Origin: Terfezia claveryi
Lineage: Eukaryota; Ascomycota; Pezizomycetes; Pezizales; Pezizaceae
NCBI GenBank assembly: GCA_015179025.1
Contig: WHUX01000039.1
Location: forward strand, 248,001 to 312,000
Direction of reading: 5' to 3'
DNA length: 64,000 nt
Position 1 is the first letter of the stretch, and every line of letters begins with the position of its first letter. Positions 1-64,000 of this stretch are shown here, in pieces. Position numbers and translations under genes: made by a program. Under the pieces are notes generated by a model. The model made no database searches and had not been told where the DNA came from. It saw only the letters and a list, made by a program, of their open reading frames with translations.

Positions 1-689
1 CCGCTGGAACGGCTGATTAGAAGGCGGGAAGATGTGAGAGTTATCTTTTCGAAGATTGGTGGGTTAGTGATGGGAAAGCCGGCTGAAATGTCAACGTGGC
101 CGAAAATTCGGTACAGTACGGTCGGAAAGAATTGCAGGATATTGTGGGAATTTTGGACCGGAAGGGCGGGAAAAAGTGTAGAAGAAGGTCCCTGAGTGTA
201 AAATTAGGATGAGGTGGGAGCGCTCGTCAAGCTCTATCTATGGAGGGTGGTTTGGCCCATGGGGACCTTCTGCGTCGTGAGATACATTCACAAACGTATC
301 TGCGGTTGCTCTGTACTCTGAAATGTAAACATGCCCCGATAGAATTTCCTAACTTTCCCATTGCCAAAATGATGGAAGTTGGGATTGATATTAACTAAAT
401 CCAGAATGGCTCGAGAGGTATTGTCATTTGGACTGACTGCCGAATCGTACACCCGCCCGAACTACCAATTCCAGAATTACTGAATGGTGTTCCTCCCGGC
501 TACATTGCAATAACATCGCCAGTTTCCAACGGATTTCAACGCCAATGGGCATCAACCTCGAAGCATTCAGCGCACTTCAGAGAATTTAAGTAATTGTTTA
601 GGAGTTGGAATAAAAATTATCCTGTATGTATCAGCTCCTTATGCAGGGCTCCAGGATCCGACCGGAGTGAACCTAGAGCTAATGATGAA
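1..689. other. Unassigned leading segment
   Basis: No coding frame of convincing length or familiar motif is visible here. Around 205-230 a stretch containing CTCTATCTAT resembles sequence near 20330-20360, upstream of a LINE ORF1 relic, so part of it may be 5' sequence of that family. That link rests on a short match only. Confidence 0.3.
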
Positions 690-2440
690 TAATTGTAAGC
701 CTTGAATACACAATAGAAAGGCTAAAGCAACGCAAGCAGAAGTCAGAAGCTCAACAAGAGCTGCACATTCAATGGGCAATTTTGGCATTTCAACATGAAA
801 AATACCTATCGATCCAGAAGACAGCAGAAGCCTTTGGACTAGCATATTCTATATTACGTAGGCACTTAAAATGGTGGACAATCGCACACAAAGTCGTATG
901 TGGCACAACAGTTGTGTGCGCCAGCAGAAGAGAAGGCAATTGTACGATGGATATTGAAATAAGAGGAGTAGGGATTACCTCCTCAGATTGCATATGTGAA
1001 AGAGGGTGTAGCCATATTAAAGGGTATTAAGTGGGGTGAGAGCTCAACAGTAGGAAAGAATTGGATTACTCGCTTTCTAGACCATCACAGTAGCCAGGTT
1101 AACAAGAAAAGAATTAAAGCTAGCGATCCAACAATTATTTCGAGATCACTTTAATAAGCTTTTGCACCTTAAGCAACTTTACCAAATTACCAATGCCATA
1201 ACTTACAATATGGATGAAAAGCCAAGCTAAAGTAATCTGTTTATGACATGGTTGTAGAATGACTAGCAAGCTAGCAACGGATGGAAATTGAGAGATAATT
1301 ACAGTAGTTGAAGTAATATCCGGAGAAGCGGTTGTTCTTCCACTATTGGTTATATAAAGGAGCTGGATATTATATAGGATAGTATTGATCTCTGAAGAAT
1401 CCGGAAATTGATTGTGATCAGTGGAAGTTTACTTATTAGAAGAGATAGACCAGCTCTAGTTTAGGGATGGAATGGATCATGCACTTTCATGAAACAACAA
1501 AAAAAGCAGTATAGAATGGGGCATGGCGATTGCTGATTATTGATAGTTATGGGTCTCATATTACAATTGAGTTTATTGAATTTTGCCTTAGTGTGAATAT
1601 TGTTGTTTATTGTTTGCCAGCTCACTCTATACATCTTCTTCAACCACTTGACATTGGATTATTTTCACCACTATCGAAAGCATATGGCATGTAGGTTGAC
1701 TGCCTTATTTAATTTGGCTGTGGCAGTTACCAAAGGCAACTTTCTACCTATGCTAATATCTATATGAACTGCAATATATAAGAAGAATATTCTGGGTGCA
1801 TGGCATAGAGCAGGTCTTATTCCATTCAATCCATGACGTGTCTTAAACAAATTGATACATAGACTAGCACCACCAAGAGTCCGTGCTTCTACCCCACCAC
1901 TAGAACCCCCACACCATGCAATACAGCTGATCTTCACCACTGAGTTAGACAAGCCATCCAACATCTTAAATCTAGGGATGCGGACCTTAACCAGGCAGAA
2001 CTTGTAGACCTTATCCAACAACTTCAGAATTTTGGGATCGCAACAGATAAGGATAGGAAACTGGAGGAAGGACCCTTCAGCAGTACCCAGAAGCTTGAGG
2101 CGAAGGTTGATAGGAGGGAGCTAGGAAGGTCTCGTGGTAGGGTAATGGATGGCAAGGTGCTTAAGGAGTTGTATCTTGAACGAGAAGCAGCTGAGGCAAA
2201 AAAGAAGGCACAGCAGAAAATTGCCACAAATCAATCAAGGAAACCTCTGTAGCCCAGGCCCCAGCAAACCCGCCATCAATCTGGAAAATGTAAGGTGGTT
2301 TCATTTGTTACTATTAATTCATCGGGTGGAGAAGAAAATATCAGTGGAGATGAGCTTGATGAGTGGGACAGTGATTCGGAAACTCTTTCTATTACCTCAG
2401 ATAGTTCCATTTTTTCTACCATTACCTTGGCTACTCCGGC
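690..2440 (+). pseudogene. Broken Pogo/Fot1-type DDE transposase
   Basis: This is a relic of a Tc1/mariner-superfamily (Pogo/Fot1) transposase, the enzyme that cuts and pastes its own DNA element. The conceptual product starts with a Psq-type helix-turn-helix near 760-870 (AILAFQHEKYLSIQKTAEAF). The three catalytic acidic positions remain recognisable: YNMDEK near 1204-1221, DSYGSH near 1542-1559, and LQPLDIG with its Asp at 1650-1652. A family-typical stretch (NILGAWHRAGLIPFNP) follows near 1790-1835, then a charged C-terminal tail to about 2440. At least four frame changes and several stops break the gene, so it cannot make active protein. Terminal inverted repeats were not found with confidence. 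The family call is firm; the exact ends are not. Confidence 0.85.
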
Positions 2441-2699
2441 CGCAGGGCCCCCAGGTGGCCTAGCACGGCCTCATATCCCTCCCCTACTCCGGGCCCCTCT
2501 GGGACCTTCCGCGGGCTCCGTGTAACTAGATCTCGAGCGTCTGGTAGATAGCCGATAACTTGAGCCACTTCCCCGTGATGGTCCGTATCCCCGTGAAGTA
2601 TTAAACAGTTCTACCCAGTGAGTGCGGACTAGTACACCTCCCATGATGTTCACTATTTAACAGAAAAGTTTTTAAAGTAACGCTAACATGTTACTCTCC

Positions 2700-3480
2700 T
2701 GGTGAAAGACCTAGCTTTGGTCGTCAACAACGTCCGCTAGAACTGGCCGATCTGCCAACGACATCGCACCTAATTCCCTTCTTTCAAAACTTTCTTTCCC
2801 CCTGAAGCTTGGACATAGTCAGCGGCAATCAAGTTAGAGGCACGAACCCTGAAAAGAGCAGACACTTCCTGCGTAAACCTAGCTGTCAAATGCTTGAGAC
2901 CCAGTCAGTCTACGCACTCCAGGGAGCTGTCTTTCCTGGTAGCACATCCTTTCAGCTTCGTGAACCCTAGGTAGTTATCACCACTCTCACCATTCTCCAA
3001 GCGAGCATGAAAAAGTTTTACATATGGTCAACTCCAAGCAAACTTCTGTCAGTGGAAATAGACCACCTACATTGGGATAAGACTAAAGACTCCCTGCCTG
3101 CTATTAGGTACCAGAGGCCACAACACTATTACGACATTAGGGATCACAGTGGACTCTAAACTCTCCTTTGGCCAACACATTCTATACCGCACCAACAAGG
3201 CAAAGAAAGCCTTCGATGTTATGGCCAGGCTAGGAAACAACTGCACTCCCGCTACAGAGGTGCAGTCCGCCAAATCTACACGGGGGGCAGAACCATGGTC
3301 CAGAGCCTCCACTACCCCAGACCCCTTCAACTGGGTTCGAGTACCAGGCCCCTCGACCGGAGCTTACCATGGCGGCTTGTATATCAAGCTAGGGTGAATT
3401 GCCATTTGCCAATATTGAACCGCTACAAATCACGCTTCAAGACATGCCAGCCTCCTTCGCATCTCGCGTAATTCGTAACG
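2700..3480 (+). pseudogene. LINE reverse-transcriptase C-terminal relic
   Basis: A short piece of a non-LTR retrotransposon ORF2. The phrase LGITVDSKLSFGQH near 3136-3180 and the following KAKKAFDVMARLGN are typical of the region just C-terminal to the reverse-transcriptase palm in Tad1-type elements. The better-preserved LINE at 40160-40340 has the matching phrase LGITIASDFLWKSH. Downstream, IYTGGR near 3279 matches the usual RIYTGCIRS-like segment. No YxDD box is visible and frames shift repeatedly. The bases from 2440 to 2990 hold no recognisable gene. Confidence 0.6.
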
Positions 3481-3483
3481 GTA

Positions 3484-4060
3484 ATAGTAAGATCCTATCC
3501 CACCAAGCGCCAGGACCCCTACACCTTCAGAATCAATGATCTCATGATCTCATCACCTCCGCCTTTTACATAGCTATAGGAATAGGAATAGCAACAGGCG
3601 AGCGGAGAGATCCAAGTGTCCACTGAAGGAAGGTACGAACAGAGCGAGTTGGTCACTGGAGAGAGGAATGTGAAGAGAAGAAGATTTTCGTATACACAGT
3701 AAGTGCATGTATTGTATTGTGTGAAGTGATGACTTAGTTGTCTCGAACAAGTAGGAATATGAACGAGATATATATACATGTATAAGCGTACATCTAAAGG
3801 AGAAAGAGAAGGAGAAGCACATGTCCGTTGCAAGCCGTATAGCTAGGCGAAGCCACGATATGAGTGCGAGCAAGGTATGAAGCACGCAATATGATGTGCA
3901 AGCCGCTGCGAGCCGTATGGCTAGGCAGGAAGCATACATATGATATGCAAGCCGAAGAAGACTGCATGTGGTATAGGAAGCAAGGCATGGGCGGAATGAA
4001 CGGAATGTACTGCATTCATTGCCACAGATATCTCAGATGCCAGCAAATTTAAGCATAGGT
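3484..4060. other. Non-coding stretch with short degenerate repeats
   Basis: No gene recognised. At 3828-3960 a phrase of the type GCAAGCCG..TATGGCTAGGC recurs two to three times, spaced about 75 bp apart with GAAGCA..CATATGA-like spacers. It looks like an eroded minisatellite. Overlapping open frames on both strands here appear to be artefacts of the repeat. Confidence 0.35.
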
Positions 4061-4079
4061 AACTTCAACCTCCGCGCCA

Positions 4080-4240
4080 TATACAACTGTATCAAACAGC
4101 AGGACGAGCGCTTGGTAGGATCTCAACAACCAGAGCACCCACAGACAAGAGGATAGCACCACGAGATAGCCCTCGCTGTCCACATCAAGAATATCTACAC
4201 AGACCTCGGGGGAACAACTATCGCGACCCTTTCCCCCTCT
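4080..4240 (+). repeat. Dispersed LINE 5' leader repeat, copy 1
   Basis: About 120 bp around the phrase CAGGACGAGCGCTTGGTAGG closely matches 49595-49715. Both copies end in AATATCTACACAGACCTCGGGG. Because this copy sits just upstream of a LINE ORF1 relic on the same strand, it is most simply the 5' untranslated leader of that LINE family. Confidence 0.6.
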
Positions 4241-4400
4241 TCTGAAGCTTTTCGTCTCTTCCTCGATCTTCTTCTTCCTCGCTCTCACTGAAATCTCTCT
4301 CACGGGCATTGGTCCACGATTCCGCGAGAGCACTCACACCAAGTCGGCACCACCAATCAGGGAAATTATAACTCCCACACCAAACCACAGCCAATCGACG

Positions 4401-5613
4401 ATGCCGTACAGGGAAAAGAGAAAGAACAATCCGGAAAAGATAGATCAAGTACATCCACCATACAAGACTCGGCTGCCAGTCACCGGGCATCCACAGCCCC
4501 CTCACCTACAGTTGGCAATAGCCACCACTCCTGTTCCCATTCAGCCACCAGCCCCCACACCGGCACCACCCCTCCAAATCATCCAAGTCCACCCAGACCA
4601 CGCGGCACGGATAATGAAAGCCACCATTGCTAACTACGACGACTGTAATAGCGACATCGACGACATCGAGTCAGATCACAACGAGATCACCAAGCCAGCA
4701 AGCAACAACCAAGCCAGCAAGCAACAACGATGACGAGGAGTCAACCGAAAGTTACGGGAGCGACACCGAGTCAATTGCAGACGACACTAACAACGAGAAC
4801 CCGATACCCGTAAGTTACAGTAATGATGGTCTAATGCTTTACAGGGAAGTTTGGAATGCCATGGCCGAGTTGAGAGCAGCCATGGGCCCCCCAGGCCGAG
4901 ACATTGATGAATTTGACTTCATTATCAGGATGTTTGGTAGGCAGTATCAACGAATTCACAATGTCAACGCATCTGTTCCCGACTCCCTCGAGATGGTCGA
5001 TAAGGGTGCATCAAGACATTGGGAAGTCCTAATTTCCTCCCATATACAAGCCCTGCCACTGCCACTACCACCAACTCCCGTAACAGATACAAGCACACAG
5101 ACTACACCCCTGACCCCGGCACAGAAGCCGATGACTAATATTGTTGACCTCCACCAATATGGACCACCCAGTACCCACATACGCAGAGGCAGCGACAGGA
5201 TCAGTCAAGAAGCAGGCGGTCAAATCAAGGGAAAAGACAGCACCACCCCCGAAGTCCCAGGAAAGGTAAGGGGAGGCTAGCATCACCTCCGGAAATCCCT
5301 AATAGGTCGAGCACCACTCCACAGGCAAACTTACGAGCTCCATCCCCCCCCCCCAACACTAGCAAGAACCCTGGTCCTCCACGCAGCACCAACAAGATTC
5401 CAGCCAAGCCAGATGCGACGCTGGATCGAGGAGGACAACAAATTAACCGGAGCCCAAATCGTAGGAATTCGCTGGTTGACGCAAGAGCATAGGAGAGCCG
5501 GGAAGCTGGCGTCGTCACTGGTCATCTACATGAAAGAGAAGATCAACTTTGACCAGGGGCTCAGTATGGGAAGGAGATTCTTCCGCACCACAGTATATGA
5601 TTGGAGCAGATGA
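4401..5613 (+). pseudogene. Tad1-type LINE ORF1 (gag-like) relic
   Basis: Three open segments in near-continuous order form a degraded LINE ORF1, the nucleic-acid-binding protein of a non-LTR retrotransposon. The N-terminus is basic and Pro-rich (4401-4733). The middle segment (4627-5280) is acidic and then carries GPPGRDIDEFDF. The end (5413-5613) has IRWLTQEHRRAGKLASSLVI and the final RTTVYDW, a pattern recalled from Tad1-type ORF1 C-termini. A frameshift near 4680, a stop at 5278 and a C-run at 5346-5356 break it. Residues KTR.PVT and IDE.DF recur in the opposite-strand relic at 19300-20255, confirming a repeated family. Assignment to ORF1 rather than an LTR gag rests on the C-terminal motif and the LINE tail that follows. 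Confidence 0.65.
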
Positions 5614-5639
5614 GAGAGATGAGATCCCCCTACCATCAC

Positions 5640-5860
5640 TTATATTGAGTCCTCGGTTTTCCACCTGCCAGAATTTTTGGATTGAGTGGTTTTTAATTTC
5701 CTACCAGCGCTTATATTAGTTTCCCACCTGCGATTGTTGAGGATTGTTTTTCTACTGGCACGTACGTCTGGGGTTTCGGGTTTCCCACCAGTGAGGATAT
5801 TTTGTCTTTTTCCACCTGCGAGTCTCTTCTTATTTTTCCACCTGCGAGAGGGTTTCTTCC
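5640..5860 (+). repeat. Degenerate minisatellite upstream of LINE tail
   Basis: A phrase close to TTTCCACCTGCGAG recurs about seven times (near 5658, 5698, 5719, 5780, 5810 and 5837), irregularly spaced by roughly 20-50 bp. It lies between the end of ORF1 and the LINE 3' tail, where ORF2 would be expected, so ORF2 has been lost. Confidence 0.55.
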
Positions 5861-5864
5861 GGGG

Positions 5865-6073
5865 CTCCAGTCAGGGCCCTCGGTCTCATACGGCACTGCC
5901 GGTTAATGACAGCATGGGAGTATCCCAATTCATGAGTCTCCTATCGTTTTGTGTACTTATCGCGTCGACTTGGCAGATTAACTTGCCCTGTCCTGAATCC
6001 ACTCGGGTTTGCGGATTGCTCCTCATGGCCCCCCCGATGGGGCCGCATAGGAGTAGTATTTTAAAAAAAAACA
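5865..6073 (+). mobile_element. LINE-A 3' tail with poly(A)
   Basis: This is one of at least eleven copies of a conserved tail of about 200 nt. The shared landmarks are CAGTCAGGGCCCTCGG, a GACAGCATGGGAG block, CAGATTAACTTGCC, ATCCACTCGGGTTT, the hairpin GGCCCC-CCCGAT-GGGGCC at 6028-6045, and a terminal A-run at 6062-6070. It is the 3' untranslated end of the Tad1-type LINE that is fully coding-linked at 39300-41928. Confidence 0.8.
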
Positions 6074-6119
6074 GCTGCTAGAACCCTCTAACCCCCATTC
6101 ATCCAACAACGGCATCTGG

Positions 6120-6615
6120 ACGGCTGAAAAGGAGGTCTGTTAGACGAAGAGTGGCTGGGCTTTTTCACAGATGGCACCAGTCGGTGGACACACAGCAACC
6201 GCCGTTTACTCGCAGGACCGGCTTAACAATCCCGTTACATCAGGCGGATCTTGAGTCCGAAAGGAGGCTACAGTATTAGACGCCGAAAGAAAAGCGATTG
6301 CCCTCGCTCTTCGGAGCCATCAGGCCACAGACATGGTCGCACATCTTTTACAAGCCATGGAAATTAGAGTCTTAGACCACATGATACATCCATCTCTTGG
6401 GTTGATGCTTAAATAGGCATTCCTGGGAATGAGATAGTAGACCAAGAAGCAGCCCTCCAGTCCACGATTGGTCAAATCTCCCGCGGAACCGGGATGATTA
6501 CCGAAGGAGGGATTTGATAGCTCTCCAAAGCGTGCAGGAACGAATCTCGCACAGAACCAGGGTTTGGGATTAGAAGACGGGCCGCGCTTTCTGCCTACAC
6601 GCCGACCGCCGACCC
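6120..6615 (+). pseudogene. LINE RNase H domain relic
   Basis: Degraded ribonuclease H domain of a second LINE copy. Recognisable fragments in order are LDAERKAIALAL near 6277-6312, IPGNEIVDQEAALQS near 6420-6465, TGMITEGGI, and ALSAYT near 6582. These match the RNase H and linker of the better LINE at 40800-41340 (GNEKADWIA, TITEGGL, LSAYTW). Multiple stops and frame changes are present, and no poly(A) or target-site duplication was found. Confidence 0.55.
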
Positions 6616-7538
6616 CTAAGCTCCTTGCTCCATTTTATAGCAAAAACAAACCCCAGCAGTTGTCGGTTCGGTGACACCAGCACACAGTAGATTGTATTCT
6701 CTACCCGTAGTTCAATGAGAAAAGAGCCCCGATGGTTCACAACGGATTGAAGAATTGGATAGACCCGTTTGGGTCTAGGAAGAGGAGGACGGAGACATTT
6801 GGGATGCGGTGGAGTCGTTTTTTACTTTCTTATACAGATGTCTTGCCGGAAGGGCAGGCGGTGATTGATTTGATTTAATGCGGAACTTCCCTTTGATACT
6901 ATTTTCTGCTCTTCAAACTTGAGTGCAACTTTTGCTTCATTTCATGCGAAACCTCTTCTGTTCGTTATGCGAGTGTTATGACATCTGTTTTCAAAGGACA
7001 CCTCCCGTGGTCGCCCTAGCGTATCCCGCAACCGGTACATAAGTAATAATCCCCTGCCGTATCTGCTGGAGGAAGAGGCTCCAGAAAAGACTGTAAAATT
7101 CAATAACAGAGATTGATAACCTAGAGCGTCTACCCGTTTCTCCACCACTGAGAATTTTCTTAAGATTTTCTGATCCCATAAGGAGCGTAATAAAAGAAGG
7201 CTTGCCAAGCAACAGTGCTCCAACCAATCGGGGCAAGTGTCACTTCCTATTGTGGTAGTGACCAGGGGCGGCTGTCAACCAAAGAAGGAATTTCCAACAA
7301 CAGACTGCTGTCCACAGAATAGGAAGATTTTCTGGGATGCTGTTTGTCCCCGAATGAGGTGACTTCCCCGGATATATCTTTACTAGTCTGGTTTATCTTT
7401 ACCATATGTGGGAGTATAAGCGCGACAATTGCACTTATGCGAAAAATACAAATATAATAGTCACAAAACAGTAGCCTGACATTTCGATTTGCGTTTGCAG
7501 GAATTGTAGGATATTGTCACCATGTAGCTTTGAAATAT
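6616..7538. other. Unassigned stretch
   Basis: I recognise no gene, RNA or repeat here. Short overlapping antisense frames at 6942-7236 have no familiar motif and look like chance frames. Confidence 0.3.
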
Positions 7539-7551
7539 ATGAAGCGCTAGT
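7539..7551. repeat. Target-site duplication of LINE-B, left copy
   Basis: The 13 bp ATGAAGCGCTAGT occur here and again, identical, at 8363-8375, directly flanking the LINE fragment. Perfect identity implies a fairly recent insertion. Confidence 0.85.
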
Positions 7552-8362
7552 TTTTTTTTTTTTTTTTAAGTCTATACGTCGATTCGACCTAAAGTCATGC
7601 GACGGTCCCGTTCCCTCATCTTAGAAGACTCGGTACACTCACGGAACAACGAGTTAAGATATCTTCCACCTCCACGTACTCCTCAGCCTTCTCCTAGAAA
7701 AGTCCTCAACCTTCAACCTCTCTACCTTAGGGATTAGAGATTCAACCGAGTGAAAAACTCCTCCATCCTGTCCACCAAGTAATCTCCGTCCTCCCTCTTC
7801 TCCCTCCGTCCCCACACTTCCTTATCATCGGTCTGTTCCCATGAGCTCCACCTTCTTCCCAGCCATTCACCAGCTGGGCAAACCAGCTGGGCAAACCAGA
7901 GCGACGTGTGAGCCCGTCTCCAGCTGGAAACAATCTGCGCATGTTGGATCTTCATAGTTATCCAAAGTGTACCTCCACCACCCCAGCCTTCCTTTACCTG
8001 TCCGACACTGGGTATAGTTCAGAAGGGCTTTCCTATTCCATTTGAGTACCCTTCCCATCCCCGTCCCTCTGACTTCCCTCTCTGCTTTCCTCCTTCTGGT
8101 CCACGCTTGCTTCAAGCCTCCTTCCGTAACCAAGGTGTAGCAAGACTCTTTATCAGCTCCTCTTTTTGCCCTCCTATCTGCCTTCTCATTTCCATAGACT
8201 CCTATATGAGCCTTTACCCACCCTAGAGTCACCGCATACGGTCCCAATGCCTCTTGTCTTTTCTTAATATCTTCCACCACCTGTTTTAGATGTCTTGTCC
8301 TCGCTTTCCCTCATCTTCCTGCTGCCCTCACTGCTGAAATATCTGCCTGTGAATCTGAGAGG
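7552..8362 (-). mobile_element. 5'-truncated LINE-B insertion
   Basis: An 811-bp non-LTR retrotransposon fragment on the minus strand, ending in a poly(A) tract (T-run 7551-7567 on the plus strand) and bounded by a perfect 13-bp target-site duplication. It retains the C-terminal part of ORF2. An RNase H core has the SDSQADISA acidic strand near 8330-8365 and GWVKAHIGVYGNEKADRRA with its His and Asp. A C-terminal zinc knuckle-like CADCFQLETGSHVALVC (Cx2Cx7Hx4C) follows. 5' truncation is the usual result of incomplete target-primed reverse transcription. Its tail differs from LINE-A, so it is a second family; other copies are at 10253-10568 and 61098-61185. Confidence 0.85.
7867..8280 (-). pseudogene. 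RNase H and zinc-knuckle end of LINE-B ORF2
   Basis: A 137-residue open frame inside the truncated LINE. Residues about 20-45 give the WVKAHIGVYGNEKADRRA motif of LINE-borne RNase H, whose His and Asp help remove the RNA strand of the cDNA hybrid. Residues about 112-130 give the Cx2Cx7Hx4C knuckle. The frame opens upstream into the SDSQADI strand without a start codon. A frameshift near 7870 separates it from the final, probably authentic C-terminus (EEFFTRLNL near 7734). It cannot be expressed as a full ORF2 because the reverse transcriptase is missing. Confidence 0.8.
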
Positions 8363-8375
8363 ATGAAGCGCTAGT
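8363..8375. repeat. Target-site duplication of LINE-B, right copy
   Basis: Second copy of ATGAAGCGCTAGT, identical to 7539-7551. Confidence 0.85.
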
Positions 8376-9050
8376 AATACACCATAATATGTGATCTAAG
8401 TGCTATGCGGCGTTACCTTTATAAGTGTGATATATAGTAAGACAATAACCAATAATTCGCTAATTTGAAAGCCTTCTAAGGTTTGAATATTAGATGCATC
8501 AAAGTATCTGGTAGCCGCTGCAGCTCTCGTTTTGGATAATGTTGATTTAAAAATGCATATAGGTTAATAGATCATGTCGATAAGGGGAAACAAGTCAATA
8601 GAGTCTATAATGATATTGATACGATATTGACAAGGAAAGTTTAGGGTGACCGGATAGCGAACAGCAAAAATCTCAATTGATGTTGTTGCTTATAGCACTG
8701 AATCCTCTTGCGAGGCTCTGGGCATGAGACTACACTGAATCATTAGTTCAAGAGCTTTAGCATTTTCTCTAAATTTTACTTCAGAGCTGTTCACAATCTT
8801 GCAGGCTTGGAATCTTGAATAATACTTTCGCATTCAGGATCTCCATTACTAGAGTTGTAAGGTAGTGGGTATGGCATATTTGAATCAATATGAGTTTGTC
8901 AACTTGAAAAGCAAACCTTGCATAGCAGCCCTGCTCAGGGTACTGTGCATACGTCAACATTGCCAGCTCACTATAAAGAATCCCAGGCAAACAAGAACAA
9001 ATATAAGCCAACGTTACTTATTGTAGGATTGAAGGATCCCGGGACTACCT
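8376..9050. other. Unassigned AT-rich stretch
   Basis: No coding frame, RNA or repeat that I can recognise. The 76-residue antisense frame at 8781-9011 has no known motif. Confidence 0.3.
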
Positions 9051-9910
9051 GTGCAGGAGCGCCAGGGGTGTTCTGACCCGTGCAACAATGGCCAATTGAT
9101 CAGATTGCTTATCCGTGCAACCAGGCTATACCGTCCTTGGCTAATGGAGCGGAAATGTTAACGGGTTAGAATAGGGCCAGCCCTTCTTAGGATTACCTTA
9201 TAGAAATACTTGTCCCACAAGACATGGCACACTTGGCACGCACACAAGAATGTTTAGAAAAGCAACCAGCAACACCTCCTGCTCGAACGTTCCCTCAATC
9301 CTTCTCAATATACTTACCCCTCTCAACTCACTGCTCAACCCCACCCTCAGCCCCTCTCCAACCCTGTTCTACTGCATTCCCAACCAATACGCTTGCTCCA
9401 ATATCTCCCCTTTTGGTTTCACAGCTGCGTCCAGTCGATGGGGTTTGTATACTTTTTCGCAGAGTAGGTGTACTCCCCCCTTCATTGCTCGAATTTACAC
9501 TTAATAACTTCATGAAAACCAGAAGTCCTCAATTTTGACCCATATCAATAATGGGTTCGTGTTGATTCCCCTATAAAAACACTTGAGAAAGCAACCAGAA
9601 CAACTATACCCTCCATGCTCTTCAACTATGTCGCTGTCAACAAACTTCTGAACTCCACACTCAATACTCCTCAAACATGCCACTCTCAAGTAACTGCTCA
9701 ATCGCATGCTCGACCTCTCTTAACCACCCCCTAATTCTTCTGCATTCGCAACCAAGATTCTGGCCCAATACCTCCTGCTTGTGGTTTCATACCCGTTTCA
9801 GTCGACAGGCTTTAAAGCCTGCTTCCTAAAGTAGGTGGGCTGCCCCCCCCCCCTTGGTCGAATTTACAACTAAGAACCTCCTGAAAACTAGAAATCCTCA
9901 ATTCAACTGG
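9051..9910 (+). repeat. Upstream unit of the SRA-RING family, plus-strand copy
   Basis: This block precedes the plus-strand SRA cluster and recurs, inverted, at 28130-28870 ahead of the minus-strand cluster. It contains two related direct repeats of about 350 bp (9185-9540 and 9560-9905). Each opens near a CTTATAGAAATACTTG-like phrase and closes with ACCAGAAGTCCTCAATT or ACTAGAAATCCTCAATT. A shared GCAACAATGGCCAATTGA phrase marks 9085-9100. A further, more eroded copy is at 21310-21545. No open frame is conserved between copies, so it is probably promoter or leader sequence of the amplified unit. Confidence 0.65.
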
Positions 9911-10252
9911 CACCGTCGAGTTATTTTTAATAATCCGTTACTCGCACTAAAGTTATTCCCACGTACGGCGAGACACCGCATCCCCAGAGAAGACCGGCGT
10001 TAAGCTGTCCCCAAACGAACTTGCCGTCCAAAGGCAAATATCGTGCTACAATATCAGGGACCTCTTGTGGACTTGCCCAACTGGCACTGTCCAATTTGTT
10101 ATTGAATCATTCATTACTCACATTCAAGTTATTCTAACCTACGACGAGGCACAGCATCGACCAAAGCAAGCCCGGCATATCGTCTCTCCATGGCAGGAAT
10201 TATCTGGAAGCCCAAAAGGGTTTCCAATCTATTGTGCTCTCTGGGGGTTATA
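9911..10252 (+). pseudogene. SRA-RING gene, N-terminal part (interrupted)
   Basis: Start of a broken SRA (YDG) domain gene. The sequence around 10140-10250 matches the minus-strand copy at 26150-26330. That copy, read through, gives MAGISG..KGFP and SIVLTGDYKDDVDEWDTF, aligning with the first strands of the UHRF1 SRA domain (VAGIHG, LVLAGGYEDD). Here coding continuity is lost through small indels, and a LINE-B tail breaks it at 10252/10569. The repeated phrase ATTACTCGCA.TCAAGTTATTC near 9950 and 10110 shows an internal duplication of the leader, also present three times in the minus copy. Confidence 0.7.
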
Positions 10253-10568
10253 AGATTTTTTTTTTTTTTTTGAAGTCTATACGTCTATGGAGCCTAAGGC
10301 TATGAGACGATCTCGTTCCCTAATCTTAAAAGACTCGCTACACCCACGAAACAACGGGCTGCATAAACGCCCTACCTCCCGAACCAAAGAAAAGCAGAAA
10401 TACCCCACCCTCCCCCGGCACGCCCCCTAACCGGCCTCTCCACCAAAGTTAAACATCCACCGCCACGCCCTTAACCGGCCCTCCCCTTCCTTTCCAATGC
10501 CCTCCCCTCCCCATGAGGCCTCTAAGGTCACGTGCTGATTTCCGGACCGGGTCAGGAAATCCTGGTCA
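10253..10568 (-). mobile_element. LINE-B tail inserted in the SRA gene
   Basis: A 316-bp, heavily 5'-truncated LINE-B tail on the minus strand; its poly(A) is the T-run at 10256-10271. It is flanked by GGTTATAAG at 10245-10253 and 10570-10578, the likely target-site duplication. The uninterrupted relative at 26170-26210 reads GGGGATTACAAGGATGATG across the site, which proves the insertion. The first 110 nt match the LINE-B tail at 7568-7680; the remainder is C-rich and of uncertain origin. Confidence 0.8.
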
Positions 10569-10760
10569 GGTTATAAGGATGATGTGGATGAAGGGGATAC
10601 CTTTGTTTATCCCGGCTAGAGCAGGCCGAGGAAACAAGAAGACTGGCGCACGTGTCGCCGAAGTCCAATCGTTGGACCAGACGTTGGACAAATTGGCCAT
10701 GACCATGTTCCCGGAGCTCACCGATCTCAGCAAACTGGACAAAGTCTAAGCCTGTCGGGG
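10569..10760 (+). pseudogene. SRA domain, middle part after LINE insertion
   Basis: The reading continues from the interrupted N-terminal part: an Asp-rich turn (eroded to RMMWMKGIPLF), then GARVAEVQSLDQTLDKLAMTMFPELTDLSKLDK. The segment from QS.DQTLDK aligns with UHRF1 SRA (QSCDQKLTNTNRALALNCF). It closes in a stop after LDKV and passes directly into the tandem array. Confidence 0.7.
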
Positions 10761-11800
10761 TCATCAAAAGCGACATATGCAACGAGAATGAATTCTACTC
10801 ATTATATTTACGAAGTCACATAGTTTTACCCGCGCTCAACAGGTTATGAGCCTGAAAAGACCAATGCCGCATTGGCCATGACAATGTTCCCTGAGCTCAC
10901 CGATCTCAGCAAACTGGACAAAGTCTGAGCCAGTCGGGGTCATCAAAAGCGACAAATACAACGAGAATGATATCTATTCATTATATTTACGAAATCAGAC
11001 ATGGTTTTACCCGCGCTCAACAGGTTATGAGCCTGAAAAGACCAATGCCGCATTGGCCATGACAATGTTCCCTGAGCTCACCGATCTCAGCAGCCTGAAA
11101 AGACCAATGCCGCATTGGCCATGACAATGTTCCCTGAGCTCACCGATCTCAGCAAAGTGGACAAAGACTAAGTCAGTCGGGGTCATCAAAAGCAACAAAT
11201 ACAACGAGAATGATATCTACTAGTTTTACCCGCGCTCAACAGGTTATGAGCCTGAAAAGACCAATGCCGCATTGGCCATAACAATGTTCCCTGAGCTCAC
11301 CGATCTCAGCAAACTGGACAAAGTCTAAGCCTGTCGGGGTCATCAAAAGCGACATATGCAACGAGAATGAATTCTACTCATTATATTTACGAAGTCACAT
11401 AGTTTTACCCGCGCTCAACAGGTTATGAGCCTGAAAAGACCAATGCCGCATTGGCCATGACAATGTTCCCTGAGCTCACCGATCTCAGCAAACTGGACAA
11501 AGTCTGAGCCAGTCGGGGTCATCAAAAGCGACAAATACAACGAGAATGACATCTATTCATTATATTTACGAAATCAGACATGGTTTTACCCGCGCTCAAC
11601 AGGTTATGAGCCTGAAAAGACCAATGCCGCATTGGCCATGACAATGTTCCCTGAGCTCACCGATCTCAGCAAAGTGGACAAAGACTAAGTCAGTCGGGGT
11701 CATCAAAAGCAACAAATACAACGAGAATGATATCTACTAGTTTTACCCGCGCTCAACAGGTTATGAGCCTGAAAAGACAATTGCCGCATTGGCATTTACA
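10690..11800 (+). repeat. Higher-order tandem array from an SRA segment
   Basis: Seven or eight copies of one SRA-derived unit lie head to tail. The anchor CCGCATTGGCCATGACAATG starts near 10868, 11047, 11110, 11267 (with one change), 11446 and 11627; relatives are near 10694 and 11785. The spacings are 174, 179, 63, 157, 179, 181 and 158 bp. Units differ by type (GAATGAATTCTACTC, GATATCTATTC, GATATCTACTAG) and the type order repeats twice, so a block of roughly 520-575 bp was itself duplicated. Each unit encodes NAALAMTMFPELTDLSKLDK and KSDKYNEN plus an AT-rich spacer ending in CGCGCTCAACAGGTTATGAG. Stops make the array non-coding. Confidence 0.9.
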
Positions 11801-12345
11801 TGTTTCCGGATCCCAGCAAACTGGACAAAGCAGGAGCCGAGTCCAGTGACTGGAAAAAGTCCAAGCCAGTTCGCGTCATAAGAAGCGACAATATGCGCCA
11901 TAGCAAGTATGCCCCAACGGAAGGTTTTAGATACGGCGGTATCTATAAACTGGTGCGCTATTGGCCAGAAAAGGGCAAGGACGGGTTTGTGACGTACAAG
12001 TACCAGTTCAGGAGGGACGATCCAAGCTCCAGCACCATGGACCGGAGAGGGGGAAGCGAGGGCAAACAGGAAGATGATGAGTGGGAGGAGGAAGAGGAAA
12101 AACCCCTTCTCCAAAAAACGTAAACAGGTAAATAAGAACTCCAAAACGTTCGAGCCCGATTTCCGCTTACGAGAATTGATAGATCTAGGCGTGGCGAGCA
12201 GGCCAGTCTGGCATAACGTCCTTTCTCATAATGAGAACTTAATCGAGTTCATCCAGGAAGTCCTGGGACAGTTCACATGCCCGTTTTGTTCCGGAATACC
12301 CTGGAAACCATGATCCCTGAAGCCAGCATTTTCTACGTTTAGCAT
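11770..12345 (+). pseudogene. SRA domain C-terminal half plus start of RING
   Basis: Well-preserved second half of an SRA (YDG) domain. The open frame 11800-12123 reads [45 protein letters not shown] and [20 protein letters not shown]. In UHRF1 the same blocks (KPVRVVRN, SKYAPAEGNRYDG, YWPEKGKSGF, RYLLRRDD) form the pocket that reads hemimethylated CpG by base flipping. The YDG triad is changed to YGG here. After a frame change, 12074-12313 gives an acidic-basic linker, PVWHNVLSHNENL and FTCPFCSG, the first two cysteines of a RING finger. The rest of the RING is lost at a junction with the next copy. Confidence 0.85.
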
Positions 12346-12399
12346 CAGATTTACCTGTGCTCACAAGAGGCTTCTGTCACCCCGTCTTCCTATACATAT

Positions 12400-13345
12400 C
12401 AGGTTAAAGAGCCTGAAAAGACCATTGCCAATGCATTGGCAATCAACATGTTTCCGAATTTAACCGATCCCAGCAAACTGGACAAAGTCCAAGCTGGTTC
12501 GCATAATAAGAAGCGACAAAATGTGCCATAGCAAGTATGCCCCAACGGAAGGTTCTAGATACGACGGTACCTATAAACTGGTGCGCTATTGGCCAGAAAA
12601 GGGCAAGGACGGGTTTGTGACGTACAAATACCAGTTCAGGAGGGACGATCTGGCTCCAGCACAATGGACCGAAGGGGGGAAGCGAGGGTCGAGGACCTCG
12701 GCCAGGATGGTCTGCCCAGGGGGCAAACAGGAAGATGATGAGGAGGAAGATGCCCCCCCAAAAACGGAAACAGGTAAATAAGCACTCCAAAACTTTCGAG
12801 CCCGATCCTCGCTAACAAGAATTGATGGAACTAGACGTGGCGAGCAGACCAGTCTGGCACAATGTCCTTTCTAGTAGCGAGGACTGAATAGGGTTCAACC
12901 AGGAAGTCCTTGCACCGTTCACATGCCTGTTTTGTTCCGGATACCCTGGAGACCCTGTGGCTTTTCTATGCAGGCATTTGGTTTACTAAGATTGCCTGAA
13001 GCCAGAATTTTCTACGTTTGGCATCAAATGCCCAACATGTTGGACAACACTCGATGGATTCCAGGATGATTGGGGCAACCTGGGCGTCAATTTGGAGTTA
13101 AAAGCGATTCTGCTATATCTTGATCATATGTATGATGGGGCGCCTCGGGAATACTAGGATGTATGGTTATTACATAGCTGCTAGCTCTGAAAGCATTTTC
13201 TGTGCTTCTTGCTATATACTATATATTAGCTTTGAATTGAGATTGGGATCGGCTCATCGATCTTTTTCTGGCTTCGCCCTATATATCATACCATATATTA
13301 GCTTCGAATTGAACTTACATTTGGCTTATGACAATGTTCTGTCCT
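12400..13345 (+). pseudogene. SRA C-terminal half with complete RING relic
   Basis: The most informative copy of the family. After KTIANALAINMFPNLTDPSKLDK, the open frame 12521-12781 carries [18 protein letters not shown] with the YDG triad intact. The linker and PVWHNV follow, then a readable RING finger at 12910-13060: FTCLFCSGYPGDP, FLCRHLVY, a stop, DCLKPEF and GIKCPTCW. The order C-x2-C, C-x-H, C, C-x2-C is that of a C3HC4 E3 ubiquitin-ligase RING, as in UHRF1/VIM proteins. A conserved tail (GVNLELKAILLYLDHMYDG) ends near 13130; non-coding 3' sequence shared with 22567-22985 runs to about 13340. Frameshifts and one stop in the RING make it a pseudogene. Confidence 0.85.
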
Positions 13346-13499
13346 GCCCGGGAATGCAAAAATGAAATTCCTCCCCGGGAATGCGATAACCAAATGTAGT
13401 AATTTAGTGAAGGTACACGGAAGTGAAAAATGAGTTAAAAAAAAATATAAAAAAAAAAAGGAATATAAAATACATCAGCGCATACAAATATGAATTGTA
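13345..13499. other. Short A-rich non-coding stretch
   Basis: Begins just past the SRA unit with a pair of CCCGGGAATGC phrases (13349 and 13375) about 26 bp apart, then A-runs at 13437-13460. No gene seen. Confidence 0.4.
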
Positions 13500-14360
13500 C
13501 TCAATAATGTATATCACTATGTTTCCTTATCAGTACCGGCGGACATGGATGGTTACTTAGTAATGAAACGTTACCATGGTCCTCCAAGTCTTCTTCCAAG
13601 TCTGCTTCAAAGTCCTCTTCCAAGTCCAATTGCGACTCTGTATCTTGGTCGATACAATTGTTCAAATGCGTTTTGTTCCTCCGTCTCGAGTACAATATAA
13701 GGTGGGTCGAGATAACCTATATCATTCCTTTTTGTTTTCGTCTTTGAACTAGTTCTTCTCCCTCATACAGGATCTCGAATGTCTTTGATATCTAGAGGGT
13801 TGCAGTTACAGTCCAGGTTCATAAGAGTTATGACCAGAGTGTTATTTTGATCTGCTTGATGTAAGCCGTGTAGTTAGCTGGAATATGGTTGGCTGTTGAG
13901 TAGAATTGGAAAAGGTTCTCAAGGGTAATCCAAGCTTGTCTTGCAGTCATGTCGTCCGTCAAAGATAACTGAGTTTCTGGTTTGCATCGAAAATAAATCT
14001 CCTAAAATGTCCACTTATCAGCTTTCTCCCAACTGACGTTGGGGTCATGGGTCGATCGTGGTCAATAAAATCAAGATACGCATGTTCTTTTCTCCATATT
14101 CCATAATTACAGTTGTTGAGCAGTTCGAAATCTAAGGGTTTACAGTGAAGAGTTTTAGGATGTCTAAGTCCTCCATGAACGTAGGAGGTGGAGTTAAAGG
14201 TGAATACGGAGAGGAAATCTTTTGAGTGTAGGAAGGGCTCCTTTTAGATATAGATCTGTATCGATCGTGTGGATGATACAGGAGGTGCTCATAACCTGAT
14301 AGAACGTGTAGGTCATATTCCTGGATGTTCGTCTGATAATCTCCCAGGAACATCATCGAG
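13500..14360 (-). pseudogene. Copia-type gag relic
   Basis: Read on the minus strand with frameshifts, this gives NCNYGIWRKEHAYLDFID near 14060-14120, then LTDDMTARQAWITLENLF near 13900-13960. This is the pattern of the gag-polypeptide (UBN2-like) region of Ty1/Copia elements, where NY.IW..M and TA..AW..L are conserved. The downstream open frame 13501-13695 is strongly acidic (repeated DLEEDFEADLEEDLED) and corresponds to a TTCCAAGTC microrepeat at 13583-13628. The upstream frame 14132-14356 may be the N-terminus. No zinc knuckle, integrase or LTR was found, so only a gag fragment survives. Confidence 0.55.
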
Positions 14361-14554
14361 CTCTATTTAACATGATGCCAGGCCCGCTAGTGTATCCTAG
14401 ACCACGATATAATCTGAGTTTTCAAAACTCAGTTTAATAATTGACAGCCCCTACTATCAATCCTAAGTTTCCGACAGCATTGCTACCGTTATCTGTGTTG
14501 GCTAGCACTTGTCAGAACGGGACTGCTCTCTCAGAAATTAACAGAAAGAAGCTC

Positions 14555-14720
14555 AATTCCGACAATACCCTGCGGGACGAGCCCACTTGGTCGATATCAA
14601 CAACCAGCGGGTCTCCAATGTCAGAATTTACAGCCAACTAAGAGAGAAGGAGAAGCTGAGCAAGAACATCTGATTTTTGCCAGAAATACCTGAGAACTAC
14701 AGGTTCTAATTTGAAGGAAG
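14555..14720 (+). repeat. Dispersed repeat D, copy 1
   Basis: A segment of about 150 bp containing GACGAGCCCACTTGGTC, ACCAGCGGGT, GAGCAAGAA and GCCAGAAATACCTGAGAACTA matches 60190-60440 on the same strand, including the trailing GAGGTTCTAATTTGAAG-like phrase. No coding frame is conserved between the copies. Confidence 0.7.
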
Positions 14721-14969
14721 GGTAAAAAGGGCAGAGGCCGGAAAACTGGCGGTTCTCAACGCCAGTTACTCGTGCCTAACAGGGGTTCCCCTTGGCGCCT
14801 TCGTTCTCACTACTAGCTCTCTGCGATCGCCACACAACAGAAAGTTTACTGAAGCAGAAGAGCTGGCAGCTTACAAGTATATTGATCACCTTGATAAAAT
14901 AAGACTTTCTGCTCGCCTTCCTATGATTGCGCAAATTCTATTTTAAGACGGAATCACACCAGCGACAAT

Positions 14970-15400
14970 GATCCACCACCGCTGACTGAAGTCCGCCTAA
15001 CACAAAAGATCCTCACAGGTGAAGATGGATGAAAAGCCGCTCCACAGCGGCAGAGGCGGAGTAGGCAGAGGTGGAGTAGACAGCGGCAGAGGCGGAGTGG
15101 GCAGAGGCGGATTAGACAGCGGAGGAGGCAGCGACAGCGGCGGAGGAGACAGCGGCGGCGATGGTGGAGGAGATAGCGGCGATAGCGGCGACGGTGGAGG
15201 AGACAGTGGCGGCGGTGGTGGAGGAGATAGCGACAGCAGCGGAGGAGGCAGCGACAGCGGGGAGGAGACAGCAACGGCCAGGGAGGAGGCAGCGACAGCG
15301 GCGGAAGAGGCAGCAACAGCGGGGAGGAGATAGCGGCGACGGTGTAGGAGACAGCGGCGGCGGCGGAGGAGATAGCTGTAAGATTACGAGGTTATTAAGC
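14970..15400 (+). repeat. Gly/Ser/Asp-codon repeat, plus-strand copy
   Basis: A GC-rich, triplet-phased repeat built from AGCGGC and GGAGGA units follows a unique lead of about 65 bp (AGTCCGCCTAACACAAAAG). One frame (15019-15333) reads as repeated SGRGGVGRGG, DSGGG and SGG after MKMDEKPLHSG. The other frames give Glu/Ala- or Arg/Gln-rich strings, as any such repeat would. An inverted copy with the same lead lies at 29290-29725. Its three-base phase and shared ATG suggest a once-coding low-complexity tail, but no flanking domain supports a function. Confidence 0.75.
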
Positions 15401-15450
15401 GGAGGAATCGTGAAGAGAATTGTGTGTGTATATTCAAATAGAGAGAGAGC
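15380..15450 (+). repeat. Dispersed repeat E, copy 1
   Basis: TGTAAGATTACGAGGTTAT, GCGGAGGAATC, GAAGAGAAT and GTGTGTATATTCAAA recur in the same order at 30320-30400 on the same strand. Here it directly follows the Gly/Ser repeat. At 30320 it stands about 600 bp beyond the inverted copy of that repeat. Confidence 0.7.
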
Positions 15451-15559
15451 TATCTAGTTATTAGAGACTTTTCGCACCCTGGTCTGGCGGCTTGTATCAC
15501 AGCAACCCGACCATATCATGTGAGCAGCAAGGATATGGGACCAGGGTGAGATATTCTAA

Positions 15560-15597
15560 GGGCAAAAAATATGCTATCGATAGCATATTTTTTGCCC
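15560..15597. repeat. Perfect 38-bp palindrome
   Basis: Two 19-bp arms with no spacer: GGGCAAAAAATATGCTATC followed at once by its exact reverse complement. The centre reads ATCGAT. No ORF crosses it in a meaningful way. Long perfect palindromes are unstable in most genomes, so an intact one suggests recent origin or a hairpin-end or terminal-repeat junction. Confidence 0.95.
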
Positions 15598-15599
15598 GG

Positions 15600-16320
15600 C
15601 TCATGGTATCAAGGGTGCTATGGTCAATGATCATAGCCCAGGCCTCACTGCTGAGGCCAAAGAGGTCGGGTAAATCCTGTAAGAGGTCGGGAAACTCATC
15701 ACAGTAGGAGAAGTTAGACGCGTTGATATCTGAGGGAGACCCCGAGAGTCGTTGGGTTGTGAATCGCTATCTCCGTCATGTGACATCTTGATGGCTGGAA
15801 TAGCTGGTGTAAAGTGGAATATAAAGCTGAAGCCTGGCTAGTAGAATGCAACTTCAGGGGTGGATAGTACTTTGGAATACAAGACCCCTGCACGAGCGAC
15901 TGGGGCATATTATGTCCGATATTGTATCCAGCTATAACGACGATGGGAAGGAATGCTCCATTATTTTTTGTTTAAAAATACCCTGAAAAAATTAAAATAA
16001 AATAAAAATAAAAAAAATAATGTGATGGCTTGGATTATGGTGGAAAACGTACTGGCACATGTTGCATATTTTTTTCTTCTTTTTTCAAAATAGTCAGGTC
16101 GTAAATGTTTAAGCAACAAATATCCCATATATATTGGAAATTAACAAACTCAAACACGAGATTCACCTCAATCAAGCCTATTTTGCCCCTCACGGATTGA
16201 AAAAAGTAAGGATAATATACAGTAATTTGATGTATGTATGATTATAGACACCAAGGAAAAAAAAAAAATTGTGGGAAAGGGTGAGGCGACAGGATTTCAA
16301 AAGTTTTGACACAACAAGCA
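15600..16320. other. Unassigned AT-rich stretch
   Basis: No gene recognised. Holds A/T simple sequence at 15990-16020 and 16255-16270. Short frames have no familiar motif. Confidence 0.3.
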
Positions 16321-16321
16321 C

Positions 16322-16930
16322 TCATTGCAATGGTCGGTTTGCAAGCTTTCCTAAAGGCATCATCAGATTGGTTTTTGGGGAACACCGGGAGTCTTTACCT
16401 TCAAGTTCTTTTATCCGTTGTCCTTGATTCATAACCAACCCCTCAAGGTATTTGATTCGTGCATTGCTCTGTCTCTGCCATATTGTAGAACTTTGATTCA
16501 TCGCTTCCAGGTAGGGATACAGGGTCTCCTCGAGATCTGTCACCCGCTCGGCGATAGAGCTTGTAACGGGGATGGTGGAGCTGTCGTCCAGGTGGTTGAG
16601 TCCGGTGATGTGGATCCATCGTCATATGCCTCAAGATTCGTGGTAGAGGATAAAATTTGAGTTGTAGCAAGGGAAGCCTATAGAGGGTTCAGTCAATTGC
16701 GCAAGATAATTTTGGATTCACATTACCTCAGCCCTGTCAGCCGTACTACCATCCACTTGTGACTCGTCTGGAAGGGCATCGTGATCCCCATGTAATCGAT
16801 CCCCCCAAGCACGTTCCTGTCTCCTGTTACGCAATTGCGTACATTCCCTTTAAAGACCGTACCAATAGTTTGATCACCGGTAACCCAATTATTGATAGTC
16901 GGCCGATGTTGCCTTTGCAATGAAGCACGG
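16322..16930 (-). pseudogene. Hypothetical protein: Gly/Asn solenoid-like segment plus coiled coil
   Basis: Two open segments on the minus strand look like parts of one gene. The upstream segment (16723-16920) contains two imperfect repeats, NNWVTGDQTIGTVFKG and NCVTGDRNVLGGIDYMG, with periodic Gly, Asn and Val as in small beta-solenoids. The downstream segment (16322-16600) reads TDLEETLYPYLEAMNQ then ARIKYLEGLVMNQGQRIKEL, a likely coiled coil. A possible 49-nt intron (donor GAG/GTAATG, acceptor TATAG near 16676) lies between. A Ser/Thr/Pro-rich frame then needs one frameshift near 16560 to join the coil. I do not recognise the family. The solenoid-like repeats recall fungal NLR-associated or amyloid signalling motifs only in general character. 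Confidence 0.35.
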
Positions 16931-16938
16931 CGAGATAA

Positions 16939-18200
16939 CTAAGATCCTTCGTTTAGCATTTTACCTCCGCGGACCAGCCCAGGTTGGCCGCTTCGCCAAG
17001 CGTGCAAGCTCGGTGAGGTAGTGGCCAATAGTCTAAACTCTCGCAGGTTTGGGGGCACCGGTAGGGCGCATCTCACCGTGCATAGCAGAGTCGGTGGACT
17101 ATCCTCGCGGGCTTTTCTCGGTAGAATGATCGTCCGCAACATTGTAGTCATCCTCGCGACCCATTCCTGGTAGAGTAGACAATAAGGGGGGGTTCACTAA
17201 CATAATCCAGCTGCAAGCTTGCAAATAGCTTCAGGTCCTTATGAACCGCATATTGCTTTAAGTACTCCAAACACTCTCGCCAGCATTCTTTAACTGTATG
17301 TTTGTCGCGGTATTGTGAATCTGACCTAATATATTCATTGAATCAACCATATTGCCAAGGTCCTCCGCTGCGTACTTTCTTACCGCACAGGTGAAAAAAT
17401 ATTTCAATGGAAAATTAGGTGCTCGGGAGGAGATACTTTTAGGTGCATATCCATGTTGTGCATGGAAGAATAAAAGAAAAATTCCAAGTACGAAGGTAAT
17501 GAGGTTATATATACTTCCAGCCCCTCTGCGAGGGGTAGTGCAACCAGACTACTTCCAGCCTCGAGCAGCCGCTAACCAGACTAAGCAGCCGCGATACGAT
17601 CGCTGAGTTAGGTGTGTTGGTCATCGTTATGTCATCATCATCATGCAACGTAATAGGGGCGCCTGCCATTTCATGCTAGACAGTCACTTTTTAAGACATC
17701 CGCCTCCTTGAATCTTCAAACCACATTGGCATAGCAGGTACCATTAATTCTTTGCTTATCTCTTAGCCTCGCCAACGTATCATAGGTAAACTGCACCTGT
17801 GGCATGCAGGGCTAAGAATGCTATTCTTAGAACCTAGCAGTAGGGTCTTGGCATAAGACTAATTCTTAGCTTACCTGCAGGGAAAAATGGAAGATAGAAT
17901 CTGATAAGAATATAACTTACGATAGAGTCACGTGACGACGTCTTTAATCAGGTGGGCTTTTAAGACACCCGCATCTAGTATCACGTAACGATCGCCACCC
18001 ACGTGATGATCGGCATGAGTGTCCTCCCGATGTAGTATGCCTGTCATGAGAATATTGGATACAGCCTAAAAACACTCGAAAAATCCAAATTTCATATCAT
18101 ATATATATATATATACGTATCTATACATATATACAGTAGTGTTCGGGATGCATAAAACTGGGCGCGTCTATGAGTCCGGCTTAAATAAATAGTAGTAGAA
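16939..18200. other. Unassigned stretch with two terminal-repeat motifs
   Basis: No gene is supported. Two copies of the AACCAGACTA motif (17542-17551 and 17574-17583) belong to the dispersed terminal-repeat family described at 49979-50493. The first is preceded by the small hairpin CCCCTCTGCGAGGGG at 17521-17535. An (AT)n microsatellite lies at about 18097-18130. Confidence 0.4.
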
Positions 18201-18289
18201 ATATATGGAACAAGAGGAAATTACAAAGATATACTTTGACATCATGAACTTCTATCATCAATCCCTTATTCATTCTCCGTGCGCTTTCG

Positions 18290-18840
18290 TTAGGTCTCCT
18301 CTCGTGATCGAAACTTTTTGGCAGTACCGTAATCTCGTATGCCATCTTTCCCAAAAAGGGGTCGCATGGAAATGGTGTGCTTTCGTTTGTCTTGCGCTTC
18401 GGATATCTTCGAACTTAAAGGCAGCGTCATGACCATCTTGACCCTGTGAGAGAACAGGTCCAATACCCGGCTGAATGGATACAATGACCGAGTCGACTGT
18501 TCCATGATGTCTTGAACTCCACAGGCAGAATCAAGGACTCGGTCTCGATGTCATCCATGCCAGTGCTGGAGTTAAAGGAGTCCTTGCTTCGGATGACAAT
18601 GGAGGGGTCGACAGTGATGACAATGTTTCCGGATTTGATTTGCTTAGATTCAGGAATCTTTGATGCTGCTCGGAAGACATAACCCAACGAGGGCTACGAA
18701 GGTGAATAAGACTTGATGCATTTTGTTTTTAAACGACTGTTGCAGGTATGCTGGGGTAAAAAAGAAAAAGAAAAAATCGGGGACACAGTGGGCTTGAAAT
18801 GATATTTCTAGAGAGCGTCCTGAAACGAGTATTTCCACAA
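18290..18840 (-). pseudogene. Possible relic of a small secreted protein
   Basis: On the minus strand MHQVLFTFVALVG near 18722 looks like a signal-peptide start. A neighbouring frame continues as a good-quality stretch (IKSGNIVITVDPSIVIRSKD) to 18427, and a third frame carries 18290-18505. At least two frameshifts would be needed to join them. No family recognised, and chance frames are not excluded. Confidence 0.25.
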
Positions 18841-19300
18841 AAGGACCCCCGCACCAGCTACGGCAGTCACGGAGTCTCGCTCAAGAAAAGTTGAATAGAC
18901 AATAGACAGGTCCGAAAATGGACACATCAAAAAGTAGAATACCAACATGGTATTATAAAAAAAAATATATATTCCCTTGGGTTGAACTGTCGCATTTCAA
19001 GCGGGGAAAAAAGCTCCGTGAGAAAATGACTACGCTGGTAGGTCTAGCGTTAAAGTGTGGGAATTCCTGGTGTTGAGATATCTTTTTTTTTCACACAGGC
19101 CTTCTCATACATCACCGGGATGCGGATCAAATGAGGTTTTAGACAGTTTCGAGACTATCTAATACACAACCAAGCAAGCTGAAATTTGGGATTGTATTGT
19201 AGATATGGGCAACACCCGGTTTGTCCTACTTCATTGCGGCCGCGTGAAATACAACAGCTCGTGTTCGATTCGTGGGGGTGGTGTTGCCATGGCTGGCACC
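18841..19300. other. Unassigned stretch
   Basis: No gene or repeat recognised apart from short A- and T-runs (18956-18968, 19082-19091). Confidence 0.3.
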
Positions 19301-19307
19301 CTTACCC

Positions 19308-20255
19308 TTACCATTTCCGGGTCCTGGGGTTGGTCGGATAAGAGGGGGGATGGTGTTGGGCTCGTGGTGGTGGCCGAGTTGTAGATTGCCGGGTGGTGTT
19401 AGATGCTGCCTCTGCGCCCGTGCGTGCTTGGGGAAGGTCAGTGTTGGTCGAGGCGCTGCTCCCTGTTGTCGTCTTTTGTGGAGGTGTCTTTCTGAGGGTT
19501 ACCACTTCCTCCCTCAGCTTGTCATTCACCTCCGCTAACCGATCGCATTCCTCTTTCAACCGATCCAGATCCGTTTGCATTTGGCGGACAATAGGGGGGG
19601 AGGTCGGAGGTGTGATTAAAACCTTCACATGTCTCTTTTGCGGCCTTTCAAACCTGGCTAAGGTCTTCATTCATTATAATCTTTAGAATCCCTCTCAAAC
19701 TTCCTGGGGACTCCGTCGACAAGAAAATCCCATTCATCAATTGGTGTCCCAGGTTTAGCAGTGTATTTCTTAATCGGAAGAGACAATTCCAGAGTTTTGG
19801 GAAGCGCAATAGGGACAGAGCTCTAGTATCAACCGTTTCATTGTCGCTTTCATCTCCGTCTGAAATTTCCGGAGGAGGGGTAGAGTCTATGCTTGCATCG
19901 TTTCCTATCCATCGAGGGATGGTGGCTTGTGGGGACGGTGTCTGTGCTCCGTGACTAATATCCGTGTCTTGTGTGGTGGGTTTCGCCGATTCATCTTTCC
20001 CAGATTCTCCTTTCTCTTTCCCTTGCCTGGCAGGTCGTTGGCTGCGTTGCTTGCAGAGTGTTGACCAATCAATAGAGTAGTATGCGAGTTCCCTCTCGGA
20101 TCTAACCAGTTCTTGATGTACGATGTGAGCAGGCGATGTGAGCGGCCAAGGAGATAGGTGGGATAGGAGGTGTGGGGGTAATCTTGGTGACTGGAGCGAT
20201 CTGAGGGTGTTGACGTGGCGGGAAGTCGATACGGTGCGGTCGAGAAGAATCCCAT
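19308..20255 (-). pseudogene. LINE ORF1 (gag-like) relic, minus strand
   Basis: Homologous in order to the relic at 4401-5613. The N-terminal open segment (19905-20255) ends with KRKENLGKMNRRNPPHKTRI then LVTEH, paralleling KRKNNPEKI and PPYKTRLPVT there. A middle segment near 19680-19760 gives PGTPIDEWDFLVDG, matching GPPGRDIDEFDF. The last open segment (19308-19670) adds a predicted coiled coil (DRLKEECDRLAEVNDKL) and a Thr/Pro-rich tail. This copy preserves the coiled coil that is poorly seen in the other. Multiple stops occur between 19670 and 19905. Confidence 0.6.
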
Positions 20256-20399
20256 GGTATTGTGAGGATTTAAGGATGAAAGCCAGAGGAAAAGTATGAT
20301 AAGAGGTCGCTGAGGTGAGTTTGGAATATGAAGGAGAGCTCGCCGAGCTCTATCTATTAATACTCTTTTGAGGTAGGGGGACCCAATGCCCTGGAGTTA

Positions 20400-21230
20400 T
20401 GAACCCGAATGTGTTGGAGAGCCCGTGCTGGTGGTTGATGAGATCTTGCCTCGATTGCTGCTGTGATCTTAGTAAAGCCAAACCATTTTAAGATAGTTCT
20501 GGAGGACTGATATAGACCTGAGGATATTCTCTCTTTAGCTTTTTCACATTATAGCATCATCCTATAGATGGCCTCCAAGCTACCTTGACGAGCATTGGAA
20601 GTCAGAGTATGGAGGCGCCCCCAATTGATCTCAAATCCATTTAAGATGGATGGGACGGATCCAAACTTGCAGCCAGAGTGTTAAGGGCATATATTTAATG
20701 AATGAAGAACAGAGGTGAGTTTTTATATGAGGTATGTCTTTCGGAGATATGTCCAAAAGCTGTGTGAGATCTGTGTCTCATATCTCCGGCATAATTGGTT
20801 AGAACCCACTTTAATCAACAGAAGTAACGGTTCTGTTCTAATCTGCTTATTGGAAGCAAAATCTGCCGCTGATGCACCCAAGAGAGGTTGATATCTGTGA
20901 ACCACCACCTCAGTGGCGTCGAGGGCATGAAATACCATGAATATCTGTTGTGCCCATTTCTTGGAACCTTCCAAGATGGCAAGTCTTTCAGTTTTTATGC
21001 TGGATTTAAAGTCTCGAGAGGCAGCCCGTGCAACTTGTGCAGCTAGTGAGGGAAGGTTGAGGTGGTCTTGCCGTGGAGATATGCACTGTATCTTCACAAT
21101 CGTCATCAGCGTCAATAGGATTGGAGGTCGACGAAAAACTCCCAGGGAAAGATATCGAGTTGAGGGTCTGGCTGCTGCAGACATTGTGATTGGTGTGAAG
21201 CTCCGAGCGTTTTGGAGTAAACATAAATCT
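20400..21230 (-). pseudogene. Copia-type gag relic
   Basis: The open frame 20723-21184 reads TERLAILEGSKKWAQQIFMV followed by FHALDATEVV and later ETQISHSFWTYLRKTY. This resembles the Copia gag domain pattern (leading LEGS..W, then a late TA..AW..L..Y helix). An upstream frame (21006-21224) with Ser/Thr- and Asp-rich sequence is probably the N-terminus. Downstream, frames to about 20400 still look protein-like (SILNGFEINWGRLHTL, SSRTILKWFGFTK). No zinc knuckle or pol was found. The gag call is moderate because the match is by pattern only. Confidence 0.5.
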
Positions 21231-21309
21231 TTTAATGATATACGTTAGAACTGTGACCTTCTGCCTTATTAACTTTCATAAATTTATTAGTGGTATATTC
21301 AATCAATCA

Positions 21310-21545
21310 GAGGTTCTGTGCACTTACTCTAGGAAGTAGGCCACAAACCCCGTCGACTGAAAAGCATGAAAGTAAAAAGGGACAAATTAGAGCAAACATA
21401 ATAGAGAGGTAGAGGTTGGGCTTTACTAGTTAATTGAGAAGGAGGAGGTAAGAGTTGTTTGTATCGCTTTTCTAAACAATTGTGCGTGCCAAGATTTCTA
21501 TGCTTTGTTTGCCATGCCCAGATTGCCATGCCTTGAAAAACAGGT
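21310..21545 (-). repeat. Eroded copy of the SRA-family upstream unit
   Basis: Shares ordered phrases with 9185-9540 and 28460-28800: GTCGACTGAAAAG, GAGAAGGAGGAGG, GTGCGTGCCAAG and CATGCCTTG. It stands alone, with no SRA sequence beside it. Confidence 0.5.
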
Positions 21546-22010
21546 GTTACTCTAGGGAGGGTTTTCCCTGCTAAAAAATCTGGTTCAATTCCAGCTTATT
21601 TTCAGCCCATGGGTGTGGTTTATCCTGGCTATGAGAATGAAATACTGGACTATGTGAGATCGTGGACATCAAAGACATTTGATGGATGGAATTGCATACG
21701 ATGTGTTATTGTTTGTTCTTTTGTATTATAATGTGCCTACCTCGGAATACCTATGGGGTAAGCCGGGCAGTGTTGCACGATTAACCAATATATTTTAAAT
21801 CAATTCACAGAAAGGAACATCAGCGGGGGGTCTAGAGTAGAGCTGTAGCAATATGTCTACTATAGCGTACGCAAGTTGACAGTAGACCGCAAAGTGCACT
21901 AAGTAGTAGTGAACGATGTAGGTGAAGACTTGCTTAATTCCTCAAAACAATACGTGTCCAGAGCATTGTCTATATGAATAAAGTTCAGGGTAAGTTGATG
22001 GGCAGGGGTA
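21546..22010. other. Unassigned stretch
   Basis: No gene, RNA or repeat recognised. Confidence 0.3.
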
Positions 22011-22017
22011 AGTATGT

Positions 22018-22210
22018 TATTCAGCCAATCAGAAGCAAGAGAATACAAAGATTGCAGGTGGCGCCTCTGAACCCGGGGTGCAACGAGAGTGACTCAATCT
22101 GAACATACGTAGGATATTCGCGTATGGGCGAACGTAAGGTGATTGCGTGTGCGCGTGGTGGCGGTACAGATTGAGCTGAATATTATGTTTCGGCGATATC
22201 GGCGATGGCG
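22018..22210 (-). repeat. Dispersed repeat F, minus-strand copy
   Basis: Reverse complement of elements at 59860-60180. It shares TTCTCTTGCTTCTGATTGG, a GAGTCACTC phrase, and the CACGCGCACACGCAATCACC / CCTTACGTTCGCCCATACG region. The CTTCTGATTGGTTGAATA phrase also occurs alone at 61197-61215. No coding content. Confidence 0.6.
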
Positions 22211-22566
22211 GCGATAACACATAGCGGCTGTTGGGTAATATTCGATGCGTAGTACGTAGGTAGTAATCATTCAAGCAAAGCGGGAGTAAAATTTCCGAAT
22301 ATTTATCTTGCTTTGCCAGTCAATTCCAATGCAATCATTGTGCAATCAGAAGCGGTTTGTATATCTGTTATGTGGATGCACACTAGCGCAGTACGAGCAA
22401 ATGTCGCCTTTTTTCAGAACTATTGGATTTGTGCTTTGGGAGCTCATGCTAAGGAAACATGGGAAAGACTCTGCGTGTCAGAGGAAGGATATTTCTATTG
22501 ATAGACTAAATCGTATCATACAACACCATACAGAATACAGACTTTCACGATTTTCTCAGATGTTAA
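22211..22566. other. Unassigned stretch flanking the SRA cluster
   Basis: No supported gene. An 87-codon frame at 22308-22571 has no motif. The SRA repeat unit appears to end at about 22566, by comparison with the plus-strand end near 13335. Confidence 0.3.
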
Positions 22567-22965
22567 CATAAGGCAAACCCAACGTCAATTAGAAAGCTAA
22601 TATATGGTATGGTACATAGGGGAAAGCCAGAAAAGAATCAATAAGCCGGTCTCAGCCTCAATTCAAAGCTAATACATAGGAACCCAGAAAAACTTTTCAG
22701 AGCAAGCAGCTATGTAATACACCCTCCATCCTAGTATTCCCAAGGTGCCCTATCATATCTATGATCCATAAGGCAAACCAATGTCAATTGGAAAGCTAAT
22801 ATATGGTATGGTACATAGGGGAAAGTCAGAAAAAAATCAATAAGCCGGTCTAAGCCTCAATTCAAAGCTAATACATAGGAACCCAGAAAAACTTTTCAGA
22901 GCAAGCAGCTATGTAATACACCCTCCATCCTAGTATTCCCAAGGTGCCCTATCATATCTATGATC
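22567..22965 (-). repeat. 200-bp tandem duplication at the SRA unit 3' end
   Basis: Two direct copies with a period of exactly 200 bp (22567-22766 and 22767-22965), differing at a handful of bases. Each contains AAAGCTAATATATGGTATGG and ends with CCTATCATATCTATGATC. They are the 3' non-coding end of the SRA-RING unit. The plus-strand copy (13130-13340) has only one full version, so the duplication arose after the units separated. Confidence 0.9.
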
Positions 22966-23540
22966 AGGGTATAGCAGAATTGCCTTTAAGTCCAGATTGA
23001 CGCCCAGGTTCGTACAGTCCATCGAGTGTTGTCCACCATGTTGGGCATCGCACAATGAGAAAGGACGTTGTGCCAGACTGGCCTGCTCGCCACGTCTAGA
23101 TCTATCAATTCTCGTAAGCGGGGATCGGGCTCGAGAGTTTTTGAGTTTTTATTTACCTGTTTGCGTTTTTGGGGGGCCATCTTCCTCTTTGCCCCCTGGG
23201 TAGACAATCCTCAGGCAGAGTTCCTAGACCCTCGCTTCTCCCTCTTCGGTCCATTGTGCTGGAGCTGGATCGTCCTATCCTGAACTGGTATTTGTATGTC
23301 ACAAACCCGTCCTTGCCCTTTTCTGACCAATAGCGTACCAGGTTATAGATTCCGTCATTATCTAAAATTTTCCGTTTGCGCATATTTGCGATAACGCATC
23401 TTGTCGCTTCTTATGACGCGAACCGGCTTGGACTTTTTGTCCAGTCACTGGACTCGGGTCATGCTTTGTCCAGTTTGCTGGAATCAGTTAAGTCCGGAAT
23501 CATGGTGATTGCCAATGCGGCAATGGTCTTTTCATAACCT
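22966..23540 (-). pseudogene. SRA C-terminal half, RING deleted
   Basis: Reading on the minus strand: [13 protein letters not shown] near 23430, a degraded YDG region, GRSEG linker and [13 protein letters not shown], ending RPVWHNVLSHC then PNMVDNTRW (22986-23207). The segment between the first RING cysteine pair and the final CPTCW-like stretch is missing compared with 12910-13060, so the RING was removed by an internal deletion. Tail sequence VNLDLKAILLYPDH still follows. The acidic linker before KKRK is shorter than in other copies. Confidence 0.75.
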
Positions 23541-23880
23541 GTGAAGGACGTTATGCCAGACTGGCCTGCTCGCCACGTCTAGATCTATCAACTCTCGTAA
23601 GCGGGGATCGGGCTCGAACGTTTTGGAGTTCTTATTTACCTGTTTACGTTTTTTGGAGAAGGGGTTTTTGCTCTTCCTCCTCCCCCTCATCATCTTCCTG
23701 TTTGCCCTCGCTTCCCCCTCTCCGGTCCATGGTGCTGGAGCTTGGATCGTCCCTCCTGAACTGGTACTTGTACGTCACAAACCCGTCCTTGCCCTTTTCG
23801 GGCAAATAGCGCACCAGTTTATAGATACCGCCGTATCTAATCCTCGACCCTGGCTTTCCCCTCGTCGGTCCATTGTGCTG
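23541..23880 (-). pseudogene. SRA C-terminal end and linker fragment
   Basis: A partial copy joined head to tail to its neighbours. It contains the Tyr-Lys-Tyr-Gln-Phe strand and MDRRGG..EG linker in shifted frames, then [19 protein letters not shown] and RPVWHNVL, where it stops abruptly against the next copy at about 23540. The junction sequence (CCTGTGAAGGACG) shows a direct recombination between two units. Confidence 0.7.
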
Positions 23881-24180
23881 GAGCCGGATCGTCCCTCCTG
23901 AACTGGTATTTGTACGTCACAAACCCGTCCTTGCCCTTTTCGGGCAAATAGCGCGCCAGTTTATAGATACCGCCGTATCTAAAACCTTCCGTTGGGGCAT
24001 ACTTGCTATGGCACATTTTGTCGCTTCTTATTATGCGAACCAGCTTGGACTTTGTCCAGTCACTGGACTCGGCTCCTGCCTTGTCCAGTTTGCTGGGATA
24101 AGTTAAATTCGGAAACATGTTGATTGCCAATGCATTGGCAATGGTCTTTTCAGGCTCATAACCTGTTGATCGCAGGTAAA
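23837..24180 (-). pseudogene. SRA C-terminal half, well-preserved frame
   Basis: A 97-codon frame reading [51 protein letters not shown] and [19 protein letters not shown], then PAPAQWTDEGKARVED. The last phrase matches the UHRF1 SRA end (DEPGPWTKEGKDR). This is the longest uninterrupted stretch of the C-terminal half on this strand. Its YDG triad is YGG. It is cut off by the junction with the fragment at 23541-23880. Confidence 0.8.
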
Positions 24181-24440
24181 AATATGTGATTAAGATATAA
24201 TAAGTTGATGTAGTTCTCGTTGTATTTGTTGCTTTTTATGACTCGGACTGGTTGTCCAGTCACTGGGGCTCGGGCTCCAAGCTTTGTAGTTTGCCGGGAT
24301 CGGTTACTCCGGGAACATGGTAATGGCCTTGATCTTGTCCAACGTCTGGTCGAACGATTGGACTTCAGCGACACATGCGCCAGTCCTATTGTTTACACAG
24401 CCTGCTCCAGCAACTTGCAAACTCCACTTTCGCTAATCCA
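24181..24440 (-). pseudogene. SRA middle segment
   Basis: The minus-strand reading gives GACVAEVQSFDQTLDKIKAI, TMFPE, then DWTTSPSHKK and the AT-rich spacer ending in the ATCAACAGGTTATGAG-like phrase that separates units in the tandem array. It is continuous with the next C-terminal half, the normal unit order. The N-terminal half is missing and replaced by unrelated sequence. Confidence 0.7.
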
Positions 24441-24880
24441 AGAACAAGGTACACTCCTATTCCCGATCAACAGACCCCTTCAAATAGGCCACGCCAATTG
24501 AAATACTCATTGCATAATAGTAACTCCCGAGTAGAACATCCTCCTTGAACTCCCAAAATCCAATATCTCACCAAATAAACTGGGCTATGCATCCAGGGGA
24601 GAGCAGTCCAGTCCAGAATTGTCCAGTCCAAACTCGCCCCAAAATATATGCTGAATTTTAAAATTGGATCGAAGGGGTAACCAAATCCCATAAGTGAAGT
24701 ATCATTCAATTATTCCCCTGGATCCTCCTTACTGCGAATTAAATGTAGGATCGGTTTCTTCCGCATACCTACCACCTCCCCAATCTGTTAGTCTCGTGTC
24801 AACCTAGACTAATAGCTTTATCCAGGGATGTGGTGTCTTGCCTGGCTTAGAACAATTTGAATGCGAATAATAAATTATTT
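24441..24880. other. Unrecognised insertion between SRA fragments
   Basis: Replaces the expected SRA N-terminal half. An 80-codon minus-strand frame (24467-24709) with several Trp residues has no known motif. AATGCGAATAATAAATTA at about 24860-24877 resembles the leader repeat of the SRA unit, so the unit leader resumes there. Confidence 0.35.
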
Positions 24881-25280
24881 AAAAAGAGAAAAAAGGACAG
24901 TCCCCGTTGCGTAAGTTCTTAAAGATGCCGGTGTCCAGAAAAGTGACTTCCTCGACCCTCGCTTCCCCCTCTTCGGTTCATGTTGCTGGAGCAGGATGGT
25001 CCGTCTTGAAATGGTATTTGTATGTTGCAAACCCGTCTTTCCCCTTTTCCTTTTCCTGGCGAATAGCGTACCAGTTTATAATTCCGTTGTATCTGAAACC
25101 TTCGTTGGAGCTCACTTAGTATGGTGCATTTTGTCGCTTCTTATGACGCGAACTGGCTTTGACTTTGTCCAGTCAGTGGACTCGGCTCCTGCTCTGTCCA
25201 GTTTGCTGGGATAGGTTAATCCTTAATTGCCAATGCGGAAATAGTTCTTTTCAGGCTCATTAACCTGCTGAGCGCAGGTA
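24880..25280 (-). pseudogene. SRA C-terminal half, frameshifted
   Basis: Contains the ordered DNA landmarks of the C-terminal half (TTTGCTGGGATAGG, GACGCGAACTGGC, GTATCTGAAACCTTCG, CAAACCCGTC). Frameshifts break it, so only short runs of the protein pattern can be read. At its C-terminal end it is fused directly to a piece of the unit leader (24860-24950), a join not seen in other copies. Confidence 0.65.
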
Positions 25281-26640
25281 AATTTGATGCTAAACGTAGA
25301 AAATGCTGGCTTCAGGGACTCTTGGCATGCATTGAAAAGTCAGGGTCTCCAGTGTAAACGGGCATGTGAACTGTCCCAGGACTTCCTGAATGAACTCGAT
25401 TAAGTCTCGCTATGAGAAAGGACGTTTAGCCATACTGGCCTGTTCGCCACTTCTAGATCTATCATTTTTCGTAAGTGGGGATCGGCAGGAAAGTTGTGGA
25501 GTTCTTATTTACCTGTTTACGTTTTTGGGGGGGCATCTTCCTCCTCATCATCTTCCTGTTTGTCCCCTGGGCAGACCATCATCAGGCGGGTTCCTCGACT
25601 CTCGCTTCCCCCTTGTCGGTCCATTGTGCTGGAGTCGAATCGTCCCTCCTGAACTGGTACTTGTACGTTACAAACCCGTCCTTTCCCTTTTCTGGCCGAC
25701 AGCGCCCCAGTTTATAGATACCGCCGTATCTAAAACTTCAATTGGCGAATATTTGCTATGGCACATTTTGTCGCTTCTTATGACGCGAACTGGCTTGGAC
25801 CTTTTCCAGTCACTGGACTCGGCTCCTGCTTTATCCAGTTTGCTGGGATCGGTTAAATCCGGAAACATGTTAATTGCCAATGCGGCAACTGTCTTTTCAG
25901 GCTCATAACCTGTTAAACGCGGGTAAAACTACGTGATTTCGTAAAAATAATAAGTAGTTATCATTCTCGTTGTATTTGTCGCTTTGATGACCCCGACTGG
26001 CTTAGTCTTTGTCCAGTTTGCTGAGATCGGTGAGCTCGGGGAACATGGTTATGGCCAATGCGGCATTGATCTTGTCCAACGTCTGGTCGAACGATTGGAC
26101 TTCGGCGACACGTGCGCCAGTCTTCTTCCTTACACGGCCTGCTCTAGCTGGAATAAACAAAGGTATCCCATTCATCCACATCATCCTTGTAATCCCCAGT
26201 GAGTACAATGGATTGGGAAACCCTTTTGGGCTCCCAGATATTCCAGCCATGGAGGGACGATATACCGGACTTGTTTCAGCCGATGCTGTGTCTCGTCATA
26301 GGAATAACTTGAATGTGAGTAATGAATGATTCAATAAGAAATTGGACAGCACCAGTTGCGCAACTTTTCAAGATAGTGGCATGATGTTTGCCTTTGGATG
26401 GCAATTTTGTACATTGGGAACAGTACAGCACCGGCTTGTTCTTGGGATGTGTTCTCTCTCTCGTAGTAGGTTAAAATAGGTTGAATGCGAGTTATGAATT
26501 TAAATCGGAATTTGAAAGTGGCACGATTTTTGCCTTTGGACGGCAAGTTCGTTTGGGGACACCTTATTGCCGGACTTGTTCTGGTGATGCGGTGTCTCGT
26601 CGTACGTGAGAATAGTTTTAGTGCGAGTAATGGATTGTTA
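25281..26640 (-). pseudogene. Longest SRA-RING copy of the minus-strand cluster
   Basis: It includes, in transcription order: three leader repeats (about 26640-26290); the SRA N-terminus (MAGISGSPKGFP; in another frame SIVLTGDYKDDVDEWDTF, matching the UHRF1 VLAGGYEDDVDHG strand); GARVAEVQSFDQTLDKI; a duplicated middle segment with the ATG-rich spacer; KPVRVI-type sequence and a C-terminal half near 25640-25740; then the Lys-rich linker. The RING start (TTCACATGCCCG near 25365) survives but the RING is shortened. Stops and frame changes are scattered throughout. It gives the best view of the ancestral order: leader, SRA, linker, RING. Confidence 0.8.
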
Positions 26641-26960
26641 AAAATAACAGCACAGGCGCTTTCCCCTCTCGGTCGGCCGGTATTTGTATCTCACAAACCC
26701 ATCCTTGCCCTTTTCTGGCCAATAGCGCACCAGTTTATAGATACCGTCGTATCTAAAACCTTACTCGCCATGGCGCATTTTGTCGATTCTTAATACGCGA
26801 ACTGGCTTTGATTTTGTCCAGACCACTGGACTCGGCTCCTATTTTGTCCAGTTTGCTGGGATCGGTTAGCTCCGGCACTATGGTAATGGCCAGATTGGCA
26901 ATGGTCTTTTCAGGAGCATAACCTGTTGAGCGCAGGTAAAAAAATGTGATCTGGTAGATG
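26641..26960 (-). pseudogene. SRA C-terminal half fragment
   Basis: The minus-strand reading EKTIANLAITIVPELTDPSK then LDKIGAESSG, followed in other frames by the YDG region and the [18 protein letters not shown] equivalent of [13 protein letters not shown]. It ends at 26660, next to the leader of the 25281-26640 copy, so two units abut. Confidence 0.7.
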
Positions 26961-27034
26961 CAACGTAATGTAACGGCGTGGACTGTAGCGTGGACTATGA
27001 ATGTGACTCTAGGGAGCGCACGTGACGTTGACCA

Positions 27035-27225
27035 AACTATACCCCACTAGCGTGGTATAGTTTCAAGTTGCTATATCGGGGTGGTTGATCAGGCTTGAGC
27101 CTTTTATAGTAGCGTAGACGTAGAAGACAAAGACGTGGACAATAGCGGGCGTGGTTGATCAGGCTTGAGCCTTTAATAGTAACGTAGACGTAGAAGACAA
27201 AGACGTGGACAATAGCGTAGACGTA
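27035..27225. repeat. 70-bp tandem duplication
   Basis: GTGGTTGATCAGGCTTGAGC starts at 27081 and again at 27151, so a unit of 70 bp ending AAAGACGTGGACAATAGCG is present twice with two differences. A related ACGTAG phrase begins a third, partial unit. It separates two SRA fragments and has no coding sense. Confidence 0.85.
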
Positions 27226-27239
27226 AGGCAACTTGTATT

Positions 27240-28130
27240 GAGAGCTAGTAACAAGTAAATGAAGTTCTCATTGTACTGCTTCTTTTTCGATAGTGGTCTC
27301 GGATTTAGCCTTATGTCCTTTCTGATGGGCAGTAATATATTCCTTCAAATTTCTGGCTGCATCATCGTAGGTATGATAATTTGTCCTAATATTTTCAACA
27401 ATATTGGTATAATAGGGTGGTAGGGATCTAGTAGGAATTCGGTTTTGACTTGGTCGGAATTGGACAAAGCTAGCAAGCCCTGCATCTTTGGTGAGATCTC
27501 CTCTTTAAATAGTTCCTGCAAAAATATTCCTAGTTTTTTTATATATGGTAATATGGTTTGTAATGTTTGATTGTCGGGTCGTCAAAGGACTGTATAGAAG
27601 GCCATCTATTAACTCCCAAGAATGGGAAGATGGCAACGACTACATTTAATGTTTGGTCAGTAATTGGCAAGGTGGAATAGTCAAAGTTATCTCCTTCATC
27701 CGCATCATCTTTGTACCCTTCAGAGAGCACAATAGATTGGGAACCAGTCTTTGGGGTTCCAGATATACCAGCCATGGAAGGACAATCTGCTGGAGGGATG
27801 CCATTGGTCCTTCGTCATATGTTGGAACATGAATGCGAGTAATAAATTACTTTAGAAAACTTGCACAGAGCTGGTTTCGGGAGTTCTTAAGGATGCCAAT
27901 AACAAGAGGCCCACGACGTTTGGCTTTGTACAGCATATGCGTATTATTTTAGAGAACGCCATTTGCACAAGCCCATAAGGTTGCCAGTGTGAAGAAGGGT
28001 GAGGCCCACGAAATTGTGTCACGACGTTTGCCTTTAGACGGCAATTTCGTACATTGCCATACCGCACTTGTTCTGGGTGCGTTCTCTCGTCGTAGGTTAG
28101 AATAACATCAATGCGAGTAATGGTAGTTGG
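27240..28130 (-). pseudogene. Divergent SRA N-terminal half
   Basis: A 78-codon frame (27539-27775) reads MAGISGTPKTGSQSIVLSEG then YKDDADEGDNFDYS. It is the clearest SRA N-terminus in the window and aligns with VAGIHG and AGGYEDDVDHGNFFTYT of UHRF1. Downstream on the same strand, two overlapping frames at 27290-27500 look protein-like (LKEYITAHQKGHKAKSETT; FKEEISPKMQGLLALSNSDQ). They have no counterpart in the other copies, so this copy belongs to a diverged subfamily. Leader repeats lie at 27830-28130. The C-terminal half is missing. Confidence 0.7.
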
Positions 28131-28870
28131 ACAATGCCAGTATCCATGAATCGAGACGTTCTAGTTTTCAAGAGGTTCTTAGTTGTAAACACTACTCATC
28201 AGGGGGCAGTTCACTTACTTTAGGAAGCGGGCTTTCGACTGGAATGGTGATGAAACCACAAGGAGGAGGTATTGGAGCTACGGAGTTGGTTGAGAGAGGT
28301 CCAGCATGGGATTGAGCAGTGACCTGAGAGTGGCATAGTTGAGGAGGAATGAGTGTGGGGGTAGAGAAGTTTGTACAGTGACATAGTTGAGGAGCATTGA
28401 GGGTATAGTTGTACCTGGGTTCCCGGGTGGCTCCTCATGGTCCCTTCACTGGGTCAAAATTGATGCGTTCTAGTTTTTATGAAGTTATTAAGTGTAAATT
28501 CGAGCAATGAGGGGGGGGGTCTATCTACCATGGGAAGAAGTATACAGAACCCGTCAACTAAAACCAGCTTTGGAACCAAAAGGGGTGGTATTGGAGCAAG
28601 CATATTGGTTGGGAATGCAGTAGAACAGGCTCGAGAGAGGCTGAGGGTGGGGTTGAGCGTTTAGTTGAGAAGGATTGAGGGAACGGTCGAGCAGGTCGCT
28701 TTTCTAACCTTTTGTGCGTGCCAAGTGTGCCATGTCTTGCAGGACAGGTATTCCAATAAGGAAATCCTAAGAAGGGTTGGCCCTATTCTGACTCGGCGCA
28801 TCAGCAATCTATTCAATTGGCCTGGCCATTGTTGCAGACTCAAAACAATTATCAACTGCATTTGAATTCA
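28130..28870 (-). repeat. Upstream unit of the SRA-RING family, minus-strand copy
   Basis: Inverted counterpart of 9051-9910. The two direct repeats are at about 28460-28800 (GACATGGCACACTTGGCACG) and 28140-28455, in the order seen on the plus strand, followed by the SRA leader. Phrases CAACAATGGCCAGG and AGAATAGGGCCAACCCTTCT at the far end match 9085-9185. A 42-bp fragment of the LINE-A tail hairpin (CGGGTGGCTCCTCATGG) sits within it at 28405-28446. Confidence 0.65.
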
Positions 28871-29285
28871 TTATTTTTCTACAAATTGTTAGTCTCACCA
28901 ATCATTATGCCACCTCTCATTACCTAAAATTCACCCTTCCTAACCTGATATCTCTATATAATTCTTGCATATGGCGGTGGTGTAAGTTTCTGGAGTACGT
29001 CACCACGCCTCGGGATGTTGCAGAGCTGTCACAGTTACTCTGAGCTCGGATTCAAGACAACATTTCTGTTGTTCTTCGCCATAAAAGCGACTTCTCCTCT
29101 AACCTATCTCCAATTTCCGCTCAACCTCATGCAATATTCACCAACTTCTACTCCGCACGCCCACCGGTCACAGGCCTGACACAAGCCTTCCAATTTGTTT
29201 GCTTTAGTTGCAGTGAAATAGAATAGTTGCTATAAGCTACTTGGATGGAATTTAACTGCTGTTAACTAATATAGTGGGCTGTTTT
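28871..29285. other. Unassigned stretch
   Basis: No gene, RNA or repeat recognised. Confidence 0.3.
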
Positions 29286-29725
29286 TGGGTGACGGGAGGT
29301 GTCACCGGGGCCTCTGTTGCTGCCTCTTCCGCCGCCGCCGCTTTCTCCTCCCCGCCGTTGCTGCCTCTTCCGCCGCTGTCGCTGCCTCCTCCCTCGCCGT
29401 TGCTGTCTCCTCCCCGCTGTCGCTGCCTCCTCCGCTGCTGTCGCTATCTCCTCCGCCACCGCCGCCACTGTCTCCTCCACCGTCGCCGCTATCTCCTCCA
29501 CCGTCGCCGCCGCTGTCTCCTCCGCCGCCGCCGCTTTCTCCTCCGCCGCTGTCGCTGCCTCCTCCGCCGCTGTCGCTGCCTCCTCCGCCGCTGTCGCTGC
29601 CCTCCTCCGCCGCTACCGCTGTCTAATCCGCCTCTGCCCACTCCGCCTCTGCCGCTGTGGAGCGGCTTTTCATCCATCTTCACCTGTGAGGATCTTTTGT
29701 GTTAGGCGGACTTCAGTCAGGCCCC
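29286..29725 (-). repeat. Gly/Ser/Asp-codon repeat, minus-strand copy
   Basis: Reverse-complement copy of 14970-15400 with the same unique lead (CTTTTGTGTTAGGCGGACTT at 29693-29712). One minus frame starts MKMDEKPLHSGRGGVGRGG as in the other copy. Plus-strand frames of more than 100 codons here are Pro/Ser/Leu-rich mirror readings of the repeat and are not taken as genes. Confidence 0.75.
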
Positions 29726-29922
29726 GTGGGGTCCTCCGAGATTAGTCGGTTTAATGACAGCATGGGAGTGCCGCCTTTCTGGAGTTCCACATATTCTTTG
29801 TTTTCCGCTCGCTGGACCTGGCATATTACCTTGCCTTGACCTGAATTCACCCGGGTTTCCGGGGGGCTGCTCATGGTCCCCTTACTGGGACCGAATAGTA
29901 ATTTAAAAATAAAAAAAAGGAT
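29715..29922 (+). mobile_element. LINE-A 3' tail
   Basis: Carries the ordered tail landmarks: AATGACAGCATGGGAG, TTACCTTGCC, TTCACCCGGGTTTCCGG, hairpin GGTCCC-CTTACT-GGGACC, and an A-rich end. It abuts the lead of the Gly/Ser repeat: the junction CAGTCAG is followed at once by GCCCCGTGGGG, so this insertion or a recombination post-dates that repeat. The hairpin bases differ from other copies on both arms but keep pairing. Confidence 0.8.
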
Positions 29923-30319
29923 TACTAAGGGCACTAACGACGGCCAAATGAATAAATTACTTAAGAAGAGATCGACCATGGAAAACCAGTTGTGCTAAAT
30001 GGAGCTATGTGTTCTAGAGATTGGGCACGAAGGCTCCCACAGCAAGTATTCCCTGAGGTTTCACTCACCCATTTAACTTCCCCACCTTTTGAATCCATTC
30101 AAGACCCCTTATAAGAATATCATCGACGCCTGGAGCCCTTTATACGCAACACTGGACCTGGAATTTGGATGGGCCTAAAACCCACTTACTTGTTTACCAG
30201 CGGCTTGCGACAAGTGATGGAGTAGTTCAGTTAGTCAAAACTGCTCGAGGACAATTCGCCTCTAGCAGTGCGGAAGAGGGGGCTCAACAGAGTTATGAGG
30301 GAGGAGGACGATGGTGATG
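29923..30319. other. Unassigned stretch
   Basis: No gene or repeat recognised. Confidence 0.3.
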
Positions 30320-30400
30320 CTTGTAAGATTACGAGGTTATGCAGCGGAGGAATCTTGAAGAGAATCGTGTGTGTATATTCAAAATAGAGAGCTATCAAAG
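30320..30400 (+). repeat. Dispersed repeat E, copy 2
   Basis: Matches 15380-15450 on the same strand (TGTAAGATTACGAGGTTAT and GTGTGTATATTCAAA). Lies outside the Gly/Ser repeat here, unlike copy 1. Confidence 0.7.
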
Positions 30401-33130
30401 GTATCCCTATAGACTTATTCGCTATGGTCCTTGTGTTCTATCTGCCAAAGAGATATTTTTCCTGCGTACTTTCCGGCTATTTTATCTTTCGCAGTCCTTT
30501 CCCAATTGCCTTAATCCGGAACCCCGGTCTATCCCAATTGCCTTATTTTGGTTGCTTACCCTCGTGACCTTTCATAGGTACAAGCGAGAGTTATTCACAA
30601 CAATGCTTAACCTTCGTACTTTAATGGAACCCTCTCCCAAGTACCAACAAGTATGACTTCAGATCATATCTGACCTCAGCAGGGTAATACCCCTCCAGAA
30701 ATTACGGGGCCGAATGGAGGGCCTATTTGGAATTTCGGATTGGGTGGCTGTTATATTGGTCAAAGGGTATTGTCTCGTGAATGACCAAAAGAAGGAAGGA
30801 ATATCTTCATCACCTGTAGTAGTTATACCGGACCTAAGAGGTTGTCGGGTAATTCCAGCTCTAATGGAGGACTCGGAGGGAATTATTGAGGTAATGACTT
30901 AGATGCTACGATAATATGTAATAGTGACTAATGAGAGATAGGGCTGCATGTGGGGCGGTACCACTTCACAGTTGGACTACAACTCCGGAATATTCTTGAC
31001 ACCGGCATCCTTGAGCGGATCCGAAGCCGCAAGTCTTGCCCAAGCCACGGTACTCGAAATTCAAGTAACCCCCAATTTTGCCGCAGGTGCAACCAAATTC
31101 TACTACACCCCACCAATGTCCATCTACCATCACAAACTGTACATCCACCTATCTTGTGCTTCTTGCATCTCTGACTCAGGTCTTTATTAGATTTGTCTGA
31201 GGAGGAGGCTCAGCTAGGGTCTACAGCAGAGATTTCTTCTATTTCGATCGTTCATGGCAAATATTTCCATCCCAGTATGGTATTCTAGAGTCGGCCAATT
31301 CCTCTGTTATGTCGCTATCGACATACCCTACATGCCTTCTCTTAATTCTATTTCTACCCCCATTCCCTACAGGCTCCATCTCCATTGCTGTCTCCTCCCC
31401 TCTATATGTCCTTCACCTCCTCCAACAAAACAAGAAAATATCTCTTCGGTAGTGTTATCCTGCCCAGGCCCCCTCCGCCTTAGTCGATTGTTACTTTACT
31501 TGTCTCCCCAGATCATTTCTCACCCACACCCGATAATTTCAATTTTTCCTTTAATTCATCAATCTTGCCTTCAAGTTTCTCAATAAACTACAATCCTTTG
31601 CAAATCCTTAATTTTGAGTCAGTCCAGCGATTCCTAATTCACTGTTTACTTCACTCCCATCATGCCTCCATATGAGCTTCTTCATCCAAAGTCATTAGTT
31701 ACATAACCGGCGTTAACAGAGCAGGCAATAGAAGCCCATCCATCTTTGTTCATCTTTCTCCTTTTTCTTTCCTTTTGGATTGGTATATCAGTACTCATAT
31801 TTAACCTATCTGCCTATGGCGGATCCCCGGTGGCTACCAGGCCGCATGTCCAACACCTGGTCTGCTCCTGGCTCGAATCTATGTACATGCCCAGATACGC
31901 CACCAATAAGTAGGCTAAAGGAAAACTTTGACTGTCATAAAGTGTGCTGAAAGAAAAGGCCTCGCTAATGGAAAATTCAAAGCCCCGGTAAAGAAAGGAA
32001 CTCTCAATCCGTACCATCCACTCAGGAATCAAGTGTCTCAGTCATAACATCGGGCAGCATATTCACGGGGAAAGACGCAACCTGTCCTCCTCGGCGTTCT
32101 TTCAACAATCACCTTATCCCCAAGATTTGCATACCCTTGTTGTCTTCTCCATCAGCGCTGCACGAATAACCAGTGTCCATGCCTGTAGTGGTGGGACTAC
32201 CTGCTCTGATGGTTATTTTTATTTTAATACTCATACTCACATGCGACCCCATAAGGAGGTGGTGGTGAGCCACCCTGCAACCCGGGTGGATTCAAGGTAC
32301 CTACGAGTTAATCAGCATGACCGGCAGAAAGGGGAATGGATCCTATGGCTCAGGTAAAATATCTAGCAAGTGGGAAAAGCTCAATATACAAGACCCGACA
32401 AATGTGGAACCTCGTTATCGCTGGAGTGGGAAAATGCTTCAACCAAACTTATATTGGCTCCAGTGAAAAATGGAAAACCCAAGTTTTTCATATACAAAGA
32501 AAAACAAAGCCAAAGTGAATGCTCATCTGTCCCAGTTGTATTCTGTTGTGAGGAAAAATTACTTACCCACGTGGAGTCCCTCTGATATCATTCCCTAGGA
32601 CCTGACCAACCTTTCGGACCCTTCTGTGCTCTTTCACTAACCAGCGAATGCCTAGAATTGGGATATTCTCATTGTCTTCGCCGATCCAACAGAACCACCG
32701 CAAGCACGTTGTCGAGGTCAACTGAGAGGGCTCGTCTGTACGGTGTAGTTGAGGGTGGCACCCGTTGCATGTGTGTATATGCCGTTCGTGCCAGAACCTA
32801 CCGGTACTTAGTGTAAAAGTTCAGGTGTGTAATATGTATAAGCAAGCAGCTTGTATTATTTTATTCTGTATTCTCCTTCTCCAAGTTCTAAGCTAAACTC
32901 AGCACAGCACAGCCATTCCTCATGTTCGTCATCGTTAGCTATGCCGAGCTATTGGCTATGTCGGGTTTGGCACATACGACCTCGTGTGAGTGATTCCACA
33001 ACAATTGTTGTAGTTGTATCGCCAATAAGCACCTGGGCATTTCTCGTACAGCACCGTCTAGTCTGATTACGGTACGTAGACAGTCCTATCTGGTACCAAG
33101 ACATGTTGCTCATATACTGCAGAAGCCGGT
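30401..33130. other. Long stretch of relic or intergenic DNA upstream of the FunK1 gene
   Basis: I can support no gene. Protein-like patches such as SEAASLAQATVLEIQVTPNF (frame 30948-31190) are isolated and have no motif I know. A LINE-A tail fragment lies on the minus strand at 32230-32320. From about 32830 the sequence is CT- and CA-rich and ends in a possible 5'-leader intron of the kinase gene (donor GGTACGT at 33070, acceptor CTGCAG ending 33121). Confidence 0.35.
32230..32320 (-). mobile_element. LINE-A 3' tail fragment
   Basis: The reverse complement shows CTGATTAACTCG, TTGAATCCACCCGGGTT, GGTGGCTC and GGGGTCGCATGTGAG in the tail order. The poly(A) end is not preserved. Confidence 0.6.
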
Positions 33131-33133
33131 AGT

Positions 33134-35374
33134 ATGCCAGATAACTTTTCCCCCGCCCAACCAATCTACGATGCCACTATCTGTGGATCACCTGCTTGCT
33201 CACCTCCGCCGGCGGGTGCTCATGCCGCATCTGCAAATATTCACAAGTCCGCTTGTGTGAAGCGCAAAACCCAAGAAAGCGAAAGCGTTCATTCCGTTAT
33301 AGCATCCAAGCGCTTCCGTCTAGCAAGCTATATTCCACCTCCCTTGCCCTACGGGATTGTGGACGGTCTACCCGGTGTCTTTGAATCCAGATACTTTGTG
33401 CGGCACTACATTCTCCCCAAAAATACCCAATCAACTACAGACGTCCTCACGATGGACGAAATAGTGCTTGCTCTTTCCATCCTTGCATGCCTTGCCCGTC
33501 ATCTAGATTCCTTAATTTTCGAATCGCCTGACGGAACATACAGCTACAGACGAAACGACTTTTCCGATGCCAGCTTCCCATCCTGGTTCTGCACGTTGGG
33601 AAATTGGATTATCACTGCGTTTGGCGGGAAGAAACAAACACACCATCCAAGGTGGATCTGTTTGGAAGACTATTCCTTCTTCGGTGGATGTAACAATTGC
33701 ATCCGCCCAGACTTCATTCTCGCGTTTTCACCTGACCCCCCCGAAAAACTCTCCTGGTCCTCCGTGCTCATAGTCGGGTCTGGCAATCCAACCTCAGCCT
33801 GTGGACTATCAAAGAGCATACAATATGCACAACTAGTATTGCTCGCACAGCCTTTCCGAAATGCTGTGATCGGGGTCGTAACATCAAGTAAAACAGCACT
33901 GAGGTTTTGGAGGTTTGACCGAGCTGGAGGAATTGTGTCGTTTGATTTGGATTACAGCAAAACTTCAAAGCGGCTTCTGGAGCTTGTTTTGTGTTTACAC
34001 GCGTTGCCCAACTTGGATGCTTCGGCTCTGGGGTTTCACACAGAAAGCACGCGGGACCCGGGATTTCCGTTTCCACTGGAGAATTGTCAAGTTGGTGAAG
34101 CAATTGACAGGAGTTGCAATGATCAGAGTTCCATAAAGGAGGCTTTATCTGCGGATGCTGATGCACCCGCCCCAGGGACAGGGATGGATGCACCTGCATC
34201 AGGGATGGATAAGCTGGAGAATACCGACATCATAATACTAGACGAAGTCATCTTCAAGGCCCCCAACGCCCTCAGCCGCGCAACTCGAGTATGGAGGGGT
34301 CATATACTGCCATCCAAAAAGCAAGTTATCGTCAAATACAGCTGGCGTAAGACTTGCCGACCCCCTGAATCTGTTTCGTACGAAATTGCCCAGCAGCGTG
34401 GCGTAATCGGACTAGCAGAATTCATATCCTACAATTCTTACGAAAATGTTCGTGATGGAGTCCGCCAGGGTCTTGTCCCTGTAAATAAAACACTATCTGA
34501 GGATACATACAACTCGTTCATGGCGATCCATGACCGAACATTCACCAGGCTTGTCTTGGGTACTATTGGTACACCACTCACATCGGCTAATCTTTCCCCA
34601 CTAGAAGTTGCCCAAGGGTTACTCGCGGGGCTGATTGGCCATGCTTCGCTCTTTTTTTATGCAGGCATCTTACACCGTGATATCTCACCAAATAATATCC
34701 TCTTTTGCTCTGATCCGATCTTAATCCCGAATCCCAGGCCAGAGATCTGTGGCAACCAAACGTCATTGCGGGGGTGTATTATTGATCTCGATTACGCCAT
34801 CAACGTTACAAAAATAGGAGGCTCGGAAGTCAACGAGCATGTGGGCACATACCCGTTTCTAGCAATTGACATTCTGAGTCACACATGTCCACACCGGTAC
34901 CGCCATGATCTGGAAAGTTTCCTCTACCTCCTGATCTGGGTAGCATGCTACCCCCCCTTATCTCCGCCACCTTCGGTCGCAGCTTCCACCCTAGAGCAGA
35001 GTCTGTCTTCCCTCGAGAGCAAAACTCAACAAGCCCCTTACCACGATCCCCTCGCTGCGTGGTGCGTGGGTGACGCGCAAACTGTAGCAGTCGCCAAACG
35101 AGAGTTTGTCCTTTTCCGATCAGTGTTTGAGACTTTGTTGGAGTCATTTCGGCCAGGATACGAGGCGTTCAAAGATGCAGCTAGAGGAATGAGGGACATA
35201 TTGTGTCAAGACATGTCGGCAATGGTGTCCCCGGAACACCCGCAGGTCAAGGTCTGGCCGGATGAGGTTAGGCCAGGAGTTGGGAATTTCGAAGCGTTTA
35301 CGGAGATGAGAGCAGTTTTGGAGGAGTTGGTTAGGAGTTTAGAGCAAGGGGCTCCAGAGAATTACAAGGAATGA
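33134..35374 (+). CDS. FunK1-type fungal protein kinase
   Basis: An uninterrupted 746-residue single-exon gene, the largest intact one in the window. FunK1 proteins are a fungus-specific expanded family of protein-kinase-like enzymes; substrates are mostly unknown. The N-terminal 370 residues carry the usual FunK1 N-lobe extension (FALGN/PD-type segments such as CIRPDFILAF), then an Ala/Asp/Pro-rich linker near residues 340-365. The catalytic Lys is K401 (QVIVKYSW), the catalytic loop is HRDISPNN at residues 514-521, and the metal-binding Asp is D551 in IDLDYA in place of DFG. GTYPFLAIDIL and RHDLESFLYLLIWV are family-typical C-lobe motifs. All key residues are present, so it is probably active. 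Mobile elements lie on both sides. The start is the first ATG of the frame, just after a possible leader intron. Confidence 0.93.
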   Translation: MPDNFSPAQPIYDATICGSPACSPPPAGAHAASANIHKSACVKRKTQESESVHSVIASKRFRLASYIPPPLPYGIVDGLPGVFESRYFVRHYILPKNTQSTTDVLTMDEIVLALSILACLARHLDSLIFESPDGTYSYRRNDFSDASFPSWFCTLGNWIITAFGGKKQTHHPRWICLEDYSFFGGCNNCIRPDFILAFSPDPPEKLSWSSVLIVGSGNPTSACGLSKSIQYAQLVLLAQPFRNAVIGVVTSSKTALRFWRFDRAGGIVSFDLDYSKTSKRLLELVLCLHALPNLDASALGFHTESTRDPGFPFPLENCQVGEAIDRSCNDQSSIKEALSADADAPAPGTGMDAPASGMDKLENTDIIILDEVIFKAPNALSRATRVWRGHILPSKKQVIVKYSWRKTCRPPESVSYEIAQQRGVIGLAEFISYNSYENVRDGVRQGLVPVNKTLSEDTYNSFMAIHDRTFTRLVLGTIGTPLTSANLSPLEVAQGLLAGLIGHASLFFYAGILHRDISPNNILFCSDPILIPNPRPEICGNQTSLRGCIIDLDYAINVTKIGGSEVNEHVGTYPFLAIDILSHTCPHRYRHDLESFLYLLIWVACYPPLSPPPSVAASTLEQSLSSLESKTQQAPYHDPLAAWCVGDAQTVAVAKREFVLFRSVFETLLESFRPGYEAFKDAARGMRDILCQDMSAMVSPEHPQVKVWPDEVRPGVGNFEAFTEMRAVLEELVRSLEQGAPENYKE

Positions 35375-35432
35375 CAATGCAGATTTGCAGCTTCCCAACA
35401 TCATTAAAATAAATACACCAAATAAATCAGTA

Positions 35433-35890
35433 CAGATGACGCTCGATACAAGCATATCGTCCGGACGGGGAGGAATATGCTTATAACCAATATATTCTTA
35501 TATCACGAGAAAGTGAGTAAGTATAGAATAAATTCGGAAAAGTTGCGGAATAGCATTATCAATATGACAGAAGCATACAGGAGGCAAATAAAGAGATATA
35601 CGGAAGTACAGGGGCCAGAATCTCAAGAGGAGGAGAGCCATAATTTGCAAAGTAGCGATTGTGTATTGAGCTTCGTTATGTCGTAACAATTCTCTATGTT
35701 ATTATTGTATGCCAACGTTGCAGAGCGGGGTTATTTCTTATCGATAATCCTCTCTTTGTGGCTTAGTCCGTCGCTTGATACTAGCATACTATGGTGACTA
35801 AGCGAAATAAATAAGAATATTCTAGTATCCAAAATATGCTTATTTACTATATGGGACCGGCGGGGGTATGCTTGTATCGAGTGTCATCTG
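35433..35890. mobile_element. 458-bp MITE with Pogo-like terminal repeats
   Basis: Bounded by TA on both sides (35431-35432 and 35891-35892). The ends are inverted: CAGATGACGCTCGATACAAGCAT on the left pairs with the right end, which reads CAGATGACACTCGATACAAG in reverse. This is the Tc1/mariner-Pogo signature of a TA duplication and CAG start. Related sequences are at 49235-49400 (a half element with GCCGGTCCCACATAGTAAATAAG) and 50300-50420. No transposase is encoded; movement would need an enzyme supplied in trans. It sits 60 bp after the kinase stop codon. Confidence 0.8.
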
Positions 35891-36082
35891 TATGAGCTTA
35901 TGAGATAAGTAGCTACTGAAGCTGTGTCTACCTATTGGCAGGGATGATATTCTGACATGGAGAATGCGCTGTAATTACAATCATGGAAATTGTAGTGAGC
36001 AAGCTCCTTGGCAACACTCGTAAATGCACTCGAGAGTCACGAGAAGAATTGAGATTGAAATTGCCTTCAGCGCCATACAAAC

Positions 36083-36194
36083 TGTGGTATTGCCTTATGT
36101 GGTATGCGACCACAGTTCTAGAGTCATGCCACGATGTATATGTAGCGAGCTTAGCATACTTAGCATAGAGAAGATGAACAACCTTCACATCACA
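36083..36194 (+). repeat. 5' LTR (112 bp)
   Basis: TG..CA-bounded direct repeat matching 43096-43194, including GCCTTATGTGGTATGCGA and AGAGAAGATGAAC. It is very short for a fungal LTR retrotransposon. The 13-bp length difference is mostly a small internal indel in the AGCATACTTAGCATAG region. Confidence 0.85.
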
Positions 36195-36199
36195 GTTGG

Positions 36200-36485
36200 T
36201 ACCCATCACACGGGGATAAGGAGCGTGTGATTCCATTTTTTTTCCAGCCTTCATAGAGCTTGCGATTCTCTTTGAGCCTGCAGAGCTCACGAATCCCTTT
36301 AAGCCTGAAGTGCTTGGTAATCTTTCTTCCGAGCCAGCAGAGCTCAGGATTCTCTTGTTTCGAGCCAGCGGAGCTCAGTAATCTCTCTTGGAGCCAGCAG
36401 AGCTGAGGATCTCTCTTTGAGGCAGCAGAGCTCACGAACTTCTCTGAGCCTTCAACAGCTCACGTCGTTAACGAGCCTTCAGTGC
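36200..36485 (+). repeat. Leader minisatellite of the LTR element
   Basis: About eight degenerate units of 30-36 bp built on GAGCCAGCAGAGCTCA plus a GAATCTCTCTT-like spacer lie between the 5' LTR and gag. Several units pair with themselves through GAGCTC, so the leader RNA could fold into repeated hairpins. Confidence 0.65.
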
Positions 36486-37777
36486 TCACTGCAAACCTGG
36501 ATCCTGCCAACCCTATTAAAGACTTGCAGTCGTCATTAGACGGTCCTGCTTGGGCTGTCAAGGGTGACGGAGGACGAAGGACAAGGCAAATCTCGAAGGG
36601 CTTCTCAGTAAGAGAAGACTCTGACGAGGAAGGTACAGTAATAACGGTAAGGAAAGGTAAACCTGCCCCACCCTCAGTTGAAGAGAGATCAGCATTAGCA
36701 CCTGCCAGCAGAATGTTATTTGCAAGTTCTCAGCCCCAGGAAGGCGAGGGCAGCCAGAGAGAAGCCCACAGGGCAGACCTCGAGCAAACCCCAAGACCCC
36801 AAGGGCATTTGCAGTCAGTTGCTCCTAGTTCTGCCCGTACTTCTGCCCGTTCCACTTCTGCCGTTCCACTTCTGCCCGTTCCACTTCTGTCCCTCCACTC
36901 CTAGCTTCTTTCAGCATTTTTTGCCTACTACCGAAGGTATTCAAGCTGTTATAGAAGGAATCTCGGCAGTTTCAGGGTTTTTACGGTCAGAGACGTCTAT
37001 ACTAAACCCAGAGAGCAGCGAAGAGGAGGAAGACATAGAACAGGAGCAGGCAGGCAGACCGAGCCAACCTAGCACAAGCACAACGAGTACAAGCAGACCG
37101 AGCCAACCTAGCACGAGAACAACGAGTACAAGCAGACCGAGCCAACCTAGCACGAGTACAACGAGTACAAGCAGACCGAGCCAACCTAGCGCGAGTACAA
37201 CGAGTACAAGCAGACCGAGCCCAACCTAGCACAAGTACAACAAGTACAAGCAGACCTAGCATAAGTACAACGAGTACAAGCAGACCGAGCCATCTTAGAA
37301 AAAGAAGACCCGTCGGACCTAGCAAAATGCGGACGACATTTCCGAAAGAAATTAAGCTGAAAGAGCTAAAACCCTTCAATGGTACACCAGCCGATCTGGA
37401 GAGCTTTGATATCGGTATCAACTTCGAGTTGTTACCTCAAAATCAACCTCTATATTATGGTGGATACGATCCTGATGGGGACTACCAATATGTAGCTCCG
37501 GATGCACCGGATGCACGGTCAAACTATATCATGGGAAGAAGACTGTGTGCAGGATTGGTGGCAAAGCTAGACTAGAGGGTGATGCGAAGAAATGGCTTGA
37601 AGATTACCAGTCCCAGAAGAAGCCAATCCCCAATTGCTGGAGGAAGCATGCGGATATGGATGAGCCGGTGTTGCAGGGGAATGGGGATGTTGTTGAAATA
37701 TCATTATTTGATTTATTGAAAGAACAGTTCAGCGGAGAAGTGGATGCTCGCACTGCGGAGGTTGAGCTGAAGAGATA
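36482..37777 (+). pseudogene. gag, N-terminal part (with 13-residue repeats)
   Basis: Capsid gene start of the LTR element. An acidic/basic leader (36482-36904) and a frame-shifted segment (36720-37229) lead into a run of 13-residue RPSQPSTSTTSTS repeats (37058-37290, DNA period 39 bp). The conserved gag core follows: KLKELKPFNGTPADLESFDI (37327-37575), then, after one frameshift, LEGDAKKWLEDY and SLFDLLKEQF..EVDARTAEVELKRYK, typical of the retrotransposon gag domain. The reading stops at the MITE boundary at 37777 and resumes at 38771 as KWGPLKKGGQSVTGF. Confidence 0.75.
37058..37290 (+). repeat. 39-bp coding minisatellite
   Basis: The phrase GAGCCAACCT recurs at 37061, 37100, 37139 and 37178, a strict 39-bp period, then decays. 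It encodes Arg-Pro-Ser-Gln-Pro-Ser-Thr-rich 13-residue units within gag. An extra base at about 37221 shifts the frame. Confidence 0.9.
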
Positions 37778-38770
37778 CAAATCCGTGGGCGAAAGTCTTG
37801 GTGAAACATCGAAAACACAGCCAAAATGGCCCAAAGTGCCCATCGTATGTAGATACCTGCCTAATTGTACTTATCCTCTGAATTCTGCGACGATTTTTGG
37901 TATAGAGCTTAAGCTTGATATAATGTCCCTAATTCCAGCTGTGCCAGCGATTTTTGAAGTGAATGTAAAGTGAAAAGTTGCCAAAATACGCTATTCCCCA
38001 TACAAATTAGCGCCGTTTTTGCTTTTTTTTTTGAAATTGGTTCAACTCTGTAGACTACTGTGCCTGTCTATGGCGTCGCAGCTACCTCAAAGAATCAGAG
38101 AAGAGGCTCTGAACTTCTTTCTTCATTTCATAACTATTTTCGTGTTAATCTCTTGCAAACTCGATTTTTAACATTTTTCTCCAACGGCCACTTTTGGCCA
38201 TTTTGGCTGTTTTTTTTTTTTTTTTTATAAATACTTAGTACTCCTATGCAGCCCCGACGAGGGGCTATGAGGAGCCACGCGGAAGCCCGGTGGATTCAAG
38301 GGAGAGGCAAGTTAGTCTGCCAATCCCTTCGCAAAAATAAATACATATGGCGAGGAGATGCCCCCTGCTGTCATTAATGGACTGACCAAAGACTCGAAAG
38401 CCTGACTGAGCCTCAACCCCATATGCCGCAGAACTGAGAGAACAAAACTATGGACTTAAAGGAAACACCAAGGAGACTCGTGAATAAAGGTGTCCAACAA
38501 AAGGGCACTCGTAGATAAAGAGCTGAACTTAGATTAACTCTCCATATAATAGACCAAAGAAGGCTTCAGTGGCCTCGTATCTATCCTCATCCTCCTCTCT
38601 CCAGTCTGGCTCGTCTAGCTCCTCCCAGCTCCCCTTGCCCCCTAACAGGTCTCCGCGAATTCGGTTGAAGCGTGGGCACCTGAAGACTATGTGCTCTCCA
38701 GTTTCGGTGTGGTGGCCGCCATTTTGGCTGTGTTTTCGATGTTTTCACCAAGTCTTTCGCCCACGGATTG
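37778..38770. mobile_element. Tc1/mariner-like MITE inside gag
   Basis: The element has 52-bp terminal inverted repeats: CAAATCCGTGGGCGAAAGTC at 37778 and, inverted, CAATCCGTGGGCGAAAGACT at 38770. TA lies on both sides (37776-37777, 38771-38772). Joining the flanks restores the gag reading ELKRYK-WGPLKKGG. The total of 993 bp includes a 507-bp LINE tail and its duplicated 14 bp, so the MITE itself is about 472 bp. It encodes no transposase. The TA target and the GTGGGCGAAA end are typical of Tc1/mariner elements. Confidence 0.85.
38211..38717 (-). mobile_element. LINE-A 3' end inserted into the MITE
   Basis: Minus-strand, 5'-truncated LINE flanked by a perfect 14-bp target-site duplication GCCATTTTGGCTGT (38197-38210 and 38718-38731). 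It contains the last codons of ORF2 (ETGEHIVFRCPRFN, GSWEELDEPDW, YEATEAFFGLLYGEL, stop near 38527), then the tail with the paired hairpin AGCCCC-TCGTC-GGGGCT (read on the minus strand), and poly(A) (T-run 38211-38226). ORF2 matches the last 60 residues of the LINE at 39300-41928, so they are the same family. Confidence 0.9.
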
Positions 38771-39299
38771 TACAAGTGGGGCCCACTCAAGAAAGGAGGC
38801 CAGTCGGTTACAGGCTTCAAAACACACATTGAGCGTCTTATGAAAAGAGCTCAGAAGACCGGGTCTTTTGAAAGAATCCATTGCATTCGAAATGCACTCC
38901 CTAACACAATGAAAAAGCAAACTCGAATTGTGAAAACAGAAGAGGTCTTATGGGAGCTGATCAGGGAAGTACACTTGACGATGGAAGTTGATGAGGTTGA
39001 TAAGGGGCTAGCATTCAGTTGTCTGTATTGCAGAAAGCAAGGCCATTTGGAAGAGTCTTGTAGGAAGAAGCAGCAGGACAAGCAGGATTCTGCAGCAGCA
39101 GCAAAGGCACCTTCAAAGAAGGATGGGGGGGCATACAATCGATGTGGACATCAAGGTCATTTTGCTAATACCTGCTTCTCAAAGAAGCATAAGGACGGCT
39201 CAACCTTGCGTGAGCAGACAGCAGCCAAGCAACAGCAACAACAGCTGAAGCCGACAGATGCTAAGCCTTATCAAAGATTTTATACAGGGCAAGCTGGAG
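38771..39299 (+). pseudogene. gag, C-terminal part with CCHC knuckles
   Basis: Continues the gag reading after the MITE: SVTGFKTHIERLMKRAQKTG, RIHCIRNALPNTMKK, LIREVHLTMEV. A nucleocapsid follows with CLYCRKQGHLEESC (Cx2Cx4Hx4C, 39020-39061) and a second, imperfect knuckle NRCGHQGHFANTC whose first Cys is Asn. A Gln-rich stretch leads to the LINE insertion after TGQAG. The gag resumes at 41934 as ASKLCYRCGQEGHLIRDC, a third, intact knuckle. Confidence 0.8.
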
Positions 39300-41600
39300 C
39301 TGAGTCCACTAGGGAAGGCACTTATCAATGACATGGCTAGAGTGACGGAGAGGTCGGTAGCAGCCCCACTATCATGGAGAAACCTCTCAATGATCATGAT
39401 ACTCAAACCAGAGAAGAACCACTTAGAAGTCAAAGGATGGAGACCAATAGTCCTAGCCAATACAGTCGGCAAACTCCCAGAGAAGCTAATAGCCGACGAA
39501 CTCCAGTACAGAACAGAACTATTCCACCCCCTACAATATGGCTCACGGAAAGGCAGATCAGCCATAGATGCAATGATGCTGACAATCTCAACAGCAGAAA
39601 AAGCCATACAAGAGGGCAATAAAGCCACACTTCTAGGTAAAGACATTATTTCAGCCTTCAACAATGTGAGAACCAAAGGTCTTCTCAATATCCTCCAGAA
39701 AGCGGGAACACCATACAGGATCATGAGGTTTATCAACAGCTTCCTCCGGCCCTGCTCGTTTCCGGTTCTATGGGATGGACAGACAAGAGGTATTGGACAT
39801 ATGGACTAAGGAGCTCCCCAAGGCAGCCCACTTTCACCAGTCCTGTGGCTCATTTGTATTGGTAACACTCTCAACAAAGCAACAGCGGCATCCTCAAGTC
39901 CCCCACAGCTGTTTGTCCTCAGAACTACAAGAGCAAATACAATGGCAGCTAGGATCCCGAAGTCGATGTCAATTCAGCTCTTCTCATATGTCGATGATAT
40001 CAATCCCTTAATAATAAGCAACCTTAACACCAGGGCACATGACAAGTTAGTCGAACAAATTACTAACATACTTAAGTCAGTAGTAGAAGAGGTCAAACTC
40101 CAATGGGATCTGAGCAAGGAATCTAGGCTCGATTTCTATAGCAGAGGTAAAATCAAATACTACAAGACACTAGGAATCACAATTGCAAGCGACTTCTTAT
40201 GGAAGAGCCATATCAAAGAAAGGACATCTAAAGCCGCCAGCATATTAAAGGTACTAACGAGCCTAGGCAACCAGAATAGGGGTATGAGCCCAATGGCTTT
40301 CAGATCCCTATACACAGGATGCATACGAAGTATTTTTATATAGAGAGCAGAGCTCTGGAAAATACAACATCAACAACTCCTACAACTTATGCAACACCTC
40401 AAGTACTAAGCCCTGCGGAAGATTACAAGAGGATACCATAGCTCCAGTCACCAAACACTAGGTTGGATTGCTAACGTCGAACCCCTCAAGGACTAAATAG
40501 AGGATATGAAGCATTGTTGGACTGCAAGAACAGTAAGGACAGGTGACCAGCAGACAAGGGCCTACATTGAGAGGGACATATCCTGGCATGCCAACCTCGA
40601 CCCATATCTGACCAAAACCCCAATCTCAGAAGCCTTTTACCTTAACGGAGCTGACCTGAAGGACCTCTCATAGGGAGACAAGGAAGACATTACACCCTTC
40701 CCTTTAATTTACAGAGAAATTATGGACCCTATATCAATATCCTCCAAACAGTTGGGCACATGGGCAGCAGGTATAGGCTCGATCCAGGAAGAAGGTTGGA
40801 GAGTCTGCTATACAGACGGCACTGGACGGAAAGGCATCATAGTAAGTGGGGTCCACAGTGAGGACCGAACGGGAGGCACTTCCAAGGACTATGGCAGTTA
40901 CCTTGGGGCTCAGGCTACAGTAGCAGATGGCAAGCTGTTCGTAATGCAACTAGCACTACAGAAAGAAGACTCGGTTATGCTAGCAATCATGTCAGACTTA
41001 CAAGCAGTGATCCAGTCAGTCCGTAACATGAGCTCAGGCTCCCCACCTAGGTCCGGCATGGAGAAAAAAATCAAGACCTTGGTGATCGACAATCCACATA
41101 GGGACCTTCAAATTTCATGGGTCAGGGGCCACCTCGGCATACCAGGCAATGAAAAGGCAGACTGGATTGCTAACTTCCAATCCCATTTGGGGGAGGTCAC
41201 AGGCCAGGAGCAGACAATTACAGAAGGCGGTCTCCGTGCTTCCTCTAAAGCCTCACGGAATGAAGGAAGAACAAAGACGGGTTACGGGGCCAAGAGAGTG
41301 GAATGGAATCGCCATGCCTTATCTGCCTACACGTGGCTACGGACGAACAGAGGCCCACAAAAGAGCTGGCTCCATCATATAGGCAAAGCAGAGTCACCAG
41401 AGTGCACATGTGGACATCCCTCGGAGACTGGAGATCATATAGTCTTCGCTTGTCCACGTTTCGACCGGTTCCGGAGGACCCTTCTGGGGGGGAGGGGCAG
41501 CTGGGAGGAACTCGATAAGGCAGAATGGAGGAAGGAGGAGGAAGAGACTTACGAGGCCACGGAGGCTTTTTTCGGGCTGCTTTTCCGTGAGCTCACATAA
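39300..41600 (+). pseudogene. LINE-A ORF2: reverse transcriptase and RNase H
   Basis: Reading order: WRPIVLANTVGKLPEKLIADEL and QYGSRKGRSAIDAM (fingers); DIISAFNNV (motif A, first catalytic Asp); an in-frame TAA at 39807; then GAPQGSPLSPVLW (motif B) and YVDD at 39987-39998 (motif C, both Asp intact). LGITIASDFLWKSH and SLYTGCIRS follow, then a TAG at 40341. The open frame 40722-41600 holds RNase H (YTDGTG, SDLQAVIQ, WVRGHLGIPGNEKADWIA) and the knuckle CTCGHPSETGDHIVFAC, ending AFFGLLFRELT. The N-terminal endonuclease is absent by truncation. A few stops only, so it is a fairly young dead copy. Confidence 0.88.
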
Positions 41601-41714
41601 GGTGCAAGGGCGCAGACGCCAGCGACGAGTTACGAATTTTCACGAGTCCCTTTTGTCTATTCAGTTCTTTTAGTTCTTTAAAGTTCTCAGTTTACAGTTT
41701 TCACAATTAGCTTA

Positions 41715-41928
41715 CGGCGAGCTCAGTCAGGCCTTCGGGTCATCGGCCAGTCCGTTAGTGACAGCATGGGGCTACGTCTTTCCTTTGTCCTCCAGTGTAT
41801 TTAGTTTGCGGGGGTCTGACAGACTAACTTGTCTTACCCTTGAATCCACCGGGCTTCCGCGTGGCTCCTCATAGTCCCCCTTACGGGGCTGCATAAGAGT
41901 ACTGAGTTTTTAAAAAAAAAAAAAAAAA
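41715..41928 (+). repeat. LINE-A 3' tail attached to its ORF2
   Basis: This copy proves that the dispersed tail belongs to the LINE: it starts about 115 bp after the ORF2 stop. It has GTTAGTGACAGCATGGGG, GACAGACTAACTTGTCTTACC, AATCCACCGGGCTTCCGCG, the hairpin AGTCCCCC-TTAC-GGGGCT, and the A-run. Confidence 0.88.
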
Positions 41929-41933
41929 TGGAG

Positions 41934-42360
41934 GAGCAAGCAAGTTGTGTTACCGGTGTGGCCAGGAGGGGCACCTAATTCGCGATTGCAAGACGTCAGC
42001 TACAACTTCACAGAACAACATCAATATCCTTCCAAAATTCACAATACCAATTAAGGCATCAAGCGAAGCATCAAGTTCAGTGATTTCCTTGTCGTTAGCA
42101 GAAAAGTTTGTAAGGAAGAAGGTGGACGAGCGTTCTGTCCCTTTACTTAATTTATTAGCTCAAACGTATGTATCTAATGATGTGTTTACTATACCCCGTA
42201 ACTTGTGTGAGGACATAGAGGTAGAGTTAGAGTGTGAAGATAGGTTGAGATCTGAGAGATTGATATACCTTTACACAGTCCTAGTGACTACAGAGCACGA
42301 GTGGGCTCTGGTAGGTGGCATGAACAAACTGAGCGAGCTTGAGAGAACATCCTGAGCGAG
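41934..42360 (+). pseudogene. gag end and protease-like segment
   Basis: An open frame of 136 codons begins with the knuckle CYRCGQEGHLIRDC. It continues to FTIPIKASSEASSSVISLSL and AEKFVRKKVDERSVPLLNLL, the expected place of a retropepsin. The catalytic D-S/T-G triad is not present; EASSSVISLSLAEKF aligns with the part just after it, so a substitution or small deletion has removed the active site. Acidic sequence follows to 42450. Confidence 0.6.
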
Positions 42361-42589
42361 CTTGATGGGAATGAGCTTAATGAGAACGAGTTTGAGGAAA
42401 ATGATGAGGTTAAAGAGATTGGACATATATATGAGTGTGGTATCTCAATAAGGCCGATTAGAGAGCTTCCAATATTGAAGCCAACATTCTAGAAGTCTCG
42501 AAGGACGCAGAAGTCTCGTCAGATAATGCTACCTATCTAAGAAGATCCAGCTACAGAGGAGACTAAATCAGTTATGGCCCCTTCTGCAA

Positions 42590-42935
42590 ACAGTATTGTG
42601 GGCTTACCGTTGTAGGTACCCGCCATACATCGACTGGATACTCGCCAGCTATGTTAGCATTGGGTAAAGAGTTGCGAATGCCAGTTGATTTGGTGGATGT
42701 GGATGAACACCCTAGAACGGATGAAGAGCATGAAATGCTTATATCAAGAAGAATAAGGTGGTTGACAGAGGGTATCCCGAGTTTAGTCAGCGGGTGTGGA
42801 AGAGGGAATCTAAGTATGACAGGAAGGGCTTTGCACCTGTTTTTGTACATACCTCATTGGACAGGTCCTTTTGTCATATGGGACAAGAATGAATACAAGC
42901 TGAGGATGGATCCGGTGGTAACAGGCAAAAGGTAG
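42590..42935 (+). pseudogene. Integrase C-terminal fragment
   Basis: A frame reading TRHTSTGYSPAMLALGKELR then MPVDL, the signature after the catalytic core of Ty3/Gypsy integrases (STGYSP..L..G...R.P). It continues to GPFVIWDKNEYKLRMDPVVT, like the small SH3-type C-terminal domain. The integrase core and all of reverse transcriptase and RNase H are missing between 42360 and 42590, so the element carries a large internal pol deletion. Confidence 0.75.
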
Positions 42936-43095
42936 TTAACTGAATAGTTGTTGTTGTTGTTTATCGTGGTGTTGGTTGATTGAAGGAGATAATCGTTGTT
43001 GTTGTGCTGATGATGTCGTTATGGTGTTGAGGTTATGTTCCGAGGCGATGGTGTTGGTTATTTTCTTTGCCGGCCTTCTTTTGAGGAGGGGGATG

Positions 43096-43194
43096 TGTGG
43101 TATTGCCTTATGTGGTATGCGAAGACAGTTCTGGAGTCTTGGCATGATGTGAGCGTAGCATAACATAGAGAAGATGAACGACCTTCACATCACA
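43096..43194 (+). repeat. 3' LTR (99 bp)
   Basis: Matches the 5' LTR, begins TGTGGTATTGCC after the purine tract GAGGAGGGGGA, and ends CACATCACA before the CAAAC duplication. Confidence 0.85.
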
Positions 43195-43199
43195 CAAAC

Positions 43200-44585
43200 C
43201 CAGATATCCGAGATCCAAACAAGCAAAATTCAAACATCGCAAGACCCCCGATCCCAAGTCCATATATCCTCCAACGCGACATATCTCTGCTACCCCCATG
43301 CCGACATACTCCGATGTCCACAATAGCCACCTTCCTCTTAGGCTAAAAATAAATATGATATATCATGAAAAAAAAAAAACTTTATTTGGCTACACATTAC
43401 CTCGACCTTATACTACGGGCGAACATCCTCATGACAACTGATGGCCTCCAACGAGGAGTGACAAAAGGGAGGCCAGCGTTATAGCGATACTTTCTTAGTT
43501 ATTTTAAATGCACAAGACTCGCAGGACCCCGCGGTGCTGGCACCAACTGGCACCGAGAAAGTGATGAGGCTCATTATATCTCTTCCGCCAGTGATTCCGA
43601 TTCCGCCGTAAGCTACTCCTCCGCCAGCGACTTCTCCCACCAGTATCCCTTCCGCCAGGGACTCCTCCCGCCGGCAACTGCTCCGCCTCCTTCACCAGCA
43701 GATCCTGGCCAGCAACTCCTGCCGCCAGCGATTCGACTACGACGCCAGTGACTCCTCCGCCAGTGAATCCGCTGACAATGATACTGATTTCCCGATATGT
43801 ATATATGCATGTAGCGCTGTCCCCTTGAGCATCACTCCAACCTGGTTGACTGAAAGCTGCTCGAGAAAGGTGGGCGGAGGTGTCGCAATAACTGGCAGCA
43901 GAGTTGCTGGCGGGAGGAGTTGCTGGCGGAGCAGTCGGAAACGAGTAGAACATCTGTTGTTTAAATTTCCGGAACTTCTTCCTTAAGGTGACTTAATTTT
44001 CAATATAGAGGGAAGCGAATGTAACCCAGCAGTCCTTGTATTTCCCCCTCGACATTACAATTGTAAGTAGCACAGTACCGATGATTAGTAGTGTTATAGA
44101 GGTTGGTCCCCGATGCCTTCACTCACGAATCAATTTCCACAGTCCGGCGGTTGCTGTTTGATTCTTCATAATAACAGCTCTCTGGCCTGTCCAAAATTGA
44201 CCAGGGAACTCTGCCTCAGTTATTAAAATACCCTCTCCACTCCGATAAGGTTTGTGACGGAAAGGTGGTGCGAGAACCATTCCAACTCCATCTCATCTCA
44301 AACAGGTATACCAACCTATAGACATTAGGTGCCTTTGCTAACTCCTTGTATGGATCTTGTTTGGGAGAACTGAGCTGGATTTGGGGAAATGATGCTTGTC
44401 ACCAGATCGCTGATAATCAATACCACCGTCTGCAAGCAAAAGTGTTGTCCTGATACTTGATGTTATTGTATATCCCTAAGAACATAATCTACTGTTGAGG
44501 TCGGATGACGACGCTGCCTTTATATACCGATGGTGAGTAGCCTCATTTTTCTCATCAATCCCCAGTCATGTCAGAGCATAGTTGA
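43200..44585. other. Stretch with Ser/Asp-codon repeat but no supported gene
   Basis: At 43585-43770 a degenerate CGCCAGCGACTCCTCC-type repeat gives mixed Ser/Asp- or Pro-rich frames on the plus strand and Gly/Trp/Arg-rich frames on the minus strand (43504-43953). The composition recalls the Gly/Ser/Asp repeats at 15 and 29 kb, but the units differ. An A-run lies at 43367-43378. The rest is unassigned. Confidence 0.35.
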
Positions 44586-44589
44586 AATT

Positions 44590-44735
44590 TTGCTTGAATT
44601 TTGTTTCAAAAAACAAAACTCAGTATTCATATGCGGTCTCGGCAAGGGGTCAATAATGAGCCACCAGGAATCCTGGGTGAATTCAGGACCAGACAGGTTA
44701 ATCTGTCATATCCGGCGGATATGTCCAAAAAAAAA
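44590..44735 (-). mobile_element. LINE-A 3' tail fragment
   Basis: The reverse complement shows ACAGATTAACCTGTC, CTGAATTCACCCAGGATT, CTGGTGGCTC and GAGACCGCATATGA in tail order. The end that should carry poly(A) is degenerate (44605-44620). A separate A-run lies on the opposite side (44727-44745). Confidence 0.6.
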
Positions 44736-44767
44736 AAAAAAAAAAGATTACAACGCGATACTAAGTG

Positions 44768-45250
44768 TCATGAGAGAAATAAGGGACGAGATAAACTGTA
44801 AGCCATATAAACCGACTCGGAGCGAACATAGTGCAATTGAAACCAACAATTGAACAACCATGCTGTCATTGGACGTCCTGCTTGAACATGTTTGAGGACG
44901 CTGTCCTTGACCTTCCGATTAGAGGAATTATTCTGTATATGAATGTGGAAAGTGATTGATCTCATCTTGCAACCCCAAAAAGATTGGAGTGGTTCTGAGT
45001 GTCTAGAATTAGCTTGAAGCATTGTCATGGGCTCGACTGGAACCCCCCTTGGGTTTGAGTCAAGGGGCTTGATGAGCTTCTCGGTAACCGTTCCCGCGCC
45101 ATAAGTCAGGTTGGATGGGTTTGCCATATCCCTAAATATTTGAGATATTGCCCAGCCGCTTAGATACAGCCCGTTGTTACCGCTCTCACAAATACTTCTC
45201 TCCTTGTATGTAGGGTTTTTCCTGCTTCTCTGCGGGAAATTACAAAGCAT
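44768..45250 (-). CDS. Hypothetical protein (doubtful)
   Basis: A 160-codon open frame with no known motif, no signal peptide and ordinary composition. It starts in a good context but overlaps LINE debris at its 3' end. I cannot tell it from a chance frame; no intron signals or conserved repeats support it. Confidence 0.2.
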   Translation of the reverse strand: MLCNFPQRSRKNPTYKERSICESGNNGLYLSGWAISQIFRDMANPSNLTYGAGTVTEKLIKPLDSNPRGVPVEPMTMLQANSRHSEPLQSFWGCKMRSITFHIHIQNNSSNRKVKDSVLKHVQAGRPMTAWLFNCWFQLHYVRSESVYMAYSLSRPLFLS

Positions 45251-45339
45251 CTGTAATTGTTTTGCTCAATTAATTTGGCCCTCGTATCTGTTGGATAGAT
45301 TAACTCACCATCTCATGTCCTTATCTGATCTTCCTCCTC

Positions 45340-45425
45340 TTTCTCAATCTGGTCCCAGGGGGGCCATGGCGTGCTATCTGGATTAACTCAAGATAGGGCA
45401 AGTTAATCTGTCTGGTCTGCATGGA
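45340..45425 (-). mobile_element. LINE-A 3' tail fragment
   Basis: The reverse complement gives CAGATTAACTTGCCC, TTGAGTTAATCCAG and CATGGCCCCCCTGGGACC in the tail order. No poly(A). Confidence 0.55.
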
Positions 45426-46215
45426 TACAGCATAATGGATAGAGAGTTTCTGACTGCCAGACATGTAAAAAGAAGATAAGCTTCCACTCTGTGGCATTGA
45501 TCCTCTATATCAATACTCTCTGATGTTTTCCAGTCCTCCAGGTTAATTCCACTCCTAGGCACTCTTGTCTAGTCAGTTGGTGGTGTGGACAGTCGGAGGT
45601 GAAGTATGAATATGTTGGAAGCTGACGAATATATTTTCATGACGTGATGCAGCCGGTAACATTGGGGGGCTTTCTCCGTCCATAGCCAGGTAATAATATA
45701 CGAGAGAATGCCTATTCCTACTCTCCGCTCTATAACCCCCTACGGGGGGGCTGTGCCAACCAGACTAATACCCGCCCTTGCCCCTGGTCGTCCTCCACCT
45801 TGTTGGCAATGTCGTTCTGTACTGCTTGGCAGAGCTGGGAGCAATACATAGTTTTAAAAGGTAGTTATCTTGTCGGGGGTTATGCGCTTGTCTGTACGAC
45901 TGACAATGCAGGTATATTATGGCAGGTAAATATCCGATGGTGTTCGTGAAAGGCCTGACCTTTGTGTGTCGGTGCGGAGAATACGGCTCTGGTGGTCTGT
46001 TAGGCCGCCCATGGTTGCCTTGCTACTCAATCAGTCCTTTGCTGTACGTATCACCCCCATGATCTTGTACCCATGCTACATTGACGAGCATATCCCAACA
46101 CTTCCACTTTTTCTTATTGATTGGTTTCTTGATATCCGAAGCTGCTCATGACTTCCTTGTTCCAGAATTTCTTGGAGAATGAGAGGACGGTGTCCATAAG
46201 GTTATCGCAGCTGAG
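45426..46215. other. Possible gag remnant around a terminal-repeat motif
   Basis: The minus strand has protein-like patches (FKTMYCSQLCQAVQNDIANK then VEDDQGQG near 45790-45860), perhaps more of the Gypsy gag whose start is at 47060-47733. The terminal-repeat motif GCCAACCAGACTA ends at 45767, preceded by the hairpin CCCCCTACGGGGGG at 45737-45750. No firm gene. Confidence 0.3.
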
Positions 46216-46776
46216 TGTCACAACGTCTTTCCTAGCCGGTTTGAGAGTCAGACATTCCGTCGACTCTCTTATTGTTGATTGTATCTTGATTTGACACTCG
46301 ACAGGCTTGTTCGGGTGTGTGTTTTGACACTCGAACAGGCTGTTCGGGTGTCGTCGATGTGATTTTACTTCCGAGATAGGAATCTCGGAAGCTTATTCTT
46401 CACGCCTTGGCTGGATCATGTATATTATCTTCGTCCTCCGCCTCTCGTTGGATCCCATCCAACGTCTTGTATATCCATACAGGCCTTGCTTCTCTCCACG
46501 TTGGTGCATCTCCCTTGTGCACCTCCTTGTCTCGCCTCGACTCTGCAGCCTGCTGCCACCCGCGACCTCCTGTCCTTGCTTGCTCGCTTGTGTTGCGCCC
46601 GCTCCCTTGACACCGCGCACTGCTTCCGCGTGTCTCGTGCCCCTTGCCTCTGCCCCTCTTGCTCTTGCCTTGCTCCCGTCTCACCCCCCCCCCCTTCACA
46701 CACGTAGCGTCTACGTGTGTTTCCTAGCTTCCCTTGCCCCGTACCCCTTGTCGCCTGCCCCAGAGCCGTCGTTACA
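46216..46776 (+). mobile_element. Solo LTR with 5-bp target duplication
   Basis: A 561-bp TG..CA sequence (TGTCACAACG to CGTCGTTACA) flanked by CTGAG on both sides (46211-46215 and 46777-46781). It is homologous to the 3' LTR of the chromovirus at 63073-63552: both share TTGGATCCCATCCAACG, CTTGTATATCCA, a CCCCTTGTCGCC end and an ACACGTAG inverted motif. A lone LTR with intact duplication is the footprint of recombination between the two LTRs of a full element. Long antisense and sense frames inside it are artefacts. Confidence 0.9.
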
Positions 46777-46858
46777 CTGAGAGGGATCTATGGGCTTTCA
46801 CCGTTTAATCGATGAGTTAATTTCTGATAGTTATTTAGATGTTTTAGTTGTTGGCTAA

Positions 46859-47006
46859 TTTTTCTCCCTGGGTGCCGAAGGCGATGAGATACAATTTTCA
46901 AGACGCAGTTAACCAACAAGTCATCTGAATATAAGGAGCCTTAATCCCCTACACTGTCGTCCCGCGGTCCGAATAGGAGTAATGTGTATAAAAAATTTTT
47001 TTTCTC
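46859..47006 (+). mobile_element. Very diverged LINE-A tail
   Basis: Shows eroded landmarks (GTTAACCAACAAGTC, CGGTCCGAATAGGAGTAAT, A/T-run at 46988-47003) and near-duplicate flanks AGTTGTTGGCTAA (46846-46858) and AGTTCTTGGCTAA (47007-47019), which may be an old target-site duplication. Weak, because both the tail and the duplication have mismatches. Confidence 0.4.
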
Positions 47007-47059
47007 AGTTCTTGGCTAAGGAAATATGCAGTTGTGGCACTGCCTGCATTTCATTAAGA

Positions 47060-47733
47060 TCTTAGGATAGATCGGTATTCCGTTGTTTTAGAGCACGAAG
47101 GGCCCGGCTGGCAATGCCCACTTCATCAGGGTCGCTGAAGACCCTGTCCAGGATGGTGAAGAGCACCCCAGCTTGATACCTGTATCCAAGACGTAGGACT
47201 GGATCTGGTCCGTGGCCTTTGCTTCCAGCAAGGCAAAGACATAGGCCAGGCGGTGTTGGTCTGACGGGAACCTGGCCGCGTCCCCGTTTAGCTTAAGGTT
47301 TACCGAGTTCTTCCAGGCTCGGAGACGAGCCCTGTCGCCATCAAACTTGGGGGGATAGGAATGCTTTCCGTTTTGACGACAGTTGCTAGGCCTGTTGTGA
47401 ATCCTGCCATGGCCCGATTGAGGGTTTGTATGGTGGTCCGCTCGTGGGCGAGCACAATGTGAGCCTCATCGAGGTCTTTTTGGAGGACAGCAATTTCCTC
47501 ATCGGCCAACATCAGTCGTCGTTGGGTATTCAGGAGGGTTTGTTGGGCCAGAGCAAGGCTGTTGCCGAGTTCTGCCCCAATGAGATCTGTGGGTTCGAAA
47601 ATGTCGACTATCTCTCGACGGTATGCGTTAAGGTCGTTGGAGTTTGTGGGGATTGGGCGGCCCTCCAGGTCTGGAATCTGGTGCCTGGTGGTGAGCTTGG
47701 GCTTCCATAGTTGGTCAGAAGAATTCAATATAG
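47060..47733 (-). pseudogene. Ty3/Gypsy gag N-terminal part
   Basis: Follows its own LTR directly. The first frame (47300-47733) has DLEGRPIPTNSNDL, a coiled-coil-like stretch (TQRRLMLADEEIAVLQKDLD, ERTTIQTLNRAM) and KTESIPIP. After a frameshift near 47300 comes LNGDAARFPSDQHRLAYVFA then LLEAKATDQI and, in the next frame, FTILDRVFSDPDEVGIASRA, the classical gag core (KL.GD...RF....RL.Y....L...A, then LD..F.DP). The end is lost near 47020 at the diverged LINE tail. Probably a chromovirus of the same group as the LTRs. Confidence 0.75.
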
Positions 47734-48137
47734 TGTAAGTGCACGGGGCAAGGGTTAGGGCGACCAAGGGGTACGCCTGAGAAGGAGCCAAGGGGTATCG
47801 CACACGTAGAGGCACTACGTGTATGATGTAAGGGTAAGGGGACGACTGCCACGGACACCGTCACGGATATCATGGATGTCACGGACATCTCGGAGGGTGT
47901 CACGGAAGGTGGGTGAGCAGAGTCTGTTTGGTAGAGCGAGGTAAGGGCGTGCACGAGGAAGGTCACCAGCGCGAGGGGAGGCAAGGAGAAGAAAGGTCTG
48001 TATACGTATATACAAGACGTAGGGTGCGGGGACAGGGACTATATACATATTTAGGACAGCAAAATGGGAATACAACTGCCAAAGCAGATCTAAGAATAGA
48101 GGAGTGGGGGTACAGTTTGTACATACATAGTTGCGAC
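47734..48137 (-). repeat. 5' LTR of truncated Gypsy element
   Basis: A 404-bp TG..CA sequence (minus-strand start TGTCGCAACT at 48137, end GCACTTACA at 47734). Shares GCGACCAAGGGGTACGCC, the ACACGTAG/CTACGTGT inverted motif and TATACAAGACGT with the LTR at 63073-63552. It also carries a CACGGAC-type short repeat (47845-47905) not seen there. No matching 3' LTR is adjacent. Confidence 0.75.
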
Positions 48138-48510
48138 AGTTTGTACATAGTTGCGGGGATGGATCGTAAGTTTAGCTTGAGACAAAGCAGACAATGTCCC
48201 TCGCGTCCTTACCATTTGATAGATGGTTCAGTTGGTTCTATGAACAGAGTGTAGAGATCATCTACAGAAATAGCTTGATTTATGGAAGCGACTAAAAAGA
48301 TTGATGAGAAGAAATCATAGCTGGACAAGTGGCAAACCATCTGAACCGGAGCCCTGATGGTTGGCAATGTCCTCAGTATATTTCGTTGGCGACATTTTCT
48401 GGCGTGGCAAGATAGGTAGTGTGTTATGAGAGCTTACCGGTAGCACAATCCGCTTGTTTCATGTGTGAGAAAAATCAAATATTGGCAGGTTATGCTCACC
48501 CACCTACCCG
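48138..48510. other. Unassigned stretch
   Basis: No gene or repeat recognised apart from a 17-bp echo of the LTR edge (GTTTGTACATAGTTGCG at 48138). Confidence 0.3.
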
Positions 48511-48513
48511 CAT

Positions 48514-48819
48514 TTAGTTCCTGTACACGCCCAATAGGTTGCACAGCTTGCTGTCTACCTGGCCATGAATCATAGCCTTAACCTGCTGCAGAGTCATGCC
48601 ACAAGTTGTTTCAAATTGGTCAATAGCTGTGATGCCTGCGGCCTCCCATTCCGCAACAATATCTCCGATAATGAACTGAATTACCTCGCGGCCCAGTGCG
48701 CAGTCCATCATGGTGCACCAGTAGTACCTGTACCTAGACGGATTGCTGAAGGTTATCATCCCCCATTCTATCAATTTGTTTAAAAGATCAAACCTCAGTT
48801 CATAGGTAATGGCAGACAT
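48514..48819 (-). CDS. Small hypothetical protein
   Basis: An intact 101-residue frame with a good fungal start context (CACCAACA before ATG) and a regular, helix-rich composition: ELRFDLLNKLIEWGMITF, REVIQFIIGDIVAEWEAAGI, GMTLQQVKAMIHGQVDSKL. No signal peptide, membrane segment or family that I recognise. Balanced composition and the absence of mobile-element sequence inside it favour a real gene, or one exon of one. No intron signals were needed. Confidence 0.5.
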   Translation of the reverse strand: MSAITYELRFDLLNKLIEWGMITFSNPSRYRYYWCTMMDCALGREVIQFIIGDIVAEWEAAGITAIDQFETTCGMTLQQVKAMIHGQVDSKLCNLLGVYRN

Positions 48820-48829
48820 TGTTGGTGTT

Positions 48830-49220
48830 GGTGTGAGGGGCGACGCGGTCAGGAGCGATTCTTACCTACCTCTATGGAACTGTTGCCCGGGAAAGTAACC
48901 TTCTCTTTGTGTTTGAATCTGTTTGTTAAGTCAGGATGGTATTTATCAAAGATGTGCACAGACAACTAGGTTTATATACTTGCGTCTATGGCCTGTTAAC
49001 CAGCATTTATGGCCACCCCAAACCTATCCTTTGTAATACAAATCTGTTCTGTTCCAGACCCAGCTACAGGTTGAAGCGGTACCTCCTGACCGTGTATAAC
49101 TTCCACCCTTAGACTATGGCCACACCACGCCACTGTATAGGAATAGGTGAGCGGGGAGCCGTGATTCTTGTGAAGGGAGGGAACGAATATCAATGTAAGT
49201 AGCTGATTGAAAGATGAAAA
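48830..49220. other. Upstream region of the small minus-strand gene
   Basis: No gene supported. Presumably holds the promoter of the 48514-48819 gene, but no TATA box is clear. Confidence 0.3.
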
Positions 49221-49229
49221 GAATAGTAG

Positions 49230-49400
49230 TAGTTTACAGCGACCTCTCGATACAAGTATACCGGATATAAGCATATATTGGTTACAAGCATACATTCGCC
49301 GGTCCCACATAGTAAATAAGTATATTTTGGATACAAGAATACTGTACCAAAAAGGGGGGTGTTATCGCACCAGCAGAGCTATGTCATTGCGGATACTTTA
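49230..49400. mobile_element. Half of a Pogo-like MITE
   Basis: Starts TACAGCGACCTCTCGATACAAG, has GCCGGTCCCACATAGTAAATAAG and TATTTTGGATACAAGAATA, closely matching the right part of the MITE at 35433-35890. The other terminal repeat is not found nearby. Confidence 0.65.
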
Positions 49401-49589
49401 GTGTCAGTTTGACAAATTCGGACTTATTCCCGTATGCGCAAGACAACTAGCGTCGCATAGCATTTAGTACGCATTGTGGAGCCTAAACTGTTTACCAAGA
49501 TCAGGCTAGAGTCTGGGTACGAGAACATATTTCTGCCACTGCTACTAGATTAACCAGACTACTACTAGATCTCACTCGACAACAACCAC

Positions 49590-49720
49590 CTTGACAGGAC
49601 GAGCGTTTGGTCGGACCTCAACAACCAGAGCCCCTACAGACAAGGGAACAGCACCATGAGATAGCCTTAGATGAGCACAACAAGAATATCTACACAGACC
49701 TCGGGGAACAACTATTGTGA
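49590..49720 (+). repeat. Dispersed LINE 5' leader repeat, copy 2
   Basis: GACGAGCGTTTGGTCGGACC, CAGACAAGGGAACAGCACCA and AATATCTACACAGACCTCGGG match 4100-4230. No ORF1 follows here. Confidence 0.65.
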
Positions 49721-49978
49721 TCTAGACGTCGACTATGACGAAATTTTCACTTCAGAGACTGGTTGCCACTGTACTAAATCTTTTGCCACGGATTAAACTT
49801 TTGTGTGTCGCAAATGGATTTACAGCAACCTAAATGGATTTGGTGTCAAACCATGATCGCATTTTAATCGGTCGATTGTTTTAGCTTTGAATACCCCTAA
49901 TGGATATTTCCGCTGCGTGCATGTTCAAGGTTGCAATCGCGGGTACGTAGCTGGCTAGTGTTAGAATATATTCTCAGT

Positions 49979-50493
49979 TAGTCTGGTTTGCAGTTCATTA
50001 TATGCCGTAGAGCATACAGTTTATAACCCTGTCCTCCAAGAGCATATATGACCCACCATATCACCTGCGTACTTGGTATTTATGTCACATTCGTAGCCAA
50101 CCCATATCTGTAATGTATTCCAATCTTCTTGGTGTCTTTGCAGTTATTAGTGATTCAAACTAAATACTCTTTGCGGAAGTATGTGGTATGTATGACAGAA
50201 CTTTATTCGTAAGGCCGATAAAGTTCAGCCACCGTGCTCATGGAGAAGCGGAATCGCCACCCGAGCGATAAAACCCCCTTATGGCATGAGACTATCCCCC
50301 TTAGTAGTATAATATTCTTATTTTTTCGCTTAGTCACCATTCATTTGCTTGTATCTAAACCACATTTAGGTTACTTATCGATAAGAAATTACCCCGCAGA
50401 ATTGCGTCTACAGAATCACATACATACCGCGATAACTGAATCACATTCAAGTACTAGTATCGCCCCTTCCTAGTCTGGTTGGCAACCAGACTA
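49979..50493. mobile_element. Candidate MITE with TAGTCTGGTT terminal repeats
   Basis: Begins TAGTCTGGTTTGC at 49979 and ends GCAACCAGACTA at 50493. The end itself is a 23-bp palindrome (50471-50493: TAGTCTGGTTG, G, CAACCAGACTA). The same motif occurs at 17551, 17583, 45767 and 59429. A Pogo-MITE internal segment (50305-50420) lies within. A target-site duplication is not clear, so the boundaries are provisional. Confidence 0.45.
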
Positions 50494-52600
50494 GCCCCTT
50501 CCCTATATCCCAATTAATCTTCAATGCGTCCCTGCGATTACTGGGTACTAGGAAATGTTCTTCTGTCATTTAAGTGAGTATCGTAGGAAAGAAGCCGCGA
50601 CAGGTACGTGCGAGGTGATTATATCAGGGCGGTGAAGCAGGGTTGGATAAGCTGACAAAATACGCTTCAGAAGCTCTACACCGCAAGGTGAAGGAGCGGA
50701 AACAAAGTCTGAGGAAGGCACTGAGACTGGCTCTTCGACTTTGGCAGGTTTGCAGTACTGGTGTGATGATGGTACGTTAGTGATATGTGACAAGTGACAT
50801 GGAAAATTGACAATGGAAGGTTATGATCATAACGTTACCTATGGCTGACGTCAAGGTCCATCCAGGATCACAGGGGACCCCGGCTTTATCATGCCGCAAG
50901 AGGCAGTCCTCGATGGTATTGGCTATACTGCAAGAGGCAGTGACTACTCTGGCTGGGTTAGCACGAGCGGGCACAGCATAAAAAGTTAACGTTTCCCCAT
51001 AACGTCAAGTTGAAAATTTTGAGCTTATTCAGTGCTGGCATCTGGAAGAACAAGGTAGAGGGATGAAGCACGGTCATGATGAATACGAAAAAGTGTTGGT
51101 GAGCTCAGTCTTGTTCTATACTAACTATGCTGTGGTTTTGCCTCTCTCTAGGTCCCGTCCAGCATTTATCCTTCGTCCTCCTTCATCCCATGACTCATAG
51201 TATCCCCTAGTGTTGCATTAAGAGGATCGCTCGGTATACATAGGAATAATTCATGAAATCACGACCCAGTTTGGGGTTAGGGGAGCCAGTAAGCAAACAT
51301 ATATGTCGTGCTGTGGACAGATATAGGCTGTCTGCCTTGATTCTTCTGGCCAAATGAGCTACTAAAATTCAGCGAGTGCAAACTCAAAATATATCTACCG
51401 ATGGCACAGCCCAAAAGTCCTCACCAATGCCGTCAAGGACAGCCAACCCACCATCGAAGGAAATCTCGAAGAAACTAAACAGTCCTATTCTCAAACTTCA
51501 ATGGGCTGCGGTGAAATTCCACCTCAGCCTTCATAGCGCCTCCCGATAACCAGATGAAGAAATCCTCATCCAAAATGCTTCTGTATCGGAAGACTTACTG
51601 AACACTGCCGGGTGGGCCTCGGAGTAGGCGCATCGGGAAAGCTAGGACAGAAAGAACGAACACCCTGACTGCAAAAGACATCGAGGAGTTTCGCTCAATG
51701 TATTATGACTTTCTGCAGACATGTCATCCAGCTGAGGGTCACTGTACCACCCCCGGCACACTTTTTGGTCCACACCGTTCAACATGAAAGGATGTCTCTG
51801 CGCCAGGACCTCTAGACCCTGGGATGGAACGAGTCGCTTCTCCCAAGATGGAACCTCCAGCGATCTAGAGGTCGGTTTCAAGTGGCTCACCGTTCTGACC
51901 TCTCGCCATTTCACCCACACCGCCAGAGCCAGACCTCCACGCAATCCACATCTAGAGGAACTTGGGATCGGGAATACCGAGTCAGAGGCATAGGATGACA
52001 GCGAAAGATTCTCGTCTATCTTTTAAAGTAGGCGTCCAGGATCTTATCTTTGTACATATCAAAAGCGGTATTCAAAGTTAGACGTGTAGCAAGATTCCTC
52101 CGCATGGGTGTGATGAACTGGGATGTTAGGCATGGTAATGCCTCGTCCCATACATCATTCCACAATTTGAAGTACCCTTTTATAATAAGCGATTCTATTC
52201 CCTAAATATCTACCACGAATTATATATCTCGTTACAGTCAGGTGCTTTATGTTTTTATTGCACCACTGCACCACTGCAACATTCCATAACCCTCCTCTCT
52301 TGTCAATTCTCTTGTCAATTAACAGCACTAAATTCCACAACCCTACAACTAAACAGCAATCAATTCCATCCCACAGTAAACCCAAGGGATTCAACAACCC
52401 TGCAACCATAATACCATGCTCAAGCAGCAACCCCAACTACATATCCATTTCAACCCCTTACCTGCCATCCAAACATCCCCTACTCCCGCTCCATCTAATC
52501 CCCTTCCCCTTTATATATCCATGTCTCCCACATCTCCCATATTCCCATTTCCATTCCTCCTGTCCCACAACCCCCACTCACCACCTTATCTGGGAAAATA
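50494..52600. other. Long stretch without a supported gene
   Basis: Several 60-100 codon frames on both strands (for example 50566-50793, 51642-51944, 51784-51993) have no motif and overlap one another. The last 400 bp are CT/CA-rich on the plus strand and lie 3' of the APH-like gene. I see nothing else. Confidence 0.3.
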
Positions 52601-52607
52601 TATTAGG

Positions 52608-54152
52608 TTAAAATTCCTGCCCACAGAGCTGCAAGAATCCATCCCTTAGGCGATCTATCACCATTTGTTCAGGGAAATCCCCTTCAAATGCCTGAATCAC
52701 ATCATACAAGTAAATATCCTCATCATCATCCAAGTCCCTCGGTCTAGATGCCGTGATACACTTTCGACATAGTGAATGGACGATGCTCTTAATTGAATAA
52801 ACATTTGCCGCTGCAATTTCCAACATCTCATAAATGTGAGAAAATTCAGTGAGTGCCTCTCGCTCACAACCCACCAAGTCCTGCATATATGTAGAATATA
52901 TGTCTCGAAATCGCTCGAGTTCTTCGGGGGAGTTCTCCAGGTCATTGTTCTCAGGATCATGAGGATCATAGTGATACACCACAGGGTGCCACTCACGGGA
53001 GAGCCAGGATGGATATCTCTCATTTCCAATGCAGAGAGGGGAGGTTGTAGCTCCATCCCAGTCGATGATGCTCAAAATACGACATTCACCGTCGTTTGAT
53101 ATCATGATATTGTCAAGGTCCAGGTCTGGGTGACATAGAACAAACCGATGTCCATGTGGTCCTAGTTGAAAGTTCGCGATAGACTCAGGGATCCATTTAA
53201 TGAGCTGTCAGAGAATCCTATGCAGATGAATGGCGCTAGTGTTGGAAGCCTGCAAATAGAGAAGCCCGAGAAGATAAGACTTGGTATCCGAGAATGGCCC
53301 GATATCGCGGTACTTTTGTGCCACCACATCTGGGGATGGTTCTGCTTGACTTTCCGCTAGCATGTCAGGGACCCTGAGAGGGTCAATGCTTATGGGCCAA
53401 TCTCTGCCGTCCTTGAAATCCAACATCCCACATTGGTCAAATCTAAATTTCCCCAGTTCGAACATGTATTCAGCTACTGCCTTAAGCCACCTGACTCTTC
53501 GTTCTTCCAACTGCTCTTCACTCAGCTGCTCGTATCCACCTGGTTTGGCAAACCATTTTGTCAGCATAGTGATGCCATTAATGAACTCCATCGCAATATA
53601 AGGAGCGTTAATGAGGTTATCAAGGTGGCAGTCAAAGGCATAAACCTCTGGTACTGGGATTTTTGTATATTTCCGAATAAACCTCATTGTATTCACCTCG
53701 GACCGAAGCTTCCTTCCGCTTGCTTCAATCCATTCCGGCAAGTTCCCGATGAAAGGGATCTTGAAAAGCCACTCTGTACTGTCGGAGAAGGTAACACGGT
53801 ACAAGATATTGTAGGTACCGATCATGGGTCGTGGACTGACAGTGCATGTGAGGGGGTTACAGGTGTCACCGCCAAACAGGGCAGTTCTGAGAGAGATGGC
53901 AAGCTCAGGGAGATTTTCAAGTTGGAGGTGTGAAAGCAGAGGACGAAAGATGAAAAGCTCGTCTTCCTCTTCAGTTTCCCTCTTTGGTTCCTCCTGGCCC
54001 TTGTTGGTTCCACTTTGTATTCCCCAGGCATTTTCACTTGCTGGATCCTCTCCTTGGATTGCCATGAGCACTTGTGGCTCCATGAGTCTGTACCGTGGGG
54101 CTGTAACGTTTGAGATTTTGAGAGATGGATATAGTTCTGTTACTGTATCCAC
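52608..54152 (-). pseudogene. APH-type phosphotransferase with one in-frame stop
   Basis: Fungal aminoglycoside-phosphotransferase-like kinase (protein-kinase-like fold). Small-molecule substrates are suspected for this family but rarely known. The frame of 514 codons is continuous except for TGA at codon 315 (53208-53210). N-lobe: VTFSDSTEWLFKIPFIG with the likely ATP-binding Lys at 131, and EVNTMRFIRKYTKIPVPEVY. C-lobe after the stop: CHPDLDLDNIMIS (catalytic loop, H341/D343) and IIDWDGA (metal-binding D364). Everything else is in one frame and well conserved, so this is either a very young pseudogene, a sequencing error or stop readthrough. No GT-AG intron that removes the stop and keeps frame was found. 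Confidence 0.8.
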
Positions 54153-54396
54153 TTTGGTGCGTTAAGGTATCAAGGGGAGTATGTGTATTGGTGTTTCTCC
54201 AACTGAAGGTCTTGGCCTCAGTAATGGGAAGTAAGCAATTTGTTGCCACCTCTTGTGAATCGTAGTATTGAAGACCTTCGATGAGAGTTCTAGGGCCAAT
54301 TCCATGGGAAGGCTGTGAAGGGGGCTGTGTAGTCTCAATCAGACCAACCAGGCTAATGGGAAGGGAGATTTGCCACTAATTCAAATGACCTGAATA

Positions 54397-54463
54397 CAGA
54401 GATCTCTCGTTACAAGCATACTTCAACTGGTCCGGAGCGTATGCTTGTAACGAGAGGTCTCTG
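54397..54463. mobile_element. 67-bp foldback element made of Pogo-like terminal repeats
   Basis: Two 25-bp arms (CAGAGATCTCTCGTTACAAG.. and the inverse of CAGAGACCTCTCGTTACAAG..) differ at one base, with only 17 bp between them. TA lies on both sides (54395-54396, 54464-54465). The arms match the terminal repeats of the MITEs at 35433 and 49230. It is almost nothing but ends, about 250 bp upstream of the APH-like gene. Confidence 0.85.
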
Positions 54464-54465
54464 TA

Positions 54466-54849
54466 GCCGCTGCCTTATTTTCCTTCTCTTTCATCGCTTG
54501 CTTGCCGACGGCCTGTAAGATATTCCGCTGTAGCCAACCGAGCTTTGGTCAGAATTCTTCTATCATGTTGACCTTCTTTTTGCTTGTGGAGTTCATCATG
54601 TAACTAATCAGTCTTTGGCTCTAGGACTCTGATATGTGCTTCTGCCCGAAAGCCCCCTCGTATCTCCTAGTCCATCTTATCTTTATATGAAAAATCATGC
54701 TCAAACATTGCTTACCTACTCCTCGCATGTTTGCCAATACAGACTTTTCTGAAATGCCATCTTAAAGATCATCAGACACTCTATCAGAGTCATCCGGCTC
54801 TCGACACACTGGATCAAATGTTCTTCCTAGTCTCATGCCAAGACCTTCT
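54466..54849. other. Unassigned stretch
   Basis: No gene or repeat recognised. The antisense frame 54762-55109 crosses the inverted repeat at 54850 and has no motif. Confidence 0.3.
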
Positions 54850-54878
54850 GGCGCTCGAGCGTAGCGAGAGTCTTGGTT
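54850..54878. repeat. 29-bp inverted repeat, left copy
   Basis: Exact reverse complement of 57146-57174. Contains GCTCGAGCGTAGCGAGAG, itself rich in short palindromes. The two copies lie 2.27 kb apart around the helicase-like relic and part of the HNH relic. Confidence 0.85.
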
Positions 54879-54935
54879 TAATCGAGTTTTTTGATTGGTT
54901 AATTTGAGTCTAAGTGCATTTACTGCAAACCTCGT

Positions 54936-55232
54936 GTGCCGTGCGTCTATGTAGCCGACAAAACATTCTGTGCGTCTAAGTTGCACAAGGGGAAAGTCTC
55001 TGAGAAGTCTAGTCCTGGTAAGGAAAAAGATGTGGTGGGACTTGGTATGGGTAGTCAGATTGCTTTTAATGGTATGGTATTTATGGCTGATGAGATTTTG
55101 AAAGTTCATACTGACGTATTCATGGTTCTAGAGCTGGATGCTGATATGGATCGAGAGGATGAAGGGGATAGCAGTATCCAAGAGGATTATGAGCTAAAGA
55201 AGGAGGATGCCACCAAAGATTACCATGACTAG
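54936..55232 (+). CDS. Hypothetical acidic protein fragment
   Basis: A 98-residue frame. Just upstream, in the same frame, the reading KCIYCKPRVPCVYV looks like part of a Cys-rich zinc-binding motif. Within the frame LHKGKVSEKSSPGKEKDV is basic and the end (DADMDREDEGDSS, KKEDATKDYHD) is acidic. It lies between the two 29-bp inverted repeats together with the helicase-like relic and may belong to the same lost element. No family recognised. Confidence 0.3.
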   Translation: MPCVYVADKTFCASKLHKGKVSEKSSPGKEKDVVGLGMGSQIAFNGMVFMADEILKVHTDVFMVLELDADMDREDEGDSSIQEDYELKKEDATKDYHD

Positions 55233-55651
55233 GAGGCATAAGACTACCAACTAGTAGTATATATGGCTTCATAATAGGTCTATTCCTTCACTCTTCGGCT
55301 GTTGTAGCCAGGATTGGTGTTCTTTTGCTTTCCATGCTCTACCTAAGATACTTAGCTAGAATCAATTATAGTTGCTTGAACTAGACAAAGTCGTATTGCT
55401 ATAGGAAATTACTATGAGGTAGTTATCATGTCATAACAATGATCCGATATAACAGATTCATATTTGATGATATCATTTGAGAGTTGGTCATTTATTTGTT
55501 CATAGGCTGTTTGGATCAGCTTCTAAATACCCGTCGAAGTTAATCTAAGTAGAGTCTAGACGTGTTTCGGTAAGAGCCAACGACTAAGACTGCTACCTAA
55601 TGAACAGTGCACTTGATGTAAGTATGGCATAATTTTAATATAGTAGGGATA

Positions 55652-56026
55652 ATGGACATACGAGAACCAAACCACTTCATTCAAGCACATACAACCCAAT
55701 CCTACTACATCTATCCTGTTTACAACAAACTTTACATAGTTGGGATTGAAGCAAGGATGGAAACATTCTTGGAGAGTCCTACAAGCTTCAATTGCGATAC
55801 CGATAACGTTTACGGTCAAGTCAGCAGAGCAAAACAGTACTTCGATGCAGGCAGCGATGACGCAGGTAGTGACGATGCAGGCAGCGACGATGCAGGTAGC
55901 GATAATGCAGGCAGTGACGACGCAGGCAGCGACGACGCAGGCAGCGACGACGATGGGCTCCACTTCGATGCCCACTTCGACACGGACAGCAACAACAATC
56001 AGCCCTACAGGAAATTCTCCGCTTAA
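55652..56026 (+). CDS. Hypothetical protein with Asp-Ala-Gly-Ser repeat
   Basis: A 124-codon frame with a non-repetitive N-terminus (RMETFLESPTSFNCDTDNVY) and then seven units of DDAGS (55845-55955, a 15-bp period GACGATGCAGGCAGC with sub-variants). The acidic repeat resembles in style, but not in sequence, the Gly/Ser/Asp repeats elsewhere. It could be a real small gene or the 5' part of the helicase-like relic, which follows 10 bp later in another frame. Confidence 0.35.
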   Translation: MDIREPNHFIQAHTTQSYYIYPVYNKLYIVGIEARMETFLESPTSFNCDTDNVYGQVSRAKQYFDAGSDDAGSDDAGSDDAGSDNAGSDDAGSDDAGSDDDGLHFDAHFDTDSNNNQPYRKFSA

Positions 56027-56034
56027 ATAGAATA

Positions 56035-56498
56035 TAGGATGGAACAAGCGAAAGTTGCCATGGGTGAAAGACACTACGAAAAAGAATAGGAGGACTTTGG
56101 GGGTGGTAGGAGTGAATGTAGTTGCAAAAGCTCATAGTAGTGGACAAAGTGGCCAAGCACGAATAGTTGAGGATATTCAAGAGGAAGATAGCTAGTTTGA
56201 AAGTGATATAGAAGATGACAACGATGAGGTTTTGCCTGCTGGAAGTCCTTTATTTGATAAGATTACCTACAAGTACAGAAATCTTGAAGAGCGGCAGGCC
56301 ACGCGCATCAAGAGAGCAGAAAGTATTGCTGAAGGGCTGTACAAAATTAAGTTAAAGGACTGGCAGGTGAGTATACCTTGGGATTTGAAGGAAAGCAAGG
56401 ATATTATATGTGTTGTCGGCATGGGAGCAGGCAAGACCATAATTGTAGTTATGTATTTAGCACTCGGTGGAGATTATATTCTGTTTATTTCTCCTTAA
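56035..56498 (+). pseudogene. Helicase-like (RecQ-type) N-terminal fragment, copy 1
   Basis: One frame with a single TAG near 56191 gives SGQARIVEDIQEED, DNDEVLPAGSPLFDKITYKY, RNLEERQATRIKRAES, LKDWQVSIPWDLKES and IICVVGMGAGKT (56403-56438). The order, a Q-motif-like KDWQ followed by ..D.I...GMGAGKT, is that of superfamily 2 RecQ-like helicases carried by some fungal mobile elements. The frame ends at 56498 just after the Walker A lysine helix; Walker B and the rest are missing. An inverted copy of its first 140 bp follows at once. Confidence 0.6.
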
Positions 56499-56504
56499 TT
56501 TGGT

Positions 56505-57015
56505 ACAGCTCTTCAGCAATACTTTCTGCTCCTTTGATGCACGTGGCCCGCCACTCTTCCAGATTTCTGTACTTGTAGGTAATCTTATGAAGTAAAGGAC
56601 TTCCAGCAGGCAAAACCTCGTCATCGTCATCTTCTATCGGCTAAGTCCGTTAGTGACAGCATGGGGCGTCGTCTCGGGTTCAATTTTGTATGGTACTTCG
56701 CGCGGGTCTGGCAGATTAACTTGCCTTACCCTTCAATCCACCCGGGTTTCCGGGTGGCTCCTCATGGCCCCCCTAACGGGGCCGCATAAGCAGTAACTAG
56801 TTTTAAAAAAAAATTAAAAAAAATCGTCATCTTCTATATTACATGTAAGCCTATGTTTCATTGACACTGACCTATATACTATCCTATACCAAACATGGAG
56901 TTGGCCCTGCCTAAGTCGAAATATTTCTCACATACTTTCTCAATCACCTTGTCTAAGTTGCATTGACTGACAGCTGTACCCAGTGCATCCACATTGTCCA
57001 CTTGGAGCTCACACA
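56505..57015 (-). pseudogene. Helicase-like fragment, inverted copy 2
   Basis: Read on the minus strand: CELQVDNVDALGTAVSQCNL, DKVIEKVCEKYFDLGRANSM (about 57010-56890), then, after a LINE tail, IEDDDDEVLPAGSPLLHKIT, RNLEEWRATCIKGAES and IAEELYQI (56637-56505). The second part is an inverted, slightly diverged copy of 56206-56345. This copy keeps upstream sequence that copy 1 lacks, showing the two derive from a longer gene. The arrangement is a foldback with a loop of about 160 bp. Confidence 0.6.
56638..56823 (+). mobile_element. LINE-A tail with 14-bp target duplication
   Basis: A 186-bp insertion of the tail alone, flanked by TCGTCATCTTCTAT at 56624-56637 and 56824-56837. It starts CGGCTAAGTCCGTTAGTGAC and has both hairpins in perfect form: CCACCCGG-GTTT-CCGGGTGG and GGCCCC-CCTAAC-GGGGCC, then TTTTAAAAAAAAATTAAAAAAAA. 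The cleanest copy for defining the tail. Confidence 0.92.
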
Positions 57016-57067
57016 TCATTTGGGGGTGACGTCGAGCTGGACGTCGGTTGTTGGGTCGATTGTTTAT

Positions 57068-57773
57068 TTACATTACATTAGACCTAAGGTGTATTTGGCA
57101 TGGCACTTCGTTGCTAACATACAAAAATTGCTTAGCCGACATTTGAACCAAGACTCTCGCTACGCTCGAGCGCCCGTCCGTACCATCTTTATCGACATCA
57201 AAAACTATAATCTTGTACTTACTTGTGTCCAATCTTACAAATTGGTACAATGAATAATATATAGAGTCACATAAACTGCTCACATCTGGGTTCACCGATA
57301 TCAAATACTTATCAAATGCCTGATGCACATCCGCTTTAAGCAGAAACCCATTCTGACACATAAGTGATTTTCAACAGCCCAACAGTTTTCATCCATGTCC
57401 ATAATCCAACTCCTGTTGTTCCACTCGATCCACAAACTTTTGTTCTCTATTGTAAAGATATAAGCAGCTTTAAAGGGGCGGCATTGTGGATAACCCCAAT
57501 AACACATCTTCCACCCCGAGCTCGTATCCCACTCGAAACACATCGTCACGGCCTGACATTAAATGACTGTAGTTGCAACCCCTCAGCACTGATTGTGATT
57601 GAACCTATCTGCTCTATTAATACCTGACCAGGAGGCATCTCAGGCACTGTACCTCTGCAATAAATATCATACCTCCCAAATAGCAGACGACTGTACCTGG
57701 TGGTTACGATTTTGCCCAAGGTTAGATGTTGAGCTCGTATAGGACCCTCGGTAACAATAACGACCCCTAGCAT
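57068..57773 (-). pseudogene. Broken HNH endonuclease-family gene
   Basis: Fungal HNH_2-type nuclease relic. The N-terminal frame (57546-57773) has RYDIYCRGTVPEMPPGQVLI. The middle frame (57301-57549) ends DMDENCWAVENHL. The third (57068-57361) starts CQNGFLLKADVHQAFDKYLI then SVNPD and YKIIVFDVD. The pattern (N)G.LL..D.H..FD...I..NP, with the metal-binding His in DVHQAFD, is that of the expanded fungal HNH family of unknown role. Two frameshifts and a TGA at 57546 inactivate it. The 29-bp inverted repeat (57146-57174) lies inside its 3' part. Confidence 0.6.
57146..57174. repeat. 29-bp inverted repeat, right copy
   Basis: Exact reverse complement of 54850-54878, starting AACCAAGACTCTCGCTACGC. 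Confidence 0.85.
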
Positions 57774-58166
57774 CTGGAGGGAATTTGCTTCCGTAACCGA
57801 CGCGCTCTGTATGAGTCCGCCGAGGGCAGCACCGCCAGGCTTGCTAGCGTAAAATTATAAAATTCGATACATGTTGGATTCAATTGTCATAGTAAAACAG
57901 TAATCGCGGTAGGTGCCACAATGAGGCTCTTGTGACCAGGTGTACTAACCTGACGTTTGCATGTTAAGTTTCCGGAGTAACTCAGTCGGCCAAGGATCAC
58001 AATTAAATGGGGTTCGAGTGGAGAAGACCACCTCGCTGCGAGATCACAAACGACATACCAAGATAAACTGGCAAATGTTTTTACACCCCGCCATATTGTG
58101 GACAATGTGGAGCCTGAAATAAAGTATTAATGAGGATTTGTTATATCAGAAACCTTCGTTGCTTTG
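57774..58166. other. Intergenic stretch with a tRNA-like pair of boxes
   Basis: No protein gene supported. TAACTCAGTCGG (57976) resembles an A box and GGTTCGAGT (58012) a B box of RNA polymerase III, spaced about 35 nt, too short for a whole tRNA. Probably chance or an eroded tRNA-derived fragment. Confidence 0.25.
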
Positions 58167-59312
58167 TTACAATCCAATCCCATATTCACCGCTTCTGCAT
58201 TCTCCACCCTCTGTCGTGGCAACCGCCTCTGGCATCTTCCTCCGGTTTACATTCCATTCCTCCACTTCCGTGTTCTTCAACATAATCTGCCCTGTTTGCT
58301 GCCTCCCAGTTCCCCTGATGAATGCATCCTCTATCGTGTGATGGCCTTCATGAGTCTCATTGCCGGATATCAAACCTGGCTGTGGATTATTATTTACATA
58401 GTCCAAAACCGCGTCGAGCTGGGGTGGGGCGATGAAACATTGTAGCCCTGTGCTTATGCCACCGTATGGGGCCATGGAGAAAGAGGATGAACATTGAGTC
58501 TGGGGTAGGTTGGAATTAGTTTGCTACAAAGATTATCATGTCGATGGTCAGAATGTGTGGAATGTCAGAGATATCATCAGTGAGAAATTTCTTACCTCCC
58601 AACCATCAACACCCGCTTGGAATTTTGCAGACACCTTGCACGCCTCACAGGTCTCCTCCTCAAGCCCCACCACACCCTCTAATCCCATGTCGAAATAATA
58701 CTCCTGGAGTGGGATTTGGTCCAAGGTGTCCAAATGAGTAGTGAATAATCCAGACGCTGTAGTGCACTCCTCATCAGTAGCGATAAGGGGGTTTTCGTTA
58801 TGACCGACCATGGAACTGCCGGAAGTATCGAGGAGTTGTCCACCATCGCTGAACTGAGCGTAATTGCAATGTTCGACAACATTTTCAGGATTGACAAAGG
58901 GAAGGTTGTTCCAGTTCTTGAAGATTTCTTCCATATTAACCAACTGACTGCCGCCGTAACTTTGGGACACTTGTTCAATGTCGGTGGCCGACGGGCAACT
59001 AGAGATGTCGTTAAGATTGACAAAGGGAATGTCGTTCCAGCTCTGGAGAATTTCTTCCATATTAACGAACTGACTGCCGCCGTAACTTTGGAGGAGTTGT
59101 TCGATGTCGGTGGCCGACGGGCAACCAGAGATGTCGTTAAGATTGACAAGCGGAAGGTCGCCACAACTTTCCACGAGCTTGTCAATGTCGATGAGGGGAG
59201 GGTCGCCAGGCATTTGAATGCACTGTTCCATATACCCCACAGGATCGGAGTAACTTTCGGGATTCCCGCTATCAAACATCGTGATCAAGTGTTGAGTGAT
59301 TGATACAGTCAC
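58167..59312 (-). CDS. Two-exon hypothetical protein with 42-residue repeats
   Basis: Exon 1 (59312-58596, 239 codons) ends WE/GTAAGA. A 72-nt intron (58595-58524) has branch-like TCTGACC and TTTGTAG. Exon 2 (58523-58167) keeps phase, giving 357 residues. Residues 54-95 and 96-137 are near-identical 42-residue repeats (NLNDISGCPSATDIEQLLQS, SYGGSQFVNMEEIL), and a third decayed unit follows. The protein is acidic and rich in Asn/Asp/Ser. It has no signal peptide or domain that I recognise. The matched splice sites and in-phase joining argue for a real gene. Possible roles (scaffold, transcription factor activation region) cannot be chosen from sequence. Confidence 0.65.
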
Positions 59313-59859
59313 CAGGCGGAGTCGGTAGATGTGTATGATATAAAGGGTTGAGGATTGGGTGAGTAAGTACGACGCAATCCTCGGGCGTAGCTATGAGAAC
59401 ACGGAATGTTACCTCACCATGACACACCTAGTCTGGTTGGCACAACACCTCCAGACTATATGACACACCTCCTTCACGTTACCATCTCAATCTGGCATTG
59501 TCCCCCTTACGGGACCGCATATGAGTGATCTATTATACTAGTTTTTTTTTTTTTCAGCCAGCTATAGCGCCATTGGTCAATTGGCTATACTCGCGTGTGG
59601 TTCCTGTGATCTAGAAATTTCTCTATTATATACTGAACCGTGCCAAAACTCACGGCGTATACGATCTATACCCCTGTCCCTCCGTCCACGAATATCTAAC
59701 TCCGATTACATTTGTCATATCAATAGACCTTCCGACTCTACATTCAGCTATCTTTTAGAGAGCTGATGGTAACCCATGTTAAAACTAGTCTCGATCGTTA
59801 AAACGCACATCCAATACAACCCGGATATTGCTGTTGTGCCAACCGTTGTCCGGCAAAGC
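59313..59859. other. Intergenic stretch with mobile-element fragments
   Basis: Holds the terminal-repeat motif TAGTCTGGTTGGCACA at 59429, a LINE-A hairpin fragment (GTCCCCCTTACGGGACCGC near 59499-59517) and a T-run at 59542-59555. No gene supported. Confidence 0.4.
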
Positions 59860-60190
59860 CGGCCGTATGTCGGGTTGAGTCACCTCTTTTTCTCTGGTTG
59901 CCACCCGCAATCCTTGCATTTTCTTGCTTCTGATTGGTTGAATATACACATCTGTAATGGGGCAATGAACTGGATTATGATATAGAGAGAGATTGGCTCC
60001 TGCTGCTGTCCGGCGAACCCGCTGTCTGGCGAACCCGCTGTCTGACGAACCCGCTGTCCGGCGACAATATTCAGCTGAACTCGCACACACGCAAACACCT
60101 TACGTCCGCGTATACAAAATCGTCTTACGTTCGCACGTACGCAAGTATTTTCCGTATGTCGGGTTGAGTCACCTCTTTTTTCTCACAGAC
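59860..60190 (+). repeat. Dispersed repeat F with 17-bp minisatellite
   Basis: CCGTATGTCGGGTTGAGTCA occurs twice (about 59866 and 60151), flanking TTGCTTCTGATTGGTTGAAT, a run of four GCTGTCTGGCGAACCC-type 17-bp units (60002-60062), and a CACACGCAAACACCTTACG region. The whole block matches 22018-22210 inverted. Confidence 0.65.
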
Positions 60191-60440
60191 AACACCGTGC
60201 AGGACGAGCCCACTTGGTCAATCTCAAGAACCAGCGGGTTTCCGACGTCGGAATTTACAGCGTTTGACAAAGAAGGAGAAACTGAGCAAGAATATCTGAT
60301 TTTTGCCAGAAATACCTGAGAACTATAAATCCCACACGAGGTCTTTGCTGTTGAACTTGACCGGGCAAGGATTTTTCACCTGCAACCACGGCCTCTCGCT
60401 ATTATTGGTTACACTTGAGGTTCTAATTTGAAGGGTACTA
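60190..60440 (+). repeat. Dispersed repeat D, copy 2
   Basis: Matches 14555-14720 in two blocks (GACGAGCCCACTTGGTCAA to CCTGAGAACTA, then GAGGTTCTAATTTGAAGG). About 85 bp extra, including CTTTGCTGTTGAACTTGACC, separates the blocks here. Confidence 0.7.
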
Positions 60441-61092
60441 GAGCGGCACGTTGCAACGCCACACCCGGTCTATCAAATAGCCCCACCGAAATACAAGACA
60501 CCGGAGCCTGAACAAAGGCAACTTGCAACCCCATCGGCAACCCGGAAAGCAACTTGCAAGGCTCCGGTACAATTGTCTTTAAGGACATTGGAGCTGATAA
60601 AAGAGGAGAAGAAAAGGGAAAAAGAGGAGCAGAAAGAGAGGAAGAAGGTTGTCGGTGCAGGAGAGAGGAAAAATGTCAAGGTGTTACCGGAAGGTGACTC
60701 AGATGATGAGTTGCTTGAGAGGTGTCCGGAGACCAATGAGGAATGTGAGGAGGAAGAATCCACTTGCGGTCCATGGGTAGCTAAGGGAAATGCACCTGGA
60801 TATTTGGATTCTGATGATGAGAGGGAGTTAGATGGGTGGGGAGAGAGAAGAAATGCGGAAAAGGCGAGACAGGTTGTCAAAGGATGAATGGAGGGATGTC
60901 GGAGAATTTCTCCTAACAATTCTGGTGAATTTTCTAAATGAAGGACGTCCCTCCGGACAAGACGGGATTTTAAGAGAAATTCTAGGAGAAGATGATGATG
61001 AAGATGCTGCTGAAAATGGAGAAGATGGTAAGACCGCAGTCTTTATGCGGCTATATAGTTTCTTTACGTTGGGGAGATACAGATGTACGTAG
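60441..61092 (+). pseudogene. Charged hypothetical ORF pair ahead of a LINE-B tail
   Basis: One frame open from about 60443 to 60887 reads PEPEQRQLATPSATRKATCK, LELIKEEKKREKEEQKERKK, then EGDSDDELLERCPETNEECE and YLDSDDERELDGWGERRNAE. An overlapping frame (60832-61092) goes on as LSKDEWRDVGEFLLTILVNF then LREILGEDDDEDAAENGED. A single frameshift near 60850 would join them. Basic coiled-coil, acidic patch and a short hydrophobic helix can be seen; no known domain. Because a LINE-B tail follows within 10 bp, this may be the end of a LINE-B-related ORF, but it does not resemble the RNase H end at 7867-8280. Confidence 0.35.
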
Positions 61093-61097
61093 CTCTT

Positions 61098-61185
61098 CCT
61101 GTTGTTCCGTACGTGTACCGAATCTTTAAAGGCGAGGGAACGGGGCCGTCGCATGACAATTATATCGAATCGACGTATAAACTCC
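61098..61185 (+). mobile_element. LINE-B 3' tail fragment
   Basis: GTTGTTCCGTACGTGTACCG, GAGGGAACGGGGCCGTCGCA and GAATCGACGTATAAACT match, in order, the reverse complement of 7568-7660. The poly(A) is not preserved. Confidence 0.7.
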
Positions 61186-62031
61186 TTGCAATTTCTCGCT
61201 TCTGATTGGTTGAATAACACATCCCTGCGCTTTGTCTACACCCTGAGATTCCATGTATATAGTCAACGCTCCCCGGACCACTGTATTTTTTCATGGAATT
61301 AAGCAAGTCTTCAATTGGCTTCGTTCTCTATCGCATAATTGCACTCTTCAGTTCTATTGTCCACTTCGCGTTTACAGTCCGCTCTAGTAGGCATATTACT
61401 ACAGATCTGCTGTGCACCCGTGTTCGCGCTCCTGCCGCTCCGCTCTGCTAGAATCATTCCGCTGCCTAACAAGATATTCCAACATATCTTTTGTTATTAT
61501 GACCCTGCCTTTTAAAGGAACTTTAAAAAATTGATCACATACAGGATAGATAACTTATCCGGTCTCCTTCTTTTTATAGACAATCTATTAACCGCATCTC
61601 ATATTAACCTCTGGGCATACAAAACACTTATATTAGCAGTTTGTTTCATGGTTGGGTTGGAACATGTCGCGATTATTGAGTTCTCGCGGGGGAACTACTC
61701 TGGTTCCACCGGCTCTGTCGACTGTAGTCAATAGTGGTCGCTATGTTATTGAAAGTGACAACGGGACTAGTTATTGAGGAGAGAGGCTAGGTATAGAGCC
61801 TTGATCTGAAAGATTGCCATGCATTTTGGCCCTCATATCTTATGGCCATGAGAAGTTATTATATACCCTTGGCCAGAGGTGCATTGGAGCTTTATAAACC
61901 GGCCGGTTATCCTGATTACTACCATCAGATCAGAGAGGCATCCATCCAAGTCTAGCTGCACAAGGCAAGTTTCTAATCGTGCCCATAAGGGCCATAACCA
62001 GTTAAGATCCCAGAGCCCTTCTAAACTAGAG
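61186..62031. other. Unassigned stretch
   Basis: Begins with the CTTCTGATTGGTTGAATAAC phrase of repeat F (61197). Otherwise I recognise no gene or repeat. The end is presumably the 5' region of the gene at 62032. Confidence 0.3.
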
Positions 62032-62448
62032 ATGAGCGCCCACACCAATCGCAGGTCTTCAGACCGCCCTATCGCCTCAATCTCACTCTTCGCAGATCTC
62101 GTTTATCAACTCCTCCACAGCACCACACTTGACGCAGCAAAGCGTAGTATCGAGGTTGCCGAGGCCTGGGGAGTCGCGTTGAGCCTGGAAATCAAGGCTA
62201 TGAAGATAGTTGGAGAAACGCTGAAAGAGCAGGGGATGAGGTTTCCCGCTTCCAAAGAAGAAACGGTCAACGACTGCCTCGATGAGCTTCTCAAGGTAGT
62301 TGACACAGCACTGGAAGAGATGGGGATTGGGATTCCAGGTCCTAAAGAATTACAAGAAGCTAAGACTCAGGAAGGACCCAAGACACCTGTGAAATCGAGG
62401 CTACCAGTCCCAAAGTCCTTCTCCAGCCCTACCCCCAAGAAGTTGTGA
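62032..62448 (+). CDS. Small hypothetical helical protein
   Basis: An intact 138-residue frame from ATG at 62032 (MSAHTNRRSS). An upstream in-frame ATG at 61879 would add 51 residues of less regular sequence. The middle is strongly helical and amphipathic (LFADLVYQLLHSTTLDAAKR, VAEAWGVALSLEIKAMKIVG, NDCLDELLKVVDTALEEMG). The end is basic and Ser/Pro-rich (TPVKSRLPVPKSFSSPTPKK), possibly a nuclear or disordered tail. No family recognised. Low indel load and balanced codons favour a real gene; it is surrounded by non-coding DNA and relics. Confidence 0.55.
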   Translation: MSAHTNRRSSDRPIASISLFADLVYQLLHSTTLDAAKRSIEVAEAWGVALSLEIKAMKIVGETLKEQGMRFPASKEETVNDCLDELLKVVDTALEEMGIGIPGPKELQEAKTQEGPKTPVKSRLPVPKSFSSPTPKKL

Positions 62449-63072
62449 AGTGTAAGTCTAATCAAGTTTGAATGGCGTGGGAAAGCTTAGGATTGCTAGA
62501 CAATACAGGAACCTTTTTGAATTTATTATTGAATAGTCAAGTGCCGATACTAGCTTAAATTAGTAATAGAAAAAGCCCAGATACAAAATGTATGCTGGAA
62601 CGGAAAACTTGCTGTTACAGACAATTACACGGCAAGATTTTATTGGTTATGCCGCATAAATATATGAACCCGAACCGTCTAATGTCTCCAAGATCAACAA
62701 GACTTTATATCCCTTGACAGGCACTGAATCATATGAGATGGCTGGCAGTTCTGTCCAAATGAAGCAAGCCTGCACTTCCAAGGGATTTTACTCGCGATTT
62801 AGAAACTGTGAACCACTAATACCATCTTCACCGGGATCTAGATAATCACTAGCCTCGTACAAACCAGTCTGTTGTCTGTGGGGGAATTGCGAAGGTCACG
62901 AACCTGCTAGTGAACGTGCTAGTTACTTGGCGTTGTCACTTGTATACTAGCCTCTACTTATTAGTAAACAAACATTTTATTCAACTTCCCGAAAACATTT
63001 GTGAGTGAGTACGATTCTAGGATTAAAACTGGAAAGCTTGGCAGACAACACTAGCAACACTAGCCTCATCGT
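62449..63072. other. Unassigned stretch between the small gene and the chromovirus LTR
   Basis: No gene or repeat recognised. The last five bases (63068-63072) should be one copy of the chromovirus target duplication; the other lies beyond the window. Confidence 0.35.
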
Positions 63073-63552
63073 TGTAACGGGGGCTCAGGGGACAAGGCGA
63101 CCAAGGGGTACGCCGGGGCGAGGACAGGAACAAGGTGAGACACACGTAGGAGCGCTACGTGTGTGACTGGGGAAGGCTGGGACGGGGGACAAGGGTAAGA
63201 GGCACGAGACACGCGGAAGCGGTTGCCGCGTGTGTCGGAGGGAGGCAGCTGTGCTGCAGAGTAGTTCACGAGACAAGGGGGGGGGGGGTGCACAAGGGAG
63301 GTGCACAAGCGCTGGGAGAGGCAAGGTCCTGTATTGGATATACAAGACGTTGGATGGGGATCCAACGAGAGGGCGGAGAGAGCAAGCTATATATACAGGC
63401 TTCCTTCCTGGCCAAGGCCACCGGAAGGAATAAGGTTCCCGAGACCCCTTATCTCGGGAACAGAGATAACAACGATATCAATCAACAATAATGAGAGTCG
63501 GACAGAATCCCGTCTGACTCTCAAACCTGGCTAGGAAAGGACGGTTGTGACA
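63073..63552 (-). repeat. 3' LTR of a chromovirus
   Basis: A 480-bp TG..CA sequence (minus start TGTCACAACC at 63552; end CCCCGTTACA at 63073). The minus strand just before it reads AAAGGGGGATAG, a typical polypurine tract. Shares inverted ACACGTAG motifs, TTGGATCCCCATCCAACG and TATACAAGACGTTGG with the solo LTR at 46216-46776 and the LTR at 47734-48137. Confidence 0.85.
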
Positions 63553-63724
63553 CTATCCCCCTTTAGGCTCGGAGCCCCAGCGACGTAAGGCAAGGCAAAA
63601 AACAAACAAACAAGACAGGTGAATAACCAATAACCCATAACACAACCCCAACGCTGGACAACCTGACAACAACAGAAACAACAATCATAATTCCAACCCC
63701 AAATCAACGAAGACAAGACAAAAA

Positions 63725-64000
63725 TATCATTCAGCTGGGCGAGGCTTGAGAGGGTAACGCTGGTAAAATAGGGTAACCAAATCCTGCGCATTCTCCAAGT
63801 CCTCTGCGGGTTGCCAGGTAGTCTCCTCGTCCCCTACCCACTTGACCTTATACTAAACTCGCCCATAGCGTTTTCTGGAGTCCAGTACCTCCTCAACCTC
63901 CCACTCCTCTTCACCTGCGATCACCACTGGAGGAGGTGGGGGGTGCTTTTGCCCGGGAAGGGGATCGTCGGCGGCTGGCTCGATCTCCGAGACATGAACG
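63725..64000 (-). pseudogene. Chromodomain end of Ty3/Gypsy pol
   Basis: The C-terminus of integrase of the element whose 3' LTR follows. The reading is a Pro-rich linker, then [19 protein letters not shown], a TAG stop at about 63853, YKVKWVGDEETTWQPAEDLE and LVTLFYQRYP. E.VLD.R...GR..Y.VKW.G....TW.P...L is the chromodomain pattern, with the aromatic cage positions W and Y kept. Chromoviruses use this domain to read histone methylation and direct insertion to heterochromatin. The element runs off the right edge, so only about 90 codons are seen; one stop interrupts them. Confidence 0.85.

What the first reader, a model, noticed from the sequence alone, without database searches (positions are those of the whole stretch)
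9911..28130. Amplified UHRF1-like SRA-RING gene family, dead and rearranged, in two opposite clusters
At least ten fragments on both strands carry SRA (YDG) blocks ([36 protein letters not shown]). One copy (12400-13345) continues into a readable C3HC4 RING, the same order as the methyl-CpG reader and E3 ligase UHRF1. Seen directly: the motifs, duplications and breaks. Known: SRA reads hemimethylated CpG and its RING supports maintenance methylation. Inferred: a DNA-methylation reader gene was captured or amplified like a repeat in a methylated, transposon-rich genome, perhaps as an arms race with transposons or simply by recombination. A functional founder copy should exist elsewhere in the genome.
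Basis: partly seen in the sequence, partly recalled or inferred. Interest (0 to 1): 0.78.

Follow-up and report, generated by a model that had tools for sequence, protein, structure and literature searches.

The report
Dead array of UHRF1-like gene fragments
A desert truffle carries, besides one intact gene for a DNA-methylation reader, a local cluster of broken and rearranged partial copies of that gene; the cluster looks like an old, now non-functional duplication array that a sister species also has, and nothing seen here shows that it does anything.

Summary
The genome is the desert truffle Terfezia claveryi (inferred). About 21 partial copies of its SRA core lie in six clusters on both strands of one 92-kb block, C323:184.6-276.8 kb. 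The window holds clusters E (9132-13334) and F (22350-28795). The only other copies found are on C455, a near-identical duplicate of this locus.

The block is dead today. No profile match contains the start of the SRA domain; 17 of 19 core copies have a frameshift or stop; copy-private changes fall evenly on codon positions (159:185:177). There is no RIP signature. Array-specific junctions also occur in Terfezia boudieri proteins, so the array is older than that species split.

Against the simplest story, variants shared by several copies favour third codon positions (16:24:46, p=0.0002), so early copies may have been functional or refreshed from the intact gene.

Best reading: a local DNA-level copy, amplified by tandem and segmental duplication, then decayed. 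Dispersal 'like a repeat' and an arms race are not supported. A small-RNA role is untested.

The parts
9132..10254 (+). Cluster E, 5' module: array-specific sequence shared with other clusters, with a PHD-end remnant at 10061-10099 and the founder-like stretch nt 758-834 at 10179-10254
10255..10568 (.). SINE-like insertion inside the SRA sequence of cluster E, beginning with a T run and flanked by a 9-bp direct repeat (10246-10254 and 10569-10577)
   Evidence: sequence read; 45 matches from 40 scored of 436 candidates, the insertion itself included; cluster D aligns through this point without it
10569..10742 (+). Cluster E, continuation of SRA module (founder nt 826-1010)
10692..11738 (+). Tandem array of about 181-bp units (5.6 copies) holding founder nt 943-1010 and array-only junction sequence
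11771..12350 (+). Cluster E copy 1: SRA C-terminal half, linker and start of RING, with frameshifts
12411..13334 (+). Cluster E copy 2: SRA C-terminal half, linker, broken RING (about 12924-13046) and 3' flank
22350..23048 (-). Cluster F: RING end and 3' flank pieces, with a 199-bp tandem duplication at 22567-22965
23049..25898 (-). Cluster F: five SRA-core copies (23049-23533, 23544-23840, 23841-24151, 24945-25216, 25282-25898) and a fragment at 24242-24403
26009..26911 (-). Cluster F: SRA module nt 758-1010 (26009-26261), array-specific 5' module pieces (26186-26500, 26518-26648), SRA-core copy (26679-26911)
27674..28795 (-). Cluster F: further SRA fragment (27674-27786) and 5' module (28001-28795)

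Best explanation
The two clusters belong to a local pseudogene array, non-functional today. Shown: the pieces derive from a UHRF1-type PHD-SRA-RING gene whose intact version is on contig C1. Shown: clusters share array-only left and right junctions where these ends survive, and T. boudieri proteins share array-only junction words. Inferred: a DNA copy of part of the gene, landed beside new flanks, was multiplied by head-to-tail duplication (units of about 181 bp and 600-700 bp), by copying of whole clusters and by inversion, and the copies have since decayed without selection in a region with many transposon remnants. Left open: whether the first copies were already broken, or were functional, or were refreshed from the intact gene for a while.
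For: Local: unit probe hits only C323, C455 and C1. Broken: 17 of 19 core copies carry a frameshift or stop, the other two are short; none of the 26 PF02182 matches on C323 and C455 includes profile positions 1-23; the missing SRA start (founder residues 181-217 region) was not found by a dedicated search of C323:160-322 kb; 1 of 5 full-length RING copies keeps all eight zinc ligands, by my reading. Neutral recent change: copy-private changes 159:185:177 over codon positions (p=0.36), still even with single-copy changes only (105:125:107) or with cluster D dropped (140:150:155). Shared origin: left junction shared by A, C, D, E, F; right junction shared by A, B, D, F; array-only word TGYEPE at 16 places in C323:160-322 kb and not in the 10-kb founder locus, also in T. 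boudieri P0125, P0127, P0139. No RIP: C>T per site CpA 0.025, CpC 0.028, CpT 0.026, CpG 0.042.
Against: Total mismatches to the founder are strongly third-position biased (322:425:839), and so are variants shared by three or more aligned rows (16:24:46, p=0.0002; 12:16:41 without cluster D; 13:20:35 on the 21 core copies, p=0.004). Restricted to variants where the founder base is the majority it is 11:19:25, p=0.07. A purely dead single-copy origin would not predict this. Fixed array-founder differences (5:6:18, p=0.004) lose significance without cluster D (4:5:12, p=0.07). The array has survived in two species, which a dead array need not do. No expression or methylation data were available.
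Confidence: 0.8

Rival explanations
1. The block began as a small family of functional UHRF1-like paralogues, or was repeatedly refreshed from the intact gene by gene conversion or new copying, and only later died.
For: Shared variants favour third codon positions (16:24:46, p=0.0002). In 26 columns the founder base is found in a minority of copies (2:8:16 over codon positions, p=0.003), as later copying or conversion from the living gene would give.
Against: Every cluster whose left end survives (A, C, D, E, F) shares the junction that removes the SRA start, and T. boudieri P0123 shares the frameshifted reading across it, so the ancestor of those 5' ends was broken early. The 26 columns are scattered over 18 of 21 copies without clear strata.
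Confidence: 0.3
2. The array is a source of small RNAs, or a pairing partner for premeiotic homology-dependent silencing, that tunes the intact UHRF1-type gene in trans.
For: Clusters on both strands; 345 founder 21-mers match C323:160-322 kb exactly and cover 742 of 2131 bases of the gene and 3' flank; Argonaute at 2 loci, Dicer-dimer domain at 2 loci, RdRP at 3 loci; survival in two species; MIP, such a process, is described for Ascobolus immersus (PMC13297926, passage).
Against: Exact matches are what any 85-93% identical duplicate would show; no RNA or methylation data; opposite clusters are kilobases apart, so no tight hairpin (E and F are 9 kb apart); only a mild CpG excess of C>T.
Confidence: 0.04
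3. The SRA-RING gene was captured by a transposon and spread as a mobile element.
For: Transposon remnants surround the block.
Against: No copies of the unit outside C323, C455 and C1; the array's 5' module has only four short matches (44-71 bp) on other contigs; no TET/JBP or KDZ match on C323.
Confidence: 0.03

Closest known systems
UHRF1 (parent gene's family; PHD-SRA-RING methyl-CpG reader and E3 ligase)
   Same: The C1 gene has PHD, SRA and RING in the same order and aligns to PDB UHRF1 chains in all three domains
   Different: Array copies lack the SRA start and most carry frameshifts or stops; the C1 model has no Pfam ubiquitin-like domain, unlike P0007 of Kalaharituber
Tandem or segmental pseudogene arrays (birth-and-death gene families; general knowledge)
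   Same: Local, head-to-tail and inverted partial copies, decayed, with an intact parent elsewhere
   Different: Parent is the maintenance-methylation reader; nested repeat scales (181 bp, 600-700 bp, whole clusters); shared with a sister species
KDZ transposons and TET/JBP genes of fungi (recalled; PMC13297926 passage mentions transposon-encoded TET/JBP in Pezizomycetes)
   Same: A DNA-methylation-related gene in many copies in a fungal genome
   Different: Those matches are spread over other contigs and absent from C323; the SRA array is confined to one locus

Membership tests
UHRF1-type protein (C1 gene) | SRA domain, complete | tested here: met
   PF02182 positions 1-146 of 148, 153.3 bits
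UHRF1-type protein (C1 gene) | PHD finger before SRA | tested here: met
   PF00628, 39.2 bits, cut-off 24
UHRF1-type protein (C1 gene) | C-terminal C3HC4 RING | tested here: met
   PF00097, 28.2 bits, cut-off 21
UHRF1-type protein (C1 gene) | N-terminal ubiquitin-like domain | tested here: inconclusive
   Not among the precomputed Pfam domains of the 647-aa model P0001; its N-terminus was not compared further
UHRF1-type protein (C1 gene) | Binds hemimethylated CpG and ubiquitinates histone H3 | not testable with these tools
   Needs biochemistry
UHRF1-type protein (array copies) | Complete SRA in an open frame | tested here: not met
   0 of 26 matches on C323 and C455 include profile positions 1-23; 17 of 19 core copies frameshifted or stopped
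Pseudogene array | Recent changes without codon-position bias | tested here: met
   159:185:177, p=0.36; single-copy only 105:125:107, p=0.34
Pseudogene array | No selection since the array formed (older shared variants) | tested here: inconclusive
   16:24:46, p=0.0002, against; 11:19:25, p=0.07, for variants with the founder base in the majority
Transposon family carrying SRA-RING | Dispersed copies in the genome | tested here: not met
   51 matches, all on C323, C455 and C1
RIP-mutated repeat | C>T excess in one dinucleotide context, CpA in Neurospora (recalled) | tested here: not met
   CpA 0.025, CpC 0.028, CpT 0.026; CpG 0.042, a mild excess
Small-RNA-producing locus | 20-25-nt RNAs from the array | not testable with these tools
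   No RNA data held; only exact-match potential counted

The most novel reading that the evidence does not exclude
The array is kept because its transcripts feed RNA silencing, or its DNA pairs before meiosis with the intact gene, so that the level of the methylation reader depends on a decaying mirror of itself: a homology sensor for maintenance methylation shared by desert truffles.
Probability: 0.04. Interest if true: 0.75.

Novelty: new member of a known kind. Interest (0 to 1): 0.27.

Why it matters
It shows that the gene for the maintenance-methylation reader can itself seed a long-lived pseudogene array, and it warns annotators: several proteins of T. boudieri (P0122-P0125, P0127, P0139) and one of T. 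claveryi (P0126), some named YDG-domain or hypothetical proteins, look like pieces of such an array rather than genes. The intact gene, in a genome that also has a DNMT5-like enzyme, makes desert truffles useful for asking whether DNMT5 works with a UHRF1-type adaptor outside Cryptococcus, which PMC13297926 calls unknown (passage).

Tried and rejected
Transposon capture: disfavoured. RIP or heavy methylation decay: no CpA bias; CpG observed/expected 0.80 in both founder and array majority. Retrocopy: the gene part concerned has no intron in the founder, so intron loss cannot be judged; no poly-A follows the three printed right junctions (A, D, F), so a DNA copy is preferred but not proven. C455 as an independent locus: unlikely, as its 21.8 kb match C323:268978-291097 at 99.1-99.2%; 13 of 6409 aligned bases differ in the array and 22 of 15579 outside, with 85 gap runs. 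The protein tree with relatives was poorly supported and is not used. In the right-end alignment the B segment was wrongly placed and does not align; B's right junction is seen, about 0.6 kb further on. NCBIfam: 0 hits for 4 proteins. Of 55 open frames of 170 aa or more in C323:160-322 kb, 16 were scanned with Pfam. Literature: the listings (several show only the top 10-15 of many) name no paper on this array; PMC13297926, PMC10538959 and PMC13152902 were seen as passages only; the Terfezia genome paper PMC7898904 is not held.
Full report
IDENTITY. The window is C323:248001-312000 of a 72.6-Mb, 794-contig assembly. The intact SRA gene lies on C1, 1,125,574 bp long; a protein labelled Terfezia claveryi by NCBI, on a contig of that length, is identical to it over the 541-aa query (P0001). 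A second T. claveryi-labelled protein, P0126, lies on a 393,670-bp contig, the length of C323. I take the genome to be the desert truffle T. claveryi.

OBSERVATION. PF02182 gives 28 matches at E<=1e-3: 20 on C323 (7 in the window), 6 on C455, one each on C1 and C157. The C1 gene finds copies in six clusters: A 185.2-188.1 kb (+), B 212.9-217.4 (-), C 231.0-234.0 (+), D 242.4-245.1 (+), E 258.2-261.3 (+, window 10.2-13.3 kb), F 270.4-275.8 (-, window 22.4-27.8 kb). With the 5' flank shared among clusters the block runs from about 184.6 to 276.8 kb. C455 (21.8 kb) matches C323:268978-291097 at 99.1-99.2% and is a duplicate of this locus, perhaps the other haplotype.

FOUNDER. C1 holds a 577-aa open frame with PHD, SRA (profile positions 1-146 of 148) and RING, each over a curated cut-off, aligning to PDB UHRF1 chains in all three domains. 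NCBI's 647-aa model adds an N-terminus; no ubiquitin-like domain is listed for it, whereas P0007 of Kalaharituber has one. The second SRA gene, on C157, has an SRA and no other Pfam match in its 436-aa frame.

DEAD TODAY. Of 44 aligned stretches, 19 span the SRA core by the script's rule; 17 of the 19 have a frameshifting gap or in-frame stop, and the other two are clean but short. A looser rule gives 21 core copies, 85-93% identical to the founder. None of the 26 matches on C323 and C455 includes profile positions 1-23; a dedicated search did not find the SRA start in C323:160-322 kb. By my reading, 1 of 5 full-length RING copies (cluster B) keeps all eight zinc ligands, with stops and frameshifts around it. 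Changes found in one or two copies are even over codon positions (159:185:177, p=0.36; single-copy only 105:125:107; without cluster D 140:150:155).

EVIDENCE THAT CUTS THE OTHER WAY. Total mismatches to the founder are third-biased (322:425:839); part of this is the founder's own constrained change counted in every copy. Fixed array-founder differences are 5:6:18 (p=0.004), 4:5:12 without cluster D (p=0.07). Variants shared by three or more rows are 16:24:46 (p=0.0002), and 12:16:41 without D; 13:20:35 on the 21 core copies (p=0.004); 11:19:25 (p=0.07) where the founder base is the majority. So the copies may not all have been dead from the start: early functional paralogues, or refreshing from the intact gene, remain open.

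JUNCTIONS. Left of founder nt 758, clusters A, C, D, E and F share an array-only sequence instead of the SRA start. On the right, founder homology stops near nt 2107, 376 bp after the last sense codon, in A, D and F; beyond it A, B, D and F resemble one another over about 30-160 bp, B with its junction about 0.6 kb further on. Inside, the word TGYEPE, absent from the 10-kb founder locus, occurs at 16 places. T. boudieri proteins carry it too (P0125 twice, P0127, P0139), and P0123 has the same frameshifted reading across the left junction as cluster C. Of six T. boudieri proteins found, five lie on a 156,192-bp contig and one on a 1.30-Mb contig. The array is therefore older than that split. 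No intact T. boudieri gene is among the 120 best listed (of 698) or (of 451); this may be annotation. The fragment search (8 hits among 13 candidates) gave Terfezia only.

GROWTH. Cluster E has 5.6 units of about 181 bp. Larger head-to-tail units carry SRA and part of the RING. D and E share 2.1 kb at 93%. Later events: a SINE-like insertion in E with a 9-bp flanking repeat, absent from D, and a 199-bp tandem that differs between C323 and C455. Unequal exchange and segmental duplication are inferred from this anatomy.

NOT RIP, NOT A DISPERSED FAMILY. C>T rates: CpA 0.025, CpC 0.028, CpT 0.026, CpG 0.042. A 1.6-kb probe matched C323, C455 and C1 only. The 18 TET/JBP and 9 KDZ matches lie on other contigs. 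Of 16 open frames scanned out of 55, seven match transposon-type domains above cut-off, so 'transposon-rich' rests on a sample.

POSSIBLE ROLE. Methyltransferase matches lie at three loci; the one on C457 matches PDB 7r76 at E 2e-238, named there DNA repair protein Rad8 and recalled by me as Cryptococcus DNMT5. Labels RID-like for C290 and DIM-2-like for C312 are recalled impressions, untested. Argonaute, Dicer and RdRP matches exist, and 345 founder 21-mers match the block region exactly. Trans-silencing is possible but has no positive evidence.

VERDICT. The family, its source and the predicted intact founder are right. Repeat-like spread and an arms race are not supported. This is a conserved, now non-functional local pseudogene array, with its early history open.

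Noticed in passing
10255-10568: SINE-like element beginning with a T run inside the SRA sequence, with a 9-bp flanking repeat; 45 genome matches from 40 scored of 436 candidates.
   Followed up: partly
L019, L026, L027 (C455, 21.8 kb): Whole contig duplicates C323:268978-291097 at 99.1-99.2%, with one 199-bp unit where C323 has two (window 22567-22965): probably a second haplotype.
   Followed up: partly
L021:3880-5187 (C157): A second intact SRA-containing open frame (436 aa) without other Pfam domains, unrelated to the array.
   Followed up: no
33080-35371: 764-aa open frame with a fungal protein kinase domain (PF17667, E 1e-55); a weaker APH match lies at 52611-53207.
   Followed up: no
38684-41597 and 7867-8310: LINE-type remnants: reverse transcriptase and RNase H domains, and a further RNase H piece.
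   Followed up: no
15044-15376 and 29310-29658: Two compound 21-bp-type tandem repeats of similar make-up in opposite orientation, flanking cluster F.
   Followed up: no
genome-wide (contigs C701, C645, C490, C26 and others): 18 TET/JBP matches on 18 contigs, 7 with stops inside; 9 KDZ transposase matches, 7 with stops inside.
   Followed up: no
L024 (C457): Long open frame (2180 aa) with a cytosine methyltransferase domain, matching PDB 7r76 at E 2e-238, DNMT5 by recall.
   Followed up: partly
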